Of a DNA stretch of 53,178 nt, positions 1 through 53,178 are shown in pieces; the first letter of the stretch is position 1; each line of letters opens with the position of its first letter. The stretch spans positions 1 to 53,178 of the forward strand of contig CACZFN010000009.1 of the NCBI GenBank assembly GCA_902780505.1, given 5' to 3'. Made by a program: the position numbers and the translations under genes. Origin of the DNA: an uncultured Ruminococcus sp. GTDB lineage: Bacteria > Bacillota > Clostridia > Oscillospirales > Ruminococcaceae. Below the pieces are notes generated by a model. It was given only the letters and a program-made list of their open reading frames with translations, ran no database searches and was not told the origin of the DNA.

Positions 1-97
1 CATAGCCCATTTGTATCAGCTTTTTGATATCCGCAGGGATCAGCGCCGTCCTTGTTTCCCGTGTGTCACTCTCTTTGCAGAGGAGAATTTTTTTCAT
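1..97 (-). CDS. Alanine dehydrogenase/PNT-family enzyme, N-terminal fragment
   Basis: Only the first 32 codons lie in the window; the rest runs off the left edge. The peptide starts MKKILLCKESDTRETR and continues with a TALIPADIKKL-type stretch, which resembles the N-terminal domain of alanine dehydrogenase, NAD(P) transhydrogenase alpha and NAD-dependent saccharopine dehydrogenases (K-E-x-x-x-x-E-x-R-x-x-L-x-P). An AAAGGAG site at 105-112 is well spaced for the ATG at 95-97. An in-frame ATG at 101-103 sits too close to that site. The gene is co-directional with gdhA, which fits an amino-acid dehydrogenase neighbourhood. The exact substrate cannot be told from this fragment. Confidence 0.7.
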   Translation of the reverse strand, partial: MKKILLCKESDTRETRTALIPADIKKLIQMGY

Positions 98-159
98 TAC
101 CATACTCCTTTCAAACCATCATATATTATGCTCAAAGGTATTCACCTTCAAACTCTTGT

Positions 160-187
160 TAAAACAGCAAACGGCAGTACCGTTTGC
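160..187 (-). terminator. Rho-independent terminator downstream of the 51-residue ORF
   Basis: On the minus strand the stem GCAAACGG/CCGTTTGC with a 5-base loop (167-187) is followed by TGTTTT. It separates the gdhA/small-ORF unit from the dehydrogenase fragment. Confidence 0.6.
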
Positions 188-216
188 AAGCGATACTGCC
201 ACGCTTATATTGGAAG

Positions 217-372
217 TCAGTCAAACGTTTCGTCGTTCACTGCATACTCACAGCTGTCGGGAACGTCAAGCCGTTTATCCCTTTCCACTCTGTCTATCTG
301 CATTTTCGGGTGATGCCCTTCAAATACAGTGAATGGAACAAACTGTTTTGCCGTGGTATCAATACTTTTCAT
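217..372 (-). CDS. Small unknown protein (51 aa) downstream of gdhA
   Basis: I do not recognise this protein. The ORF starts with ATG at 370-372 behind AAAGGAG about 10 bases upstream, encodes 51 residues beginning MKSIDTTAKQFVPF and ending NDETFD, and stops with TGA at 217-219. It lies 15 bases downstream of the gdhA stop on the same strand and is closed by a terminator, so it is probably cotranscribed with gdhA. It is acidic, soluble-looking, and has no signal peptide or membrane segment. The good ribosome binding site and tight operon position argue that it is real. It could be a small regulator of GDH or an unrelated passenger. Confidence 0.6.
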   Translation of the reverse strand: MKSIDTTAKQFVPFTVFEGHHPKMQIDRVERDKRLDVPDSCEYAVNDETFD

Positions 373-387
373 GAAATGATCTCTCCT

Positions 388-1797
<1,410 letters not shown>

Positions 1798-1799
1798 CT

Positions 1800-1828
1800 A
1801 TTTTACCTTACTTTTCATCTTATGTCAA
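1800..1828 (-). promoter_or_regulatory. gdhA promoter
   Basis: The minus strand reads TTGACA (1823-1828), a 17-bp spacer and TAAAAT (1800-1805), giving a start near 1793. Two TCAGAC direct repeats lie upstream at 1849-1854 and 1870-1875, exactly 21 bp (two helical turns) apart, and may be an activator site. Confidence 0.75.
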
Positions 1829-1914
1829 TTTGCTGTGTGCATTAAAAATCAGACATTTCCCCGTCTTTTTCAGACTTATTGCCGAGGCGCAGTTTTGCAG
1901 GCAAACGGAAATAG

Positions 1915-1938
1915 CGGGGCAGGGTGATCCCTGCTCCG
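1915..1938. other. Strong hairpin of unknown role upstream of gdhA
   Basis: CGGGGCAGGG-TGAT-CCCTGCTCCG forms a 10-bp stem (one G-T or C-A position depending on strand) with a 4-base loop and no T-tract. The rest of 1840-2130 is AT-rich with no ORF that I can support. Confidence 0.4.
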
Positions 1939-2136
1939 TATTCCATAGCTTATATATGATGAGTCATACCATGAACACCTTTGTCACGCCATTGTGCCAA
2001 AAGTGATGCTAACTTATTATTAAGCGGTGCCTGATATTAATTTTGATAATTCTTTACATTTTATTATAATACCGCCTTAAAATTTTTACTACATTAAAAT
2101 TCATACATTTATCCCTGTTTTCACGACAAAATGCAA

Positions 2137-2160
2137 GCGCCCCGGGTTTTCCCGGAGCAC
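2137..2160 (-). terminator. Terminator of the response-regulator gene
   Basis: On the minus strand GTGCTCCGGG-AAAA-CCCGGGGCGC (two G-T pairs) is followed by a TTGCATTTTG run, about 35 bases after the stop codon of the regulator. Confidence 0.5.
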
Positions 2161-2195
2161 TTACACTAAAAATATATGATGGCTTTTACACATTG

Positions 2196-2963
2196 TCAGT
2201 ATTTTTTTAGTTCGGACGGGCGCTTGCCTGTCACTTTTTTGAAAACTGCCGTGAAATAGTCAACTGATGAAAACCCCAGAAGTTCGCTTACCTCGTAGAC
2301 CTTATACCTTCCCGAAAGCAGAAGCTTTTCGGCGTAAAGAATACGGAAACGCTTATAAAAATCCCCGAAGGTCATGCCTACCCTTGCCTTGAACATACGC
2401 CCGAAATAATCCTTATTGAACCCGAAGTAATCGGCAGCGGTTTCTGTGCTGACAGTCACGCCCTCGCTTGCTATGATAAATTCACGCAGGTTTTCTGTAA
2501 ACTTATCCCCCTGTTCGCTTTCGGCTAAGGTGTCAAAGTATTCACCTGCGGCAAGGCGGTATTCGTGCCCCTCCATAGCTTTATCATACTTTTGCTTTGC
2601 ACGCACAAGGGCTTCTTTTATCCGGACTTCCGAAACAGGTTCACAAAGATAATCCGTCGCCCCTGCAAGAAAACATTCACGCATATTTTCGCTGTCGCCG
2701 TATGGGCTTATCACAAGTATCTCGCACTTGTCTGTCTTTTTTGATATCCTTTCAACTATCGCTGCCGCTTCGAGCTGCGGCGGCTTGTTGAACACAAGTG
2801 CAAAGGCGATATTATCCTTATTCATCAGTTTTACAGCTTCATCTGTATCGTGTGAAACGGCGAAAAGTTCAAAGCCGTTTTCACGCCATACGGGGAGACG
2901 TTTATATTTTGCAAAAGCTGAATTGTCGTTATTTATCATAACTATTTTATGCAGACCAGTCAC
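2196..2963 (-). CDS. Response regulator with AraC-type DNA-binding domain
   Basis: The 255-residue protein has a receiver-like N-terminal domain (about residues 1-115) and a C-terminal AraC/XylS double helix-turn-helix (about 155-255, ending ...GFSSVDYFTAVFKKVTGKRPSELKKY). The receiver is atypical: the start reads HKIVMINNDN rather than VDDE, and I see no clear phospho-acceptor aspartate, so it may be a pseudo-receiver. I chose GTG at 2961-2963 because a G-rich Shine-Dalgarno (2971-2976) precedes it and the protein then begins like YesN-type regulators; the reading frame stays open further upstream. It sits between gdhA and amtB, so a nitrogen-control role is likely but inferred. Confidence 0.8.
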   Translation of the reverse strand: MTGLHKIVMINNDNSAFAKYKRLPVWRENGFELFAVSHDTDEAVKLMNKDNIAFALVFNKPPQLEAAAIVERISKKTDKCEILVISPYGDSENMRECFLAGATDYLCEPVSEVRIKEALVRAKQKYDKAMEGHEYRLAAGEYFDTLAESEQGDKFTENLREFIIASEGVTVSTETAADYFGFNKDYFGRMFKARVGMTFGDFYKRFRILYAEKLLLSGRYKVYEVSELLGFSSVDYFTAVFKKVTGKRPSELKKY

Positions 2964-2980
2964 AGTGCCGCCCCCCGTAA

Positions 2981-3015
2981 AAAAATAAAAAGGCACTGTA
3001 AAAACTTACAGCACC
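2981..3015 (-). terminator. Leader terminator/attenuator of the response-regulator gene
   Basis: On the minus strand a 10-bp stem (3006-3015 with 2992-3001, two wobble pairs) with loop GTTT is followed by a long T-rich run (2981-2991). The 3' arm (GGCACTG, 2992-2998 on plus) can pair instead with CAGTGCC (2963-2969), which overlaps the GTG start and places the Shine-Dalgarno in the new loop. Confidence 0.6.
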
Positions 3016-3029
3016 TTTGCTTGTTCTTT

Positions 3030-3059
3030 ATTATAGCACCGGGAATTAAAAAATGTCAA
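3030..3059 (-). promoter_or_regulatory. Promoter of the response-regulator gene
   Basis: The minus strand has a consensus TTGACA (3054-3059), an 18-bp spacer and TATAAT (3030-3035). The predicted start near 3023 leaves only a few bases before the leader hairpin. Confidence 0.8.
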
Positions 3060-3251
3060 TGAAAATTTTATTAACAGCCGAAAGAAGTAGGAAATTTAGG
3101 GTATTTTATATTAAAAAAACAGGATAACCTCAAAAACAGCCCCAAAAGGAAGGCTCGTTTATCTTTTTGCAAGTTAGAAACACGGATTATTCATAATTCT
3201 TGTTAAATTTGCCTACAAAAGATTAAAAATGCAGGATTTTATCTGTTAAAA

Positions 3252-3303
3252 TGCAAAAATTTTGCAAAAACCACTTGACAAAACCGCAAGGCTTGTGTAT
3301 AAT
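3252..3303 (+). promoter_or_regulatory. amtB promoter with adjacent palindrome
   Basis: TTGACA (3275-3280), a 17-bp spacer and TATAAT (3298-3303) form a consensus promoter. A TGCAAAA-A-TTTTGCA palindrome at 3252-3266 ends 8 bp before the -35 box and is a plausible operator. Confidence 0.8.
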
Positions 3304-3312
3304 AAACGCATA

Positions 3313-3356
3313 GGGACAAGGGCGTCTGGTCAGAAATGACAGCCTTGTCCCTTTTT
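3313..3356 (+). terminator. Leader terminator/attenuator upstream of amtB
   Basis: GGGACAAGG (3313-3321) pairs with CCTTGTCCC (3343-3351), followed by TTTTT. An inner hairpin (CTG-G-TCA GAAA TGACAG) lies within it. The structure starts at the predicted transcription start. A competing pairing is visible: GGGCG and GGTCA inside the hairpin with TGACC (3361-3364 region) and CGCCC (3377-3381 region). Confidence 0.65.
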
Positions 3357-3428
3357 ACTTGACCGACAAAGACGTCGCCCGGTGCAATGGTGCATCTGCG
3401 GCATCTTTTAATTATGGAGGGATGCTTT

Positions 3429-3470
3429 ATGATCTGCGATATTCCCGGTCAGACTCAGCAAAATAATTGA
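3429..3470 (+). CDS. Short leader peptide upstream of amtB, Gln/Asn-rich
   Basis: A 13-codon ORF, MICDIPGQTQQNN, follows a strong GGAGG at 3417-3421 and stops 14 bases before the amtB ATG. Five of its last six codons are Gln or Asn. The amtB ribosome binding site starts within a few bases of its stop, so its translation probably affects amtB translation. That it is translated is inferred from the ribosome binding site. Confidence 0.45.
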   Translation: MICDIPGQTQQNN

Positions 3471-3484
3471 AAGAAGGAATTTTT

Positions 3485-5215
3485 ATGACAGTCGAATTCT
3501 GGTTTCTGATAGGTGCAGCGCTGGTTTTCTGGATGCAGGCAGGCTTTGCAATGGTGGAAACAGGCTTTACAAGAGCTAAAAACGCCGGCAACATCATTAT
3601 GAAAAACCTGATGGATTTCTGTATCGGCACAGTAGTATTTTCAGTTTTAGGCTATACGCTTATGATGGGTGAAGATACGCTTTTCGGGCTTATCGGTATA
3701 CCAAACCTTGATATGTTCACAAACTTCGCGGAATTTATCAAGAGCCCTGCTGACGGTTCGTTCACAGGTGCATCAACTTTTGTATTCAATCTTGTTTTCT
3801 GTGCCACTACGGCGACTATCGTATCGGGCGCTATGGCGGGCAGAACCAAATTTTCAAGCTACTGCTTATATTCGGGGATAATCTCGCTTATAATTTACCC
3901 GATAGAGGCGCACTGGATATGGGGCGGCGGCTGGCTATCACAGCTCGGCTTCCACGATTACGCCGGTTCCTGTGCTATACATATGGTAGGCGGCATAGCA
4001 GCGCTTATCGGTGCGATATTCGTAGGGCCGCGTCTTGGAAAATATGAACGTGATGAAAACGGCAAGGTCATAAAGGTAAATGCTATTCCCGGACATTCCA
4101 TCACACTTGGTGCACTCGGTGTATTTATCCTGTGGCTTGGCTGGTACGGCTTTAACGGTGCTGCCGCAACAAACGTTTCCGAGCTTTCTTCTATCTTCGT
4201 CACAACGACGATAGCGCCATCAGTTGCAACAGTTGTAACTATGATCTTCACCTGGGTAAGAAACGGCAAGCCTGATGTTTCTATGTGCTTAAACGCTTCC
4301 CTTGCAGGCCTTGTAGGTGTTACGGCGGGAACTGATGCCTTTGATGCGATAGGCGCTGCTGTAGTCGGGCTTGTATCAGGGCTGCTTGTTGTATGGGTAG
4401 TTGAGTTTATCGATCTCAGACTTCACATTGATGATCCCGTAGGTGCTGTAGGCGTTCACATGGCAAACGGGATATGGGGGACTATCGCAGTAGGTCTGCT
4501 TGCAAACCCTGATGCCCCCGCAGGCTTAAAGGGACTTTTCTACACAGGTTCGTTCAGGCAGTTAGGCTTACAGTTTACAGGCTTTGCAAGTGTTGCCGCT
4601 TATGCCGCAGTAATGATGTGCATAACATTTGCGATAATCAAGAAAACACACGGCCTTCGCACAACCGCCGAGGAGGAGATCTTAGGTCTTGACATCACCG
4701 AACACGGCCTGCCGAGTGCTTACCCTGACTTTATGCCGTCGGTACACAAATACACGACTTACGAAGAATACAACGACGCGACTGTTGTCACAGGCGACAC
4801 CCCCGAAGCGGAAGCTGTACCTGTTCAGAAACTCCCCGATCTTGTAAGAGAGGGTGCACCAAAGCTGACAAAGATCGAAATAATATGCAAGGAAGCAAAG
4901 CTTGACAAACTCAAAAACGCCATGACTAAGCTTGGCATAACAGGCATGACGGTATCACACGTTATGGGCTTCGGCAACCAGAAAAGCAAGCCCGAATATT
5001 ACCGCGGCGTTGCTGTTGAGATAAACTTTATGCCAAAGGTACAAGTAGATATAGTAGTGAGCAAGATACCCGTAAGGCGTGTCGTTGAAACTGCCAAGAA
5101 AGCCCTGTACACAGGTCATTACGGCGACGGAAAAATATTTATCTATGACGTTGAAAACGTGATAAAGGTCCGTACAGGCGAGGAAGGCTTTGACGCATTG
5201 CAGGACAAGGAATAA
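3485..5215 (+). CDS. amtB: Ammonium transporter with C-terminal PII domain
   Basis: The 576-residue protein joins an Amt/Rh-type channel (about residues 1-400, with many hydrophobic helices and the conserved early stretch ending in AGFAMVETG) to a PII (GlnB-like) domain at about 450-565. Amt conducts ammonium across the membrane; PII senses ATP/ADP and 2-oxoglutarate and usually blocks Amt. In the T-loop region the segment is YYRGVAVEINFMPKVQVDIVV, so the tyrosine that is uridylylated in GlnB (RGAEY) is valine here. The GDGKIF segment of the PII B-loop region is kept. I chose ATG 3485 behind AGAAGGA; a TTG at 3467 is less likely. Its leader carries an attenuator and a leader peptide. Confidence 0.93.
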   Translation: MTVEFWFLIGAALVFWMQAGFAMVETGFTRAKNAGNIIMKNLMDFCIGTVVFSVLGYTLMMGEDTLFGLIGIPNLDMFTNFAEFIKSPADGSFTGASTFVFNLVFCATTATIVSGAMAGRTKFSSYCLYSGIISLIIYPIEAHWIWGGGWLSQLGFHDYAGSCAIHMVGGIAALIGAIFVGPRLGKYERDENGKVIKVNAIPGHSITLGALGVFILWLGWYGFNGAAATNVSELSSIFVTTTIAPSVATVVTMIFTWVRNGKPDVSMCLNASLAGLVGVTAGTDAFDAIGAAVVGLVSGLLVVWVVEFIDLRLHIDDPVGAVGVHMANGIWGTIAVGLLANPDAPAGLKGLFYTGSFRQLGLQFTGFASVAAYAAVMMCITFAIIKKTHGLRTTAEEEILGLDITEHGLPSAYPDFMPSVHKYTTYEEYNDATVVTGDTPEAEAVPVQKLPDLVREGAPKLTKIEIICKEAKLDKLKNAMTKLGITGMTVSHVMGFGNQKSKPEYYRGVAVEINFMPKVQVDIVVSKIPVRRVVETAKKALYTGHYGDGKIFIYDVENVIKVRTGEEGFDALQDKE

Positions 5216-5254
5216 AACGCACGGCTAATATCAGCGCTTGTGTACTATATTAAT

Positions 5255-5291
5255 AAAGCAGGCTCCAGGAAACACACTGAGAGCCTGCTTT
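5255..5291. terminator. Bidirectional terminator between amtB and the next gene
   Basis: AAAGCAGGCTC (5255-5265) pairs with GAGCCTGCTTT (5281-5291). It lies between convergent genes and can serve both. Confidence 0.75.
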
Positions 5292-5303
5292 GCTATTTGT
5301 ATA

Positions 5304-6365
5304 TTAATCTTGTAACGGTATCCGGCAGCGGGGGGTGTCGGTATGTAGTCTTTTTATTTTCGCTTTCAGATACTTATCCGGATCAAAATAGTATTTATGG
5401 TTAGCAATATATCCATGCGAATAGTCTTTTAGCAGATCTATAAGACGGAAACTCTTATACTCATCATCAAGTGCCGCAGCAAGCAGCTTGGTGCCGTAGT
5501 CTATCTTGTCTATATCGCTCTCATCGGGATAGTCAAGGTCTAAAACATTTTTATGACAAAAGTTAAAGCTGCCGCCGAGCGCCGAGTCATAACTTGGCGT
5601 GAAGATCTCAAGTATCGTGCTCATATCATTACAGTCACCACTTTCCCTGCGAAGACGGCGCAAATATACTGAATGATCGTCCGATCCGTCATCGGGGTAG
5701 TAGAATACCCCGTATGTAACATTATCGATCCAGCCTGAGCGATCATCTCTCGCCTTGACAATGTCGCCCTTTTTAAATAGCAGCGGCAGCCAGACATAAT
5801 ACTGTGAAATATCAAGGCAAGGCGGTTCATCATTCGGCAGTACAGGATCGGCGATGACAAGGTTCAAGTCATTATCAAAGCAATGGCAGACACCTTCCCA
5901 CGAGCCCTCGGGCATTATCCTTAAACGGTATTCATGCCTGAGTTCGGGATAGAAATAAGAATTATCTTTATATCGGCTTACTATGTCCTCATAAGCGTCA
6001 GCGTAAGATTTGTAATACTTTTCATCAATGTATTCATCTCCCTCCTCACGCTCGTCAGCAATAAAGACATACCCTTCAGATGCGTTTTTAAGAGCAAGCG
6101 ACTTTTTCAAGCCGTCGATATAGTAAGCAAGTCTTTCACGAAATGTCATCAGCTCGTCTTCGCCAAACATTCCTACCTTCTCCGCTTCAAAGTCCTTTTC
6201 GGAAAAGTTGTCACGAAGGTATTCAAGAACTTCGAGCTTTTCTTCTACCGGACGTTTGCGGCTTTGCGCTATAAGCACCGCCTGCTCGGACGGGGCGAAC
6301 TGATATGAACGGCAATGTGTGCGTATAGCTTTGGAATCTATGAATTTCAAAAACATGTCCTGCAT
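5304..6365 (-). CDS. Unknown ~350-residue island-family protein, copy 1
   Basis: The function is unknown. The 353-residue soluble protein is a clear paralogue of the gene at 32631-33674: both open with FIDSKAIR-x-H, then F-x-P-x-EQAVLI, then EKVGMF, a middle YYVWLPLLFKKGDIV (YYVYVPLPFKKGEIV in the other copy), and end with a D-Y-S-H-G stretch near the C-terminus. The gene at 6973-8022 is a more distant member. The start at 6365 was chosen because GAAAGGA precedes it and it aligns with the paralogue. It is the last gene of a three-gene operon, 4 bp after the SLOG gene. The abundance of acidic and aromatic residues suggests a protein-interaction role, but this is a guess. Confidence 0.8.
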   Translation of the reverse strand: MQDMFLKFIDSKAIRTHCRSYQFAPSEQAVLIAQSRKRPVEEKLEVLEYLRDNFSEKDFEAEKVGMFGEDELMTFRERLAYYIDGLKKSLALKNASEGYVFIADEREEGDEYIDEKYYKSYADAYEDIVSRYKDNSYFYPELRHEYRLRIMPEGSWEGVCHCFDNDLNLVIADPVLPNDEPPCLDISQYYVWLPLLFKKGDIVKARDDRSGWIDNVTYGVFYYPDDGSDDHSVYLRRLRRESGDCNDMSTILEIFTPSYDSALGGSFNFCHKNVLDLDYPDESDIDKIDYGTKLLAAALDDEYKSFRLIDLLKDYSHGYIANHKYYFDPDKYLKAKIKRLHTDTPRCRIPLQD

Positions 6366-6369
6366 TAGT

Positions 6370-6951
6370 TTATCCTTTCCTCTCAAAGAGATCATATATT
6401 TTAAGCCCTTTTTTCTTTGCAAGCTCTACAGTCTGGGCGGTGCCGCTTTTTACCGTACTGTCATAATAGCAGATACAGCAGTCCTCTGCACATTCCACAA
6501 GCCTTTTATTTCTCCTGCTCATACAGCCTTTAAAATAATGCGGTGATGTATACTCCACACTGTCGGCACGCTTTAAAATATCATTAAACTCATTCTTTTG
6601 CGATGCAGTCAGGTTTCTTGTCTGCTCCTCATTCGAGCAGGGCAGGATAAGGTGCAGCTTTACATATTTATGCTTTTCTTTGAGCCTTAGCACGCACTTT
6701 GCAGCAACAGTATCAAACCCGACTGCGCCGCCTGCATAGAAATCTGATATGCTTTCTTCATCATAAAGCCTTTCAAGCAGCGTGTATAGCTTATCGGTTA
6801 TTTCACGCTCATCATCTTTCATTTTTCTGTGACCTGTAAAGCAGGCTGAGCCTTTTGAGCCGCCCCATGCAAGCTCTTCAAGCACGTCACGCAGTTCGTC
6901 TGCAATTTTCTTTACACTCTCTGATACTTTTTTGTTATTCTTGTTTTCCAT
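6370..6951 (-). CDS. SLOG-fold protein of the DUF1273/YpsA type
   Basis: The 193-residue protein has an N-terminal helical extension (1-35), then the family hallmark CFTGHRKM near 37, GGAVGFDTVAA near 75, LILPC near 105, and a C-terminal block SGTAQTVELAKKKG. These match the DprA/YpsA-like SLOG Rossmann fold. SLOG proteins are predicted to bind or cleave nucleotides or to sense nucleotide signals in conflict systems (family knowledge). It has an AAAAGGAG site and is the middle gene of the operon read from the operator at 8084-8101. The enzymatic activity is not known. Confidence 0.85.
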   Translation of the reverse strand: MENKNNKKVSESVKKIADELRDVLEELAWGGSKGSACFTGHRKMKDDEREITDKLYTLLERLYDEESISDFYAGGAVGFDTVAAKCVLRLKEKHKYVKLHLILPCSNEEQTRNLTASQKNEFNDILKRADSVEYTSPHYFKGCMSRRNKRLVECAEDCCICYYDSTVKSGTAQTVELAKKKGLKIYDLFERKG

Positions 6952-6972
6952 AGTATCATCTCCTTTTGTGTG

Positions 6973-8022
6973 TCATCTTCCGCCGTATCTTTCGTTATCA
7001 TATTCATGCCACATTCTGCGCTTTTTCAAAATATCGGAAATGCCTGCCTGCTCATAGTATTCATCTGTATAATCCCAGCGTGGGGAGAGATCGTTAAACT
7101 CTCTCTCATTCCTTAAATAATCACTTGCAAGGATAAGCATATCGGGCGAGAGATTACCTTTAAGGCTCTCACTCACAGCCTTCAAAAGGCGTTTATCCTT
7201 GTAGCACATATCTCTTATGCAAAGCTCACCTGTGAAATATTCAAGGTTATGATAATCATGAACGCAGTCCTCATAAAGATAGCCCTTGTCATCAAGCATA
7301 TAGCCGTATGCGGTCATATCCGATGAATCGAGCCTTGACGCCTGTTCTTCAAACCACTTGTCGTCCTTGCCCTGATAGCACAGATCATTCAAAACCATCG
7401 GTGAGTCGGTGTAATAAGTTTTGGTCGGGATAAGTATATCGCCCTTTTTGAATGGTGTGGGGATATAAACCCAGTAAAGATCAAACAGCGGAACGTGCTC
7501 GCTATAATTATGGTCAAGCTCGCTTATCTCAAATTCGGGTGTCAGATATGCTTTGATGTATTTGTTTGTATCCGGCTTTCTTGCGGTGATATACATTTTA
7601 AGTATCACTTCATCATCACGCTTGCAAATGTCCGCTTTAAGTGCATCAAGTGCCTTTTCGTATGATGAATAAATAATGGTATCATCATACGGGACATCAA
7701 AACGATCGCTTAAAAAGCCATAGCTGTACACAAGATCACCGCCCTTTTTGAAATAGCTCAGGGCGTGAAGATAGTCATCGTGTATGTGCTTTTCTCTAAG
7801 AGCGTAGAAAAAGCTGACATCCCCGAACTCACGGGTAATGCGCTTATCATGCATATCGGGCATGGTGTTCATTATCTCAAAGAAAAGGTCTGTCTTTTTA
7901 TCCATGCTTATGCTCTTGCAGTCATTGATGATAAAGGCAGACTCCATCGCATTGAACTGATGCCCGATACTGCGGCAGTATTCGCCGACTGTTTTTGAAT
8001 TGAAATAGCTGTAAATGTCCAT
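6973..8022 (-). CDS. Unknown ~350-residue island-family protein, copy 2
   Basis: This 349-residue protein of unknown function is a divergent relative of the proteins at 5304-6365 and 32631-33674. Its N-terminus (YFNSKTVGEYCRSIGHQF, then ESAFII) matches their FIDSKAIR...EQAVLI opening, and it shares the central PFKKGDI motif. The start at 8022 follows AAAGGAG; a longer frame to 8049 lacks a ribosome binding site. It is the first gene of the operon whose promoter carries the palindrome at 8084-8101, followed by the SLOG gene and copy 1. No signal peptide or membrane segment is seen. Confidence 0.8.
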   Translation of the reverse strand: MDIYSYFNSKTVGEYCRSIGHQFNAMESAFIINDCKSISMDKKTDLFFEIMNTMPDMHDKRITREFGDVSFFYALREKHIHDDYLHALSYFKKGGDLVYSYGFLSDRFDVPYDDTIIYSSYEKALDALKADICKRDDEVILKMYITARKPDTNKYIKAYLTPEFEISELDHNYSEHVPLFDLYWVYIPTPFKKGDILIPTKTYYTDSPMVLNDLCYQGKDDKWFEEQASRLDSSDMTAYGYMLDDKGYLYEDCVHDYHNLEYFTGELCIRDMCYKDKRLLKAVSESLKGNLSPDMLILASDYLRNEREFNDLSPRWDYTDEYYEQAGISDILKKRRMWHEYDNERYGGR

Positions 8023-8067
8023 AGCGTTCTCCTTTGCAGTCTTGGTCAAGTGTTTTACTGTGATAAT

Positions 8068-8101
8068 ATTATAGCACGGGCTTTGCGCAGAATTTTGAGC
8101 A
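8068..8101 (-). promoter_or_regulatory. Island operator 1 with -10 box
   Basis: The palindrome TGCTCAAAATTCTGCGCA (8084-8101, read on minus) lies 10 bp before TATAAT (8068-8073). It drives the operon 6973-8022, 6370-6951, 5304-6365. No consensus -35 box is present. Confidence 0.85.
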
Positions 8102-8105
8102 TAGG

Positions 8106-8477
8106 TCAGTCTGTTCCAAAAAACCTGTAGTGCCCCGATCCGTCCGCTTTCAGGGTGACATCAGTAATGCCGTTTTCCTCCGTCAGCCCGAAATGCTCTA
8201 TAACGTACTCTTTGAGTATATCCGTGCAGATATACGGCGAGCAGAAAATAAGCGCTTTGCCTCGCCGCAGCTCGACACGCCCGCGGGGATAGTAGTTATA
8301 CGGCACTGTGCCTGTCACTATGTGACTGAGTTTAGCCCACTGCCGCTTGTGATTTATGTCCTTTGGTGTGAGTGCAGTGTCATGCAGAATTCCGTTTTTG
8401 TCCGACTCAAATCTGATCGCGATAATATCCATTTCTTTAAGCGAACGCACCCAGAAAAGTCCTTTATAAATGCTCAT
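8106..8477 (-). CDS. Unknown small protein (123 aa) of the island regulon
   Basis: I do not recognise this 123-residue protein. It starts MSIYKGLFWVRSLKEMDIIAIRF, is soluble-looking, and has a basic middle (YNYYPRGRVELRRGKALIFC). ATG 8477 follows AAGGAGAG; the frame extends to 8540 but that part overlaps the operator. It stands alone as a transcription unit under operator 2 and is co-directional with the operon to its left. An interaction or nucleic-acid-binding role would be speculation. Confidence 0.7.
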   Translation of the reverse strand: MSIYKGLFWVRSLKEMDIIAIRFESDKNGILHDTALTPKDINHKRQWAKLSHIVTGTVPYNYYPRGRVELRRGKALIFCSPYICTDILKEYVIEHFGLTEENGITDVTLKADGSGHYRFFGTD

Positions 8478-8519
8478 GATCACACTCTCCTTAACGATCA
8501 TTTCTTTTTCTGTAAGGAT

Positions 8520-8553
8520 AGTATAACAAAGCGTATGCACAAAATTTTGCGCA
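8520..8553 (-). promoter_or_regulatory. Island operator 2 with -10 box
   Basis: The palindrome TGCGCAAAATTTTGTGCA (8536-8553, minus) lies 10 bp before TATACT (8520-8525). The dyad extends outward to GCGTATGC/GCATACGC (8531-8558), the longest of all the sites. Confidence 0.85.
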
Positions 8554-8567
8554 TACGCTTTTTGTCA

Positions 8568-9356
8568 TTATCTGTTGTAAACTGTATAGAGCGTCCTATC
8601 GCCCGAAAGAATTTTATCAAACGTATAAAGCTCGTTGACGGTGTTATACAGCACGAACACTTTTCTCTGCTCTATCACCGTATCAAGGTGGAAATGTCCG
8701 CAAAACCAGCGTTTATACTGTGCCTGTTCAAGAACCGTGTCAAGAAAGCTTGCCGTTTTGCAGGGCTTTATCTTGTATCGAAATGACGGCACCTCGGCTA
8801 TGACCTTTTCGGGGAGCGTGTGGGTGACTATGTTATCGACCTTAAAGCCGACACGTTCAAGATTTTCAAGCGCACGATTCATTTCATCATCAGTTGCCTC
8901 CTCGCCGCTCCACCAGCTGTAGCCCTCCCTGCGGTAGGCTTTGTCTACACTTGCCGCACCGCCAAAGGCAAAAAAGCTCTCCCCCTCTATTTCATACACC
9001 TCACCACGCATAAGGTGGATAACATTTTCAGCGTGCGGGTGTATTTGTACCGAGCCGCTGAACATCTGCGTTACAGGCTGAGCGCTCCACCAATCGTGAT
9101 TGTCATGATTGCCGTCGATAAATAATATCTTGTAAGGTCTTTAGGCAAGCCATTTTATCCAGAAACGGTAGTCGCTTGCTGTGCTGTCAGGGTGTTCATA
9201 CTCAAATATATCATCGGGCGTGAACGGAAAACCAAAATCACCCGTGATGATAAGATGATCGTTTTCTGTAAGCGTAATTCCAGAGTCTTTGAGCCAGTCA
9301 TCGCTTAGCTTCAGCATATCGACACCGCCGTGGGTGTCGCCTGTAATGTATATCAT
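8568..9356 (-). pseudogene. Calcineurin-like metallophosphoesterase interrupted by a stop codon
   Basis: Two same-frame pieces read as one 262-codon phosphoesterase broken only by TAA at 9141-9143. The first piece has the metal-binding motifs ITGDTHG and ITGDFG. Right after the stop the frame continues RPYKILFIDGNHDNHDWW, which holds the GNHD motif. The second piece holds THTLPE and the CGHFHLD motif. The full set (GDxHG, GDxxG, GNHD, GHxH) is that of a metallophosphatase. A single change, such as AAA or GAA to TAA, would explain the break. Start ATG 9356 follows AGAAGGAGG, 57 bp after addA, so it may be the third gene of the addBA operon. A sequencing error cannot be excluded. Confidence 0.8.
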
Positions 9357-9413
9357 TTTTATCCCTCCTTCTTTTGCAGATCAAACGCTTTGAAAGTGCT
9401 GTTTCATACCGAT

Positions 9414-12400
9414 TTATACATCTATATGATAAATATATGCGTCGGCACTCTCCCCGAGAATAGTTTTAACAGCCGCCTTGTATTCATCAAGCTGACTGCT
9501 GTAGCTTTCTTCAAGGTTCTCGGTTTCGGCGGTCGTTTTATAATCGACAATGCAGAGCTTTCCGTTTTTTTGGTAGATAAGGTCTATCACACCGTTGCAA
9601 AGCTCCTCACTTTCACCGCTTTTGCGCTTGTAGCAAAATGGCACCTCGCACATAGTCTGCGCATCTGAAAGCTCTGTTTTTATGTCGGCAGGGGCGTTGT
9701 TTTTCTGCACATATCCGCCATTCATCACAGTGTCAAATACATTTTCAAGTATCAAAGCATAGCTTTCGTCAGCGCCTATGTCACTAAGTACAGCGTTTAC
9801 CGTACTGCTCCTTTCGGCATTAAACCTCACTGTCACCAGCCGCTCCATAAGCCTGTGAACAAGCGTGCCGATAAGTGCCGCATTTCGCTTTATCGGCGGC
9901 TGATCCTGAGCCCTGATATCCTCACCGTTTTCAGCCTTTGCATTTGCGCTTATCTTTGTATCGTGCGACAGCTTGCTCGGAAGAATAAGAGTGTATGAGC
10001 TTTGCTTTGACACGCATTTTGCAAACAGGTCGGTATGTGTATCATATATATTGCTGACATTTAACGACGGCTTATCTGTGTCTGAATGATCGGGGGTTTC
10101 ATATTCATATTCCTCCTCAGCACGGTTTGAAAGAAAACTCCAGTAATTGCTGCCCTGATAAGGCTTTGCAACGAGCAGAACACTTCTTGCACGGGTAGCA
10201 GCAACGTAGATAAGGCGTTCCTTTTCTGCCACGCCTGCACGAACCTCATCATTATATTCATCACGGAAATATGTATTTGTAACAGCACATTTTTTGCAGT
10301 CAAACACAAAGGTTTGTGCCGAGGTGTCGGTTCTTATCGTTGTCACCTCGGGGGAATGCTCTGACATATCGGGGGCGGCAAGGATAACTATATTTGCCTC
10401 CAGCCCCTTTACCTTGTGAAGATTTGCTATTTTTACGCTGTTTTGTGCAGGCTCAAAGCGCAGGCTGCGCTCCTTTTTGTCATTATTAGAAAAGCTGTAA
10501 AGCAGTTCACACGCTGCCTTGATGCTGCATACACTTCCGTCAGTCTCGCCCGAGCGCAAAAGCTCCCTTGCGTAATAAAGGCTTTCAAGATCATCGGCAC
10601 TTATGTGTGTAAGCAGCTTTAATTCTTCGGTTATCATTCCATACAGCACCGACGGCAGAACGTTATTTGATGCTTTGTAAAGCCTGCATAATGTATCAAA
10701 GGCATCATCAATTCGCCTGTACCCCGTAGGCTTAAATCTTACAAGTGAGATATCAGGCAAAAACGCCGACAGCTCACGCTCATCTATGCCAAAGCACTCA
10801 CCCTTCAGGGCTGCTGCAAGAGCTACCGTATCATCAGGGCATGCAAGTGCCTTGAATACCTTGCAGATCTCAAGAAAGGACGGGCATTTTTCAAGCACCG
10901 AGCCGCCCTCGGCATAGCAGGGAATGCCCTGCATTTTTAGCTCTGTAAGAAGATCTCCTATTATTTTTTTGCCGGGGGTTATTACCATTATATCCTTGTA
11001 TTTTATGCGGCGTATCTCATTGGTCTCTGTGTCTTTAACAAAGCGTCTGCTATCATTTATAAGAGAATGGATAATTTCAGCTACCTTTATGCAGTCAGTT
11101 TCCTTTGAGGTGCTGTAGGAATAAAAGCCTGTCATCACCTTTGAGTCATCACTGCCCTCGGTGGGTATTTCCTCAAACCTGGTCTGAATATCGGTATCCT
11201 TATCAAGCAGCTCGGTAAACAGCCTGTTGAATTCACCCTTGAGCTTATTGGTCGATCGGAAATTGCGTGTGAGTTTAAGCACCTCACCGATTCCGTTTTC
11301 AAAGCGTGTTCTTGTCCTTATAAATGATGCTATATCCGCCCCTCGGAAACGGTATATAGACTGTTTCGGATCGCCTACGATAAAGAGCGTTCCGGGGGCA
11401 GGCTCACACTTTGATACATCGGGATCGGGCTCCTTTGCGGTAAGGTAAAAAAGTATCTGAGTCTGAACAGGATCGGTATCCTGAAACTCGTCTGCAAGGA
11501 AAATTCCGTGACGCTCACGGATATGGCGTATAAGCCTGCCGCCGTTTGCTGCATCATTTTTAAGCATATCACGGAGTAATATCTTTGCATCAAGAAAGCT
11601 CAGCTCGCCCGTGCTTATGCAGTCCTCTGTTATCATTTTAAGTGCAGGCACTACAAGATCGAGTGTCAGGCAGTAGGTATACTCTCTTATCATTTCGTGA
11701 AGGCCTAACCCTGAAAGATCAAGTCTGTAAGCGCCCTTTGGCCGGTCACTCATCTTAAACAGATCACTGCGTTTTATCCCTATCGTTGACGGCTCGCAGG
11801 TCAGAACATAGTTCTTAAAGGAACTAACGATATTCTCTATATCGTTCAGGGTTTCGCTCCAGCTGCCTTTAAGCTTTGGTAATGCGGCTGTATAATCATC
11901 AAGTATCTGAAGATTTGCTGTTTTGTTCCTGCCATTTCCTACATATGCATATTCGGGGTGGCTGATAAGGCATTCCAAAAGCTCTGTGAGCTGTTTTTTT
12001 ATCCCTGCAAAGGCTTTGTTTATGTCCTTCTCATAATCGGGTATCCTGATATCCGAATCCTTTCTTCCCGAGAGGTTTTTTGCAACGGTGACAAAATAAT
12101 ACTTTGGTTTTTCACATACATTTATAAAGCGAATGTATTTATCATACACCTCATCGCTGCAACGATATGAAACTATCTTGTTCCATGCATCATTATAGAT
12201 GTGGTCAAGGTCATTCTCGGCACCGGTCGAAAAGTCGGAGGGAATACCTGCTGTTATCGGATGCTCACGCAGGATAAGCTCGGAGAAAGCATCGATCGTT
12301 CCCATAAAGCAAAGGTCTATGTTATCAAGCGCTTTGCGGTAATTCGCCTTGACATTCTCATCATTTGCGGTCTCCTCAAGCTCTGCGAGCCTTACCTGAA

Positions 12401-12602
12401 ATCTTCCGTAAAACTCCCTTGCAGCCGCCTTTGTAAATGTTATCGCACATATTGTGCTTATATCGGCACCCTTGCCTATAAGGGCCGCCATTCGCTCGAC
12501 AAGCTGTGTGGTCTTGCCCGAGCCTGCACCTGCCTCAACGAATATATTCTTATCTGTCGCAGTTGTAATTCTTTCTCTTGCCTGCTTGTCCATATCGCTC
12601 AT
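9414..12602 (-). CDS. addA: AddA-like helicase-nuclease (UvrD family with C-terminal PD-(D/E)XK)
   Basis: The 1062-residue protein is a superfamily 1A helicase fused to a nuclease. The Q-motif region and Walker A (EAGAGSGKTT, residues 23-32), Walker B/DEFQDTD near 385, FIVGDPKQSIYRFRGAD, and the late helicase motif NLHKVKGLEANIVILA are all visible. The C-terminal nuclease has GVIDLIYQKNGKLCIVDYKT near 1005-1025. It is expected to process double-strand DNA ends with AddB for RecA loading. The start ATG overlaps the AddB stop by 4 bases (ATGA). It is somewhat shorter than typical AddA (about 1200), so a divergent or accessory AddAB is possible. Confidence 0.85.
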   Translation of the reverse strand: MSDMDKQARERITTATDKNIFVEAGAGSGKTTQLVERMAALIGKGADISTICAITFTKAAAREFYGRFQVRLAELEETANDENVKANYRKALDNIDLCFMGTIDAFSELILREHPITAGIPSDFSTGAENDLDHIYNDAWNKIVSYRCSDEVYDKYIRFINVCEKPKYYFVTVAKNLSGRKDSDIRIPDYEKDINKAFAGIKKQLTELLECLISHPEYAYVGNGRNKTANLQILDDYTAALPKLKGSWSETLNDIENIVSSFKNYVLTCEPSTIGIKRSDLFKMSDRPKGAYRLDLSGLGLHEMIREYTYCLTLDLVVPALKMITEDCISTGELSFLDAKILLRDMLKNDAANGGRLIRHIRERHGIFLADEFQDTDPVQTQILFYLTAKEPDPDVSKCEPAPGTLFIVGDPKQSIYRFRGADIASFIRTRTRFENGIGEVLKLTRNFRSTNKLKGEFNRLFTELLDKDTDIQTRFEEIPTEGSDDSKVMTGFYSYSTSKETDCIKVAEIIHSLINDSRRFVKDTETNEIRRIKYKDIMVITPGKKIIGDLLTELKMQGIPCYAEGGSVLEKCPSFLEICKVFKALACPDDTVALAAALKGECFGIDERELSAFLPDISLVRFKPTGYRRIDDAFDTLCRLYKASNNVLPSVLYGMITEELKLLTHISADDLESLYYARELLRSGETDGSVCSIKAACELLYSFSNNDKKERSLRFEPAQNSVKIANLHKVKGLEANIVILAAPDMSEHSPEVTTIRTDTSAQTFVFDCKKCAVTNTYFRDEYNDEVRAGVAEKERLIYVAATRARSVLLVAKPYQGSNYWSFLSNRAEEEYEYETPDHSDTDKPSLNVSNIYDTHTDLFAKCVSKQSSYTLILPSKLSHDTKISANAKAENGEDIRAQDQPPIKRNAALIGTLVHRLMERLVTVRFNAERSSTVNAVLSDIGADESYALILENVFDTVMNGGYVQKNNAPADIKTELSDAQTMCEVPFCYKRKSGESEELCNGVIDLIYQKNGKLCIVDYKTTAETENLEESYSSQLDEYKAAVKTILGESADAYIYHIDV

Positions 12603-15133
12603 TTCTTGTCACCCTCCTTTGTGCAGATGTCCTTATACTCGCAGTATTTGCAGTCACCCTTGCGCTTTGCGGCTGCAAAGCTGTCGTTTTCGATACAGCC
12701 GCCAATTTCATCAAGCAGCTTGATCACAAAATCTCTGCTGTCATTACTGTAGCTGCAGCTTACTTTTTTAGCATCACCCTTTACAAAGCGGTATTCGCCC
12801 ATACTCACCTTCTCACCATCGTTTTCAAGCAAAAAGGCATATAAAAGCACTTGTATGCAGCTTGCAGTGTCATTATCCTTGTATCCGTCTGATTTCCCCG
12901 TTTTATAATCTGCCACAACAACGGCACCGCTTGGCAGCTTTTCAAGTCTGTCAAATCTTCCGCTTACGGTAAAGCCCTTGCTATGCTCAAAATCATGCTT
13001 TTCCTCTGCCTTCATAACTTTATTTTTACTTTCAAAGCGATATGCGTTAAGTGCCATATTTGCAAATTCATTTCGCTGCCTGATCGCCTTGTTTTTGTCT
13101 ATCGGCGGTCTTGAAAGGATAAATCTGTCCCATACCCTGTAAGCCTCATCAATAAACTCCTCCTCGGTGATGTTGTATGCTTCATCTGCAATTCTCCTTT
13201 TGCCGTAAGGCTCCATAAGCTCATCGTGAAAAAGGCTGCCTAATGTGTTTGCGGCTATTACACTCATAGGATCGTCACTTTCAGGCGTTTTAAGCCCGAG
13301 AATGCTTGAATAGTAAAACTCTTTTTGGCAGGCACAGAACGTGCCGACATCAGATACATTTATAGTAATATCTGTTTTGCGCTCTTTAGGAATATCGGGT
13401 TTTACAGCCGTGGTTTTTTCAAGGTCAACGCCCTCGCTGTAGGCTTTGGCGGCTTTATCTGTCACTGAAAACCAGGCAGCAAAATAGCCCTTTGACTCTA
13501 TTGTTTTTTCAAAGTCCTCAGGCTTTGAGTGTTCGCCCATCTGCTCACGCAGCACCTCAAACAAAACTGAGGAGGGGTTGTTTTCCTTTAGCTGCGCCGT
13601 ATCATATCCGCTATAGGAAAGGCGTACCCTGCACCCTGCCGCACCTGCAAGTGCAAGCAGCTCAAAAAAAGCTTTCCTTTTATCACTTATCTGCTTTTCC
13701 GAGGTGTCTGCATTATCATCAAAGCGCAGCATATCCTTATCACAAATAAGATAATTCTCTTTTGCCGCCCCGGGAAATGCTGCTGCCGTAAGCCCTGCGG
13801 CAAAGATGCTTTCACGCAGGCTGACAGAGGCTCTGCTTATATCTGTTATATGCAGGCAGCCCTCACGGCTAAGCTCACTGCATACTCTTGAGTTCATTAC
13901 AGCAGGAAGCATTTCAAGGCATTCATCAGTATCACGGCACGCAGAAAGCGAGCTGCAAATGCTGCTTACCGCCGCCTTATCAAGCACCTTGCAGGCAGGG
14001 CGGATAAAAGCATAGCTGTCTATTATCGCAGCAATTCCCTTTTCAAGCCTATCAAACAGCTTTTTTGCAAGTAAAAGGGCTTTGTAGTTGTCGCTGTCGG
14101 TATCAAGAGTTTCTTTGAGCGCTGATATCTTTTCTGCGTTTTCTTCACTGTCAAGCGACAGACGAAGGTTGCCTGCCACGCTGACAGCTTTATGTAATTC
14201 CTTGCGTGTGCAGGAAAGATCCTCTATAAGCTTGTTGGTATCAAACTCATTTGCAAAGATGACCGAATCAAGCCCGTCAACACCGCACTTGCCATCTGTC
14301 AGCCAGCTTGCTGTAAGCGAAAGAAGTCTTGCAGGCGAGGTGATATTTATGGGCATACCACAACCGAAGGTCATAGGTATCTTATATTCTTCTGACAGCT
14401 CACGCATCATAAGCGGGAGAGATGATGTGTCAGCGCAGGCGACAAGGCATTTGTCAAAAGGCAGACCGCTTTTGACAATTTCATCAAGAATATCCCTTGC
14501 CTCGTTCATTGTGCCAAACGAACGGACCACCCTGCACTCAGCCTTTTTATCATCTTCAAGCCCAAATAAGCCTTGCAGCGTGACAGTTTCAGCCCTGCCG
14601 CCCGAGAGCTTATCAGCAAGCGAATTTGCAAGCGCAGATGCAGGGTATTGCTCCAAAAGCATTATCTCGGTATCAATGGGCTCTGCATTCTCATAAGCAT
14701 ACCTTAAAAAGCCGACAGTATCGCTCAGCCCCTGCGTATCAAGAGATGATAAATATTTTTTATAGACACTGAAAAGTGCTTTATTTGCACCGGGAAACTC
14801 ACCGCCCGAAAGATAGCTTTGCATTATTTGCTGCTCATTTTGGGTTATCATCTCACGCAGTTTTGTAAGCGTGCCAAGCATATTCACCGCATCAGAAAAT
14901 GACGCATTTTCAAAATACGGCGTATCCTTTATTATCCTGTAAAGCAGCGCCTGCGCCTTGCCTGTATCGACAATTTCTCTGTCATAAGCCTTACCGCACT
15001 TCATAAGCGCCCACTGCGCAAGCTCCGCCTCACCCATTATCCTAAGCCCGAAGGTCGGCTGCCCGTATGCTGCAAGTGTGCGCATAAGCTCTGTACCGCT
15101 GACATATGGGGCAAGAAGTATTCTTTCTTTCAT
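12599..15133 (-). CDS. addB: AddB-like nuclease subunit with Fe-S cysteines
   Basis: The 844-residue protein looks like AddB/RexB: a degenerate helicase body and a C-terminal nuclease with GRFDRLE and VVVADYKTGK. A cysteine pair region (FCACQKEFYY) before the nuclease and CKYCEYKDIC at the end could make the iron-sulfur staple known from AddB. ATG 15133 is preceded by a weak GGTGA; a longer frame to 15181 overlaps the promoter. AddB works with AddA on DNA ends in recombination repair and on invading linear DNA. At 844 residues it is short for the family (about 1150), mainly in the N-terminal part. It does not carry the island palindrome. Confidence 0.8.
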   Translation of the reverse strand: MKERILLAPYVSGTELMRTLAAYGQPTFGLRIMGEAELAQWALMKCGKAYDREIVDTGKAQALLYRIIKDTPYFENASFSDAVNMLGTLTKLREMITQNEQQIMQSYLSGGEFPGANKALFSVYKKYLSSLDTQGLSDTVGFLRYAYENAEPIDTEIMLLEQYPASALANSLADKLSGGRAETVTLQGLFGLEDDKKAECRVVRSFGTMNEARDILDEIVKSGLPFDKCLVACADTSSLPLMMRELSEEYKIPMTFGCGMPINITSPARLLSLTASWLTDGKCGVDGLDSVIFANEFDTNKLIEDLSCTRKELHKAVSVAGNLRLSLDSEENAEKISALKETLDTDSDNYKALLLAKKLFDRLEKGIAAIIDSYAFIRPACKVLDKAAVSSICSSLSACRDTDECLEMLPAVMNSRVCSELSREGCLHITDISRASVSLRESIFAAGLTAAAFPGAAKENYLICDKDMLRFDDNADTSEKQISDKRKAFFELLALAGAAGCRVRLSYSGYDTAQLKENNPSSVLFEVLREQMGEHSKPEDFEKTIESKGYFAAWFSVTDKAAKAYSEGVDLEKTTAVKPDIPKERKTDITINVSDVGTFCACQKEFYYSSILGLKTPESDDPMSVIAANTLGSLFHDELMEPYGKRRIADEAYNITEEEFIDEAYRVWDRFILSRPPIDKNKAIRQRNEFANMALNAYRFESKNKVMKAEEKHDFEHSKGFTVSGRFDRLEKLPSGAVVVADYKTGKSDGYKDNDTASCIQVLLYAFLLENDGEKVSMGEYRFVKGDAKKVSCSYSNDSRDFVIKLLDEIGGCIENDSFAAAKRKGDCKYCEYKDICTKEGDKK

Positions 15134-15172
15134 ATTATCACCATGCTTTCTGTCAGATCTGTGCTTATTTTT

Positions 15173-15201
15173 ATTATACACTCTATTCCCTTGTTTGTAA
15201 A
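15173..15201 (-). promoter_or_regulatory. addBA promoter
   Basis: TTTACA (15196-15201), a 17-bp spacer and TATAAT (15173-15178) on the minus strand. This is an ordinary housekeeping-type promoter with no island palindrome. Confidence 0.7.
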
Positions 15202-15242
15202 CAGTTTTTTAGTTATTCTGCCCCGCGATACCTGTTTTTTAC

Positions 15243-16934
15243 TTATAAGCAAAACCTGACAGTTTTCTTTGTTATAGCCGTGTCTATATCTATTGATCTC
15301 AAAAGCTCAGCTATTTTTTCTGCGGCGTCCTTTGTCAGATGTTCAAGACGGGCGGATAGTATTAAGTACCCTTCTCCGTTTGATAACATCTGTTGAGTGA
15401 CCTTGCTGTATTCTAATGCGATATTAAGGCGTTCTGTTTCTAATATGAAGATGGAACCGGTATCATAGTTGTTTGACTGTATATTATTGATCTCAGCGGT
15501 AAATGCACCCAGCTCGCCGCCGTCGAAAGGCGCTTTGAACTCTACATCATAATATGTGAAATATTCCTTGTCATACTCGGGGAATTCTTTTTTATTGATG
15601 TTGATCAGCCTGATCGTTTCAAAGATGCAGTTGTGTGCTTTCATAATACAAGAGTAGTATTTGTTAAATTGCACTTTATTAGGTACATTTTTGCCCCATT
15701 GTCCGTTTTTCACTTCATCAAGCTCTTTTTTATACTCTTTGAGCTTTGTCAGAACAGAAATGTATTTTTCTTTGAATTTACGCTTTTCCTCAATCCTTTC
15801 CTTCACGAATTTTCTATATACAACGTCTTTTTCATTATAGCTGCGCTTTAAGGACATATAATATAAAAACAAAAGTCCCAGCGGCACGAGCGAGCATACT
15901 GCACACAAAAGTATCGTGTAAAATATCTCATCAATTTTCAACGTCTCCTGATCAAGCGCTAAAGCAATACCACTCAATATAAGCGCAGGATACCCTATCA
16001 ATTTAAGTATAAAAGAAAAAGTTTTCAATACCTTCCCTTTGTGCTCAATGTAGTATTCATCAGGGTGTGGCCTTGTCATCGACTCCGGGTACGGGACAGG
16101 AATACTATTGATATTTTCTGCTATATCCGGCAGTGATACAACGCCGTTTTCATACACCTCCTTTATCTTTTCCGTCACATCATTGCTGATAAGTATCTTA
16201 GCAATAGCATTATCGGGGTTTTTCTCTATCCATTTCTGACGAGCCTGTACCTTCGGGATAAAATCTTCACCGTCACGGTATATAGTCCATACACCAAACT
16301 CATCGTAGTCTTCATACGAGGGGCAGTTCTCCCTCTCCCAAAGCCCAAACGCCGTCTGCCTGTCGATAAGCTGCCCCTCTGTATCGGTAAAATACTGCCA
16401 GAATCTATCATCAGGATCGTAATACTTGTAGCTTTTGCAGTTTTCTCTTTGCCAGCGGTCACGGGCTTCTTCCCCGGTGAGATAATCGCCATACTCGTCA
16501 TAATAATAGTAGTATTCGTCATTCGGATCGTATTCAGAGTATGGCGGCGCAGACTTTTTGCGCTGCATCTCCTGCTGGAAATCAAGCTCATTCTCATACT
16601 GCTGCGCCGCAATTAAGTTCATGGCTCTTGCGTGGTCTTCCTCCTGCTGCTGAAGCATTCTTGAGTGCTCCTGCTCCTGCCTTAGCATTCGCCTTGAATG
16701 TGCTTCCCTCTCCTCGTTCTCACGCCTGAGTGATCGCTCTCTTGCCTCGTTTATGCGTTTTTCCGAAAGCTCACGCTGTTTTGCAAGCCTTTCCTCCTCA
16801 CGCTCTCTTTGTCTGTTTTGTGAGGAATTATTTCGCAGCGCCTCGTTCCTGTCAAGGTTTCGTGCAATGATCTGTGCTTCACGATTGTCCAAACTTTTTG
16901 ACAAGTTTAGCGATCGGTTATTGTTGTTATTCAT
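15243..16934 (-). CDS. Coiled-coil membrane protein with three tandem aromatic/acidic repeats
   Basis: The 563-residue protein is not recognised. Residues about 20-125 are a very charged R/E/Q-rich coiled coil. Residues about 130-240 hold three tandem repeats of about 32-36 residues, each with a Y/F-rich acidic start, a G-x-x-(L/I/F) core and an A-x-x-x-W ending (RWQRENC, LWERENC, KWIEKNP). Two hydrophobic helices follow near 315-370, then a second coiled coil and a soluble C-terminal domain of about 150 residues. This looks like a membrane-anchored scaffold or sensor. It shares one operator with the divergent Hen1-Pnkp operon, so it is probably expressed together with RNA repair. ATG 16934 follows AAGGAGG. 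Confidence 0.8.
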   Translation of the reverse strand: MNNNNNRSLNLSKSLDNREAQIIARNLDRNEALRNNSSQNRQREREEERLAKQRELSEKRINEARERSLRRENEEREAHSRRMLRQEQEHSRMLQQQEEDHARAMNLIAAQQYENELDFQQEMQRKKSAPPYSEYDPNDEYYYYYDEYGDYLTGEEARDRWQRENCKSYKYYDPDDRFWQYFTDTEGQLIDRQTAFGLWERENCPSYEDYDEFGVWTIYRDGEDFIPKVQARQKWIEKNPDNAIAKILISNDVTEKIKEVYENGVVSLPDIAENINSIPVPYPESMTRPHPDEYYIEHKGKVLKTFSFILKLIGYPALILSGIALALDQETLKIDEIFYTILLCAVCSLVPLGLLFLYYMSLKRSYNEKDVVYRKFVKERIEEKRKFKEKYISVLTKLKEYKKELDEVKNGQWGKNVPNKVQFNKYYSCIMKAHNCIFETIRLININKKEFPEYDKEYFTYYDVEFKAPFDGGELGAFTAEINNIQSNNYDTGSIFILETERLNIALEYSKVTQQMLSNGEGYLILSARLEHLTKDAAEKIAELLRSIDIDTAITKKTVRFCL

Positions 16935-16964
16935 AAAAATGACCTCCTTTTTGTGGATACATTC

Positions 16965-17014
16965 ATTTTACCATATACATTGCTCAGAATTCTGCACATC
17001 ACAGCCGCTATAAT
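16965..17014. promoter_or_regulatory. Island operator 3, shared by two divergent promoters
   Basis: The palindrome TGCTCAGAATTCTGCACA (16981-16998) lies 10 bp before TATAAT (17009-17014) on plus and 10 bp before TAAAAT (16965-16970) on minus. The two -10 boxes are exactly symmetric about it. It serves hen1-pnkp to the right and the coiled-coil gene to the left. Confidence 0.9.
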
Positions 17015-17091
17015 ATACTTACAGACTACTTAACAGCATATACAAAATATGATACAGTGCAAAGTTAAGAAAAATGAAGGGAGAGATGATC

Positions 17092-18468
17092 TTGCTTTTA
17101 ACAATAACCTATGAAGGAACTAACACACCAGAGCTTGGTTTCCTTTTACATAAAAATCCTGCGAGGGCGCAGCAGTTTGAGCTGAATTTCGGCAAGGCAT
17201 ATGTTTTCTATCCCGAGGTGAGTGATAATAAAACAACTGCGGCACTGCTGCTTGACATTGACACGCTTGATCTTGCAAGGGGCAAGGTCGGCAGCAAGGA
17301 CGGCGGACTTTTTGATTATGTAAATGACCGCCCCTATGCGTCAACGTCATTTATGAGTACGGCTATCGCAAGAGTTTTCGGAACGGCGATGAGTGGAAAA
17401 TGCGAAAAGCGTCAAACACTTGCCGGCACGCCGCTAAAGCTTACTGCAACGCTTTACTCACTTAAAGACAACGGCGATATAACTCTTGCAAACGAGCTTT
17501 TTGAGCCGCTTGGATATACTGTGACTACCGGGCGTACAAGGCTTGATGAGAACTTCCCGATGTGGGGCATCTCACCTTATATCGACCTGACGATAAGCGG
17601 AAAAGTACGGCTGTCGGAACTGCTTGGTCATCTGTATGTACTGATACCTGTTTTTGATAAGCAAAAGCATTACTACTTTACCGAGGACGAGATAAAAAAG
17701 CTGCTTAATCACGGCGAGGGCTGGCTTGCAGACCACCCGAGCAGAGAGAAGATAGTACGCAGATATTTTACAGCAAGAAAAAGCTATGCAAGAAAGGCGC
17801 TTGACATTCTGCTCGCTGACGAAGATAATAATGAGAACGAGAACGAGAAGGCAAAGGAAGAAAAAGAGATACGAACACCACTTAACACTCAGCGTTTAGA
17901 GGCAGTTAAAAACGAGGTCATCGCAAGCGTTATAGACCTCGGGTGCGGCGAGTGCAGGCTCACATCAATGCTTTTGAGCGAGCCGCAGATAAAAAAAGTC
18001 ACTGCCTGCGACGTATCAGTCACCGAGCTTGAAAAGGCGGCAAAGCGTCTGCACCTTAACACTATGAACACTCACCGCAAAAACAAGCTCACGCTTATGC
18101 AGGCATCACTTACATATAAAGATAAACGCTTTGAGGGCTTTGACTGCGCCTGTGTTATCGAAGTCATCGAGCATATTGAGCCTGCGAGGATACCTGCGTT
18201 TGAGCGTGCGGTGTTTGAATTTGCATCACCTAAAACAGTAATACTCACAACACCAAACAGAGAATACAACAAAAATTACAAGTTTATGCAGGAAAATGCC
18301 CTCCGCCACGGCGACCACCGCTTTGAGTGGACAAGGGCGGAGTTTAAGGAATGGACAGAGCATATCTGCAAAAATTTCGGCTACACCTGCGAGATAAGCG
18401 GAATTGGCGATGAGGACGAAAGCCTCGGCACACCGACACAGATGGGGGTGTTTATAAGAAATGGATAA
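17092..18468 (+). CDS. hen1: Hen1-type 3'-terminal RNA ribose 2'-O-methyltransferase
   Basis: The product marks repaired RNA by 2'-O-methylating the 3' end at the break before Pnkp seals it, which protects against repeat cleavage (family knowledge). The 458-residue protein has the typical N-terminal domain starting MLLTITYEGTNTPELGFLLHK and a C-terminal SAM-methyltransferase with IDLGCGECRL near 280. The metal-binding EVIEH motif and the later RHGDHRFEW motif are also present. I chose the TTG at 17092, not the ATGs at 17074 or 17086, because the protein then begins as in the family and AGGGAGAG is well spaced. It overlaps pnkp by 8 bp and is read from operator 3. Confidence 0.92.
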   Translation: MLLTITYEGTNTPELGFLLHKNPARAQQFELNFGKAYVFYPEVSDNKTTAALLLDIDTLDLARGKVGSKDGGLFDYVNDRPYASTSFMSTAIARVFGTAMSGKCEKRQTLAGTPLKLTATLYSLKDNGDITLANELFEPLGYTVTTGRTRLDENFPMWGISPYIDLTISGKVRLSELLGHLYVLIPVFDKQKHYYFTEDEIKKLLNHGEGWLADHPSREKIVRRYFTARKSYARKALDILLADEDNNENENEKAKEEKEIRTPLNTQRLEAVKNEVIASVIDLGCGECRLTSMLLSEPQIKKVTACDVSVTELEKAAKRLHLNTMNTHRKNKLTLMQASLTYKDKRFEGFDCACVIEVIEHIEPARIPAFERAVFEFASPKTVILTTPNREYNKNYKFMQENALRHGDHRFEWTRAEFKEWTEHICKNFGYTCEISGIGDEDESLGTPTQMGVFIRNG

Positions 18469-21043
18469 GTATAAAATAGAGCTGCCCGAGTTCTGCTTGG
18501 TAGCGCTTGTCGGGGCAACATCTTCGGGGAAGAGTACATTTGCGCATAAGCATTTCAGATCCACCGAGGTGCTGTCGTCTGACTTTTTCAGAGGAATGGT
18601 CTGCGACGACGAAAACAGCCAGAGCGCATCTGCTGATGCGTTTGAACTGCTTTACTATGCGGCAAACAAGCGCCTTGACAATATGAAGCTGACAGTAATT
18701 GATGCTACGAATTTGCAGCCTGCCGCAAGGAAGAAAATATTAGACATTGCAAAGGAGCAGAATGTCCACACAGCAGCGATAGTTTTAAATATGCCCGAGG
18801 AGCTTTTGCAGCTAAGAAACAAAGCACGCCCCGACAGAGATCTGCCCGAGCGTGTGATACGTCAGCATTGCCGTGAGGTAAAGCGCAGCATAAGAAATCT
18901 AAAGCGTGAGGGCTTTAGATTCGTGTATGTTATAAACTCTCCCGAGCAGCTTGAAAATACCGAGATAGTGCGCACCAGGCTCTGGAATGACAAGCGTGAC
19001 GAGCATGGACCTTTTGATATTATCGGTGACATCCACGGCTGCTGTGATGAGCTGGAGATGCTGCTTGAAAAGCTCGGCTATGTAAAAACAAACGGTGTAT
19101 ATTCTCACCCCGAGGGCAGAAAGGCGGCATTCCTCGGTGACTTGTGCGACAGAGGAAACAGAAATGCCGATGTTTTACAGCTTGTAATGGATATGGTAAA
19201 GTCGGGCGGAGCAATAGCCGTTCCCGGCAACCATGATGTAAAGCTGCTCAAATACCTGCGCGGCAAAAAGTTTTCCATGTCGCACGGCATTGACAAAACG
19301 ATAGCCGAGATCGAAGACAGAGGTGAGGAGTTCAAACAGCAGGCGGCCGAGTTTATCGATGGGCTTATAAGCCATTATGTGCTTGATGACGGCAAGCTCG
19401 TTATCGCCCACGCAGGGATTAAAGAGGAATATATCGGCAGAGGCTCTGCAAGAGTAAGGGATTTTTGTCTGTACGGTGAAACTACAGGTGAAAATGATTC
19501 CTACGGCCTGCCCGTGCGCCTTGACTGGACGGCTGATTACAGAGGGCGTGCGGCTGTCGTTTACGGCCATATCGCAGGCAGAGAGGTAAGGGAGAAAAAC
19601 AACACCTTCTGCATAGATACGGGCTGTGTGTTCGGCGGCAAGCTGACGGCTTTTCGCTGCCCCGAAAGGGAGATAGTCGAGGTTGATGCCTTGCAGGAAT
19701 ATTTTACACCGATAAAGCCGCTTGATGAGCCTGATGTGCAGATAGATGAGTCTATCGGCGATATGCTCACGATAGGTGACATTGACAAAAAGCTGCACAT
19801 TGAAACTGCGCTTATGAATTCTATCGACATTCACGAGAACAACTCGGCAGCGGCACTTGAAACAATGTCACGCTTTGCGGCTGATCCGCACTGGCTCATC
19901 TATCTTCCGCCGACAATGTCGCCCTGCGAAACAAGCGAGCTTGACGGGTTTTTAGAGCACCCCTTGCAGGCGTTTGAATATTACCGCAGCCGTGGTGTAA
20001 AAAACGTTGTCTGCGAGAAAAAGCATATGGGTTCAAGGGCAGTCATAATCCTATGCAAAACGCCCGAAACAGCAGTTAAACGCTTTGGTATAGCAGACGG
20101 CACAAGGGGCATTATCTACACCCGAACGGGCAGAGGATTTTTTGATAAGCCTGATACCGAAAAAGAGCTGCTTGACAGGCTTGATAATGTGCTGACACAG
20201 ACGGGCTTCTGGAATGATTTTCAGACTGACTGGGTATGCCTTGATACCGAGCTTATGCCGTGGTCGGAAAAAGCGCAGGGGCTTATAAGGTCGCAGTATG
20301 CGCCTACTGGAAATGCCGCAAGGGGCAGCTTATCGGCAGCAGTCGCAGCGCTTGAAAAGGCTTGTCAGAGGCAGAATAATGCCTTTGAGGTGGACAAGAC
20401 CACCTCGGGGCAGAATGTTGACTTTCAGGCTGTGCTGAGCGCCTATAAGATAAAGCAGGAGGATATAGACCGCTACATCAAGGCATACCGTGAATACTGC
20501 TGGACGGTGAAAAGCACCGATGACTTCCGCATAGCACCGTTTCACATACTTGCTGTCGAGGGGAAGGTCTTTTCCGGGGAGAAGCACATATGGCATATGG
20601 AAAACATCAGAAAATACATCACGGGCATTGACGCAGTCTTTATGGAAACGCCGTTTATCTGTGTTGACACCGAGAACGAGGAGAGCGTTCAGAACGGTGT
20701 CAACTGGTGGCTGACACTTACCTCGGACGGCGGCGAGGGAATGGTAGTAAAGCCCGAAACATACACCGCAAAGCAGGGCTACAAGCTGTTGCAGCCTGCC
20801 GTCAAGTGCAGAGGGCGGGAGTATCTAAGGATAATCTACGGCGCAGAGTACCTTGCCCCCGGGCATCTTAAAAGGCTGAAGGTTCGCTCACTTACACGCA
20901 AGCGCTCACTTGCGCTCAAGGAATTCTCACTCGGAATGGAATCGCTGCACAGGTTTGTAAAAAACGAGCCGCTTTACAGAGTACACGAATGCTCATTCGG
21001 CGTGCTTGCCCTTGAAAGCGAGCCTGTTGATCCGAGATTATAA
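18461..21043 (+). CDS. pnkp: Polynucleotide kinase-phosphatase-ligase, RNA repair
   Basis: The 860-residue protein heals and seals broken RNA. It contains an N-terminal 5'-kinase with P-loop GATSSGKST (residues 18-26). Next is a central metallophosphatase from about 185 (DIIGDIHGCCDE, LGDLCDRG, VPGNHD, AHAGI), which removes 2',3'-cyclic or 3' phosphate. Last is a C-terminal nucleotidyltransferase/ligase with KHMGSR near 520 (the adenylated lysine just before it), GEGMVVKP near 765 and KCRGREYLR. Length and domain order match Clostridium thermocellum Pnkp, which acts as a complex with Hen1. The start overlaps hen1 by 8 bp, implying coupled translation. All key motifs appear intact. Confidence 0.95.
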   Translation: MDKYKIELPEFCLVALVGATSSGKSTFAHKHFRSTEVLSSDFFRGMVCDDENSQSASADAFELLYYAANKRLDNMKLTVIDATNLQPAARKKILDIAKEQNVHTAAIVLNMPEELLQLRNKARPDRDLPERVIRQHCREVKRSIRNLKREGFRFVYVINSPEQLENTEIVRTRLWNDKRDEHGPFDIIGDIHGCCDELEMLLEKLGYVKTNGVYSHPEGRKAAFLGDLCDRGNRNADVLQLVMDMVKSGGAIAVPGNHDVKLLKYLRGKKFSMSHGIDKTIAEIEDRGEEFKQQAAEFIDGLISHYVLDDGKLVIAHAGIKEEYIGRGSARVRDFCLYGETTGENDSYGLPVRLDWTADYRGRAAVVYGHIAGREVREKNNTFCIDTGCVFGGKLTAFRCPEREIVEVDALQEYFTPIKPLDEPDVQIDESIGDMLTIGDIDKKLHIETALMNSIDIHENNSAAALETMSRFAADPHWLIYLPPTMSPCETSELDGFLEHPLQAFEYYRSRGVKNVVCEKKHMGSRAVIILCKTPETAVKRFGIADGTRGIIYTRTGRGFFDKPDTEKELLDRLDNVLTQTGFWNDFQTDWVCLDTELMPWSEKAQGLIRSQYAPTGNAARGSLSAAVAALEKACQRQNNAFEVDKTTSGQNVDFQAVLSAYKIKQEDIDRYIKAYREYCWTVKSTDDFRIAPFHILAVEGKVFSGEKHIWHMENIRKYITGIDAVFMETPFICVDTENEESVQNGVNWWLTLTSDGGEGMVVKPETYTAKQGYKLLQPAVKCRGREYLRIIYGAEYLAPGHLKRLKVRSLTRKRSLALKEFSLGMESLHRFVKNEPLYRVHECSFGVLALESEPVDPRL

Positions 21044-21047
21044 AAGC

Positions 21048-21091
21048 AAATATCTCCTATGGGAACTAATACCCATAGGAGATATTTTTTT
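21048..21091 (+). terminator. Terminator after pnkp
   Basis: A long perfect stem ATATCTCCTATGGG/CCCATAGGAGATAT with an 8-base loop is followed by TTTTTTT. It lies between the convergent pnkp and phosphatase-like genes. Confidence 0.9.
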
Positions 21092-21103
21092 ATGGCAATA
21101 ACA

Positions 21104-21868
21104 CTAATTTGCATTTCTTTCCTTTATCACATTCAGGTATTCCTCACTAAACAGCCTTTCACCGCCTGCGCTGAAAAGTCCCGTCTGCGTGTCAAGCTCC
21201 TGTAAAAGCGAGCCGCCGCATTTCAGCCTTGCCCCTGCATACAATGGCATATCACCAAGCAAGGCAAGTGCAGTTTTGCTGTCATCATCGGTAAGAACAT
21301 CAAAAAAATGCAATTTCTTGTCACCCGATATTATATAGATGCTTTCGGCGCTTTTTTGTACGATGCTGTCCTTGATGATGCTTACTATCTGCTCTTTATC
21401 GGGGATAGCACGCCACAGGCGCAGTTCATCATCTCTCTGTGCCCCGATAACACACAGCGCTTTATACAGCTTGTTGTAGACTGCCTGACTCGGATAAAAC
21501 CTCGGATCTGAAAAGATCTTAGCACCAAAGCCCTCAAAATATTCGAGTATCGCGGCGGCGCAGCCTGCACTTCTGCTCTGCCCGTATTCGCACTGGCAGA
21601 TGATTTTTTTGCCCATTGATACGGCAGTAAAAACAAACCTTGCCGCTGCCTTTGCCGTGCTGAAAAAGTTATCATATCCACCGTTTTGCAAAAGCTCGTC
21701 CATATCAAGATCGTCTGCTATGACCTTGAAAGAGCTTGCCTTTGTAAGGGTAAGATTTACAGGCTTTCTCTCCTCATCACAAAAGCTGATAATGGCAGTA
21801 TCCGTATCTATACCGCCGTGGTAGAGCAGCTTTTCTATCTGTTTCCTTGAAAGTATTTCTATATCCAT
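21104..21868 (-). CDS. Protein-tyrosine-phosphatase-like protein, catalytic loop intact
   Basis: The 254-residue protein has a phosphatase P-loop, CEYGQSRSAG (near residues 93-102), matching C-x5-R of the tyrosine/dual-specificity fold, preceded by a KKIICQ strand and followed by a CAAAILEYF helix. The upstream part could supply a general-acid loop, but I cannot place the aspartate. The paralogue at 28125-29054 has the same frame around a loop that has lost Cys and Arg. ATG 21868 follows AGAGGTGG. It is a single-gene unit under operator 4. The substrate is unknown: protein, nucleotide or RNA 5' end. Confidence 0.7.
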   Translation of the reverse strand: MDIEILSRKQIEKLLYHGGIDTDTAIISFCDEERKPVNLTLTKASSFKVIADDLDMDELLQNGGYDNFFSTAKAAARFVFTAVSMGKKIICQCEYGQSRSAGCAAAILEYFEGFGAKIFSDPRFYPSQAVYNKLYKALCVIGAQRDDELRLWRAIPDKEQIVSIIKDSIVQKSAESIYIISGDKKLHFFDVLTDDDSKTALALLGDMPLYAGARLKCGGSLLQELDTQTGLFSAGGERLFSEEYLNVIKERNAN

Positions 21869-21921
21869 TTTCCACCTCTGAAGTATAGAGCTTTTTATCC
21901 TTCTCTTTTCCTTACATATAC

Positions 21922-21955
21922 AGTATAGCAAAGGCTATGCGCAAAATTCTGTGCA
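21922..21955 (-). promoter_or_regulatory. Island operator 4 with -10 box
   Basis: TGCACAGAATTTTGCGCA (21938-21955, minus) lies 10 bp before TATACT (21922-21927), upstream of the phosphatase-like gene. Confidence 0.85.
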
Positions 21956-21995
21956 TAGAAACAGCCGCCCGCAGGCGGCTGAAAAAAATATCACC

Positions 21996-23648
21996 TCACT
22001 TCTTATTCTTTGTTTTTCCGTACCTTTCATTTACCGATACCCTGCACTCGGGCAGCATTGCACAAAGCTCCTCTTTCTTTTCATCACTTATCCTGCAATT
22101 GCCTGCTCTGAATACTTTAAGGTCTTTAAATTCTTTTAAAAAGCTCAGATCTCCTTCAAGGTCAAAGCCTTCAAGAGTTATTCTTTGAAGATGTTGCATA
22201 TCCTTTAAAAACTCTATGCTGCCAAGCTCCTTGCCTTTTATGAATTCTGAAGGGCGGCGGCCAAATTCACCGAAAAACACCTCAATGCTTTCAAGGCCTT
22301 TCATTTTGTTGATGTCTTTAAGCCCGTCATTGTCTGCACCTGTTATGGATAAGGCATCTATATTCTGCTTGTCTGTAAGATAGGCTGTGTCGAATTTGCA
22401 CCTTGCAAGCCTTAATGATGTTACATTTTCAAGACCGTCAAGGTAATCTATCCCACGCAGGTCGGTGTCAAAAAACGTCAGATGCGAAAGTGTGTCTATC
22501 TCCCTGAGCCTTTTTATCTGCCCGGGAGTGCCGTTTCTGAGATCGAACCGTCTGCGCTTTTGTGAGATTGCAAGCTTGAACAGCTCATCAAAATCAATAA
22601 GCATAATTCTTCTCTCTTTAGGTATCTTCATGATATGGCTGTGCTGTATACCCTTGCGCAGCATTTCTTCAAGCTGCTTGTTAAAGCTTTCATTTCCAAG
22701 CACCGTCACCATATCAAGCATCGGCAGCATTGCAAGGCGCAGGTTGTTGGGCGTAGTCTTGACCTTTATTACCGTGCGGAAATCATCATTCTCGGGGTTT
22801 ACAGTATCCTTTCTTATCTCACCGCCGACTCTTTCGACAAACTCGGAAAGAACATCATTGTCCACTCTCACCGTGAACGTTTCGGGCAGCCCGCCGCCGA
22901 GAGTCGGTGAAAGCTTAATATATTCCTCCAAAGTCCCTCTTTCCTTAAACCCCGGTATAGTCGAGAGAGGACGTCGTTTTTCATCTGTCACAGTCACATT
23001 AGTGGTCCTGTCAAGTGACATTTCAGACAGAGTGTCCTCGCCGTCAACAGCGCAGATCATCACATACCTGTTGTTTGAGATTACAAGCTCGTAAGGACTT
23101 GCAAGCACTCCTGCTGTCGGGTATTTGCGATACCATGCAAGATCCTCTTTAAGTATCTTGTAATTGAGCCTTACCTTTTTGTTTTCCGCTATCGCAGTCT
23201 TGATCTCCTCATAGTTAAAGATAAGATCTTTGCCCTTTTTACCCGAATAATTATTCATTCTTGAAATGAAATACTTTTTATCCTTTTTTATCTTTTCCGT
23301 CCCGAAATATAACAGCTTGTCGATTATCTCCTCAGCATTGTCTGCCGAGATAGCATTTGTGTATATAAGGCTGTCGATAAGCACGGCTATCTCACTGTCT
23401 TCAAATTCCTTTTCATCAAGCACATAGTTTTTCTTAGGATCGGCGTAAAAGCCCGCCTCGTTCAGAGTATTGAGATGCTTTCTGAGTGTATTTCGTGAGA
23501 TCTTCAAGCCGTATTCACGCTCTATCTCCTCACACATCTCCTCCTGTGTCAGAGTGCGACTCTCCGAAGTAAAGCGCCTGAGATAATCAAGAACGATGAG
23601 CAGAGCCCCTTCCTTGTACAAAAATTCAGCGTGTCTGAGATCATTCAT
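21996..23648 (-). CDS. WYL-domain transcription regulator with C-terminal leucine-rich repeats
   Basis: The 550-residue protein has an N-terminal winged helix (about 1-70, with ISRNTLRKHLNTLNEAGF as the recognition region). A WYL domain follows at about 150-265, with ASPYELVISNNRYVMICAVDGE and the SLDRTTNV arginine, then a WCX-like domain (about 270-385) and a C-terminal region of about 150 residues with LRR-like strands (LSHLTFF, LENVTSLRLARCKF, LQRITLEGF, LKVFRAGNCRI). WYL domains bind ligands such as single-stranded DNA or nucleotides (known for DriD and for CapW/BrxR). ATG 23648 follows AAGGAGG. Its own promoter carries the island palindrome, so it is the best candidate regulator of the regulon and is probably autoregulated. 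Confidence 0.85.
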   Translation of the reverse strand: MNDLRHAEFLYKEGALLIVLDYLRRFTSESRTLTQEEMCEEIEREYGLKISRNTLRKHLNTLNEAGFYADPKKNYVLDEKEFEDSEIAVLIDSLIYTNAISADNAEEIIDKLLYFGTEKIKKDKKYFISRMNNYSGKKGKDLIFNYEEIKTAIAENKKVRLNYKILKEDLAWYRKYPTAGVLASPYELVISNNRYVMICAVDGEDTLSEMSLDRTTNVTVTDEKRRPLSTIPGFKERGTLEEYIKLSPTLGGGLPETFTVRVDNDVLSEFVERVGGEIRKDTVNPENDDFRTVIKVKTTPNNLRLAMLPMLDMVTVLGNESFNKQLEEMLRKGIQHSHIMKIPKERRIMLIDFDELFKLAISQKRRRFDLRNGTPGQIKRLREIDTLSHLTFFDTDLRGIDYLDGLENVTSLRLARCKFDTAYLTDKQNIDALSITGADNDGLKDINKMKGLESIEVFFGEFGRRPSEFIKGKELGSIEFLKDMQHLQRITLEGFDLEGDLSFLKEFKDLKVFRAGNCRISDEKKEELCAMLPECRVSVNERYGKTKNKK

Positions 23649-23679
23649 AAATTTGTCCTCCTTAGATTTCACTATGGTC

Positions 23680-23713
23680 ATTATAACGTGTGTTATGCAC
23701 AAAATTTTGCGCA
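23680..23713 (-). promoter_or_regulatory. Island operator 5 with -10 box, at the WYL regulator gene
   Basis: TGCGCAAAATTTTGTGCA (23696-23713, minus) lies 10 bp before TATAAT (23680-23685). The site core is identical to operator 2. Confidence 0.9.
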
Positions 23714-23823
23714 TCATCATTTGCGCCGTGTGTCGTTTTTTATATGATAGCATATTGGAAAATGAATTTCGTCAACAAATTGTGAACAATGTGGGAGAGG
23801 GGGAAATTTTGGACGATTTGGCT

Positions 23824-23878
23824 ATATTTGACAGATTCTCCCCATAATCTTGACGATATTGGTCAAATATGCTATAAT
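23824..23878 (+). promoter_or_regulatory. Promoter of the nuclease gene with inverted repeat
   Basis: TTGACG (23850-23855), a 17-bp spacer and TATAAT (23873-23878). A 9-bp inverted repeat ATATTTGAC (23824-23832)/GTCAAATAT (23862-23870) flanks the -35 box. This is unlike the island palindrome and suggests separate control. Confidence 0.7.
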
Positions 23879-23917
23879 AAAATCACTAAATGCGTTTTTA
23901 TTAGGAGGCGTTTATAG

Positions 23918-25213
23918 ATGGATAAAGAAAAAACCATTCTAATCAATACAATGTATAATGGTAATCGTGGTGCTTATTCCCAAGAGGGGAACAATATCGT
24001 GCATGAGGTGATAAATCTTATAAAGGCAGATAACGGAAATAACTACCTTTATATCGTTCGGGATGGAAAAGTCAATTATAATAGGAATATAGGCTGTGTC
24101 CTTCTTGCAAGACAGTCACAGTTTAAGTTCACTGTTGAAATAATAGCTAAGGCTGAAGGCTTAGAAGTTTATAATCAGAGAGTGGATAAATGCAATCGTG
24201 ACGGTATCACTTATGGTGGGAAAAAACTTTCTGAAATTTTTAGTGATAATACCTACAATGGTGTTAGAGAGGACAACCCCATTTGCATCAGTTTCAGAGC
24301 CGATAATATTTATTCTCCAAAAAAGAGATTATATTTAACTACTGACACCAATATAAAAATGGATAATGATAAGATATGTATTTCTTACATAGGAAAAAAT
24401 AGTTCTTACACTAAAGCCGGAAAAATCAACAATCAATCTATGAAATTATATGTTGAGGAAAGTTCAGAAAAGAATAACTATGATAAGCTATGTGAAATTG
24501 TTAATAGCGAAGATCTATGGGAAGAATATAATCTGCTCAAACTTGATGACATCAATTTATCAGACAACAGACAGTGCTTTATGAGTTATATTGGTCAGCA
24601 GTATAATGAAATCGCATATTCAAATCTATTTGCCAATGTATTTACAAGCTATTCAAATGAATTTAAGGAATTTTGTGAGAAAGTATTGAAAACTGAAATA
24701 AAAGACAGCTATAGTGTTAAAAGAGAATATGAAAACATTGATATACTTATTTATGATGAGGAAAATGTAATAGTAATAGAAAACAAAATTCATTCTTCAA
24801 TAAACGGAATTGATTACTCAACTAAAGAATCTCAATTAAGTAAATACTACAATATAATCAATAGTGGAAAGAAAAAAGCACACCACAATAGCGGTAGCAA
24901 AAACGATTCTAAAGAAATAGATATTGGTATCAATTTTAGCAATTATAAAGCTAAAAGATTCTATATTTTCGCACCTGAATATGAAATCACAACATTGTCT
25001 TCATTCATTGAAAAACAGGATTTGAAAAATGGTAAAGACTATACAATGATTTCTTATAAAAGTATATACGACCACTATATCAATTATAAAGATAGTATAA
25101 AAGATGATGTTTTTAAAGAATTCCTATTATCATTAGTACCCCATACCAAAGATAATGACAATGATGTGGAAAAACAAATGATGTTGAGGATCAAAAGCAA
25201 AAAGAATAATTAA
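23918..25213 (+). CDS. PD-(D/E)XK nuclease-family protein
   Basis: The 431-residue protein has a nuclease core in its second half: YENIDILIYDEENVIVIENKI near 270-290 gives the D...E-x-K catalytic pattern, and QLSKYYNII follows, as in PDDEXK_4-type proteins. The N-terminal ~190 residues look like a separate all-beta domain and are not recognised. The coding sequence is visibly richer in A/T and in Lys/Asn/Ile codons than its neighbours, suggesting recent transfer. It has its own promoter, lies between regulon genes and does not carry the palindrome. A defence or restriction role is plausible from the family but not shown. ATG 23918 follows AGGAGG. Confidence 0.75.
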   Translation: MDKEKTILINTMYNGNRGAYSQEGNNIVHEVINLIKADNGNNYLYIVRDGKVNYNRNIGCVLLARQSQFKFTVEIIAKAEGLEVYNQRVDKCNRDGITYGGKKLSEIFSDNTYNGVREDNPICISFRADNIYSPKKRLYLTTDTNIKMDNDKICISYIGKNSSYTKAGKINNQSMKLYVEESSEKNNYDKLCEIVNSEDLWEEYNLLKLDDINLSDNRQCFMSYIGQQYNEIAYSNLFANVFTSYSNEFKEFCEKVLKTEIKDSYSVKREYENIDILIYDEENVIVIENKIHSSINGIDYSTKESQLSKYYNIINSGKKKAHHNSGSKNDSKEIDIGINFSNYKAKRFYIFAPEYEITTLSSFIEKQDLKNGKDYTMISYKSIYDHYINYKDSIKDDVFKEFLLSLVPHTKDNDNDVEKQMMLRIKSKKNN

Positions 25214-25220
25214 TTTGCAA

Positions 25221-25255
25221 AAAAATGCCGCACGTTCGCCCCCTGCGGCATTTTT
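25221..25255. terminator. Bidirectional terminator
   Basis: AAAAATGCCGCA (25221-25232) pairs with TGCGGCATTTTT (25244-25255) between the convergent nuclease and SLOG genes. Confidence 0.85.
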
Positions 25256-25262
25256 GCTGCGA

Positions 25263-25670
25263 TCACACCCGCACTATCACCCCCACCAACTTCCCCCTCT
25301 CCTCCATATCTCTGATATTGCAAAGCGTCCCTCTCGTCCTTCCGTCCCAGAACATCAATGCTATGTCAGCCTCGTCTGCCATGGCAATATCCTTTTGCCT
25401 GTAAAACTCAAATCCTGTTTTGCCGCCGGTTTCAATGTGCCTGACATCAAAGCTGCCGACGTTGTTTCTCACCCTTTCGCCGCTTGCAAAAACGGTCACG
25501 TCCTTGTGGCATAGCTTTAACAGATACTCCTGTATCAGCCTGTCCGCCCCGAAGCAGTCGCCTACCAGAACGCTCATCTTTTCATTGTGTACCCTTATCA
25601 ACGCACTTTTCATAGCAGGCGACAGCTCCCTGATCGTCTTTGAACCGCCTATGAATATTTTTTCAGTCAT
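25263..25670 (-). CDS. Small SLOG-fold protein
   Basis: The 135-residue protein starts MTEKIFIGGSKTIREL. It contains VLVGDCFGADRLIQEYL near 48-64, a VTVFASGERVRN segment, and ALMFWDGRTRGTLCNI near 110, where the T-R-G-T turn is the nucleotide-binding signature of SLOG and related deoxyribosyltransferase-like folds. It is a minimal Rossmann domain with no extra domain, so it may be a nucleotide-signal sensor or an N-glycosidase. ATG 25670 follows AAAGGA. It is a single-gene unit under operator 6. Its sequence class differs from the DUF1273-type protein at 6370-6951. Confidence 0.75.
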   Translation of the reverse strand: MTEKIFIGGSKTIRELSPAMKSALIRVHNEKMSVLVGDCFGADRLIQEYLLKLCHKDVTVFASGERVRNNVGSFDVRHIETGGKTGFEFYRQKDIAMADEADIALMFWDGRTRGTLCNIRDMEERGKLVGVIVRV

Positions 25671-25697
25671 ATTATCACGTTCCTTTGTTATGACACT

Positions 25698-25731
25698 ATT
25701 ATACTGCTGTTTATGCACGAAATTCTGAGCA
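25698..25731 (-). promoter_or_regulatory. Island operator 6 with -10 box
   Basis: TGCTCAGAATTTCGTGCA (25714-25731, minus; one mismatch in the right half) lies 10 bp before TATAAT (25698-25703). Confidence 0.8.
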
Positions 25732-25795
25732 TACTATCTGATATGCTTGACCTAAGGAGATTGTTGCCTGATCCCGATCCTGCATCAGGCATATA

Positions 25796-26238
25796 CTATT
25801 CATGATCAACACCTCGGGAAGTATATCTGACGATATGATAACTGCGGCATACTCCGAGGTCAAGGGGCGACAGACCAGTTTGACGGAAAGCTCAAAGGCT
25901 GGCTCGGATTCTTTGATGCAGCGGTCATCGAACCGAAGCCATTTGAAACGGAAGATGAATTTAGAATAATCAAGCCCGAGGGTGGAGGAGGAACGGATTT
26001 TCAGATCATCTTTGAGTATGTACGGGAGAATATGCAGGACAGGCTGCCGGCAAGCATTATTATCCTGACCGACGGCTATGCGCCTTTCCCGGAAGAAAAT
26101 CTGACTATGGGCATAGCCGTGCTGTGGCTGTTAAACAATGACAGCATCGAGCCACCGTGGGGTAAGGCGGCAAGGATAAGCATAGACAGGTATGCTCAAA
26201 AAACTGCGTCTTACAAAAGCCACACGGATAAAGGATGA
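25796..26238 (+). pseudogene. Remnant of a VWA-like metallopeptidase (DUF2201 type)
   Basis: From 25796 one frame reads FMINTSGSISDDMITAAYSEVKG, the MIDAS-like start of a VWA domain (D-x-S-x-S, with Asn for the first Asp). Near 25868 the frame shifts and continues DQFDGKLKGWLGFFDA, then GGGGTDFQIIFEYV, ASIIILTDGYAPFP and PPWGKAARI, the typical C-terminal end of DUF2201 proteins. The N-terminal metallopeptidase half is missing. It has no start signal, so it is a decayed gene. Such proteins are usually paired with a MoxR-type ATPase, which is not seen here. Confidence 0.75.
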
Positions 26239-26358
26239 AATGGAAAAACGTACAGTATCGACCTCCAGCGGAGAACGATCTGACAACAAGCTGTAAAAGA
26301 GGTAATGGAAATAAAAGTAATGCCCTCTGCGTTTAAAAGTGCAGAGGGCAAGCCTTTC

Positions 26359-27012
26359 TCAAATATATGTGATATGCTTTTTGTGATACTCTATAAACTC
26401 ACCCGGTTCAAAATGCCGCAGCTCGCCGAAATCGGAGTGCATCAGTTTGAGCAGCGCTGCTGTTCTTGCTTGTGTGTTAAGGCTCCGTTTCGGGTTGAAT
26501 TCAATGTCGGTAAAATGGTCAAAGTCTGCAAGACGGGAGATCTCATCAGCAATCAGCGATTCCATGACGGCATTCAGGTAGATGTAGTCATAGAATACAG
26601 TCTTAGGCAGCAGAGGAAATCTGATGCCTTTATACTCAAATTTTGTCAGCTTAAAGCCTGCGGAATGAAGTGCGCCTGCCGCAGCCTTTGCCTCCTTCGG
26701 GTGGAGCGAGAGCCATTCGGTGTGGGGCTTTCCCGAACCGTCATCAAATACCTTAGATGACTGGAACACGCACTCCAGCGGATAGCCGTCAAGCGTCAGG
26801 TTGAAGGCACTCAGCTTTACACCGAGCGGCTCGGTGCTTTTGGTGCTTACTTCCAGCGGACGTGCATCTGAAACGAGTGCCCTTATTGCACTGTGCAGAC
26901 TGCCCACAGACTTCTGCTTCTGACTTGATGAAAACCCCGCAAACCATTCAAACTCAACATCACGCTCGCAAATTTTTCCGCCTGAGATGTAATAAACAGG
27001 TCTTACTGCCAT
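26359..27012 (-). CDS. Conserved unknown protein, DUF6977-like
   Basis: The 217-residue protein has the pattern RPVYY...EFEWFAGFSSSQKQKSVGSLH near the N-terminus, LGVKLSAFNL and FQSSKVFDDG in the middle, and FYDYIYL then FTDIEFNPKRSLNTQARTAAL near the end. I recall this as a conserved family of unknown function, probably DUF6977, from memory and without a search. The invariant-looking blocks with Trp, Asp, Asn and Arg suggest an enzyme rather than a structural protein. ATG 27012 follows a GGAGG-type site. It is controlled by operator 7, opposite the unit under operator 8. Confidence 0.7.
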   Translation of the reverse strand: MAVRPVYYISGGKICERDVEFEWFAGFSSSQKQKSVGSLHSAIRALVSDARPLEVSTKSTEPLGVKLSAFNLTLDGYPLECVFQSSKVFDDGSGKPHTEWLSLHPKEAKAAAGALHSAGFKLTKFEYKGIRFPLLPKTVFYDYIYLNAVMESLIADEISRLADFDHFTDIEFNPKRSLNTQARTAALLKLMHSDFGELRHFEPGEFIEYHKKHITYI

Positions 27013-27074
27013 AATGAAACCTCCGTTCTTTTACTCATTATTTCATATTTAAAATGAATGTCAACCGTACTGTT

Positions 27075-27108
27075 ATAATATCATACTTTATGCACAGAAT
27101 TTTGTGCA
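27075..27108 (-). promoter_or_regulatory. Island operator 7 with -10 box
   Basis: TGCACAAAATTCTGTGCA (27091-27108, minus) lies 10 bp before TATTAT (27075-27080). Confidence 0.8.
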
Positions 27109-27167
27109 GGGAGTTAAAAGCTAACGCTCGGAGACTAAAAGAGCGTATAAGACTCGGGCGGCTTTTT

Positions 27168-27201
27168 TGCCCAATTTTCTGCGCACGATGTATGTTATCA
27201 T
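27168..27201 (+). promoter_or_regulatory. Island operator 8 with -10 box
   Basis: TGCCCAATTTTCTGCGCA (27168-27185) lies 10 bp before TATCAT (27196-27201). One of the weaker palindromes. It faces right, away from operator 7, with 59 bp between the two. Confidence 0.7.
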
Positions 27202-27289
27202 AAAAACAAGAAAAGGCGATAACATATCATGTCGGCTGGTATTTCAGGCGGCTGCCTGATAACCGGCGGATATATGCAGAGGTGATTAT

Positions 27290-27787
27290 ATGAAGAACAA
27301 AGCTCTTGAAGCAGTTCTTGGTGACGGGTTCACCTTTATGAAGCGCAGACTCGGTGACAGGACTTTGCCCTATCAGCACTGGGGCTGTGAGTGCGGTGAC
27401 GAGTGGTTTGAGCTTATCAATTCGCTGTGTGGTGAGTTAGAAAGCGCATATAAACAGCGCAGTCTTACGCCCGATATAAGAGTATTGCAGGTAAAGCAGA
27501 AGTTCGGCAGGCTGAGGTTTTATTACACCTTTGAGGGTGAGAAGGACGGACTTGTGATCGACTTTCTCGGTTCGGGGACGCTTCGTATTGGATCGGCTGA
27601 TGACGGCATCTCCGAAGATATTAAAAACCTGCGTTCAGAGATAAAGAGCATCGTCTCAAAATACGAGGAAAAGAGCGCAACAGTCTGCGAGCTCTGCGGA
27701 GAAGACGGCTCACTTTGCAGGCTGCAGAAAAACTATTATAAAACTCTGTGTGAGAGGTGCTGTAATGAGCTGGCAAAGAAGTCGTGA
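27290..27787 (+). CDS. Unknown protein with C-terminal zinc-ribbon cysteines
   Basis: The 165-residue protein has a core QVKQKFGRLRFYY near 68-80, a pattern I recall from many short phage and bacterial hypothetical proteins, and a C-terminal C-x2-C ... C-x2-C set (CELCG, CERC), which suggests bound zinc. Early C-E-C-G and W-x-x-L-I-x-x-L-C blocks may be part of the same fold. ATG 27290 follows GAGGTG. It is the first gene under operator 8 and overlaps the next small gene. No catalytic signature is visible; nucleic-acid binding is the simplest guess. Confidence 0.75.
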   Translation: MKNKALEAVLGDGFTFMKRRLGDRTLPYQHWGCECGDEWFELINSLCGELESAYKQRSLTPDIRVLQVKQKFGRLRFYYTFEGEKDGLVIDFLGSGTLRIGSADDGISEDIKNLRSEIKSIVSKYEEKSATVCELCGEDGSLCRLQKNYYKTLCERCCNELAKKS

Positions 27788-28007
27788 AACAAGAAGACGC
27801 CTGAAAAGGCTGAGCTGTGCGACCAAGCACAAGTCCGTTGGTGCGTGGTATGACACCGACAAAGGCAGATATATAAAAACTAATGTCTGTGAGTTTCGCA
27901 AGGGCTATCTGCGGATGATTGCCAACCGCAAGGTGCGCCATTCCAAAAATGCGGGAAGCGGCGGAATCTATAAAAAGGTATATGATTATTGGAATGAGTT
28001 GTATTAG
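27765..28007 (+). CDS. Small basic protein (80 aa)
   Basis: The ORF starts MSWQRSRETRRRLKRLSC, is strongly basic throughout and contains KHKSVGAWYD and a RKVRHSKNAG stretch. It overlaps the preceding gene by 23 bp with a GAGAGGTG site inside it, so the two are likely translated together. The charge suggests RNA or DNA binding. It resembles short basic proteins that accompany toxin-like or phage genes, but I recognise no family. Confidence 0.65.
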   Translation: MSWQRSRETRRRLKRLSCATKHKSVGAWYDTDKGRYIKTNVCEFRKGYLRMIANRKVRHSKNAGSGGIYKKVYDYWNELY

Positions 28008-28059
28008 CAGCTTATACCCGATAACGTAAATATCAAAATGTACTTATAATGATAAAAGA

Positions 28060-28092
28060 TGCGCAAAAATCGTGCATACAAAGTGATATAAT
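28060..28092 (+). promoter_or_regulatory. Island operator 9 with -10 box (17-bp variant)
   Basis: TGCGCAAAAATCGTGCA (28060-28076) is one base shorter in the centre than the others but still ends exactly 10 bp before TATAAT (28087-28092). Confidence 0.75.
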
Positions 28093-28124
28093 ACAGACAG
28101 CTGAGAATGAAAGGAGAGATCATT

Positions 28125-29054
28125 ATGGTAGAGATTACTTTGATGAACAGAGAGAAGATAAGAGAGCGTGTCGAAAAAGACAGCTTTGGCAAAAACAGTG
28201 TCGTGTTCTGCTTTTACAAAGACGGTGAAGAACAGATAGACTTTGGCAAGACCAGGGCAAAGGGGCTGTGTGCAAAGCTCGAGGATATAGGCTGCGAGGA
28301 GATCCGCAGGCGCTATAATAGCAGCAATGAGTTTTTTGAGGAAGCTGACATTATCGCAGGAGCAGCAATTAAGGCTGTTGCGGAAGGTAATGAGATCATC
28401 TTCGAGGAAAGCACACTCGGTGCGTCCTGCGCAGCGGCGATACTTGAATTTTTTACAGGCGGCGGTATGCAGATCTATAACAAAGGGCAATGCAGACAGA
28501 ATGATTACGGCATGAATGTGGAGGTATACGAAAAGCTCTACACAACGCTGTGCTGTATAAAGCTGTTGCATGACGACATCGACTTTGACAGGCTCAGGAC
28601 AGGAAGAGCTGCTGTAAACAGGCAGGAGATGATCTTAAAGATCTATGGCATAATGCAGAAGGAATATCAGATACTCAAAGCCTGTGAAGCAGAGGGCGAG
28701 GGCATTGTTGAAGAAATAGGAGAAACGGACGGATTGTATCTGTCTGCACGCAGCGGTGCCCGTTCGGTCGAAGAACATAACGAGGTATTTGCTTTCAGCT
28801 GTGTCACTAAGGATAAGGTGTCGCACTACTACTGCGGATTTCTGTGTTCCGAACTGCTTGGAGAATTCTTAAAAAAATATACAAAGGATGATATTGAGTA
28901 TTTCGGGGTAGAGTTTTGGCATGAAAACAATGACTACGGTGTAAAATACACCGACTCGGAATGCGGTGACTCTTTCACAGCCGAACACCTCTATACATAT
29001 TACTGCATCATCGACGATAAGTTTGGTGTTAAGGAAAAGGATATTTATGACTGA
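28125..29054 (+). CDS. Phosphatase-like paralogue with degenerate catalytic loop
   Basis: The 309-residue protein aligns with the phosphatase-like protein at 21104-21868. Shared features are the CAAAILE(F/Y)F helix, a G-G/G-F-x-x-I strand after it, and a V(Y)EKLY-type segment matching VYNKLYKALC. Where the other has CEYGQSRS, this one reads EESTLGAS, so the nucleophilic Cys and the Arg are gone. It is probably a pseudo-enzyme that binds the substrate or partner. It has an extra C-terminal domain of about 120 residues that is not recognised. ATG 28125 follows AAAGGAGAG. It overlaps the hydrolase start by 8 bp. Confidence 0.75.
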   Translation: MVEITLMNREKIRERVEKDSFGKNSVVFCFYKDGEEQIDFGKTRAKGLCAKLEDIGCEEIRRRYNSSNEFFEEADIIAGAAIKAVAEGNEIIFEESTLGASCAAAILEFFTGGGMQIYNKGQCRQNDYGMNVEVYEKLYTTLCCIKLLHDDIDFDRLRTGRAAVNRQEMILKIYGIMQKEYQILKACEAEGEGIVEEIGETDGLYLSARSGARSVEEHNEVFAFSCVTKDKVSHYYCGFLCSELLGEFLKKYTKDDIEYFGVEFWHENNDYGVKYTDSECGDSFTAEHLYTYYCIIDDKFGVKEKDIYD

Positions 29055-29784
29055 GAAAAAATACACACTTTCCGGGATATATGACATACCGATAAAACGC
29101 TATGAGCCGGACAGCGAGGTGAAAGGCTTTATAGTTGCAGTCCACGGCTTCGGCGGTGACAAGGAAAGCTCGGCGATCAAGGCGCTGGCGGAGCGTATGA
29201 CGAAAAGAGGTCATGCAGTAATAGCCTTTGATCTTCCCGGTCACGGTGAGAGCCGTGCAGACGAGTATTTCTGCACGGCAAACTGCTGCCTTGATCTTGC
29301 AAAAGTATTTACACACTCTTGCGATCTATACCCGGATACAGATAAAAAGGCTGTGTTTGCGACCAGCTTCGGCGGATATATCACGCTGCTTTCGCTTGAT
29401 ACTTTGCCTGAAGATGTAAGTATAGTTCTGCGTGCGCCTGCTGTAGATATGCGCTCGGCATTTGAAAGAATGCTGCCTGTGACCATTGAAGAATACAAGC
29501 GCATCGGCTTTGTTCAAATGGGGTTTGAGCGGAAACTAAATGTGCCTTATCAGTTTTATGCGACGCTTTGTGAAAATGACATTTCTCAGACAGATATGCA
29601 AAGAGAGCTTCTTATCATTCATGGCAGCAGAGATAATATCGTCCTTCCTGAGCATATCAGTAGGTTCTGTAAGGCTAATCCTAAAGCAAGGCTTGAATTG
29701 ATAGAAAAAGCCGATCATAGATTCAAGGGTAAAGGAGAGATCGAAAGAGTAATTAGTTTAGCTCAGAGGTTCATTATCGGTTGA
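29047..29784 (+). CDS. Alpha/beta hydrolase
   Basis: The 245-residue serine hydrolase has the oxyanion motif VHGFGGD, a nucleophile elbow ATSFGGY near residue 103 (T-S-F-G-G in place of the usual G-x-S-x-G), a catalytic Asp in GSRDNIV near 197 and a His in KADHRF near 226. No signal peptide or membrane helix is seen, so it acts in the cytoplasm. It may be a lysophospholipase- or esterase-type enzyme; the substrate is unknown. It starts inside the preceding gene (ATGACTGA overlap), which implies coupled expression with the pseudo-phosphatase under operator 9. Confidence 0.85.
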   Translation: MTEKKYTLSGIYDIPIKRYEPDSEVKGFIVAVHGFGGDKESSAIKALAERMTKRGHAVIAFDLPGHGESRADEYFCTANCCLDLAKVFTHSCDLYPDTDKKAVFATSFGGYITLLSLDTLPEDVSIVLRAPAVDMRSAFERMLPVTIEEYKRIGFVQMGFERKLNVPYQFYATLCENDISQTDMQRELLIIHGSRDNIVLPEHISRFCKANPKARLELIEKADHRFKGKGEIERVISLAQRFIIG

Positions 29785-29790
29785 TAAAAA

Positions 29791-29819
29791 AGGCGGTGCA
29801 TTTAGTTGTATCGCCTTTA
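29791..29819 (+). terminator. Possible terminator after the hydrolase gene
   Basis: AAAGGCG and CGCCTTT form a 7-bp stem, extended weakly inward; the tail is only TTTAAC. Confidence 0.4.
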
Positions 29820-29843
29820 ACATTTTAAGCTCCATTTAGGCAA

Positions 29844-29877
29844 TGCGCAGTTTTTTGTGCATCACCTTTGCTATTAT
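29844..29877 (+). promoter_or_regulatory. Island operator 10 with -10 box
   Basis: TGCGCAGTTTTTTGTGCA (29844-29861) lies 10 bp before TATTAT (29872-29877). The outer halves are kept and the centre is asymmetric. Confidence 0.75.
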
Positions 29878-29968
29878 ATATACAGAAACAAAAAGTACAA
29901 CGTTAGAAAGCTTTATCACTGCCGGCAAAGCAATAAAACGTAACGGAGATCCAAAGGAGGAAACAAAC

Positions 29969-31975
29969 ATGATCTGCTACAGGATAATCATTGAGCTTGA
30001 CAAACCTATCCCGACTGTTAAAAACGACCGTGGCAGAAAAGAGTATGATGACGAGATCGTAAGCGGCATCAATAATGCACTTGCCGAATACAATAGAAAA
30101 TACTGCGGCAGAAGATGTGCATTTATTTATCAGAACACCAAAAACAAGCTGTCGCTCGGCTTTGTTCTCTCCGACACAACAGCTCTTAGTGACGCTCTCG
30201 GTGAGCTTATGTATATGGCAGGTATATCCGGCAAAACAGAGCAGGAGGAGATCACTGTCAGGGCGCTTGACAGACTGGCAAACATGAGATTCAGGAATGA
30301 ATTTGAATTTGACAGCGATGACCTCTATGCTCTGGGCATAAGATGCCTTACTAACACACATTGCCCACCTGAGGAAAAAATTGCCCGGGAGTATACATAC
30401 GATCAGCTAAAAAGATCTGCCGAGCTTGGTCTTTACGATGAGAGCTTTGAGCAGGAGGTGGACCGTATTGTTTATCCGGCTGCTGTCGAGAATGCAAAGG
30501 GACACCCCGTACATTATATAATACGTTCCGGCAGTCCCCTGAAGGTATGCGACGGGCTGATAGATACACTTTACAGATTTGGAAGGCTCAGATCCCGGCG
30601 TTATACCGTTATAGGTCTGCATCAGTTTATAAACGGCTTTCAAGCAGAGGGGATCTTCAGGATAGCCAAGGGCGGAACGGTGGTTTTTGACCTTTCAAAT
30701 ATGGAGGAGCAGCAGAATAACACAGCGACTTCAAATATGCTGCCGAATGAACTCTATGATCTGATAAAAGAGCATAAGCACACAACGCTGATCATTTTTG
30801 CACTGCCAAACTGCCTTGAAACTCAGGCAGAAAAGATAAAGATCGCCCTGCCGGAGCTTACCTTTGTAGAGATAAGTGAGCGTCTTGCGATGAATAACGA
30901 TGCAAAAAAGCTGCTGCGTGCCTTTGCAAAAGCTGATAAAGTCAAGACCGACAAAGAATTGCTGTCTGCCGTGGCGAAAGACACGGGGTACTATGCAAAC
31001 GATCTGCGTCAGCTTTACGACGTGTGGTACACAAACACTTTGAAAACCAAGATCTATCCGCAGTATTCAGAGTTTAAGAAGAATGTGGAGCTTGACAAGA
31101 CTGTCACTCCCGTGGGTGATGCCTACTCAAAGCTCTCGGAAATGATCGGGCTTAAAGAAGTCAAGAAACTAATTGAGCAGGCAGTGACCTATTCAAAGAT
31201 ACAGAAAACACTCGCAGAGAGAGGTATGTCCAATTCAAAGCGTGCTATGCACATGGTTTTTTCGGGCGCACCAGGCACTGCGAAAACCACCGTTGCAAGA
31301 CTTTTCGCACAGATACTCAAGGACAACGAGGTGCTGTCTGTGGGTGATCTGATCGAGTGCGGAAGAAAGGATCTTGTAGGTCAGTATGTCGGCTGGACGG
31401 CGGTTCAGGTAAAAAATATGTTTCGCAAAGCCAAAGGCTCTGTGCTTTTCATCGACGAGGCATATTCACTGCTTGATGACAAAAAAGGCAGCTTCGGTGA
31501 CGAGGCTATAAACACTATCGTTCAGGAAATGGAGAATACCCGTGAGGACACGGTGGTGATCTTTGCGGGCTACCCAAAGGAAATGAACGAATTTATAGAG
31601 CGCAATCCCGGACTGCGTTCACGCATAACCTTCTATGTTGATTTTCCGGATTACAGTGCTGCCGAGCTTTTTGACATAACAAAGCTGATCGTCAAAAACA
31701 ACGGCTGCAAATTATCAGAGAATGCATCAGATGTGCTTATCCCGATGTTTGAAAAAGCTGCTCAGTCCGGCGATTTCGGCAACGGAAGATACGCAAGAAA
31801 CCTTGTTGAGCAGGCACAGCTTGCACAAGCTATGAGGCTCTCAAAACGTGATCTCGGAAGACTTTCAGGTGATGACCTTTTGACACTTACCGGAGAGGAC
31901 TTTGCAGAGATAAGTACGAACGCAATAAAAGAGAATGTACCCGACCGAAGAAGGATAGGGTTTATGGCAGGGTGA
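29969..31975 (+). CDS. CbxX/SpoVK-type AAA+ ATPase with unusual N-terminal half
   Basis: The 668-residue protein ends in one good AAA+ module: Walker A GAPGTAKTT near 432, Walker B VLFIDEAYSL near 491, and the arginine region NPGLRSRI. This is the CbxX/CfqX/SpoVK/EccA class, which forms hexamers and remodels proteins. The first ~230 residues are unrecognised. The middle (about 190-310, HPVHYIIRSG ... GGTVVFDLSN) looks like a second, degenerate ATPase domain without a Walker A lysine. ATG 29969 follows AAAGGAGG. It is the first gene of the rightmost large unit, under operator 10. Confidence 0.85.
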   Translation: MICYRIIIELDKPIPTVKNDRGRKEYDDEIVSGINNALAEYNRKYCGRRCAFIYQNTKNKLSLGFVLSDTTALSDALGELMYMAGISGKTEQEEITVRALDRLANMRFRNEFEFDSDDLYALGIRCLTNTHCPPEEKIAREYTYDQLKRSAELGLYDESFEQEVDRIVYPAAVENAKGHPVHYIIRSGSPLKVCDGLIDTLYRFGRLRSRRYTVIGLHQFINGFQAEGIFRIAKGGTVVFDLSNMEEQQNNTATSNMLPNELYDLIKEHKHTTLIIFALPNCLETQAEKIKIALPELTFVEISERLAMNNDAKKLLRAFAKADKVKTDKELLSAVAKDTGYYANDLRQLYDVWYTNTLKTKIYPQYSEFKKNVELDKTVTPVGDAYSKLSEMIGLKEVKKLIEQAVTYSKIQKTLAERGMSNSKRAMHMVFSGAPGTAKTTVARLFAQILKDNEVLSVGDLIECGRKDLVGQYVGWTAVQVKNMFRKAKGSVLFIDEAYSLLDDKKGSFGDEAINTIVQEMENTREDTVVIFAGYPKEMNEFIERNPGLRSRITFYVDFPDYSAAELFDITKLIVKNNGCKLSENASDVLIPMFEKAAQSGDFGNGRYARNLVEQAQLAQAMRLSKRDLGRLSGDDLLTLTGEDFAEISTNAIKENVPDRRRIGFMAG

Positions 31976-32039
31976 TAATTATGTTAATTTAAAGCAAAGG
32001 AAAACCAGTTCTCCGAGGTCGCAAAGCTCGGGGAAGAGA

Positions 32040-32129
32040 ATGAGTGAAGAATACTCTGAGTCTGTAAAAGTCTATGCGGGCGCCTCTGCCAAACTCGCAG
32101 CATACAAAGAATGGAGAGAACATAAATGA
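32040..32129 (+). CDS. Short ORF or gene remnant (29 aa)
   Basis: MSEEYSESVKVYAGASAKL and a short basic tail, stopping in an ATGA overlap with the next gene. A different frame just upstream reads KENQFSEVAKLGEENE and stops at the same place, so this may be the frameshifted end of an older gene. It has a weak GGGGAAGAG site. Confidence 0.35.
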   Translation: MSEEYSESVKVYAGASAKLAAYKEWREHK

Positions 32130-32590
32130 ACATCAGAGAATACCTTCTGACCTTTGATATTATTGAGCTTTACGATGAGCTTTTCAAGGTGTTTGAAAAC
32201 TGCGGTCAGACAGTAACAGCAGGGCGGACGCAGTTTTACAGGTTTATCAAAGAGATAAAAGCGACTAAGCCCATACTCTCACAAGGCGTGATATGCACAC
32301 GTCCCTGTGACGATGACACCTATGACGTTTTCGTAAAAGAGCCCGGTGATGATGAAAATTACTCTCTGCTGTTTATAAAATGGGAGGAGATCCTCGGGTA
32401 TTCGGCAGATGAGGAAAGCATCGCTCTCTGCGGCAGGCTGAATTATGCCGTTTGGGTGTTATGGGAAATGACATGGTTCGGCTTTACAAATAAAGAAAAT
32501 GAGGCAGCAATATCAGACATTGAAAATGATACCGAAGACACAGAAGATATTACCGACCTTGAAGGCTATTTTGCTGCTTTGGAGTCTTAG
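32126..32590 (+). CDS. Unknown acidic protein (154 aa), possibly DUF6557-like
   Basis: The protein begins MNIREYLLTFDIIELYDEL, has a conserved-looking KWEEILGYS segment in the middle and AVWVLWEMTWFGF near 113-125, and ends in a long acidic tail (ENDTEDTEDITDLEG). The opening and the W-E-E-x-L-G segment remind me of DUF6557, which I give from memory only. It overlaps the short ORF by ATGA and lies in the unit behind operator 10 between the AAA+ ATPase and the ~350-residue paralogue. Soluble; no enzyme motif seen. Confidence 0.65.
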   Translation: MNIREYLLTFDIIELYDELFKVFENCGQTVTAGRTQFYRFIKEIKATKPILSQGVICTRPCDDDTYDVFVKEPGDDENYSLLFIKWEEILGYSADEESIALCGRLNYAVWVLWEMTWFGFTNKENEAAISDIENDTEDTEDITDLEGYFAALES

Positions 32591-32630
32591 GAGATCATGG
32601 ATAGTAAAAAACCTATGAAAGGAGCAGACA

Positions 32631-33674
32631 ATGGATAGCACGGTTTTATCATTTATAGATTCAAAAGCAATAAGGGAGCATATCAAAAGCACAGGCTATG
32701 TGTTCACCCCTGCGGAGCAGGCAGTGCTTATTTCACGAAGCTATGAACACTCTGTCAAGGAAAAGCTCGAGGCACTGGAATATATACTCAAAACATACTC
32801 AGAAAAAGAGCTTGGCAGTGAGAAGGTGGGAATGTTCGATTTTGATGAGCGTGAAAGAATGCCTTTTCGTAAAAGGCTGAGGGCGTACATTGAAGGAGTA
32901 AGAGCATCTGTTGTATTGGGGCAGGCTGGTATAGAAGATGGCTATTGTTTTTTTACATCTGAGTGTGAAAAAGGCTATGACCATTGCGAGCATGACACAA
33001 GGTGTTATAAAAGGTATGCAGACGCACATAAATATCTGCGTGAGCGTAAAAAAGAAAACTCGGAGAATAACTGCAAATATGAATACAGGATAACCATACA
33101 ACCGTTTGGAGAGGACGGAGAGCTGTATCATATCTACGACAATGATCTCCGCCTTATTTATGCCGACACAGTGCTTCCAAATGATGATGAACTGCCGATA
33201 CTTGATATAAGCGAGTATTATGTGTATGTTCCGCTGCCGTTCAAAAAGGGTGAGATAGTGAAGATCAAAAAAAGGGGAAGTTACAGCTTTGGTGATGACT
33301 ATGCCGTATTCACATTTCCCGATGATGAAACCGATGATAGGTTTATAAGAATACTTGCCCGTCACCGTCGGAACGGCGACTATTCGGATATGTGTATCCC
33401 CCTGACTTATTTCATACCCGACAGAAGCCACACCTGCGGCGGTGCGTTCTGGTACGATCACTTCGATGCTCTCCTCCTTGATTCCTGCGATGAGAGCGAC
33501 CTTGACAGGATCGAATACGGAACTAAATATTTTGCCGCCGCACTTGATGAGAACAGCGGATATGATATGTGGGACCTTATGCTTGACTATTCTCACGGCG
33601 ATTTCAAGGACAGGAAGGTGTACTTTGATGCCGAGGAGTATCTGAGGGAGAAGTTTAGGAAGACAATAAAATGA
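32631..33674 (+). CDS. Unknown ~350-residue island-family protein, copy 3
   Basis: The 347-residue protein of unknown function is the close relative of copy 1 (5304-6365). They share FIDSKAIR, EQAVLI, EKVGMF, the Y-Y-V-x-(V/L)-P-L-x-FKKG(E/D)IV block, LDISEYY/LDISQYY and a D-Y-SHG motif near the C-terminus. It lies at the right end of the island in the opposite orientation to copy 1. The middle FPDDETDD and SDxCD acidic stretches could hold metal but are not a known site. ATG 32631 follows a GAAAGGAG site. It is probably the last gene of the operon led by the AAA+ ATPase. Confidence 0.8.
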   Translation: MDSTVLSFIDSKAIREHIKSTGYVFTPAEQAVLISRSYEHSVKEKLEALEYILKTYSEKELGSEKVGMFDFDERERMPFRKRLRAYIEGVRASVVLGQAGIEDGYCFFTSECEKGYDHCEHDTRCYKRYADAHKYLRERKKENSENNCKYEYRITIQPFGEDGELYHIYDNDLRLIYADTVLPNDDELPILDISEYYVYVPLPFKKGEIVKIKKRGSYSFGDDYAVFTFPDDETDDRFIRILARHRRNGDYSDMCIPLTYFIPDRSHTCGGAFWYDHFDALLLDSCDESDLDRIEYGTKYFAAALDENSGYDMWDLMLDYSHGDFKDRKVYFDAEEYLREKFRKTIK

Positions 33675-33712
33675 GCTGGTGCAAAAAGTCGTCCTTCGGG
33701 CGGCATTTTTTG

Positions 33713-33746
33713 TGCGCAGAAAATTGCGCAGGCGATGTGTTACAAT
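33713..33746 (+). promoter_or_regulatory. Island operator 11 with -10 box
   Basis: TGCGCAGAAAATTGCGCA (33713-33730) lies 10 bp before TACAAT (33741-33746). It precedes the last two genes of the island. Confidence 0.8.
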
Positions 33747-33800
33747 AATATCAGAAGGTAAAACAGTGATGATAACAATATGGAACGGGAGAAATAAACA

Positions 33801-34133
33801 ATGCAGAAAAGAGTCAGGTACGGGCTCTTCACATTAAACATCTTAATACTGCATAAACACATAGATAAATATAAAGCTATTGAGAATGGATCAACTCCGG
33901 AGCAAAGTCTCATAAGGAATCAAGATATAATATGCGGTGAAGGACTGCCCGAAATGGAATTTGACAGCCTGGAAGCTGCCATTAAGGCTATGAAAGATCG
34001 ATATGGAGATAAGCTGGAGCCCGTTGAAAATAAACACGGTATAGAAACGCTTTCCTGTTATGTTTTGGATTCAGAGCATAATATTGTTGCCGGAATGAAC
34101 AAAGATACGACGGCTATTTTCGACAAAGAATAA
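33801..34133 (+). CDS. Unknown small protein (110 aa)
   Basis: The protein starts MQKRVRYGLFTLNILIL and its later part reads like a compact alpha/beta domain (EFDSLEAAIKAMKDRYGDKLEPVE, then SCYVLDSEHNIVAG). I know no family. A GGGAG site precedes ATG 33801. It is the first gene under operator 11 and ends 10 bp before the LRR gene. The GTLNILIL stretch is not long enough for a membrane helix. Confidence 0.6.
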   Translation: MQKRVRYGLFTLNILILHKHIDKYKAIENGSTPEQSLIRNQDIICGEGLPEMEFDSLEAAIKAMKDRYGDKLEPVENKHGIETLSCYVLDSEHNIVAGMNKDTTAIFDKE

Positions 34134-34143
34134 GGATGTTTCT

Positions 34144-34794
34144 ATGAACTACACCGAATACAAAAATATTATCCGTGCGACACCCGAAACACAGGGGCTT
34201 GGATACGAGATCGTCTTTATGTGGCTGAACCCCGGGCGGCTGCCTATAGGCGTAGTGTCGCTGAACGGCTGCAAGGATAAGATCATCAGAGTGCCGCCTG
34301 AAGAGATCAACCCTCATAGCGGCGGCAGAAACAGAGTGCCTGTCATCGGTGTGGCGCAGGAGGCTTTTGCGGGAAACACCGACGTCACCGACATAATACT
34401 CCCCTCGGGTATACAGAAGATAGGCAGAGCGGCATTCAGCGGCTGCACATCGCTGGAAAGGATAACCATACCAAAGGCAATCAAAAGCATCGGTGCGGAC
34501 ACCTTCAAGGACTGCGTCAGTCTGTGCGACATCTATTACGAGGGGACTCTTGATGAATGGAACAAGATCAATGTCATCGGTGACAGGCGAGAGGTGGAAT
34601 TCGGCGGTCTTATTCCCGGTTCGCCGGTGCAGGAGATAGTCTCTGAGCGGCTTATCCGCACTCCCGGAAATGCAGCGCTGAGGCTTGCAAATATTCATCT
34701 GCGGTGCGAGCTGCCGAGTGCGAAGAATGCGAATGGGTTCACCGTCAGGGCAGGGAAGACGGATATAACAAGGCTCTTTGAATGGGATATTTGA
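34144..34794 (+). CDS. LRR_5 (BspA-type) repeat protein
   Basis: The 216-residue protein has a central run of LRR_5 repeats: IGVAQEAFAGNTDVTDIILPSG, IQKIGRAAFSGCTSLERITIPKA and IKSIGADTFKDCVSLCDIYYEGT, each I-x-x-I-G-x-x-(A/T)-F-x-x-C-x-S-L. Flanking domains are unknown. No signal peptide is present, so unlike most BspA-like proteins it is probably cytoplasmic and acts as a binding scaffold. ATG 34144 has a weak AAGGATG site and follows the 110-residue gene closely. The regulator at 21996-23648 also uses leucine-rich repeats, of a different type. Confidence 0.85.
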   Translation: MNYTEYKNIIRATPETQGLGYEIVFMWLNPGRLPIGVVSLNGCKDKIIRVPPEEINPHSGGRNRVPVIGVAQEAFAGNTDVTDIILPSGIQKIGRAAFSGCTSLERITIPKAIKSIGADTFKDCVSLCDIYYEGTLDEWNKINVIGDRREVEFGGLIPGSPVQEIVSERLIRTPGNAALRLANIHLRCELPSAKNANGFTVRAGKTDITRLFEWDI

Positions 34795-34954
34795 GTGGAT
34801 AATAGGATATGTGGTCGATTTTAAAAAGATTTATGATCAATAAATCATACCGGAATAATTAAGAATAGATCATTAGTAATGCTAAACTTTTATCATATCA
34901 GCAGAAACACTGAACGCATGGCAAACAGTAAATATACAGCCCGAAAAATAATAT

Positions 34955-34997
34955 AAGCAGGACGCAGATCTTCAAAAAGTCTGCGCCCTGCTTTTTT
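34955..34997 (+). terminator. Terminator closing the island
   Basis: GCAGG-A-CGCAGA pairs with TCTGCG-C-CCTGC around a short loop, followed by TTTTTT. The stretch from 34795 to 35200 otherwise holds no gene that I can support. Confidence 0.85.
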
Positions 34998-35199
34998 ATG
35001 TCAGGAATAAAATGTTAAAATACCATACAGCATATGCCGAAGGCTTGTTGACACATTGTCCAAATGCCCGACGGCAGATATTTATTGAATTATATAAAAA
35101 GGAGAATTTGTATGATGATCTCCAGTTTTGCCTTAACTCTAACCCTAAAATCCTATGTATAGGTGAGAGCTTTTGTTTTACTGTTTTTGGGATAAGACC

Positions 35200-35646
35200 G
35201 CCAGCCCCCCTGCAGAGTTCGGAGTTTACACCGACACAACCAAAACAAAAAAGTCGCAAAGGACATTAAAGGTCGCTCATCAGATATTAGAAATACTAAA
35301 TGATCTGAAATCCGAGCAGCAAAGTGAAGAAAAGCGCCTCGGCAGCAAATAGAACAAAACAGACCGATTGTTTACCACATGGGACGGTCATGACATGAAT
35401 CCGCAAACACCGTATCATTTTCTGAAAAAATTCTGCAAGAAAAATGAGCTGCCGTTTTATGGTATCCACAGTTTCCGTCATTACGCGGCATCTTCAATGA
35501 TCGCAGCAGGAATAGACGTGACGACCGTTTCAGGCACGCCAGGGCATTGCAATTCTAACCAGACGCTGGGCACCTACAGCCATATGTTTCAGGACGCCCG
35601 GGCAAGAGTGGCATCAGCCATGGACAAGGCTTTCGGCTTTATCTGA
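35200..35646 (+). pseudogene. C-terminal remnant of a tyrosine integrase
   Basis: From about 35221 the frame reads GVYTDTTKTKKSQRTLKV, a typical integrase core strand, then a TAG at 35350-35352 where a tryptophan codon would fit, then LFTTWDGHDMNPQTPYHFLKKF. Catalytic blocks HSFRHYAASSMIAAG, a TPGH (usually LGH) box and a TYSHMF tyrosine box follow. The N-terminal DNA-binding domains and the first catalytic arginine are missing. It is a dead Tn916/phage-type integrase. Confidence 0.85.
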
Positions 35647-35653
35647 GCGCATT

Positions 35654-37075
35654 TCAAAATAGCGGACAAACAGCGGACAAACCTATTTTCAGGCAAAAAT
35701 AAAACTCCGCAAACCCCGTATTTTCAGTGGTTTGCGAAGTTTGAACTGGTGCGCCCACCCCTCCACTATCCGAACACCCACCCGTCAAAAGAACGCTCGC
35801 ACTCGTTTTTTCACGGGTATTAAAGCACACCACCAGCTTATCATCATAAGCATTGATAGAGCTAATAAAAGTATCAATAAGTATCCGCTTGTTGTCATCA
35901 TTTGTAAGGTCAAGCTCCTTGCTTTTTCTCAGCCAGAATATGATCTGGTCTTTGGTAAGTATCTCGGTTTGTATCTGCTCACGCATAATGTCAAGCTCTA
36001 ACTTTCCCTTTTGTGCCTCTAATTCATCAAGGCGCTTTTTTGTTGATTTTGTAAGTATACCTGCCTGCATAGCATTGAGCATATTTTCGATACCCTTCTC
36101 TATATCAGCAAGCTGCCTTTGCAATAAAGGTACGGCTGTATTCTCACGCTGCTGAAGCTTTAAAAGACTTTCTGCAATATCCTCTATCATATCATCGGTA
36201 AACATCTCTGTCATTACCTTTTCAAATACAAGTTTTTCGGCAACGCTCTTTCTGATGGACGACTTGTGACAGCCCTTGTGCTTTTTTACATTGCTGCATT
36301 TGTAATAGTTGTAGATCGTACCGCTTTTGCCCGTTCCGCTTTCACCTACCATAAAAGCTCCGCAATGCGAGCATACAAGCTTTGTCGATAAAGAATATTC
36401 TTCCTTTGCCTTGAACCTCGAACGTGACTGCTTGTTCTTTTCAAGCCTTTGCTGTACCTTATGAAAAAGCTCGTCAGACACTATCCTCGGAACACCGTCC
36501 TCTATGACTACATCACGGTATTTGTACTGCCCCCTGTACTTTGAGTTATTGAACATAGCAGTAACCTTAGTTTTAATGATAGGCTTGCCGTGCTGTGATC
36601 TTATTCCTTTTGAATTAAGATATTCCACAATATCCTTGATCATCATGCCGTTTGCATACATCTCAAATGCGTCCTTTACATAAGGTGCTGTCAAGGAGTC
36701 TATCTGATAATGCTTGTCATCATCTATTACATATCCTATAGGAACAAAGCTCCCGTTGTACTTGCACTTGTAAGCATTTTCTTTCATTCCCCTTATGACC
36801 TTTTCCGAAAGCTCGTCCGAATAGTATTCCGCAAAGCCCTCCAGAACAGATTCAAGTATTATCCCCTCTGCACCTTCGGAAATGACTTCTGTTGCCGATA
36901 CCACCTTGACACCATTCTTCCTTAGCTGTGCTTTGTAATGTGCAGAGTCATATCTGTTTCTTGCAAACCTGTCAAGCTTCCATACGATTATTGCATCAAA
37001 CAATCCCTTGCCGCTGTCCTTTATCATCTTCCGAAACTGCGGACTTTGGCTGATCTGATCTATTTATGACTATCA
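35654..37075 (-). pseudogene. Large serine recombinase lacking its catalytic N-terminus
   Basis: The reading frame (457 codons from ATG 37027, homologous sequence back to about 37075 as SPQFRKMIKDSGKG) keeps the later part of the resolvase domain (IVWKLDRFARNRYD), the recombinase domain, a zinc ribbon (CSHCG ... C) and the coiled coil. The first ~60 residues with the Y-x-R-x-S catalytic serine are gone. A 35697-35745 hairpin with a T-rich tail lies inside its 3' end, and the last ~40 codons look like readthrough. It is a relative of the intact recombinase at 41790-43367. Confidence 0.8.
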
Positions 37076-37503
37076 TAAAACAGGCGAATACACAGCGTGG
37101 CGAAATGCTGCGAAAGATCAGCCCGTCCTAAAACTAATCGCTTACTGTAATGGCGAATTTTTTGCATGGTGATGACGCATCAATTAGAAATGCAGTTGGC
37201 GATACTGCGATTTTTGTTATGTTTCGGAAACCTTAGGCTTATCAGTTACATCTTCCTCCAAATCCGTCAATTCTTTATCGGAGATTTTTTCACCCTTTTC
37301 TCTTGCAGCGTTCAGATCATCTATCAGCTTTGCGTGCTTTGACATAAGTTCATCGACTCGGTTAATGTCCTCGACTTAAAGCGCTCGGACACGCTCCTCC
37401 TCACGCTCTCTGAGCTGACGGACAATGCCTGCGTTGCGGCTGTCGTTCATTATCAGCTCAAACTTAACTTTCAGCTCCTTGGGAGAAATGTTGATACCGA
37501 AAA
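37076..37503. other. Scrambled mobile-element region
   Basis: No intact gene is supported. A 28-codon ORF at about 37150-37236 (MANFLHGDD...) and a minus-strand 75-codon ORF at 37376-37603 ending REREEERVRAL look like scraps of larger genes; the latter continues after its stop as a readable charged helix (VEDINRVDELMSKHAKLIDDL). This is the junction between the broken recombinase and the DUF6076-like gene. Confidence 0.4.
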
Positions 37504-37599
37504 ATGGCACAGCCGCCTCCCAAAGCGTACCTTTCAGCGTATCAATTCTCATTTCCTCACGCCTTGCAAGCTCGGCGATCGCCGCATGAAAACCGTGAG

Positions 37600-38766
37600 C
37601 CAATAGTGCCTGTTGATGAACGAGACATCATAAATGCCGAGGGAGATTTTGTTTACCGTGACGCTTTTATTCTCAGTTCAAGAAGCAGCAGAGCGCCCTC
37701 GTGGAAAATGTATGCTTTCACGGGGCTTGATGTTTCGTTTTCTATCGGAGAGGGGATACTTGACTTTTGCTACACCGACTTTACAAAGGAGCAGGACAGT
37801 ATTTTGCTTTTAGGGGCGTTATTCAGCAGCGCCAAAAAGCGAGAGGCCATAGTCCGTAATCAAGACGAGGCACTTGAAGCCGAGAGCAGCAATATGGAAC
37901 GCACGCTTTCAAGTCTGGACAGATACCTTTATCAGTCGGTTTACAGCAGTATTTTTCCGCCGTACATTGAGAATTTTACAAGAGATTCGATACCGATGTA
38001 TATTCACTACATCGCCGAGATCCAAAAAGAAAAACTACGGCGAATTGAGTTTGTATTTGATGAAGAATTCTACCCCGACGAGCTGTCAAAGTTTTTGCCA
38101 TGCGAACGGTATTCGCTTTACTCTGAGGTCTATGGAACTCCGACAGATTTCATAAGAGAAGAGCGTTTTACCATGAACGGCAATCTTGATCCGAGGTACT
38201 TGAAACGGGGCAATATTGATACGTCCGAGATCGCTCAAAGGCTCACAAGCTATGAGCCCACAAACAAAAAGAGCCCACTTGAAAAAGCGCTGGGGCTTGA
38301 AGCGGACAGGGTTAAACTTTTTTATCATGCTCCGAGGTTTATGGCGGTGGAGTATCGTGTCAGCACAATTCACGATATGCTGGAGCTTGAATTTACGAAG
38401 ATGTTAGAACTTGGAACAAGACTGCACAAGTGCAAAATTTGCGGTAGGTATTTTATCGTCAAGGGCAATTATGTTTCCGATTACTGCAACAGAATTCGTG
38501 AAGGGCAGACAAGAACCTGTCAGCAGATAGGAGCGCAGAGGAAATATGACGAGCGGCTGAAAACCGATGAAGCTGTTGCGCTGTTCCGAAAGTATTACAA
38601 GAGATATTATGCTCGCACGAAGGTCAATCAAATTAAGCCCGACAAGTTCAGGAAGTGGAATTACAAGGCTTGCGAGATGCGGGACAGGTGCCAGAGTGGG
38701 AAGATAACGCCTACTGAATTTGAGGAGTGGCTGTATGGGAGCTTTAGGAATAGGAGGAAGGAGTGA
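37600..38766 (+). pseudogene. 5'-truncated DUF6076-like protein gene
   Basis: The frame is open from 37504 to 38766 but the first ~30 codons overlap minus-strand debris and read as low-quality sequence; family-like protein begins near 37600 (VPVDERDIINAEGDFVY). The C-terminal part has C-x2-C...C zinc-finger cysteines (CKICGRYFIVKGNYVSDYCN) and a basic RTCQQIGAQRKYDERL region, as in DUF6076 proteins found on gut Firmicute mobile elements. I see no ribosome binding site at a sensible start. The function of the family is unknown. Confidence 0.6.
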
Positions 38767-38840
38767 GGTTTAACCTCGTGCGTCAATAGTATATTTCTAA
38801 AAAATAAGCCATACCATAAGGGAAAGATAAAATTATCCAC

Positions 38841-38873
38841 AAAAAAGCGGTACCAAGTTTTTTTGGATACCGC
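38841..38873 (-). terminator. Terminator of the MerR-type operon
   Basis: GCGGTA-CC...GG-TACCGC (38847-38873) on the minus strand is followed by TTTTTT (complement of 38841-38846), just after the stop of the second MerR-type gene. Confidence 0.75.
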
Positions 38874-38902
38874 CATGTATTATTTATAGATATTTGTTTT
38901 AT

Positions 38903-40543
38903 TTATTCAGTCAAGAGAGTTGCCATACTTAGAAAATAGTTTCTTTCCTGCTGTGCGGTATAATTATCCCTGCCCGAATAAAAGGAAAAAACTATTACCC
39001 TGCCGTTATTTTCCGTTATATAGTGATATGTAAGCTCCTCTCGGGCTGTGGGGGTGTCTTCGCCTACGTTGAATTTTTTATATTCATCATTCGGGCGGTA
39101 CTGCTTGTAGGAATAGAACACTTTACCCTTTTCTCCTATGGGGAAGTCTCCGTAATATTCCTTAAAGGTCTGATCATCGCTGAATGACAGGATAAACATT
39201 CCTCCGTTGTATGAGCTAATTTGCTGACAAAGCGGCTGTGTCATTGCTTCGTCTTCATAATCGATCTGAATTCTCCATTCATCAGCATATTTAAAAAGCC
39301 CGGTTAGCTTATCACTTTTTGATATGCTTATGCCGCTTAAACCAACGTATTCCGACAGGAGGTTATCCTCGGGGATATTGTATGAATCGGCATATTCCCC
39401 TATGTACTTATCGGCGGCTGCTATATTCATACCTTTTGCATTGCCGTACTGAACAAAACGGAATGTGCGGCCGTTTACCGTCATATCCTCTATAGGCTTT
39501 GAGATATCTTCATAGACATCATAGCCGAATTCATCGTAGGAGGGCTTTGCCGCATCAAAGTTAAACTCCTCCGCTTCATAAAGTACGCCGTCCCAATCTA
39601 ATTTATAAGTGGCAATATATGCATCTCTTATCTCTTTTTTATCTTTATCAAGGTATATAGTTATACTCTTTAGTTCAGAACTTATATAAACAGACATACT
39701 ATTATCCCCCATATACATAATGTGGCCGGTAGTTTTATTCTTATTGATGTTATAGAAAAAACCGTCGCTAGTGTATGTATCAAAAAAGTCGGGATAGATA
39801 TAGGCCTCGCAGTGGGTGTTATAGCTGTCATTTTTACTGAATGTGACATCGCCCACAAAGAAGGGCTTAAGCAAAAGAGGAGTGAAGATCTTGCCCTTTA
39901 CGGTGATAGTCTCGTTGATCGGGCCATATTCGCCGGTATAGCTTCCGCTTGTGGTAATATCAATGCTTTTTGGGATAAATGATCCGGCGAAAGCCACGGC
40001 AAACATTAATAGCAGCGGCAGTATCAACCCCTGTACTATGAGCTTTATCCGGCGGTGTTTAAGGCTTGTCTTATGCTGAGTATCATAAAAGCGCTTTACG
40101 GCACGCTGCTTTTCATCACCGGTCAATGTTTCAAACTTTGAAAAATCGGGCTCTATGTCCCTGACCGGAAGCTTATTAAGGCTGCGGCCTGCACGCTGAG
40201 TAAGAATAAAAATATCGGGCGAAGTATCCTCATCAAGCTGTTCAAGAACAGAGAGTATTTCTTTTTTACTGCTAAGTTCCTTTGCAAGGGCGGCTTTTCT
40301 GTCTTTGACAAGTCTGCCTATACTTGCGGGGGTGTCTATCATTTCATTTATCTCGTCAACAGAAAACTCAAGCTTTCTTAGATCGGCAATTGCATTGAGC
40401 CGCTTAACATCATTATCATCATATTCACGGAAAGCCTTGCCGTTTTTGTCCTCGGTCTTTGGGGCTATAAGGCCTTTTTCTTCGTAAAAGCGGATCGTGC
40501 GCTTGGTAAGGCCGGTTTTTTCACATACTTCTTGTATCTTCAT
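38903..40543 (-). CDS. Membrane-anchored MerR-type regulator, large copy
   Basis: The 546-residue protein has an N-terminal MerR winged helix (MKIQEVCEKTGLTKRTIRFYEEKGLI, 1-70) and a helical linker. One membrane helix (LIVQGLILPLLLMFAVAFAGSF, about 165-190) precedes an outside domain of about 350 residues. The outside part shares (T)ETITVKG.(I/V)FTPLL...FFVGDVTF with its neighbour. It looks like a one-piece sensor in which an extracellular domain signals to a DNA-binding head. ATG 40543 follows CGAGG and lies 3 bp after the first gene's stop, so both are cotranscribed and probably work together. Ligand unknown. Confidence 0.85.
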   Translation of the reverse strand: MKIQEVCEKTGLTKRTIRFYEEKGLIAPKTEDKNGKAFREYDDNDVKRLNAIADLRKLEFSVDEINEMIDTPASIGRLVKDRKAALAKELSSKKEILSVLEQLDEDTSPDIFILTQRAGRSLNKLPVRDIEPDFSKFETLTGDEKQRAVKRFYDTQHKTSLKHRRIKLIVQGLILPLLLMFAVAFAGSFIPKSIDITTSGSYTGEYGPINETITVKGKIFTPLLLKPFFVGDVTFSKNDSYNTHCEAYIYPDFFDTYTSDGFFYNINKNKTTGHIMYMGDNSMSVYISSELKSITIYLDKDKKEIRDAYIATYKLDWDGVLYEAEEFNFDAAKPSYDEFGYDVYEDISKPIEDMTVNGRTFRFVQYGNAKGMNIAAADKYIGEYADSYNIPEDNLLSEYVGLSGISISKSDKLTGLFKYADEWRIQIDYEDEAMTQPLCQQISSYNGGMFILSFSDDQTFKEYYGDFPIGEKGKVFYSYKQYRPNDEYKKFNVGEDTPTAREELTYHYITENNGRVIVFSFYSGRDNYTAQQERNYFLSMATLLTE

Positions 40544-40546
40544 TAT

Positions 40547-41605
40547 TTACCTCGAATAAAAATCATAAAACTCATAATCATAAGGGAATCTTTTGTCAGA
40601 CAGCACCTCTGCGCTAAACGCTGTAAGGCTGTCTTTTTCCTTATCATACTTGATCTGCACCTGTCTGTCACCTGTTTGGGGAGAGCCACGCCTGTTGACG
40701 CTAATACTGATATCTAATATTTCGTCCTCATTATAGGTATAATAAATGGAATGGTTTATATCGCCCACTGTATTGTCTGCGTTTATAAGCACCTCACATA
40801 GCATATTGAGAATGGGTATTTCAGGCTGTATAAGGGGCTCGGCGTGGATATTGAGCTCGCTATGGTTTTCAAAGGTGACATCACCAACAAAGAAATCTTC
40901 AAAGAGAAGCGGGGTAAAGACGTAGCCACTGATTGTAATTGTTTCGGCAAAATAGCTTTCCTCGGGCAGATGTGACAGCCCCATACTGCCGTTTTTTGTA
41001 ATATCTACCCTTTCGGGAATAAAGGAAATACCTACAGCCGCAAGCAAAACGACTACCCCAAGCAAAAGCGCACGTTTAAGCCATTTAAAGTATAAGCTTT
41101 TTGCAAGGCCAAGCTTTTTTGAAACAAAGAGCCTGCCAAGCTGTTCATTATGGAATTTTTCATAGGCCTGATTTTTTTCCTCATAAGTAAGGGCTTCAAA
41201 CTTTGAAAAATCGGGCTCTATATCCTTTAGGGGCAGATGTGACAGAGCCTCACCGTTTGCCATATCGCTTAGCGCATATATATCCTCAGCACCGTTTACA
41301 CGGCTTAAAATATCTATTATCTCACGTTTGCCCGAAAGATCCTCCCAAAGCGCTGACCTATGTGCCAAAACAGTTTTACCGATACTCTCGGGCTTTTCTA
41401 TCATCTGAGATATCTCGTCTATGGAAAAGTCAAGCCTGCGAAGGGTGGAAACGGCATTAAGCGTTCTGACATCGTCGTTGCTGTATTCTCTAAAGCTTTT
41501 CCCGTCCTTGTCCTCGCATTTTGGGGCTATAAGGTCTTTTTCTTCGTAGAAGCGGATCGTGCGCTTGGTAAGGCCGGTTTTATCACATACTTCGGATATT
41601 TTCAA
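40547..41605 (-). CDS. Membrane-anchored MerR-type regulator, small copy
   Basis: The 352-residue protein has an N-terminal MerR domain (KISEVCDKTGLTKRTIRFYEEKDLI), a helical region and DIEPDFSKFE shared with the large copy. One membrane helix (about 180-200, LLLGVVVLLAAVGISFIP) and an outside domain of about 150 residues follow, starting (F)AETITISGYVFTPLLF. I chose TTG 41605, which is the better-spaced start for AGAGGTG and aligns with MKIQEV of the copy; the GTG at 41614 lies within that site. The pair probably arose by tandem duplication. Its promoter has the long spacer typical of MerR control. Confidence 0.85.
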   Translation of the reverse strand: MKISEVCDKTGLTKRTIRFYEEKDLIAPKCEDKDGKSFREYSNDDVRTLNAVSTLRRLDFSIDEISQMIEKPESIGKTVLAHRSALWEDLSGKREIIDILSRVNGAEDIYALSDMANGEALSHLPLKDIEPDFSKFEALTYEEKNQAYEKFHNEQLGRLFVSKKLGLAKSLYFKWLKRALLLGVVVLLAAVGISFIPERVDITKNGSMGLSHLPEESYFAETITISGYVFTPLLFEDFFVGDVTFENHSELNIHAEPLIQPEIPILNMLCEVLINADNTVGDINHSIYYTYNEDEILDISISVNRRGSPQTGDRQVQIKYDKEKDSLTAFSAEVLSDKRFPYDYEFYDFYSR

Positions 41606-41629
41606 TATACTCACCTCTGTTACATACCA

Positions 41630-41660
41630 ATAATACCATGTGACGTAGGGTAACAGTCAA
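41630..41660 (-). promoter_or_regulatory. MerR-type promoter with 19-bp spacer
   Basis: TTGACT (41655-41660) and TATTAT (41630-41635) are 19 bp apart on the minus strand. The spacer contains ACCCTACGT...ACATGGTA, a partly symmetric site. A stretched spacer is the hallmark of MerR-family control, so autoregulation is likely. Confidence 0.75.
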
Positions 41661-41708
41661 TATAATTATAATAATGTTCAATATTTGTTTACATAAAATC
41701 AACAAATA

Positions 41709-41738
41709 GGCGCTGTACACATAATTAAGTACAGCGCC
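41709..41738. terminator. Perfect 10-bp inverted repeat
   Basis: GGCGCTGTAC (41709-41718) and GTACAGCGCC (41729-41738). On minus it is followed by TATTTGTTGATTTT, so it may be a second terminator after the serine recombinase. Confidence 0.5.
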
Positions 41739-41769
41739 CTGAATACACAATTTATTCTAAATAAACAAC

Positions 41770-41805
41770 AAATCCGAACACCTTTTCGTTTACAAAAGTG
41801 TTCGG
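41770..41805 (-). terminator. Terminator of the serine recombinase gene
   Basis: ATCCGAACAC(C)TTTT and AAAAGTGTTCGGAT form a long stem, with TTGTTGTTTATTT beyond it on minus. It overlaps the end of the recombinase gene. Confidence 0.7.
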
Positions 41806-43367
41806 ATCATGGAGTATTGGTGCGCCTGAGCACACCCTTGTCGAACACCTTTCCCCCCTTTCTTTTTACCCTTCTTATTATCACTCTTTATAGCTTCAAG
41901 TATGGCGCCGTAATCTTCAATGTAGCCATGATCCTTCATATAGCAGGTGATAACTATATAGCCGTCATAAACATATATCTTATCAACAAAGAATTCAAGC
42001 ACCATATCTCTGACCTTTGGATCGCTCATGTCAGCGTGCTTGTACATATCAAAGAAGTGCTGTATTCCGGTATCATTTTCGATAAGTGCCTTTTTTGCCT
42101 TTTCGGCTTCTATTGCATCCTTTACAGCTTTTTTCTGTGTTTCAAGCTCCTGTAATCTTGTTTGCGTAGATTCCGAGAATATTCCCATTTCTATTGCTTT
42201 TACAAGATTGGATAATGCTTTCTCTGTATCCTTTAGCTGATTGTTCAGGCTTTCTATATAGCTGTTATTGGCTCTCATTTCTTCATAATAATATGAAAGA
42301 TCGACCGCAAGATATGTCAGCAGCTCATCATCTCGAAGAAAGTCCTCCAATGTTTTGGTGACAAGGAATTCTAATATGTCTTTTGGAATTTCTTTTACAG
42401 AGCACTTGTGTTTTCTGTATTCCTTGCAGGCGTAGTAATGGTACTTTTTGCCCTTCTTTGAAGTCCCGCTCACACCATGAAATGTTGAACCGCATTCTCC
42501 GCATAACAGCTTGCCCGTCAGCCAGAAAAATGGTTTTTCCTCATCATCCGTCTTAGCTTTGTACATATTCAACTTGAAACGTTCCTGAACCTTTTCATAC
42601 AGTTCCTCTGATATAAGCGCAGGCATTCCTTCGGGTATTTCTATGTCGCCATATTTATAAAGTCCGGTATATGATTTGTTTTTAAGTATACTGCGCAACC
42701 CGTTTATGGTAAAATCCTTACCGCGGGAGGTTTTTACGCCCTGCTCGTTCAATTCTCTTACGATCTTCTTGATAGGCTTTCCGTTTGCATAATCATTGAA
42801 TATTCTTTGAACTATCGGTGCTGTAGTATCGTCAATAACGTATTTTTTATCCTCGCCCTTTTTATATCCGAGCATTTTGTGCCCGTTATACAAAGCGTTT
42901 TCTGCATTGTATGTCATGCCTCTTATGACATTTTGACTGAGCTGCTTTGAATAAAACTCCGCCATTGATTCAAGCAATCCCTCCATTAAAACACCTTCGG
43001 GTGTATTCTGTGGTATTGCTTCCGCAACATAATGTACAGTGCATCCCGCATCACGAATAGTTTTCTTTGCTATCGCAAGATCATATCTGTTTCTGCCCAG
43101 TCTATCATTCTTCCAAAGGATCAAGGCTGCCGGCTTGATTTTCTTTATCTCAGACATCATTGTTTGAAATGCAGGTCTGTTATCATTGGTTCCGGTAAGT
43201 GCTTTGTCCTCATATTCTTTAATGATTTTCAGTCCGTGAGCCTCCGCATATCTCTGTGCCTGCTCACGCTGCTGGTCGATAGACGCTTCATTCTGCGAGT
43301 GTGACGAATAGCGATAATATGCTATTGCCAGATTATTATTGTTTTGGATTATCTTTAACTTAGACAT
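41790..43367 (-). CDS. Large serine recombinase, apparently intact
   Basis: The 525-residue protein has the resolvase catalytic domain (about 12-160) with the YYRYSSHSQNEASIDQQR start, which holds the nucleophilic serine, the arginine-bearing LWKNDRLGRNRYD and the SQLSQNVIRGM helix region. A recombinase domain, a zinc ribbon (CGECGSTF ... C ... C) and a coiled coil (about 380-440) follow. Such proteins insert and excise phages and transposons of Firmicutes. ATG 43367 follows AAAGGAG. All key parts are present, so this may be the driver of a still-mobile element. The last ~25 codons are basic and read past a typical end. Confidence 0.9.
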   Translation of the reverse strand: MSKLKIIQNNNNLAIAYYRYSSHSQNEASIDQQREQAQRYAEAHGLKIIKEYEDKALTGTNDNRPAFQTMMSEIKKIKPAALILWKNDRLGRNRYDLAIAKKTIRDAGCTVHYVAEAIPQNTPEGVLMEGLLESMAEFYSKQLSQNVIRGMTYNAENALYNGHKMLGYKKGEDKKYVIDDTTAPIVQRIFNDYANGKPIKKIVRELNEQGVKTSRGKDFTINGLRSILKNKSYTGLYKYGDIEIPEGMPALISEELYEKVQERFKLNMYKAKTDDEEKPFFWLTGKLLCGECGSTFHGVSGTSKKGKKYHYYACKEYRKHKCSVKEIPKDILEFLVTKTLEDFLRDDELLTYLAVDLSYYYEEMRANNSYIESLNNQLKDTEKALSNLVKAIEMGIFSESTQTRLQELETQKKAVKDAIEAEKAKKALIENDTGIQHFFDMYKHADMSDPKVRDMVLEFFVDKIYVYDGYIVITCYMKDHGYIEDYGAILEAIKSDNKKGKKKGGKGVRQGCAQAHQYSMIRTLL

Positions 43368-43417
43368 AGTATTTTCTCCTTTCGTTTTTCACTATATTCT
43401 GATATATATCCCTCGTC

Positions 43418-43443
43418 CTGCTGTGTCCTATCGGACACAGCAG
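43418..43443. repeat. Perfect 11-bp inverted repeat upstream of the recombinase gene
   Basis: CTGCTGTGTCC-TATC-GGACACAGCAG, between the tyrosine and serine recombinase genes. No T-tract follows on either strand, so an operator or recombination site is as likely as a terminator. Confidence 0.55.
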
Positions 43444-43534
43444 ACTTAGGAAATAATGGGAATGAAATCACTTTTTGCAATTAGCTTAGCATTACCCAAC
43501 TCATATTCCGGATATTGTATATATAAATGTTTGT

Positions 43535-44395
43535 TTAATACAAATAGCTGTCAACCACAACAGACTCCCTGTTGTGACCAAGCATAACTGATACTGCGTG
43601 CAGCGCTACCTTGTCATATACCTGTCCTGCCTTGTCTTTACGACAGATGTACTTTTCTTTTTGGGGTATCGCAGATATGTCTCTTGCTATACTTTCGTAT
43701 TGAGCCTTTGCATATTCTGCTCTATACTTGTGGCATGGAAATCTTACAGGTATTTCTTTCTCCTTAAAGATCTTTTCTTTTTCATCATTGCATTTTCCTG
43801 CTGCATTCAATACTGCATTATCATATCCTTCTCTGACAGGAACTTCACGCTCCTTGCCGCCCTTTCCCTGCTTTACATGGACATAAAGTGCCTTTCCCTT
43901 GTAATAAATATCCTCTTTTGTTAAAGCCTTAAGCTCATGTATTCTCACACCCGAGCCTTTGCAAAAATCAACAACATCTTTGTACTTTTCTTCCTTGAAT
44001 CCTTTTACTTCGCCTCTTGATCTTTTGACGTTTGATCTTTCTCTCTTTGGCAGCTCGACTCCGAAATCTGTTGACTTGCAGCCATAAAGTTTAGCGAGTG
44101 CAGCCGCATCAAGTGCAACTGTCCACGGTGATACTCCGTCACCGATCCTAAAATTCAGATACATCCCAACATAAGGTCTCATATCCTTAATATCCTTGAT
44201 GTCAAATCTCGGCTTGACCCACTTGCCGAAGGCAACTGCGTGCTTGACATAATCTTCATAAGTGCTCCACGAATGTATCTTTTCGGATACTCCGTCTGTA
44301 CTCGCAAGTTTTGCCTGATGATGAGACTCTCCGATCGCAAGCTTTTTCATAAGCTCACCCTTTACTTGATTCTTAATGCTTTTGTTTTTACTCAT
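43535..44395 (-). CDS. Tyrosine recombinase-like protein
   Basis: The 286-residue protein has the catalytic layout of a tyrosine recombinase: SGVRIHELKALTKEDI (first Arg box) near 148-163, QGKGGKEREVPV (beta-hairpin lysine region) near 181-192, and C-terminal LHAVSVMLGHNRESVVVDSYLY, with the L-G-H box and a tyrosine near the end. The second box is H-A-x-S rather than H-x-x-R, so activity is uncertain. The N-terminal ~130 residues would bind DNA arms. ATG 44395 follows AAAGGAG; a longer frame to 44434 lacks a site. It lies next to the serine recombinase, so the element may carry both. Confidence 0.8.
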   Translation of the reverse strand: MSKNKSIKNQVKGELMKKLAIGESHHQAKLASTDGVSEKIHSWSTYEDYVKHAVAFGKWVKPRFDIKDIKDMRPYVGMYLNFRIGDGVSPWTVALDAAALAKLYGCKSTDFGVELPKRERSNVKRSRGEVKGFKEEKYKDVVDFCKGSGVRIHELKALTKEDIYYKGKALYVHVKQGKGGKEREVPVREGYDNAVLNAAGKCNDEKEKIFKEKEIPVRFPCHKYRAEYAKAQYESIARDISAIPQKEKYICRKDKAGQVYDKVALHAVSVMLGHNRESVVVDSYLY

Positions 44396-44540
44396 AAAAA
44401 CATCTCCTTTCATATTCTCGGTCACCCGATTCACGCTTAGTGCGTCTTTTTGACGTTATAGAGCGTTCGTGCCCCAACCGTCCAAAATGCAAGAATATTA
44501 ACATTGCTATTGATGCTTAATAATCACATTTTGGCATACA

Positions 44541-44579
44541 TAGCTGTTTACCTTTCATAATTGAAACGGTAAACTGCTA
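44541..44579. repeat. Inverted repeat TAGC-GTTTACC / GGTAAAC-GCTA
   Basis: Arms 44541-44552 and 44568-44579 match over 11 of 12 bases around TTTCATAATTGAAAC. It lies in the 531-bp gap 44396-44926, which has no supported gene. Confidence 0.5.
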
Positions 44580-44803
44580 TGAGCGGCGGAGATATTAAAC
44601 GAGCCTTTTCGTTTTGCTCTCCGCCTGATCATCTGCTGTCATCAATCAAATAAACTCCATTAACACAATAACTCCATCGCAGATGATCTTTAATATTGTA
44701 ATCTCCATGTTATCACTATTGAACTCTGTATAGATCATATTAGAAAACTTACTTTCATAAAAGCTGAAAACCGAGAAAAAGAGAGTATTCATTTAGCCAA
44801 AAT

Positions 44804-44843
44804 CAATATATTGTATATCAATTTCTTTTAATTCAATATATTG
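44804..44843. repeat. Two identical CAATATATTG palindromes 30 bp apart
   Basis: The 10-bp palindromes at 44804-44813 and 44834-44843 are spaced by three helical turns, in an AT-rich stretch downstream of the 255-residue gene and upstream of the recombinase. They may be operators or origin/transfer sites. Confidence 0.5.
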
Positions 44844-44926
44844 TGGTTTTGATGTAATTTTGTTCATAAAAGTTTTACATTTAGAGTTAAAAAAAGACCT
44901 CCGAAGAGGTCAAAAATCAGTATTAT

Positions 44927-45694
44927 TTAGAATTCATCGTCATCAAATCCAAAATCTTCTAATTGCTCCATTTTCGCATATTCCTCGTCAGAAATATCTA
45001 TTCTGCATTTTCCGGCAGGGGTAGCGACAAGGGAACTGGTAAGCATTGTAGCGAGGTGGAATGCTTTTCTGAACTCACATCTTGCAACTGTTTCAATCAA
45101 ATCATTGTATAAGTTTGCAAGCGCATCGATCTGTGCTGTCGCAACAGGTGACTTGCCTTCTTTGAGCTTATGGAGCATACCATCTATTGCTGTTTTCTCC
45201 ACGGCGTAGTCCGTTGACTTGAAAATGTAATCTTTGTTGTTGTATTCGCTTGACTCAAAATATACATCAGTAAGATTGATTATTTCTTTTGGCTCTTCGT
45301 TGCCATAGTCGGGCAACTCAACATGATCTTTAACTATCTGCTCTATGTCCTGCGTGGAGAATTTCATATCAATAAACACATCTCCGCTATGAAGTAGATA
45401 AAGACCGGGAACGTGTTGTGAGATGCAATAGTTGAGCAAAAAGTTCTCAAATTCACAATCGAGTATGTGTGGAAAATATGCTGCTCTGTCATCGCTGAAA
45501 TCCAGACCGTATGCTGTGCCGAGCATAAACAGTCCCTGCTTGATAGATACTTTGATATACAGATCTTCTGCGAATAGGGCTGCCTTATCGCCGATGAATC
45601 TCATTTTGCACTCTTTGTTGAAGTAGATCAGCAGGGCTTCTTTGGACATAGTTTCAAGGTTGATGTTGTCGGGTGTGTTGTTGTTAGTGGTCAT
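44927..45694 (-). CDS. Unknown protein (255 aa) of the mobile region
   Basis: I do not recognise this soluble, acidic protein. It starts MTTNNNTPDNINLETMSKEALLIYF, has a central KSTDYAVEKTAIDGMLHKL helix region and an acidic end (EQLEDFGFDDDEF). ATG 45694 follows AAAGGAG. It is read from the promoter at 45831-45859 with a 5' leader of about 130 bases, divergent from an XRE-type regulator whose operator-like repeat covers that promoter. A maintenance or accessory function of the element is possible but not shown. Confidence 0.65.
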   Translation of the reverse strand: MTTNNNTPDNINLETMSKEALLIYFNKECKMRFIGDKAALFAEDLYIKVSIKQGLFMLGTAYGLDFSDDRAAYFPHILDCEFENFLLNYCISQHVPGLYLLHSGDVFIDMKFSTQDIEQIVKDHVELPDYGNEEPKEIINLTDVYFESSEYNNKDYIFKSTDYAVEKTAIDGMLHKLKEGKSPVATAQIDALANLYNDLIETVARCEFRKAFHLATMLTSSLVATPAGKCRIDISDEEYAKMEQLEDFGFDDDEF

Positions 45695-45830
45695 AGTTAA
45701 TCTCTCCTTTGTATTTAAATATGATTTTGGTATTTGATCGGCTTAGTTATTGCTATCCCCCTTGACTAACCGATTTTATTATGGTAAAATAGTTGTAGAT
45801 TAGGATTGCTGTTTTGCTTATCCTGATGTT

Positions 45831-45882
45831 ATTATAACTTGCAAATGCGAATTTGTCAAGAGATTTTTGCTCGCATTTGCAA
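45831..45882 (-). promoter_or_regulatory. Promoter with perfect 12-bp inverted repeat, likely XRE operator
   Basis: TTGACA (45854-45859), 17 bp, TATAAT (45831-45836) on minus. The repeat TTGCAAATGCGA (45839-45850)/TCGCATTTGCAA (45871-45882) has one arm inside the spacer and the other just upstream of the -35 box. It sits 36 bp before the XRE gene start and so can control both directions. Confidence 0.8.
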
Positions 45883-45917
45883 ATTTTATTGTTTTGCACA
45901 AATGCAGGTGAAAATAA

Positions 45918-46247
45918 TTGTCTATTATAAACAGAATTATAGAATTACTTAACGAAAAAGGGCTAAAACAAACTGATTTATGCTCTTATTTAGAAATAAA
46001 TACAAGCACATTCACTACTTGGAAAAATAGAAATACCGATCCCCCGGCAAAGTATATTTTACGCATTTGCGAATTTATTGGTATCACACCATATCAGCTC
46101 TTAGCTGATAAGTTAAGTGAAGAACACACTATGTTACTTAATGATGAAGAAGAACTCCTTCTTACATATTACCGCCAGCTCAGTGAAAAGCACCGAGGCG
46201 TGATCTTAGGCGAGGCAAAAGCCCTTGCGTCAAATGACAATGATTAA
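45918..46247 (+). CDS. XRE-family transcription regulator
   Basis: The 109-residue protein has an N-terminal helix-turn-helix (KGLKQTDLCSYLEINTSTFTTWKNRNTDPP, about 14-45) and ends in a helical dimer region (HTMLLNDEEELLLTYYRQLSEKHRG). This is the phage/ICE repressor class. It starts with TTG at 45918 behind AGGTGA. It is divergent from the 255-residue gene and probably represses that promoter and its own through the 12-bp inverted repeat. Confidence 0.85.
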   Translation: MSIINRIIELLNEKGLKQTDLCSYLEINTSTFTTWKNRNTDPPAKYILRICEFIGITPYQLLADKLSEEHTMLLNDEEELLLTYYRQLSEKHRGVILGEAKALASNDND

Positions 46248-46259
46248 AATACATAAACC

Positions 46260-46290
46260 AGCCCTCGCAGACATTACACCTGCGAGGGCT
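46260..46290. terminator. Terminator between the XRE and SLOG genes
   Basis: AGCCCTCGCAG and CTGCGAGGGCT around a 9-base loop, followed by TTTCTC on plus. It also fits the convergent gene on minus. Confidence 0.8.
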
Positions 46291-46296
46291 TTTCTC

Positions 46297-46716
46297 TTAC
46301 ATATCAAACAGATTTATTACTTGCTTCCCAACACTCTTAGCATATTTCATCGCATTATAAGCGCCGCCCTTCTCCTTCTCAACATAGCAGATGATCAAAT
46401 CCGCCCTGTCGCACATCTCCCTGTTTCTGACCCCGATAGCCGCCTTCGGGTGAGCAGAGACAGCAGAGGAGCTAATCTGAACTTCGTCATAATAATCCTC
46501 AAAGCTTTCCTTGTTGTCACGGTACTCGGCCCGCTCATAGGGGAGCACAAGAATATGCGAAACATTCCCGTAGTCATAGCGTTCCTTTGCCTTCTTTATT
46601 GCCGAGGAAACGATCTGGTCAAACTCGCCGTCCCTGCCGACAAGGAACTCGACATATTCCTTTTGGTTTATCAGGTCTTTAAGGATTGGCTCAAGCTGCT
46701 CCTCTATCTTAAACAT
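46297..46716 (-). CDS. SLOG-type protein, probably N-terminally truncated
   Basis: The 139-residue protein has the second half of a SLOG/DUF1273-like domain: VEFLVGRDGEFDQIVSSAIKKAKER, ILVLPYERAEY, VGVRNREMCDRADLIICY and GGAYNAMKYAKSVGKQVINLF. The usual N-terminal C-F-x-G-H-R strand is missing, and an in-frame TGA lies just 6 bases upstream of the ATG. The ribosome binding site is poor. It may be a decayed relative of the island SLOG genes. It has no island palindrome. Confidence 0.65.
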   Translation of the reverse strand: MFKIEEQLEPILKDLINQKEYVEFLVGRDGEFDQIVSSAIKKAKERYDYGNVSHILVLPYERAEYRDNKESFEDYYDEVQISSSAVSAHPKAAIGVRNREMCDRADLIICYVEKEKGGAYNAMKYAKSVGKQVINLFDM

Positions 46717-46967
46717 ATGTCAAAGAGCCACTAAGTAACCCCACGCAATAGGCAGAATCAAATTCGATTACAACATATCAATTCATTGAAGAGAGCAGCG
46801 TTTTATTCAGGAACGTTGCTCTTTTTGAATTATTTGCAAATTTGAATATTTTACTTGGAATTAACATAGAGGTGATTGAAGATTTAATATGAGCATTATT
46901 ATAATATAAATGTTACTGTTTCAGGCTTAAACTGCACATTTACACTCCTTCCGAAAAAAATGCTTGC

Positions 46968-47023
46968 TTTACCTACAATTAACATAGAAAAGGTATCGGA
47001 ATTTACATTGAAAATGTTATACT
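46968..47023 (+). promoter_or_regulatory. Pho-box-like promoter of the pst operon
   Basis: TTTACC (46968-46973), TTAACA (46979-46984) and TTTACA (47002-47007) are spaced close to multiples of 11 bp, as PhoP boxes are in Firmicutes. TATACT (47018-47023) lies 10 bp after the last one with no consensus -35 box. A further TTTACA is at 46939-46944. The gap 46717-47062 holds nothing else that I can support. Confidence 0.65.
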
Positions 47024-47062
47024 TATATCACCGAAAGGAAATATTCAACAGGAGTGATTATT

Positions 47063-47872
47063 GTGAGTAAGAAAAAGGTTTTAGCAAGTGTATTGGTGTT
47101 GCTGATGGCAATGAATGCAACCGGATGCGGAAAGAAAAAAGATCAGACAGTCTCGACAGACGGCTCAACATCAATGGAAAAGGTCATTGGTTATCTAAGT
47201 GAAGCTTATATGGAAGAAAACAGCGACACAAAGGTAACTTACAATCCGACAGGTTCTGGTGCTGGCATCAAAGCAGTACAGGAAGGACGCTGTGATATCG
47301 GACTTTCCAGCCGTGATCTGAAAGATGATGAAACGGCAGAACTGAATGCGGAAGTTGTAGCGATAGACGGTATCGCAGTTATCGTCAACAACTCGAATCC
47401 CGTAGAAGACCTTGATGTTGCTGAGATTGCAAAGATCTATACCGGCGAGTTTACAAACTGGAATGAGCTTGGTGGTTCCGATTCTCCTATTGTCTGCATC
47501 GGACGAGAAGCGGCTTCAGGAACAAGAGACGGTTTTGAATCCGTTACCGGTACTGCCGATAACTGCAAATATGCACAAGAGCTGACATCTACGGGTGATG
47601 TTATCCAGACGGTATCTTCTAACCCGAATGCTATCGGCTATGCTTCTCTCGCATCTGTCGGTGATTCGGTCAAAACCGTTTCCGTAGACGGAGTATTACC
47701 TACTGAGGATACCGTTCTCAATGGCAGTTATAGCATTCAGCGTAATTTCGTTCTTGTAACTAAAAAGGATAAGGAACTTTCTGAATCAGCAAAGGATTTC
47801 TATGATTTTTGTATGAGTGATAAAGCTGCTGATTATATCCGTAAAGCAGGAGCAGTTCCTGCAAAGAAATGA
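47063..47872 (+). CDS. pstS: Phosphate-binding lipoprotein of the ABC transporter
   Basis: The 269-residue protein has a signal peptide with a lipobox (NATGC), so it is anchored outside the membrane by a modified cysteine. The phosphate-binding loops are visible: DGSTSMEKVI near the start, NPTGSGAGIKAV, SSRDL and GREAASGTRDGFE. GTG 47063 follows AGGAG; the frame extends 9 bases further without a site. It binds phosphate for the PstCAB permease and is the first gene of the operon. Confidence 0.93.
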   Translation: MSKKKVLASVLVLLMAMNATGCGKKKDQTVSTDGSTSMEKVIGYLSEAYMEENSDTKVTYNPTGSGAGIKAVQEGRCDIGLSSRDLKDDETAELNAEVVAIDGIAVIVNNSNPVEDLDVAEIAKIYTGEFTNWNELGGSDSPIVCIGREAASGTRDGFESVTGTADNCKYAQELTSTGDVIQTVSSNPNAIGYASLASVGDSVKTVSVDGVLPTEDTVLNGSYSIQRNFVLVTKKDKELSESAKDFYDFCMSDKAADYIRKAGAVPAKK

Positions 47873-47881
47873 GAGAGCGGC

Positions 47882-48745
47882 ATGAAAAAGAATAAGATAG
47901 TGGACATTGCAATGAGATGGCTGTTTACAGTCTGCGGATTTCTTTCGATCATATTTGTAATAGTTATCACTGCATTTCTTGTAAGTTCAGGAGTGCCTGC
48001 CATCGGAGAGATCGGTATTAGGGAATTTCTGTTCGGTACAACATGGGCATCGACCGCTAAAAATCCCGAATACGGTATCCTGCCGTTTATATTATCATCG
48101 GTATACGGAACATTCGGGGCAATATTGATCGGCGTTCCCTTTGGCGTATTGTGTGCAGTGTTCCTTGCAAAATCGTCAAGCAGAAAAGCTTCGTCTGTAT
48201 TTTCTTCGGTCATTGAGCTGATGTCGGGTATACCTTCGGTCGTTTACGGACTTGTAGGAATGATCGTGATCGTACCTAACGTAAGAGCATTATTTGGTCT
48301 TCCGGACGGCGCAAATCTTTTTTCGGCGATCATCGTGCTTGCGATCATGATACTGCCCTCGGTCATCTCCATATCGCAGACGGCGATACAAGCAGTTCCG
48401 CATGAATATGAAGAAGCATCTCTTGCACTTGGTGCTACAAAGACCGAAACGATCTTCAAAGTGACGCTGCCGGCAGCAAAAAGCGGTATCCTCGCATCTA
48501 TTGTACTTGGCATCGGCAGAGCATTGGGTGAAGCAATGGCGGTCATGATGGTTGCAGGAAATGTTGCGAATATGCCGTCGCTGTTCAAAAGCGTGCGTTT
48601 CCTTACAACAGCAGTCGCAAGTGAAATGTCGTATTCTTCGGGGTTACAGCGTCAGGCACTGTTCTCGATCGCACTTGTTCTGTTCATATTCATTCTGCTG
48701 ATAAATATCATACTGAACTTTGTGGTCAAGAGGGAAAGGAAGTGA
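47882..48745 (+). CDS. pstC: Phosphate ABC transporter permease
   Basis: The 287-residue membrane protein has six predicted helices and the EAA loop EASLALGATKTETIFKVTLPAAKSGI, which contacts the ATPase. The conserved ELMSGIPSVVYGL segment is present. It forms the channel with PstA. It starts 9 bp after pstS and ends 4 bp before the pstA ATG. Confidence 0.93.
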   Translation: MKKNKIVDIAMRWLFTVCGFLSIIFVIVITAFLVSSGVPAIGEIGIREFLFGTTWASTAKNPEYGILPFILSSVYGTFGAILIGVPFGVLCAVFLAKSSSRKASSVFSSVIELMSGIPSVVYGLVGMIVIVPNVRALFGLPDGANLFSAIIVLAIMILPSVISISQTAIQAVPHEYEEASLALGATKTETIFKVTLPAAKSGILASIVLGIGRALGEAMAVMMVAGNVANMPSLFKSVRFLTTAVASEMSYSSGLQRQALFSIALVLFIFILLINIILNFVVKRERK

Positions 48746-48749
48746 GGTC

Positions 48750-49616
48750 ATGCGTGAAAAAATATCTGCAAAGCGAAGGATCATAAATGCTATCATGAAT
48801 TCGCTTGTATTTTCTGCTGCTCTCATCATTTTCGTTCTCGTTATCCTTATGGCGGGCTACATACTGCTCAGAGGGCTTCCTCATATCACAGGAGAATTTC
48901 TCACAACAAAGCCAAGTATGGTAAGAGAAACAGTCGGCATATTGCCAAATATCCTTAATACGATTTATATCATCATCATAACAATTATGATCGTTCTTCC
49001 GCTTGGTGTAGGCGGCGCTGTCTATTTACAGGAATACGCTTCCAACAAGAAAGCTGTGAAAGTCATTGAGCTTGCAACAGAAACGCTTGCAGGCATACCG
49101 TCTATCATCTACGGACTCGTAGGTATGCTGATCTTTGTGCAGTTCTTCACATTGGGTACGAGCCTGATCGCAGGTGCGCTGACGCTTGTTATCATGACAT
49201 TACCGACCGTGATACGCACAACACAGGAAAGTCTGAAAACCGTACCTCAGAGCTACAGAGAAGGTGCATTTGCTCTCGGTGCGGGAAAATGGTATACGAT
49301 ACGTACCGTTGTCCTTCCTTCGGCGGTTGACGGTATCATAACAGGCTGTATACTTGCGATCGGAAGGATCACAGGCGAAAGCGCAGCATTGCTGTTCACG
49401 GCAGGAATGGCAAATGAATTGCTGTCACCGCTCGATGCGGTACAGTCCGATAACGCAGGCTCAACGCTTACGGTTTCATTGTATATGTATGCAAAGGAAC
49501 GAGGAGATTTTGAAACAGCTTTTGCTGTTGCGGCAGTCCTGCTGTTTATTTCCGTAATCATAAATGTATCCGTAAAAATAGCAAAGAATAAATATAAGAG
49601 AGGAGAGGAAAAATGA
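48750..49616 (+). CDS. pstA: Phosphate ABC transporter permease
   Basis: The 288-residue membrane protein is the second permease subunit, with [15 protein letters not shown] and the EAA loop [29 protein letters not shown] 48750 follows GTGAGG. A frame reaching back to 48720 overlaps pstC and lacks a site. It overlaps pstB by 4 bp (ATGA). Confidence 0.93.
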
Positions 49617-50374
49617 GCAATGACGGAATAAAACTTGAAGCTCATGACCTGAACCTTTGGTATGGTGAAAACCATGCGCTGAAAGGTATCAATATATCCC
49701 TGCCCGATAAGATGATTACCGCATTGATTGGACCTTCAGGGTGCGGTAAATCCACATTTCTTCGTTCCCTCAACCGAATGAACGATCTTGTGGAAGGCTG
49801 CCGTATCGAAGGTGTGATAACGCTGGGCGGTACGGATATTTACAAGGATATGGACGTTAGTATCCTTCGCAAGCGGGTGGGAATGGTTTTTCAGAAGCCC
49901 AATCCTTTTCCGATGAGTATTTATGATAATATCGCTTACGGTCCGAGGATACACGGAATAAAGTCCAGAGTCAGGCTTGATGAGATAGTAGAAGATTCAC
50001 TGAAAAAAGCTGCTCTTTGGGAGGAATGTAAGGACAGGCTCAAAAAATCGGCGCTTGGTATGAGTGGCGGACAGCAGCAGAGACTTTGTATTGCGAGAGC
50101 CCTTGCAGTTGAACCGGATATCCTTCTTATGGACGAACCCACGTCGGCACTTGACCCCATTTCCACATCAAGGATAGAAGATCTTGCGGTCGAACTCAGA
50201 AAAAAATACACGATCATCATGGTCACACATAATATGCAGCAAGCAGCAAGAATATCCGATAAGACAGCCTTTTTCCTTATGGGTGAGATCGTGGAATTCA
50301 ATGAGACCGATAGAGTGTTTTCAAGTCCCGATGATAAAAGGACAGAGGATTACATTTCAGGAAGGTTTGGTTAA
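49613..50374 (+). CDS. pstB: Phosphate ABC transporter ATPase
   Basis: The 253-residue protein has Walker [10 protein letters not shown] near 42-50, the Q-loop in [15 protein letters not shown], the ABC signature [17 protein letters not shown], Walker [14 protein letters not shown] and the switch histidine in MVTHNMQQ. It powers phosphate uptake. The [14 protein letters not shown] stretch is diagnostic for PstB. It overlaps pstA by 4 bp. Confidence 0.96.
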
Positions 50375-50375
50375 T

Positions 50376-51020
50376 ATGCGTGAAAAATTTGAAACAGAGC
50401 TTGTAAAGCTGAATAATGCTCTTGTAGAAATGGGCGCTTTATGTGAAGATGCCATAAGCTGTGCTGTCAAGTATCTTCTGGACAGAGATGAACAGATGAA
50501 AGAAAACTCGGTCATGGCAGAGAAGCTGATAGACAATAAGGAACGTGAAATTGAATCCATGTGTATGAGATTGCTCATTCATCAGCAGCCTGTCGCTACG
50601 GATTTCCGTATGGTAACATCAGCGCTGAAAATGATAACCGATTTGGAGCGTATCGGAGATCAGGCATCTGATATTGTTGAGATCGCCGATTATGTAACAG
50701 CAGATATGACATTCAGGACAGATATAAAAGAAATGGCAGAGAATACGGTAAGAATGGTGACAAACAGCATTGATTCATTTGTGAAGAAGGATATTTCAAT
50801 TGCAGATTCGGTCATCAGGATGGACGACACCGTTGACGCTCTTTTCGATAAAGTGAAATCTGAGATCATGAGTATCGTCAGTGCCGAAAGCAATAACGCC
50901 GAATGTCTTCTCGATCTTCTCATGATCGCAAAGTATTTTGAAAGGATAGGCGATCATTCCGAGAATATAGCCAAATGGGTGATCTTTGCGGTAACAGGAA
51001 AGCATAATGAACGATACTGA
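50376..51020 (+). CDS. phoU: Phosphate-signalling protein PhoU
   Basis: The 214-residue all-helical protein has two PhoU repeats with the metal-binding patterns (E)-x-x-D-x-x-x-D: TDLERIGDQASDIVE near 90 and YFERIGDHSENIAKW near 190. It links PstSCAB to the PhoR kinase and turns the Pho response off when phosphate is plentiful. ATG 50376 directly follows pstB. Confidence 0.92.
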   Translation: MREKFETELVKLNNALVEMGALCEDAISCAVKYLLDRDEQMKENSVMAEKLIDNKEREIESMCMRLLIHQQPVATDFRMVTSALKMITDLERIGDQASDIVEIADYVTADMTFRTDIKEMAENTVRMVTNSIDSFVKKDISIADSVIRMDDTVDALFDKVKSEIMSIVSAESNNAECLLDLLMIAKYFERIGDHSENIAKWVIFAVTGKHNERY

Positions 51021-51033
51021 TGAGGCGAAAAAG

Positions 51034-51717
51034 ATGGATAAAATATATATAGTAGAAGATGATGACAATATAAGAAAGCTTGTCTGCTATGCCCTAAAAA
51101 AAGAAGGCTACTCTGTTAAGGATTTCTCACGTCCGAGTGAATTCCGCAAGGCTTTACCAACTGAACAGCCCGATCTTATTCTTTTGGACATCATGCTGCC
51201 CGAGGAAGACGGTCTGTCAATTCTGAAAAGTTTGCGGAAAACAAATGAAATGCTCCCCATAATCATGCTGACTGCGAAAGACAGTGAGTATGACAAAGTC
51301 ACTGGACTTGATATGGGAGCAGATGATTACATTTCAAAACCGTTCGGTATGACTGAACTTATATCAAGAATTAAAGCTGTACTGAGAAGAACCCGACAAA
51401 TGAATTATCAAGACAAAGAAGAATTCAATATAGGCTGTTTATCGGTCAACATAAAAAAACATACTGTTTTTGTTGACGGCAGTGAGGTCACGCTTTCCTT
51501 CAAGGAGTTTTCCATACTTTCCATTCTGCTAAGTGCCAATGGAAATGTAGTCAGCCGTGAAGAATTATTTGCAAAGGTATGGCAGGATTACTACGGTGAA
51601 TCCAGAACTCTTGATGTGCATATCCGAAATCTCAGGGCAAAGCTCGGAAAGGCGGGACAGTATATCCAGACCGTAAAAAATGTTGGATATAAAATTGGAG
51701 GTGACAATATTGGTTAA
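51034..51717 (+). CDS. phoB: PhoB/PhoP-type response regulator
   Basis: The 227-residue OmpR-class regulator has acidic pocket residues EDD near 7-9, the phospho-acceptor Asp in LLDIMLPEEDG near 50, the threonine in LTAKD, the lysine in SKPFG and a C-terminal winged helix (SREELFAKVWQDYYGESRTLDVHIRNLRAKL). It probably activates this operon through the Pho boxes. I chose ATG 51034 (MDKIYIVEDD); ATG 51007 is in frame and also has a possible site. It overlaps phoR by 8 bp. Confidence 0.9.
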   Translation: MDKIYIVEDDDNIRKLVCYALKKEGYSVKDFSRPSEFRKALPTEQPDLILLDIMLPEEDGLSILKSLRKTNEMLPIIMLTAKDSEYDKVTGLDMGADDYISKPFGMTELISRIKAVLRRTRQMNYQDKEEFNIGCLSVNIKKHTVFVDGSEVTLSFKEFSILSILLSANGNVVSREELFAKVWQDYYGESRTLDVHIRNLRAKLGKAGQYIQTVKNVGYKIGGDNIG

Positions 51718-53178
51718 AAAGATATTTCGCTCAAATATTCTAACTGCCATGATAGTATTACTGACCTGTCTTATTATTATATTAGGGATATTACAGGAAG
51801 TGTTTACCGCACAGCTTGAGAAACAATTGAAGATGGAGGCATCTTTTGTTGCTGCTGCGGTAGAAAAAGAAGGAATAGGTTATTTTGAAAAACTAACAAA
51901 GGACAACGATCGTGTTTCATTGATATCAGCCGACGGAACAGTACTTGCAGATACTCAGGCTGACATAAATGAACTTGAAAATCATGCTGACAGAGAGGAA
52001 ATAAAAGAAGCAGCCGAATCAGGAACCGGACACAGCGTAAGATATTCTGCTACCATGACCGAAAAAACCGTTTATTACGCTCAGAAGCTTGAAAACGGTG
52101 ATATTATCAGAGTGTCAACCGAACAATATACGCTTTTAACCATACTGCTGTTAATGAGTCAACCGATAGCTATATTGATAATTGTTACAGTAGTCCTGTC
52201 ATTAGTGCTGGCGTTAAGAGTTTCAAAAAGAATTGTTGATCCGATAAACAAACTTGATCTTGATAATCCACAGGACAACGATACCTACGAAGAATTGACT
52301 CCACTTCTGAGGAGAATATCATATCAGAAAAAAACTATCGAGCAACAGTTGAAAGAAACTCAGCAGAAACAGGAAGAGTTCAGAATCATTACAGATAATA
52401 TGAGCGAAGGCTTTATAGTTATCAACGAGCAGCTAAAAATACTGACATATAATCAGTCTGCACTCAAACTTCTCGGTGCTGAAGTTGAAACACCCGATAA
52501 TATATTGAAATTAAGCCGAAGCGAAGTCTTTCGGGAAGCAATCCACAAATCTCTTGAAGGTGAACATTCTCAGGCTGAAATGGCATCCGGAGATCGTTGT
52601 TACAGTATTATTTCAAATCCTGTATATGATGCTGACGGCAATATTATTGGTGCAGTAATCATCATAATTGATATTACTGAAATCAGCAAACGTGAGCAGT
52701 TAAGGCGTGAATTTACATCAAATGTCTCACATGAGCTAAAGACTCCATTGACATCTATTTCGGGATTTGCAGAGATTATGAGATCAGGCGGAACGGACGA
52801 AGCAACTGTTATAGATTTCAGTAATTCTATATATGATGAAGCACAGAGACTTATCACGCTTGTTTCTGATATTATAAAAATATCGGAACTTGATGAAGGT
52901 ACGATATCATATGAAAAAGAAGAAGTTGATCTGTATACATTATCTCTTGAGATAGCAGCAAGGTTGTCCGCACAGGCACATGAGAAGAAGGTACATTTTG
53001 CTGTAAACGGGAAAAAAGCTGAAATAATGGGCGTAAGAAAGATTCTTGATGAGATCATATTTAATCTCTGTGACAATGCAATCAAGTATAATAAGGAAAA
53101 CGGAGAGGTCACTGTTTCAGTTATAAACAATGAAAAAAGCGTGATCGTTTCTGTTACGGATACGGGTATAGGAATACC
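51710..53178 (+). CDS. phoR: PhoR-type sensor histidine kinase, 3' end beyond window
   Basis: The frame is open from TTG 51710, behind GGAGGTGA, to the right edge (489 codons). It has a membrane helix near 9-30, an extracellular part of about 110 residues, a second helix near 145-165 and a PAS-like domain (about 225-320). The H-box FTSNVSHELKTPLTSISGF near 340, the N-box IIFNLCDNAIKYNKENG near 450-465 and the start of the DTGIGIP G-box at the edge follow. It is the partner of PhoB. The start codon TTG overlaps the phoB end. Confidence 0.9.
   Translation, partial: MVKKIFRSNILTAMIVLLTCLIIILGILQEVFTAQLEKQLKMEASFVAAAVEKEGIGYFEKLTKDNDRVSLISADGTVLADTQADINELENHADREEIKEAAESGTGHSVRYSATMTEKTVYYAQKLENGDIIRVSTEQYTLLTILLLMSQPIAILIIVTVVLSLVLALRVSKRIVDPINKLDLDNPQDNDTYEELTPLLRRISYQKKTIEQQLKETQQKQEEFRIITDNMSEGFIVINEQLKILTYNQSALKLLGAEVETPDNILKLSRSEVFREAIHKSLEGEHSQAEMASGDRCYSIISNPVYDADGNIIGAVIIIIDITEISKREQLRREFTSNVSHELKTPLTSISGFAEIMRSGGTDEATVIDFSNSIYDEAQRLITLVSDIIKISELDEGTISYEKEEVDLYTLSLEIAARLSAQAHEKKVHFAVNGKKAEIMGVRKILDEIIFNLCDNAIKYNKENGEVTVSVINNEKSVIVSVTDTGIGI

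Follow-up and report, generated by a model that had tools for sequence, protein, structure and literature searches.

The genes of a 25-kb island for the repair of damaged RNA and DNA, probably from a rumen Ruminococcus, seem to be turned on together. Twelve promoters of the island share a palindrome that lies over the -35 position, always equally far from the -10 box, and the regulator acting there is probably encoded by the island itself: with a probability of roughly 70%, a WYL-domain protein fused to leucine-rich repeats, designated WYL-LRR, docks on this palindrome and, like DriD, activates a regulon that responds to nucleic-acid damage. The window, i.e. the whole stretch of DNA that was analysed, comprises 53,178 nucleotides. 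The island codes for Hen1-Pnkp RNA repair, AddAB-like proteins, a NADAR protein, an AAA ATPase and the WYL-LRR regulator. The Hen1_L domain adjoins the kinase-phosphatase-ligase Pnkp, which identifies the pair as a Hen1-Pnkp RNA repair system. The genes are as follows:

9414..12602, minus strand: AddA-like helicase-nuclease (NCBIfam recB 4.9e-63 and addA 9.5e-62, both below the model cut-offs)
12599..15181, minus strand: AddB-like nuclease subunit (Cas4- and AddB-type matches, below NCBIfam cut-offs)
17074..18468, plus strand: Hen1, bacterial RNA repair (Pfam Hen1_L E=1.1e-94)
18461..21043, plus strand: Pnkp, bacterial RNA repair (Pfam PNKP_ligase E=3.3e-166, AAA_33, Metallophos)
21996..23648, minus strand: WYL-LRR, 550 aa, probable regulator (helix-turn-helix-like start, WYL domain, C-terminal leucine-rich repeats)
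26359..27012, minus strand: NADAR, DarT1-antitoxin type (Pfam NADAR-DarT1 E=1.2e-58)
29969..31975 (start about 29969), plus strand: AAA ATPase related to SpoVK/CbbX (NCBIfam matches below cut-off)

The regulon promoters and one canonical promoter given for contrast are located at the following positions:

8068..8101, minus strand: regulon promoter, TATAAT, upstream of 6973-8022, 6370-6951 and 5304-6422
8520..8553, minus strand: regulon promoter, TATACT, upstream of a small gene ending at 8106
16965..16998, minus strand: regulon promoter, TAAAAT, minus side of the bidirectional site, before 15243-16934 and possibly addB/addA beyond
16981..17014, plus strand: regulon promoter, TATAAT, plus side of the bidirectional palindrome, upstream of hen1-pnkp
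21922..21955, minus strand: regulon promoter, TATACT, upstream of the phosphatase-like gene 21104-21868
23680..23713, minus strand: regulon promoter, TATAAT, upstream of the WYL-LRR gene
23850..23878, plus strand: canonical promoter, TTGACG-17-TATAAT, of 23918-25213, a unit without a palindrome promoter of its own
25698..25731, minus strand: regulon promoter, TATAAT, upstream of 25263-25670; TATGCT at 10 bp on the plus side
27075..27108, minus strand: regulon promoter, TATTAT, upstream of the NADAR gene
27168..27201, plus strand: regulon promoter, TATCAT, upstream of 27290-27787
28060..28092, plus strand: regulon promoter, 17-bp palindrome, 10 bp to TATAAT, before 28107-29054 and an alpha/beta hydrolase gene (model E=0.00135)
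29844..29877, plus strand: regulon promoter, TATTAT, upstream of the AAA ATPase gene, 32126-32590 and 32631-33674
33713..33746, plus strand: regulon promoter, TACAAT, upstream of 33801-34133 and the LRR_5 gene 34144-34794

All eleven sites carry a palindrome-like element bounded by TG on one side and by CA on the opposite side. The consensus TGCNCA-RAATTY-TGNGCA, which the first-pass annotation had assigned to all of them, turned out to be too tight: five sites match it exactly (8084, 8536, 21938, 23696 and 27091), two deviate at one position (16981 and 25714) and three at two positions (27168, 29844 and 33713), and the element at 28060, 17 bp in length, was missed by the pattern search even at three mismatches. 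With up to three mismatches the pattern yielded 10 matches, compared with a mean of 1.45 and a maximum of 4 in shuffled sequences, and none of 100 shuffles reached 10. Scanning of the whole genome (2.82 Mb, 51 contigs) at up to two mismatches returned 11 places, 10 of them inside the island, and the predicted concentration of the motif in the island was thereby borne out; the reversed pattern, applied as a control to the whole genome, gave no match. The one place outside the island, C31:831 (locus L143), had no promoter match in the matrix scan and was rejected. Palindrome arms with TATAAT at +10 are also present outside the island at C43:3706 (E=0.009), a location without a clear target gene.

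A hexamer with at most one mismatch to TATAAT is located exactly 10 bp from the palindrome in 12 of the 22 flanks of the eleven sites, and at the other offsets from 0 to 44 never more than two flanks contain such a hexamer. When two mismatches were allowed and TA...T was kept, 13 flanks were counted at offset 10 and at most four at any other, the thirteenth being the weaker candidate TATGCT on the plus side of 25714. The distance of 10 bp reported previously is exact in 12 of 12 promoters at the eleven sites, with 16981 acting bidirectionally. Nine of these promoters carry TG at -15/-14 and 11 carry G at -14, an extended -10 element that had been overlooked before. Among 44 promoters pooled from six genomes, TG at -15/-14 occurs in 32 and G-14 in 36, and none matches TTGACA in at least four of six positions at a spacing of 15-19 bp, in agreement with the earlier statement that a consensus -35 box is absent, although those positions are taken up by the palindrome itself. 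This pool was defined by a matrix score of at least 20 and a TA...T -10 box, and hence provides no evidence for the -10 box itself; the C43 site is part of it, as is the plus side of 25714, the 17-bp site 28060 is left out, and one row scoring at least 20 without a TA...T -10 box (G101, L074:10175, TTTCAT) was dropped. The proposal that sites precede almost every unit of the island held for most units, with the clear exception of 23918-25213 and its canonical promoter. Since AddB may own a promoter (TTTACA-17-TATAAT at 15201), its control by the 16965 site is uncertain in this genome.

Full-length relatives of WYL-LRR were detected in eight other genomes, and the stretches around all eight contain palindrome sites. 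Five related genomes were scanned with a palindrome matrix for which only the window had served as training set. A -10 box at +10 was present for 23 of the 28 palindromes detected (threshold 14), which confirmed the geometry outside the window; at looser thresholds the counts were 23 of 30 (threshold 12) and 29 of 38 (threshold 10), and no other offset exceeded five at any of the three thresholds, with a background of 0.5% per position. Three further loci, two of which are close kin, showed a -10 box at +10 for 12 of 15 palindromes (threshold 10) and no other offset above two. Palindromes without a -10 box at +10 thus number 5 of 28 and 3 of 15 in these relatives. The gene order of the island partly differs between the genomes, yet the sites precede homologous genes. 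A site stands directly before the WYL-LRR gene in seven of nine genomes (the window, G006, G309, G363, L147, L148 and L153) and further upstream in G101 and G005, of which G005 fits the window-trained model weakly (its best E is 0.14, and only two of its seven matches are inside the island).

A simple pattern with two mismatches was too noisy across 61 relatives (a match in 57 of 61), so a model including the spacer and the -10 box was used instead. In the 58 of 61 genomes in which no full-length WYL-LRR was found among the matches listed, at most three candidates being scored per genome, this model gave three full-length matches at E<=0.01, one each in G022, G010 and G052. Hen1 is present in 18 of 396 genomes of the family, and in 13 of these 18 no full-length WYL-LRR was found within the same limits. 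The corresponding 13 Hen1-Pnkp regions (3.2-20 kb around hen1-pnkp, 231 kb in total) contained no promoter match at matrix score 15, and none of their 11 palindrome-like stretches had a -10 box at +10; because these motif-free regions also lack the other island genes (E<=1e-10), the co-occurrence cannot single out WYL-LRR among the genes of the island. A distant WYL-LRR homologue at locus L158 is accompanied by two palindromes of the TGTACC type, both with TATAAT at a distance of exactly 10 bp; one precedes its own gene and the other the next gene, which is AAA-like. A looser scan of L158 added one AT-rich palindrome with the same centre, which looks like chance. The palindrome at 10 bp was rejected as a general rule for WYL genes, as 64 homologue loci revealed no general excess at this position, whether scored by fixed length or by centre distance; L158, with WYL plus LRR, alone stood out. 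These were 64 of 67 loci, with L179 and L180 (repeats of included loci) and, in error, L185 omitted.

The WYL domain of WYL-LRR was recognized by the PADLOC profile (E=2.5e-12, residues 146-332), and Pfam WYL matched three of six aligned members but not the window protein P0001. At the N-terminus, where a WYL transcription factor is expected to have a winged helix-turn-helix, there is only a Pfam HTH_20 match below cut-off; the predicted structure has helices there and aligns along DriD. A profile of 21 homologues matched DriD and PafBC chains, whereas a single-sequence search found no WYL structure. Foldseek with the alignment-based model (mean pLDDT 79.2, pTM 0.40, with uncertain domain placement) returned DriD and PafBC in the first 11 rows at low TM-scores of 0.15-0.43; a single-sequence model of poor quality (mean pLDDT 48.8) had been set aside. 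CapW and BrxR were also matched, at ranks 19 and 36, and the fold consequently does not separate activators from repressors. A PafBC-like pair of WYL paralogues is absent, the two WYL matches in the genome (E<=1e-10) being located on separate contigs, C9 and C30. In the RxDR pair, equated by spacing and not by alignment with R211/R214 of PafB, seven of eight WYL-LRR rows have S, Y or F in place of the leading arginine. DriD-type activators bind an ssDNA effector through WYL arginines, and these PafB residues are needed for ssDNA, so that this signal may not carry over to WYL-LRR.

DriD of Caulobacter crescentus is a homodimeric WYL activator (structures 8tp8, 8tpk, 9pfq and 9pfv) whose sites overlap the -35 position at a constant distance from the -10 box, with a conserved G-14 (PMC12340889); from the promoters printed there we read a site centre of about -31. 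The island promoters likewise combine a palindrome overlapping -35 at constant distance from the -10 box with a poor -35 and a conserved G-14, and the likeness extends to the fold family, a pseudo-palindrome of about 19-20 bp and one site in a bidirectional promoter. The spacing to the -10 box is 10 bp here versus about 9 bp for DriD, and the centre -31.5 versus about -31. Unlike DriD, WYL-LRR is associated with C-terminal leucine-rich repeats, another palindrome, near-consensus -10 boxes and a clustered repair island, and the arginine pair equated with that of PafB is mostly not conserved; its gene has a site of its own, whereas DriD is described as not regulating itself. Through the mycobacterial WYL activator PafBC, the housekeeping polymerase gains access to a special type of promoter, known as sigma adaptation (PMC11804915; 9fnd, 6sj9), but PafBC is a heterodimer with a site near -24 that is described as contacted by PafB alone and not bound without polymerase. 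SiwR of Mycobacterium smegmatis, a homodimeric WYL activator responding to genotoxic stress, uses a 19-bp imperfect palindrome upstream of the -10 box, but this is described between -35 and -10 and one target operon is known (PMC10693628). CapW and BrxR are WYL dimers on inverted repeats in phage-defence loci, but they are repressors with operators over (CapW) or downstream of (BrxR) the -10 box (PMC9122588, PMC9122601), whereas the palindrome ends 10 bp upstream of it in 12 of 12 window promoters. RtcR is a damage-responsive activator of the rtcBA RNA-repair operon that is induced by tRNA fragments and DNA damage (PMC7790460), but it has a CARF domain, depends on sigma-54 (PMC4012209) and serves a single operon with other repair enzymes.

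We infer from these likenesses that a dimer of WYL-LRR would bind the palindrome at -40 to -23, centred at -31.5, covering the -35 position and recruiting or anchoring the sigma-A polymerase as DriD does, while the -10 box, usually extended (TGn), would give the remaining polymerase contact. The WYL or LRR part would respond to what is probably a nucleic-acid damage product, whereupon the island units would be switched on jointly with the regulator gene, whose own site probably reflects autoregulation. One regulator replacing the -35 contact at a fixed position, as proposed in the first-pass annotation, is well supported by the spacing in the relatives and by the DriD geometry; the accompanying argument that promoters without a -35 box speak against a repressor carries less weight than was claimed, since an extended -10 is present in most of them. 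Activation is accordingly our best reading and not an established fact.

We tentatively extend this reading to the speculation that WYL-LRR founds a Clostridia activator class reading RNA damage, e.g. cleaved tRNA, and not ssDNA, which from a DriD-like position would switch on a multi-operon RNA and DNA repair island as the sigma-A equivalent of RtcR; the palindrome would vary by lineage, as at L158, while the geometry stayed constant. A literature search on bacterial Hen1-Pnkp found no description of its transcriptional control; here this system is linked with DNA repair and an ADP-ribose-reversal enzyme through a common regulon, which suggests that these gut bacteria handle RNA and DNA damage as one response. 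Structural detail on the promoter position of WYL activators exists for very few proteins, and the nine genomes provide dozens of natural promoters with one spacing. The rule that a WYL dimer centred near -31.5 activates thereby becomes directly testable and usable for regulon prediction.

WYL-LRR might instead be a repressor, its dimer at -40 to -23 blocking polymerase on strong extended -10 promoters until a damage signal arrives, although we regard this as unlikely. Extended -10 promoters can work without a -35 box, and the TG (32 of 44) and G-14 (36 of 44) frequencies along with the near-consensus -10 boxes could provide activity without an activator, which counts against activation; moreover, a site before the own gene is common among repressors, and the defence-associated CapW and BrxR both repress and match the fold of WYL-LRR. 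However, steric block needs no single-base spacing across nearly all promoters of several genomes, the operators of CapW and BrxR lie on or downstream of the -10 box and not over -35, and in its geometry the arrangement corresponds to DriD, an activator.

It is considerably less probable that the palindrome is bound by a transcription factor encoded elsewhere in the genome and that WYL-LRR is a mere target. Binding by WYL-LRR is deduced, its gene carries a site in front like any target, and the motif tracks the whole island as much as this gene; yet motif and WYL-LRR occur together, the sole helix-turn-helix match among 20 island ORFs scanned with Pfam belongs to WYL-LRR, and at L158 the geometry stays while the palindrome sequence differs. 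Compared with activation by WYL-LRR, an origin of the promoters as recent copies of one cassette, with the spacing due to common descent and not to functional constraint, is very improbable. Some spacers are indeed alike (tacgctttgt, tagcctttgc, tcacctttgc), but the remaining spacers and the flanks differ, the spacing is kept in diverged genomes, and in G101, G309 and L153 the palindrome before the AAA gene has one C-G pair exchanged symmetrically for T-A.

Palindromes were found at all eleven places of the island at which the first-pass annotation had located them, but its consensus TGCNCA-RAATTY-TGNGCA proved too tight: five sites fit it exactly, two with one mismatch and three with two, and the 17-bp site at 28060 is missed by a search allowing up to three mismatches. 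The eleven sites indeed provide twelve promoters, each with a hexamer at most one mismatch from TATAAT at a distance of exactly 10 bp. Along the 22 flanks of these sites, 12 TATAAT-like matches fell on offset 10 and no more than two on any other offset from 0 to 44. The genome-wide density test proposed in the annotation was also run, and the motif did not occur at similar density outside the island (11 places with up to two mismatches, 10 of them inside). On the plus strand of 25714-25747, TATGCT, preceded by TGA, lies 10 bp from the other side of the palindrome and could represent a thirteenth promoter, with no clear gene behind it. A weak site outside the island with TATAAT at +10 (3706-3739 of stretch L142, contig C43 of the same genome), located behind a 1017-aa gene whose product start resembles isoleucyl-tRNA synthetase in our reading of the sequence, may be a chance occurrence or a further target.

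The probable regulator WYL-LRR is encoded by the following gene:

21996-23648, minus strand: WYL-LRR (P0001), 550 aa, PADLOC WYL match at residues 146-332 and LRR matches in the C-terminal part

Among 20 ORFs scanned with Pfam, this one alone gave a helix-turn-helix match, which is below the cut-off. A single-sequence search with P0001 for WYL structures yielded none, and a profile of 21 homologues matched PafBC (7.7e-9) and DriD chains (about 2e-8 to 9e-8), with many LRR proteins ranking higher among the best 60 of 149 matches. In a Foldseek search with the structure predicted from 21 sequences (mean pLDDT 79.2, pTM 0.40), DriD and PafBC occupied the first 11 rows, internalin LRRs appeared from rank 14 onward, and the WYL repressors CapW and BrxR were placed at ranks 19 and 36. 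Homologues spanning both halves of the protein were detected in five other genomes by a search of 396 family genomes and in three further loci (Ruminococcus albus AR67, uncultured Ruminococcus RUG11233 and Ruminococcus RGIG6565); an order-level search of 394 genomes gave no further one among the genomes listed.

A matrix built from the window's palindromes alone was applied to these relatives, with a background of 141 -10 hexamers at 28,000 random positions. At threshold 14, one or both flanks showed a -10 hexamer at exactly +10 in 23 of the 28 palindromes of the five genomes (25 flanks in all), with at most four at any other offset; lower thresholds gave 23/30 (threshold 12) and 29/38 (threshold 10). 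In the three further loci, 12 of 15 palindromes at threshold 10 had a -10 at +10 (L147 3/4, L148 2/3, L153 7/8; the first two are close kin), with other offsets at two or fewer. Many genes behind these sites are homologous to island genes of the window, in partly different order, and some have no match there. The site of the AAA gene reads TGCGCA...TGTGCA in the window, TGCGTA...TACGCA in G309 and L153 and TGCGTA...TATGCA in G101, so that the base change across genomes is, judged from these sequences, symmetric and preserves the palindrome.

General palindrome scans of loci with WYL homologues were negative for this geometry except at one locus of an uncultured Clostridia (L158). Its 20.8 kb contain just two palindromes of the TGTACC type, both separated from TATAAT by exactly 10 bp:

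9746-9779: TGTACC-N6-SGTACA, before the regulator gene
11777-11810: TGTACC-N6-SGTACA, before an AAA-like gene, the product of which we read as an AAA ATPase

The L158 regulator matches WYL, LRR and WCX above the Pfam cut-offs and has an FtsK-gamma-like end below the cut-off. Since this locus was noticed after the fact, the apparent second palindrome with the same geometry is a lead and not proof.

Co-occurrence of motif and WYL-LRR was analyzed with a 34-position promoter model in 61 genomes (E<=0.01). In the window's genome all 12 window promoters were matched, along with the C43 site (model positions 3-34), and G006 was matched as well, while the 58 genomes without a detected full-length WYL-LRR gave three single full-length matches (G022, G010 and G052). 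G005 also encodes WYL-LRR, but its scores are low (best E 0.14; 2 of 7 matches inside its island) because its palindrome drifted to TGTGCA...TGCACA. The other five WYL-LRR genomes have their strong matches on the contig that carries the regulator gene. Further strong matches occur in G006 (C113) and G101 (C139) on short contigs holding additional island genes, and in G101 also on C47, where no window gene was matched. Hen1 is present in 18 of the 396 family genomes, and the 13 without full-length WYL-LRR encode Hen1 and Pnkp with 55-82% identity to the window's proteins. Their hen1-pnkp regions (3.2-20 kb each, 231 kb in total) contained no promoter match at score 15 and, at score 10, 11 palindrome-like stretches, none with a -10 at +10. 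The motif is thus not tied to hen1-pnkp as such; because the other island genes are likewise absent from these regions (E<=1e-10), however, WYL-LRR and the remaining island genes are not distinguished by this control. No site was found in the stretch around hen1 in G005, G101, G006 and G309, where hen1 is probably part of longer units. A 14.6-kb contig of G147 (L221), with hen1-pnkp and without WYL-LRR, carries three copies of the 18-bp palindrome-like sequence TGCTCG-AAAATC-CGCACA around this gene pair (2889, 9272 and 14475; one reversed), none with a -10 at +10, which perhaps serves another regulator.

Counted from the sequences, the window promoters carry G-14 in 11 and TG at -15/-14 in nine of 12 cases; among 44 pooled promoters of six genomes, TG occurs in 32 and both G-14 and T at -17 in 36, a pattern known as the extended -10 element in sigma-A promoters of Gram-positive bacteria. 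Upstream of it, no -35-like element with at least four of six matches was detected in the 44 promoters, compared with 21.5% of random positions (best match 2/6 in 30 and 3/6 in 14), which is not independent evidence because the palindrome fills those positions. Independent evidence is provided by a contrast inside the island, where the unit 23918-25213 (plus strand), without a palindrome promoter, carries the canonical TTGACG-17-TATAAT. This unit encodes a 431-aa protein without Pfam match, had no match in the stretches searched in relatives and is perhaps a later insertion. The sequence TTTACA-17-TATAAT at 15173-15201 (minus strand), immediately upstream of the AddB-like gene, is a possible separate promoter for addB-addA.

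The fixed geometry had been ascribed to an activator and not to a repressor. In the three printed promoter DNAs of the activator DriD (PMC12340889), the 19-bp site ends 9 bp before the hexamer and G-14 is present in 3/3; by our reading of them the site is centred at about -31, compared with -31.5 for the window palindrome. In contrast, PMC9122588 and PMC9122601 describe CapW sites overlapping the -10 and BrxR repeats downstream of it, whereas the window palindrome spans -40 to -23. By analogy, this position speaks for activation by the predicted regulator. The dismissal of a repressor was too firm, since the extended -10 is compatible with one, but the palindrome position makes repression unlikely.

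Regarding the signal, PafB binds ssDNA through R211/R214; judging from its spacing, we equated this pair with the R-x-D-R motif in the WYL domain. The corresponding residues are S-L-D-R in the window, Y-L-D-R in L147 and L148, Y-I-D-K in L149-L151 and F-I-D-K in L153, and R-V-D-R is retained in L152 alone among the WYL-LRR sequences compared; ssDNA therefore need not be the ligand. RNA ends would be a fair guess, because hen1-pnkp is present and by analogy to RtcR (PMC7790460). A literature search, with most subscription journals outside its coverage, revealed no WYL-LRR regulator, this motif or transcriptional control of hen1-pnkp, and the main text of PMC4012209 contains neither 'leucine-rich' nor 'LRR'. 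Regulators of this kind are already known; what appears to be new within the literature searched is the fusion of WYL with LRR, the repair island of several operons and the set of promoters.

The theme common to the island genes and the genes preceded by sites in relatives is nucleic-acid repair. According to Pfam and NCBIfam, the island encodes Hen1 and Pnkp, a NADAR protein of the DarT1-antitoxin type, an AAA ATPase related to SpoVK/CbbX, AddA- and AddB-like proteins (below NCBIfam cut-offs), a weakly matching dual-specificity phosphatase and several proteins fitting no family; no second full-length match to the AddA-like protein was found in the genome. The site also precedes a SNF2-type helicase gene in G101 and, in G005 and G101, genes that possibly encode the repair polymerase of the regulon:

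L138 14424-16970: PHP-domain DNA polymerase III alpha-like gene
L073 9260-11539: PHP-domain DNA polymerase III alpha-like gene

The genes 5304-6422, 6973-8022 and 32631-33674 encode proteins of about 350 aa that are related to one another and match no Pfam family; homologues of these three occur in the islands of most relatives. The genes 28107-29054 and 21104-21868 are related to each other and present in several copies in relatives; in our reading, one product contains a CX5R phosphatase-type motif that the other seemingly lacks. Directly to the right of the island, 35654-37027 (minus strand) encodes a protein that we read as serine recombinase-like, and the island may therefore have arrived by site-specific integration.
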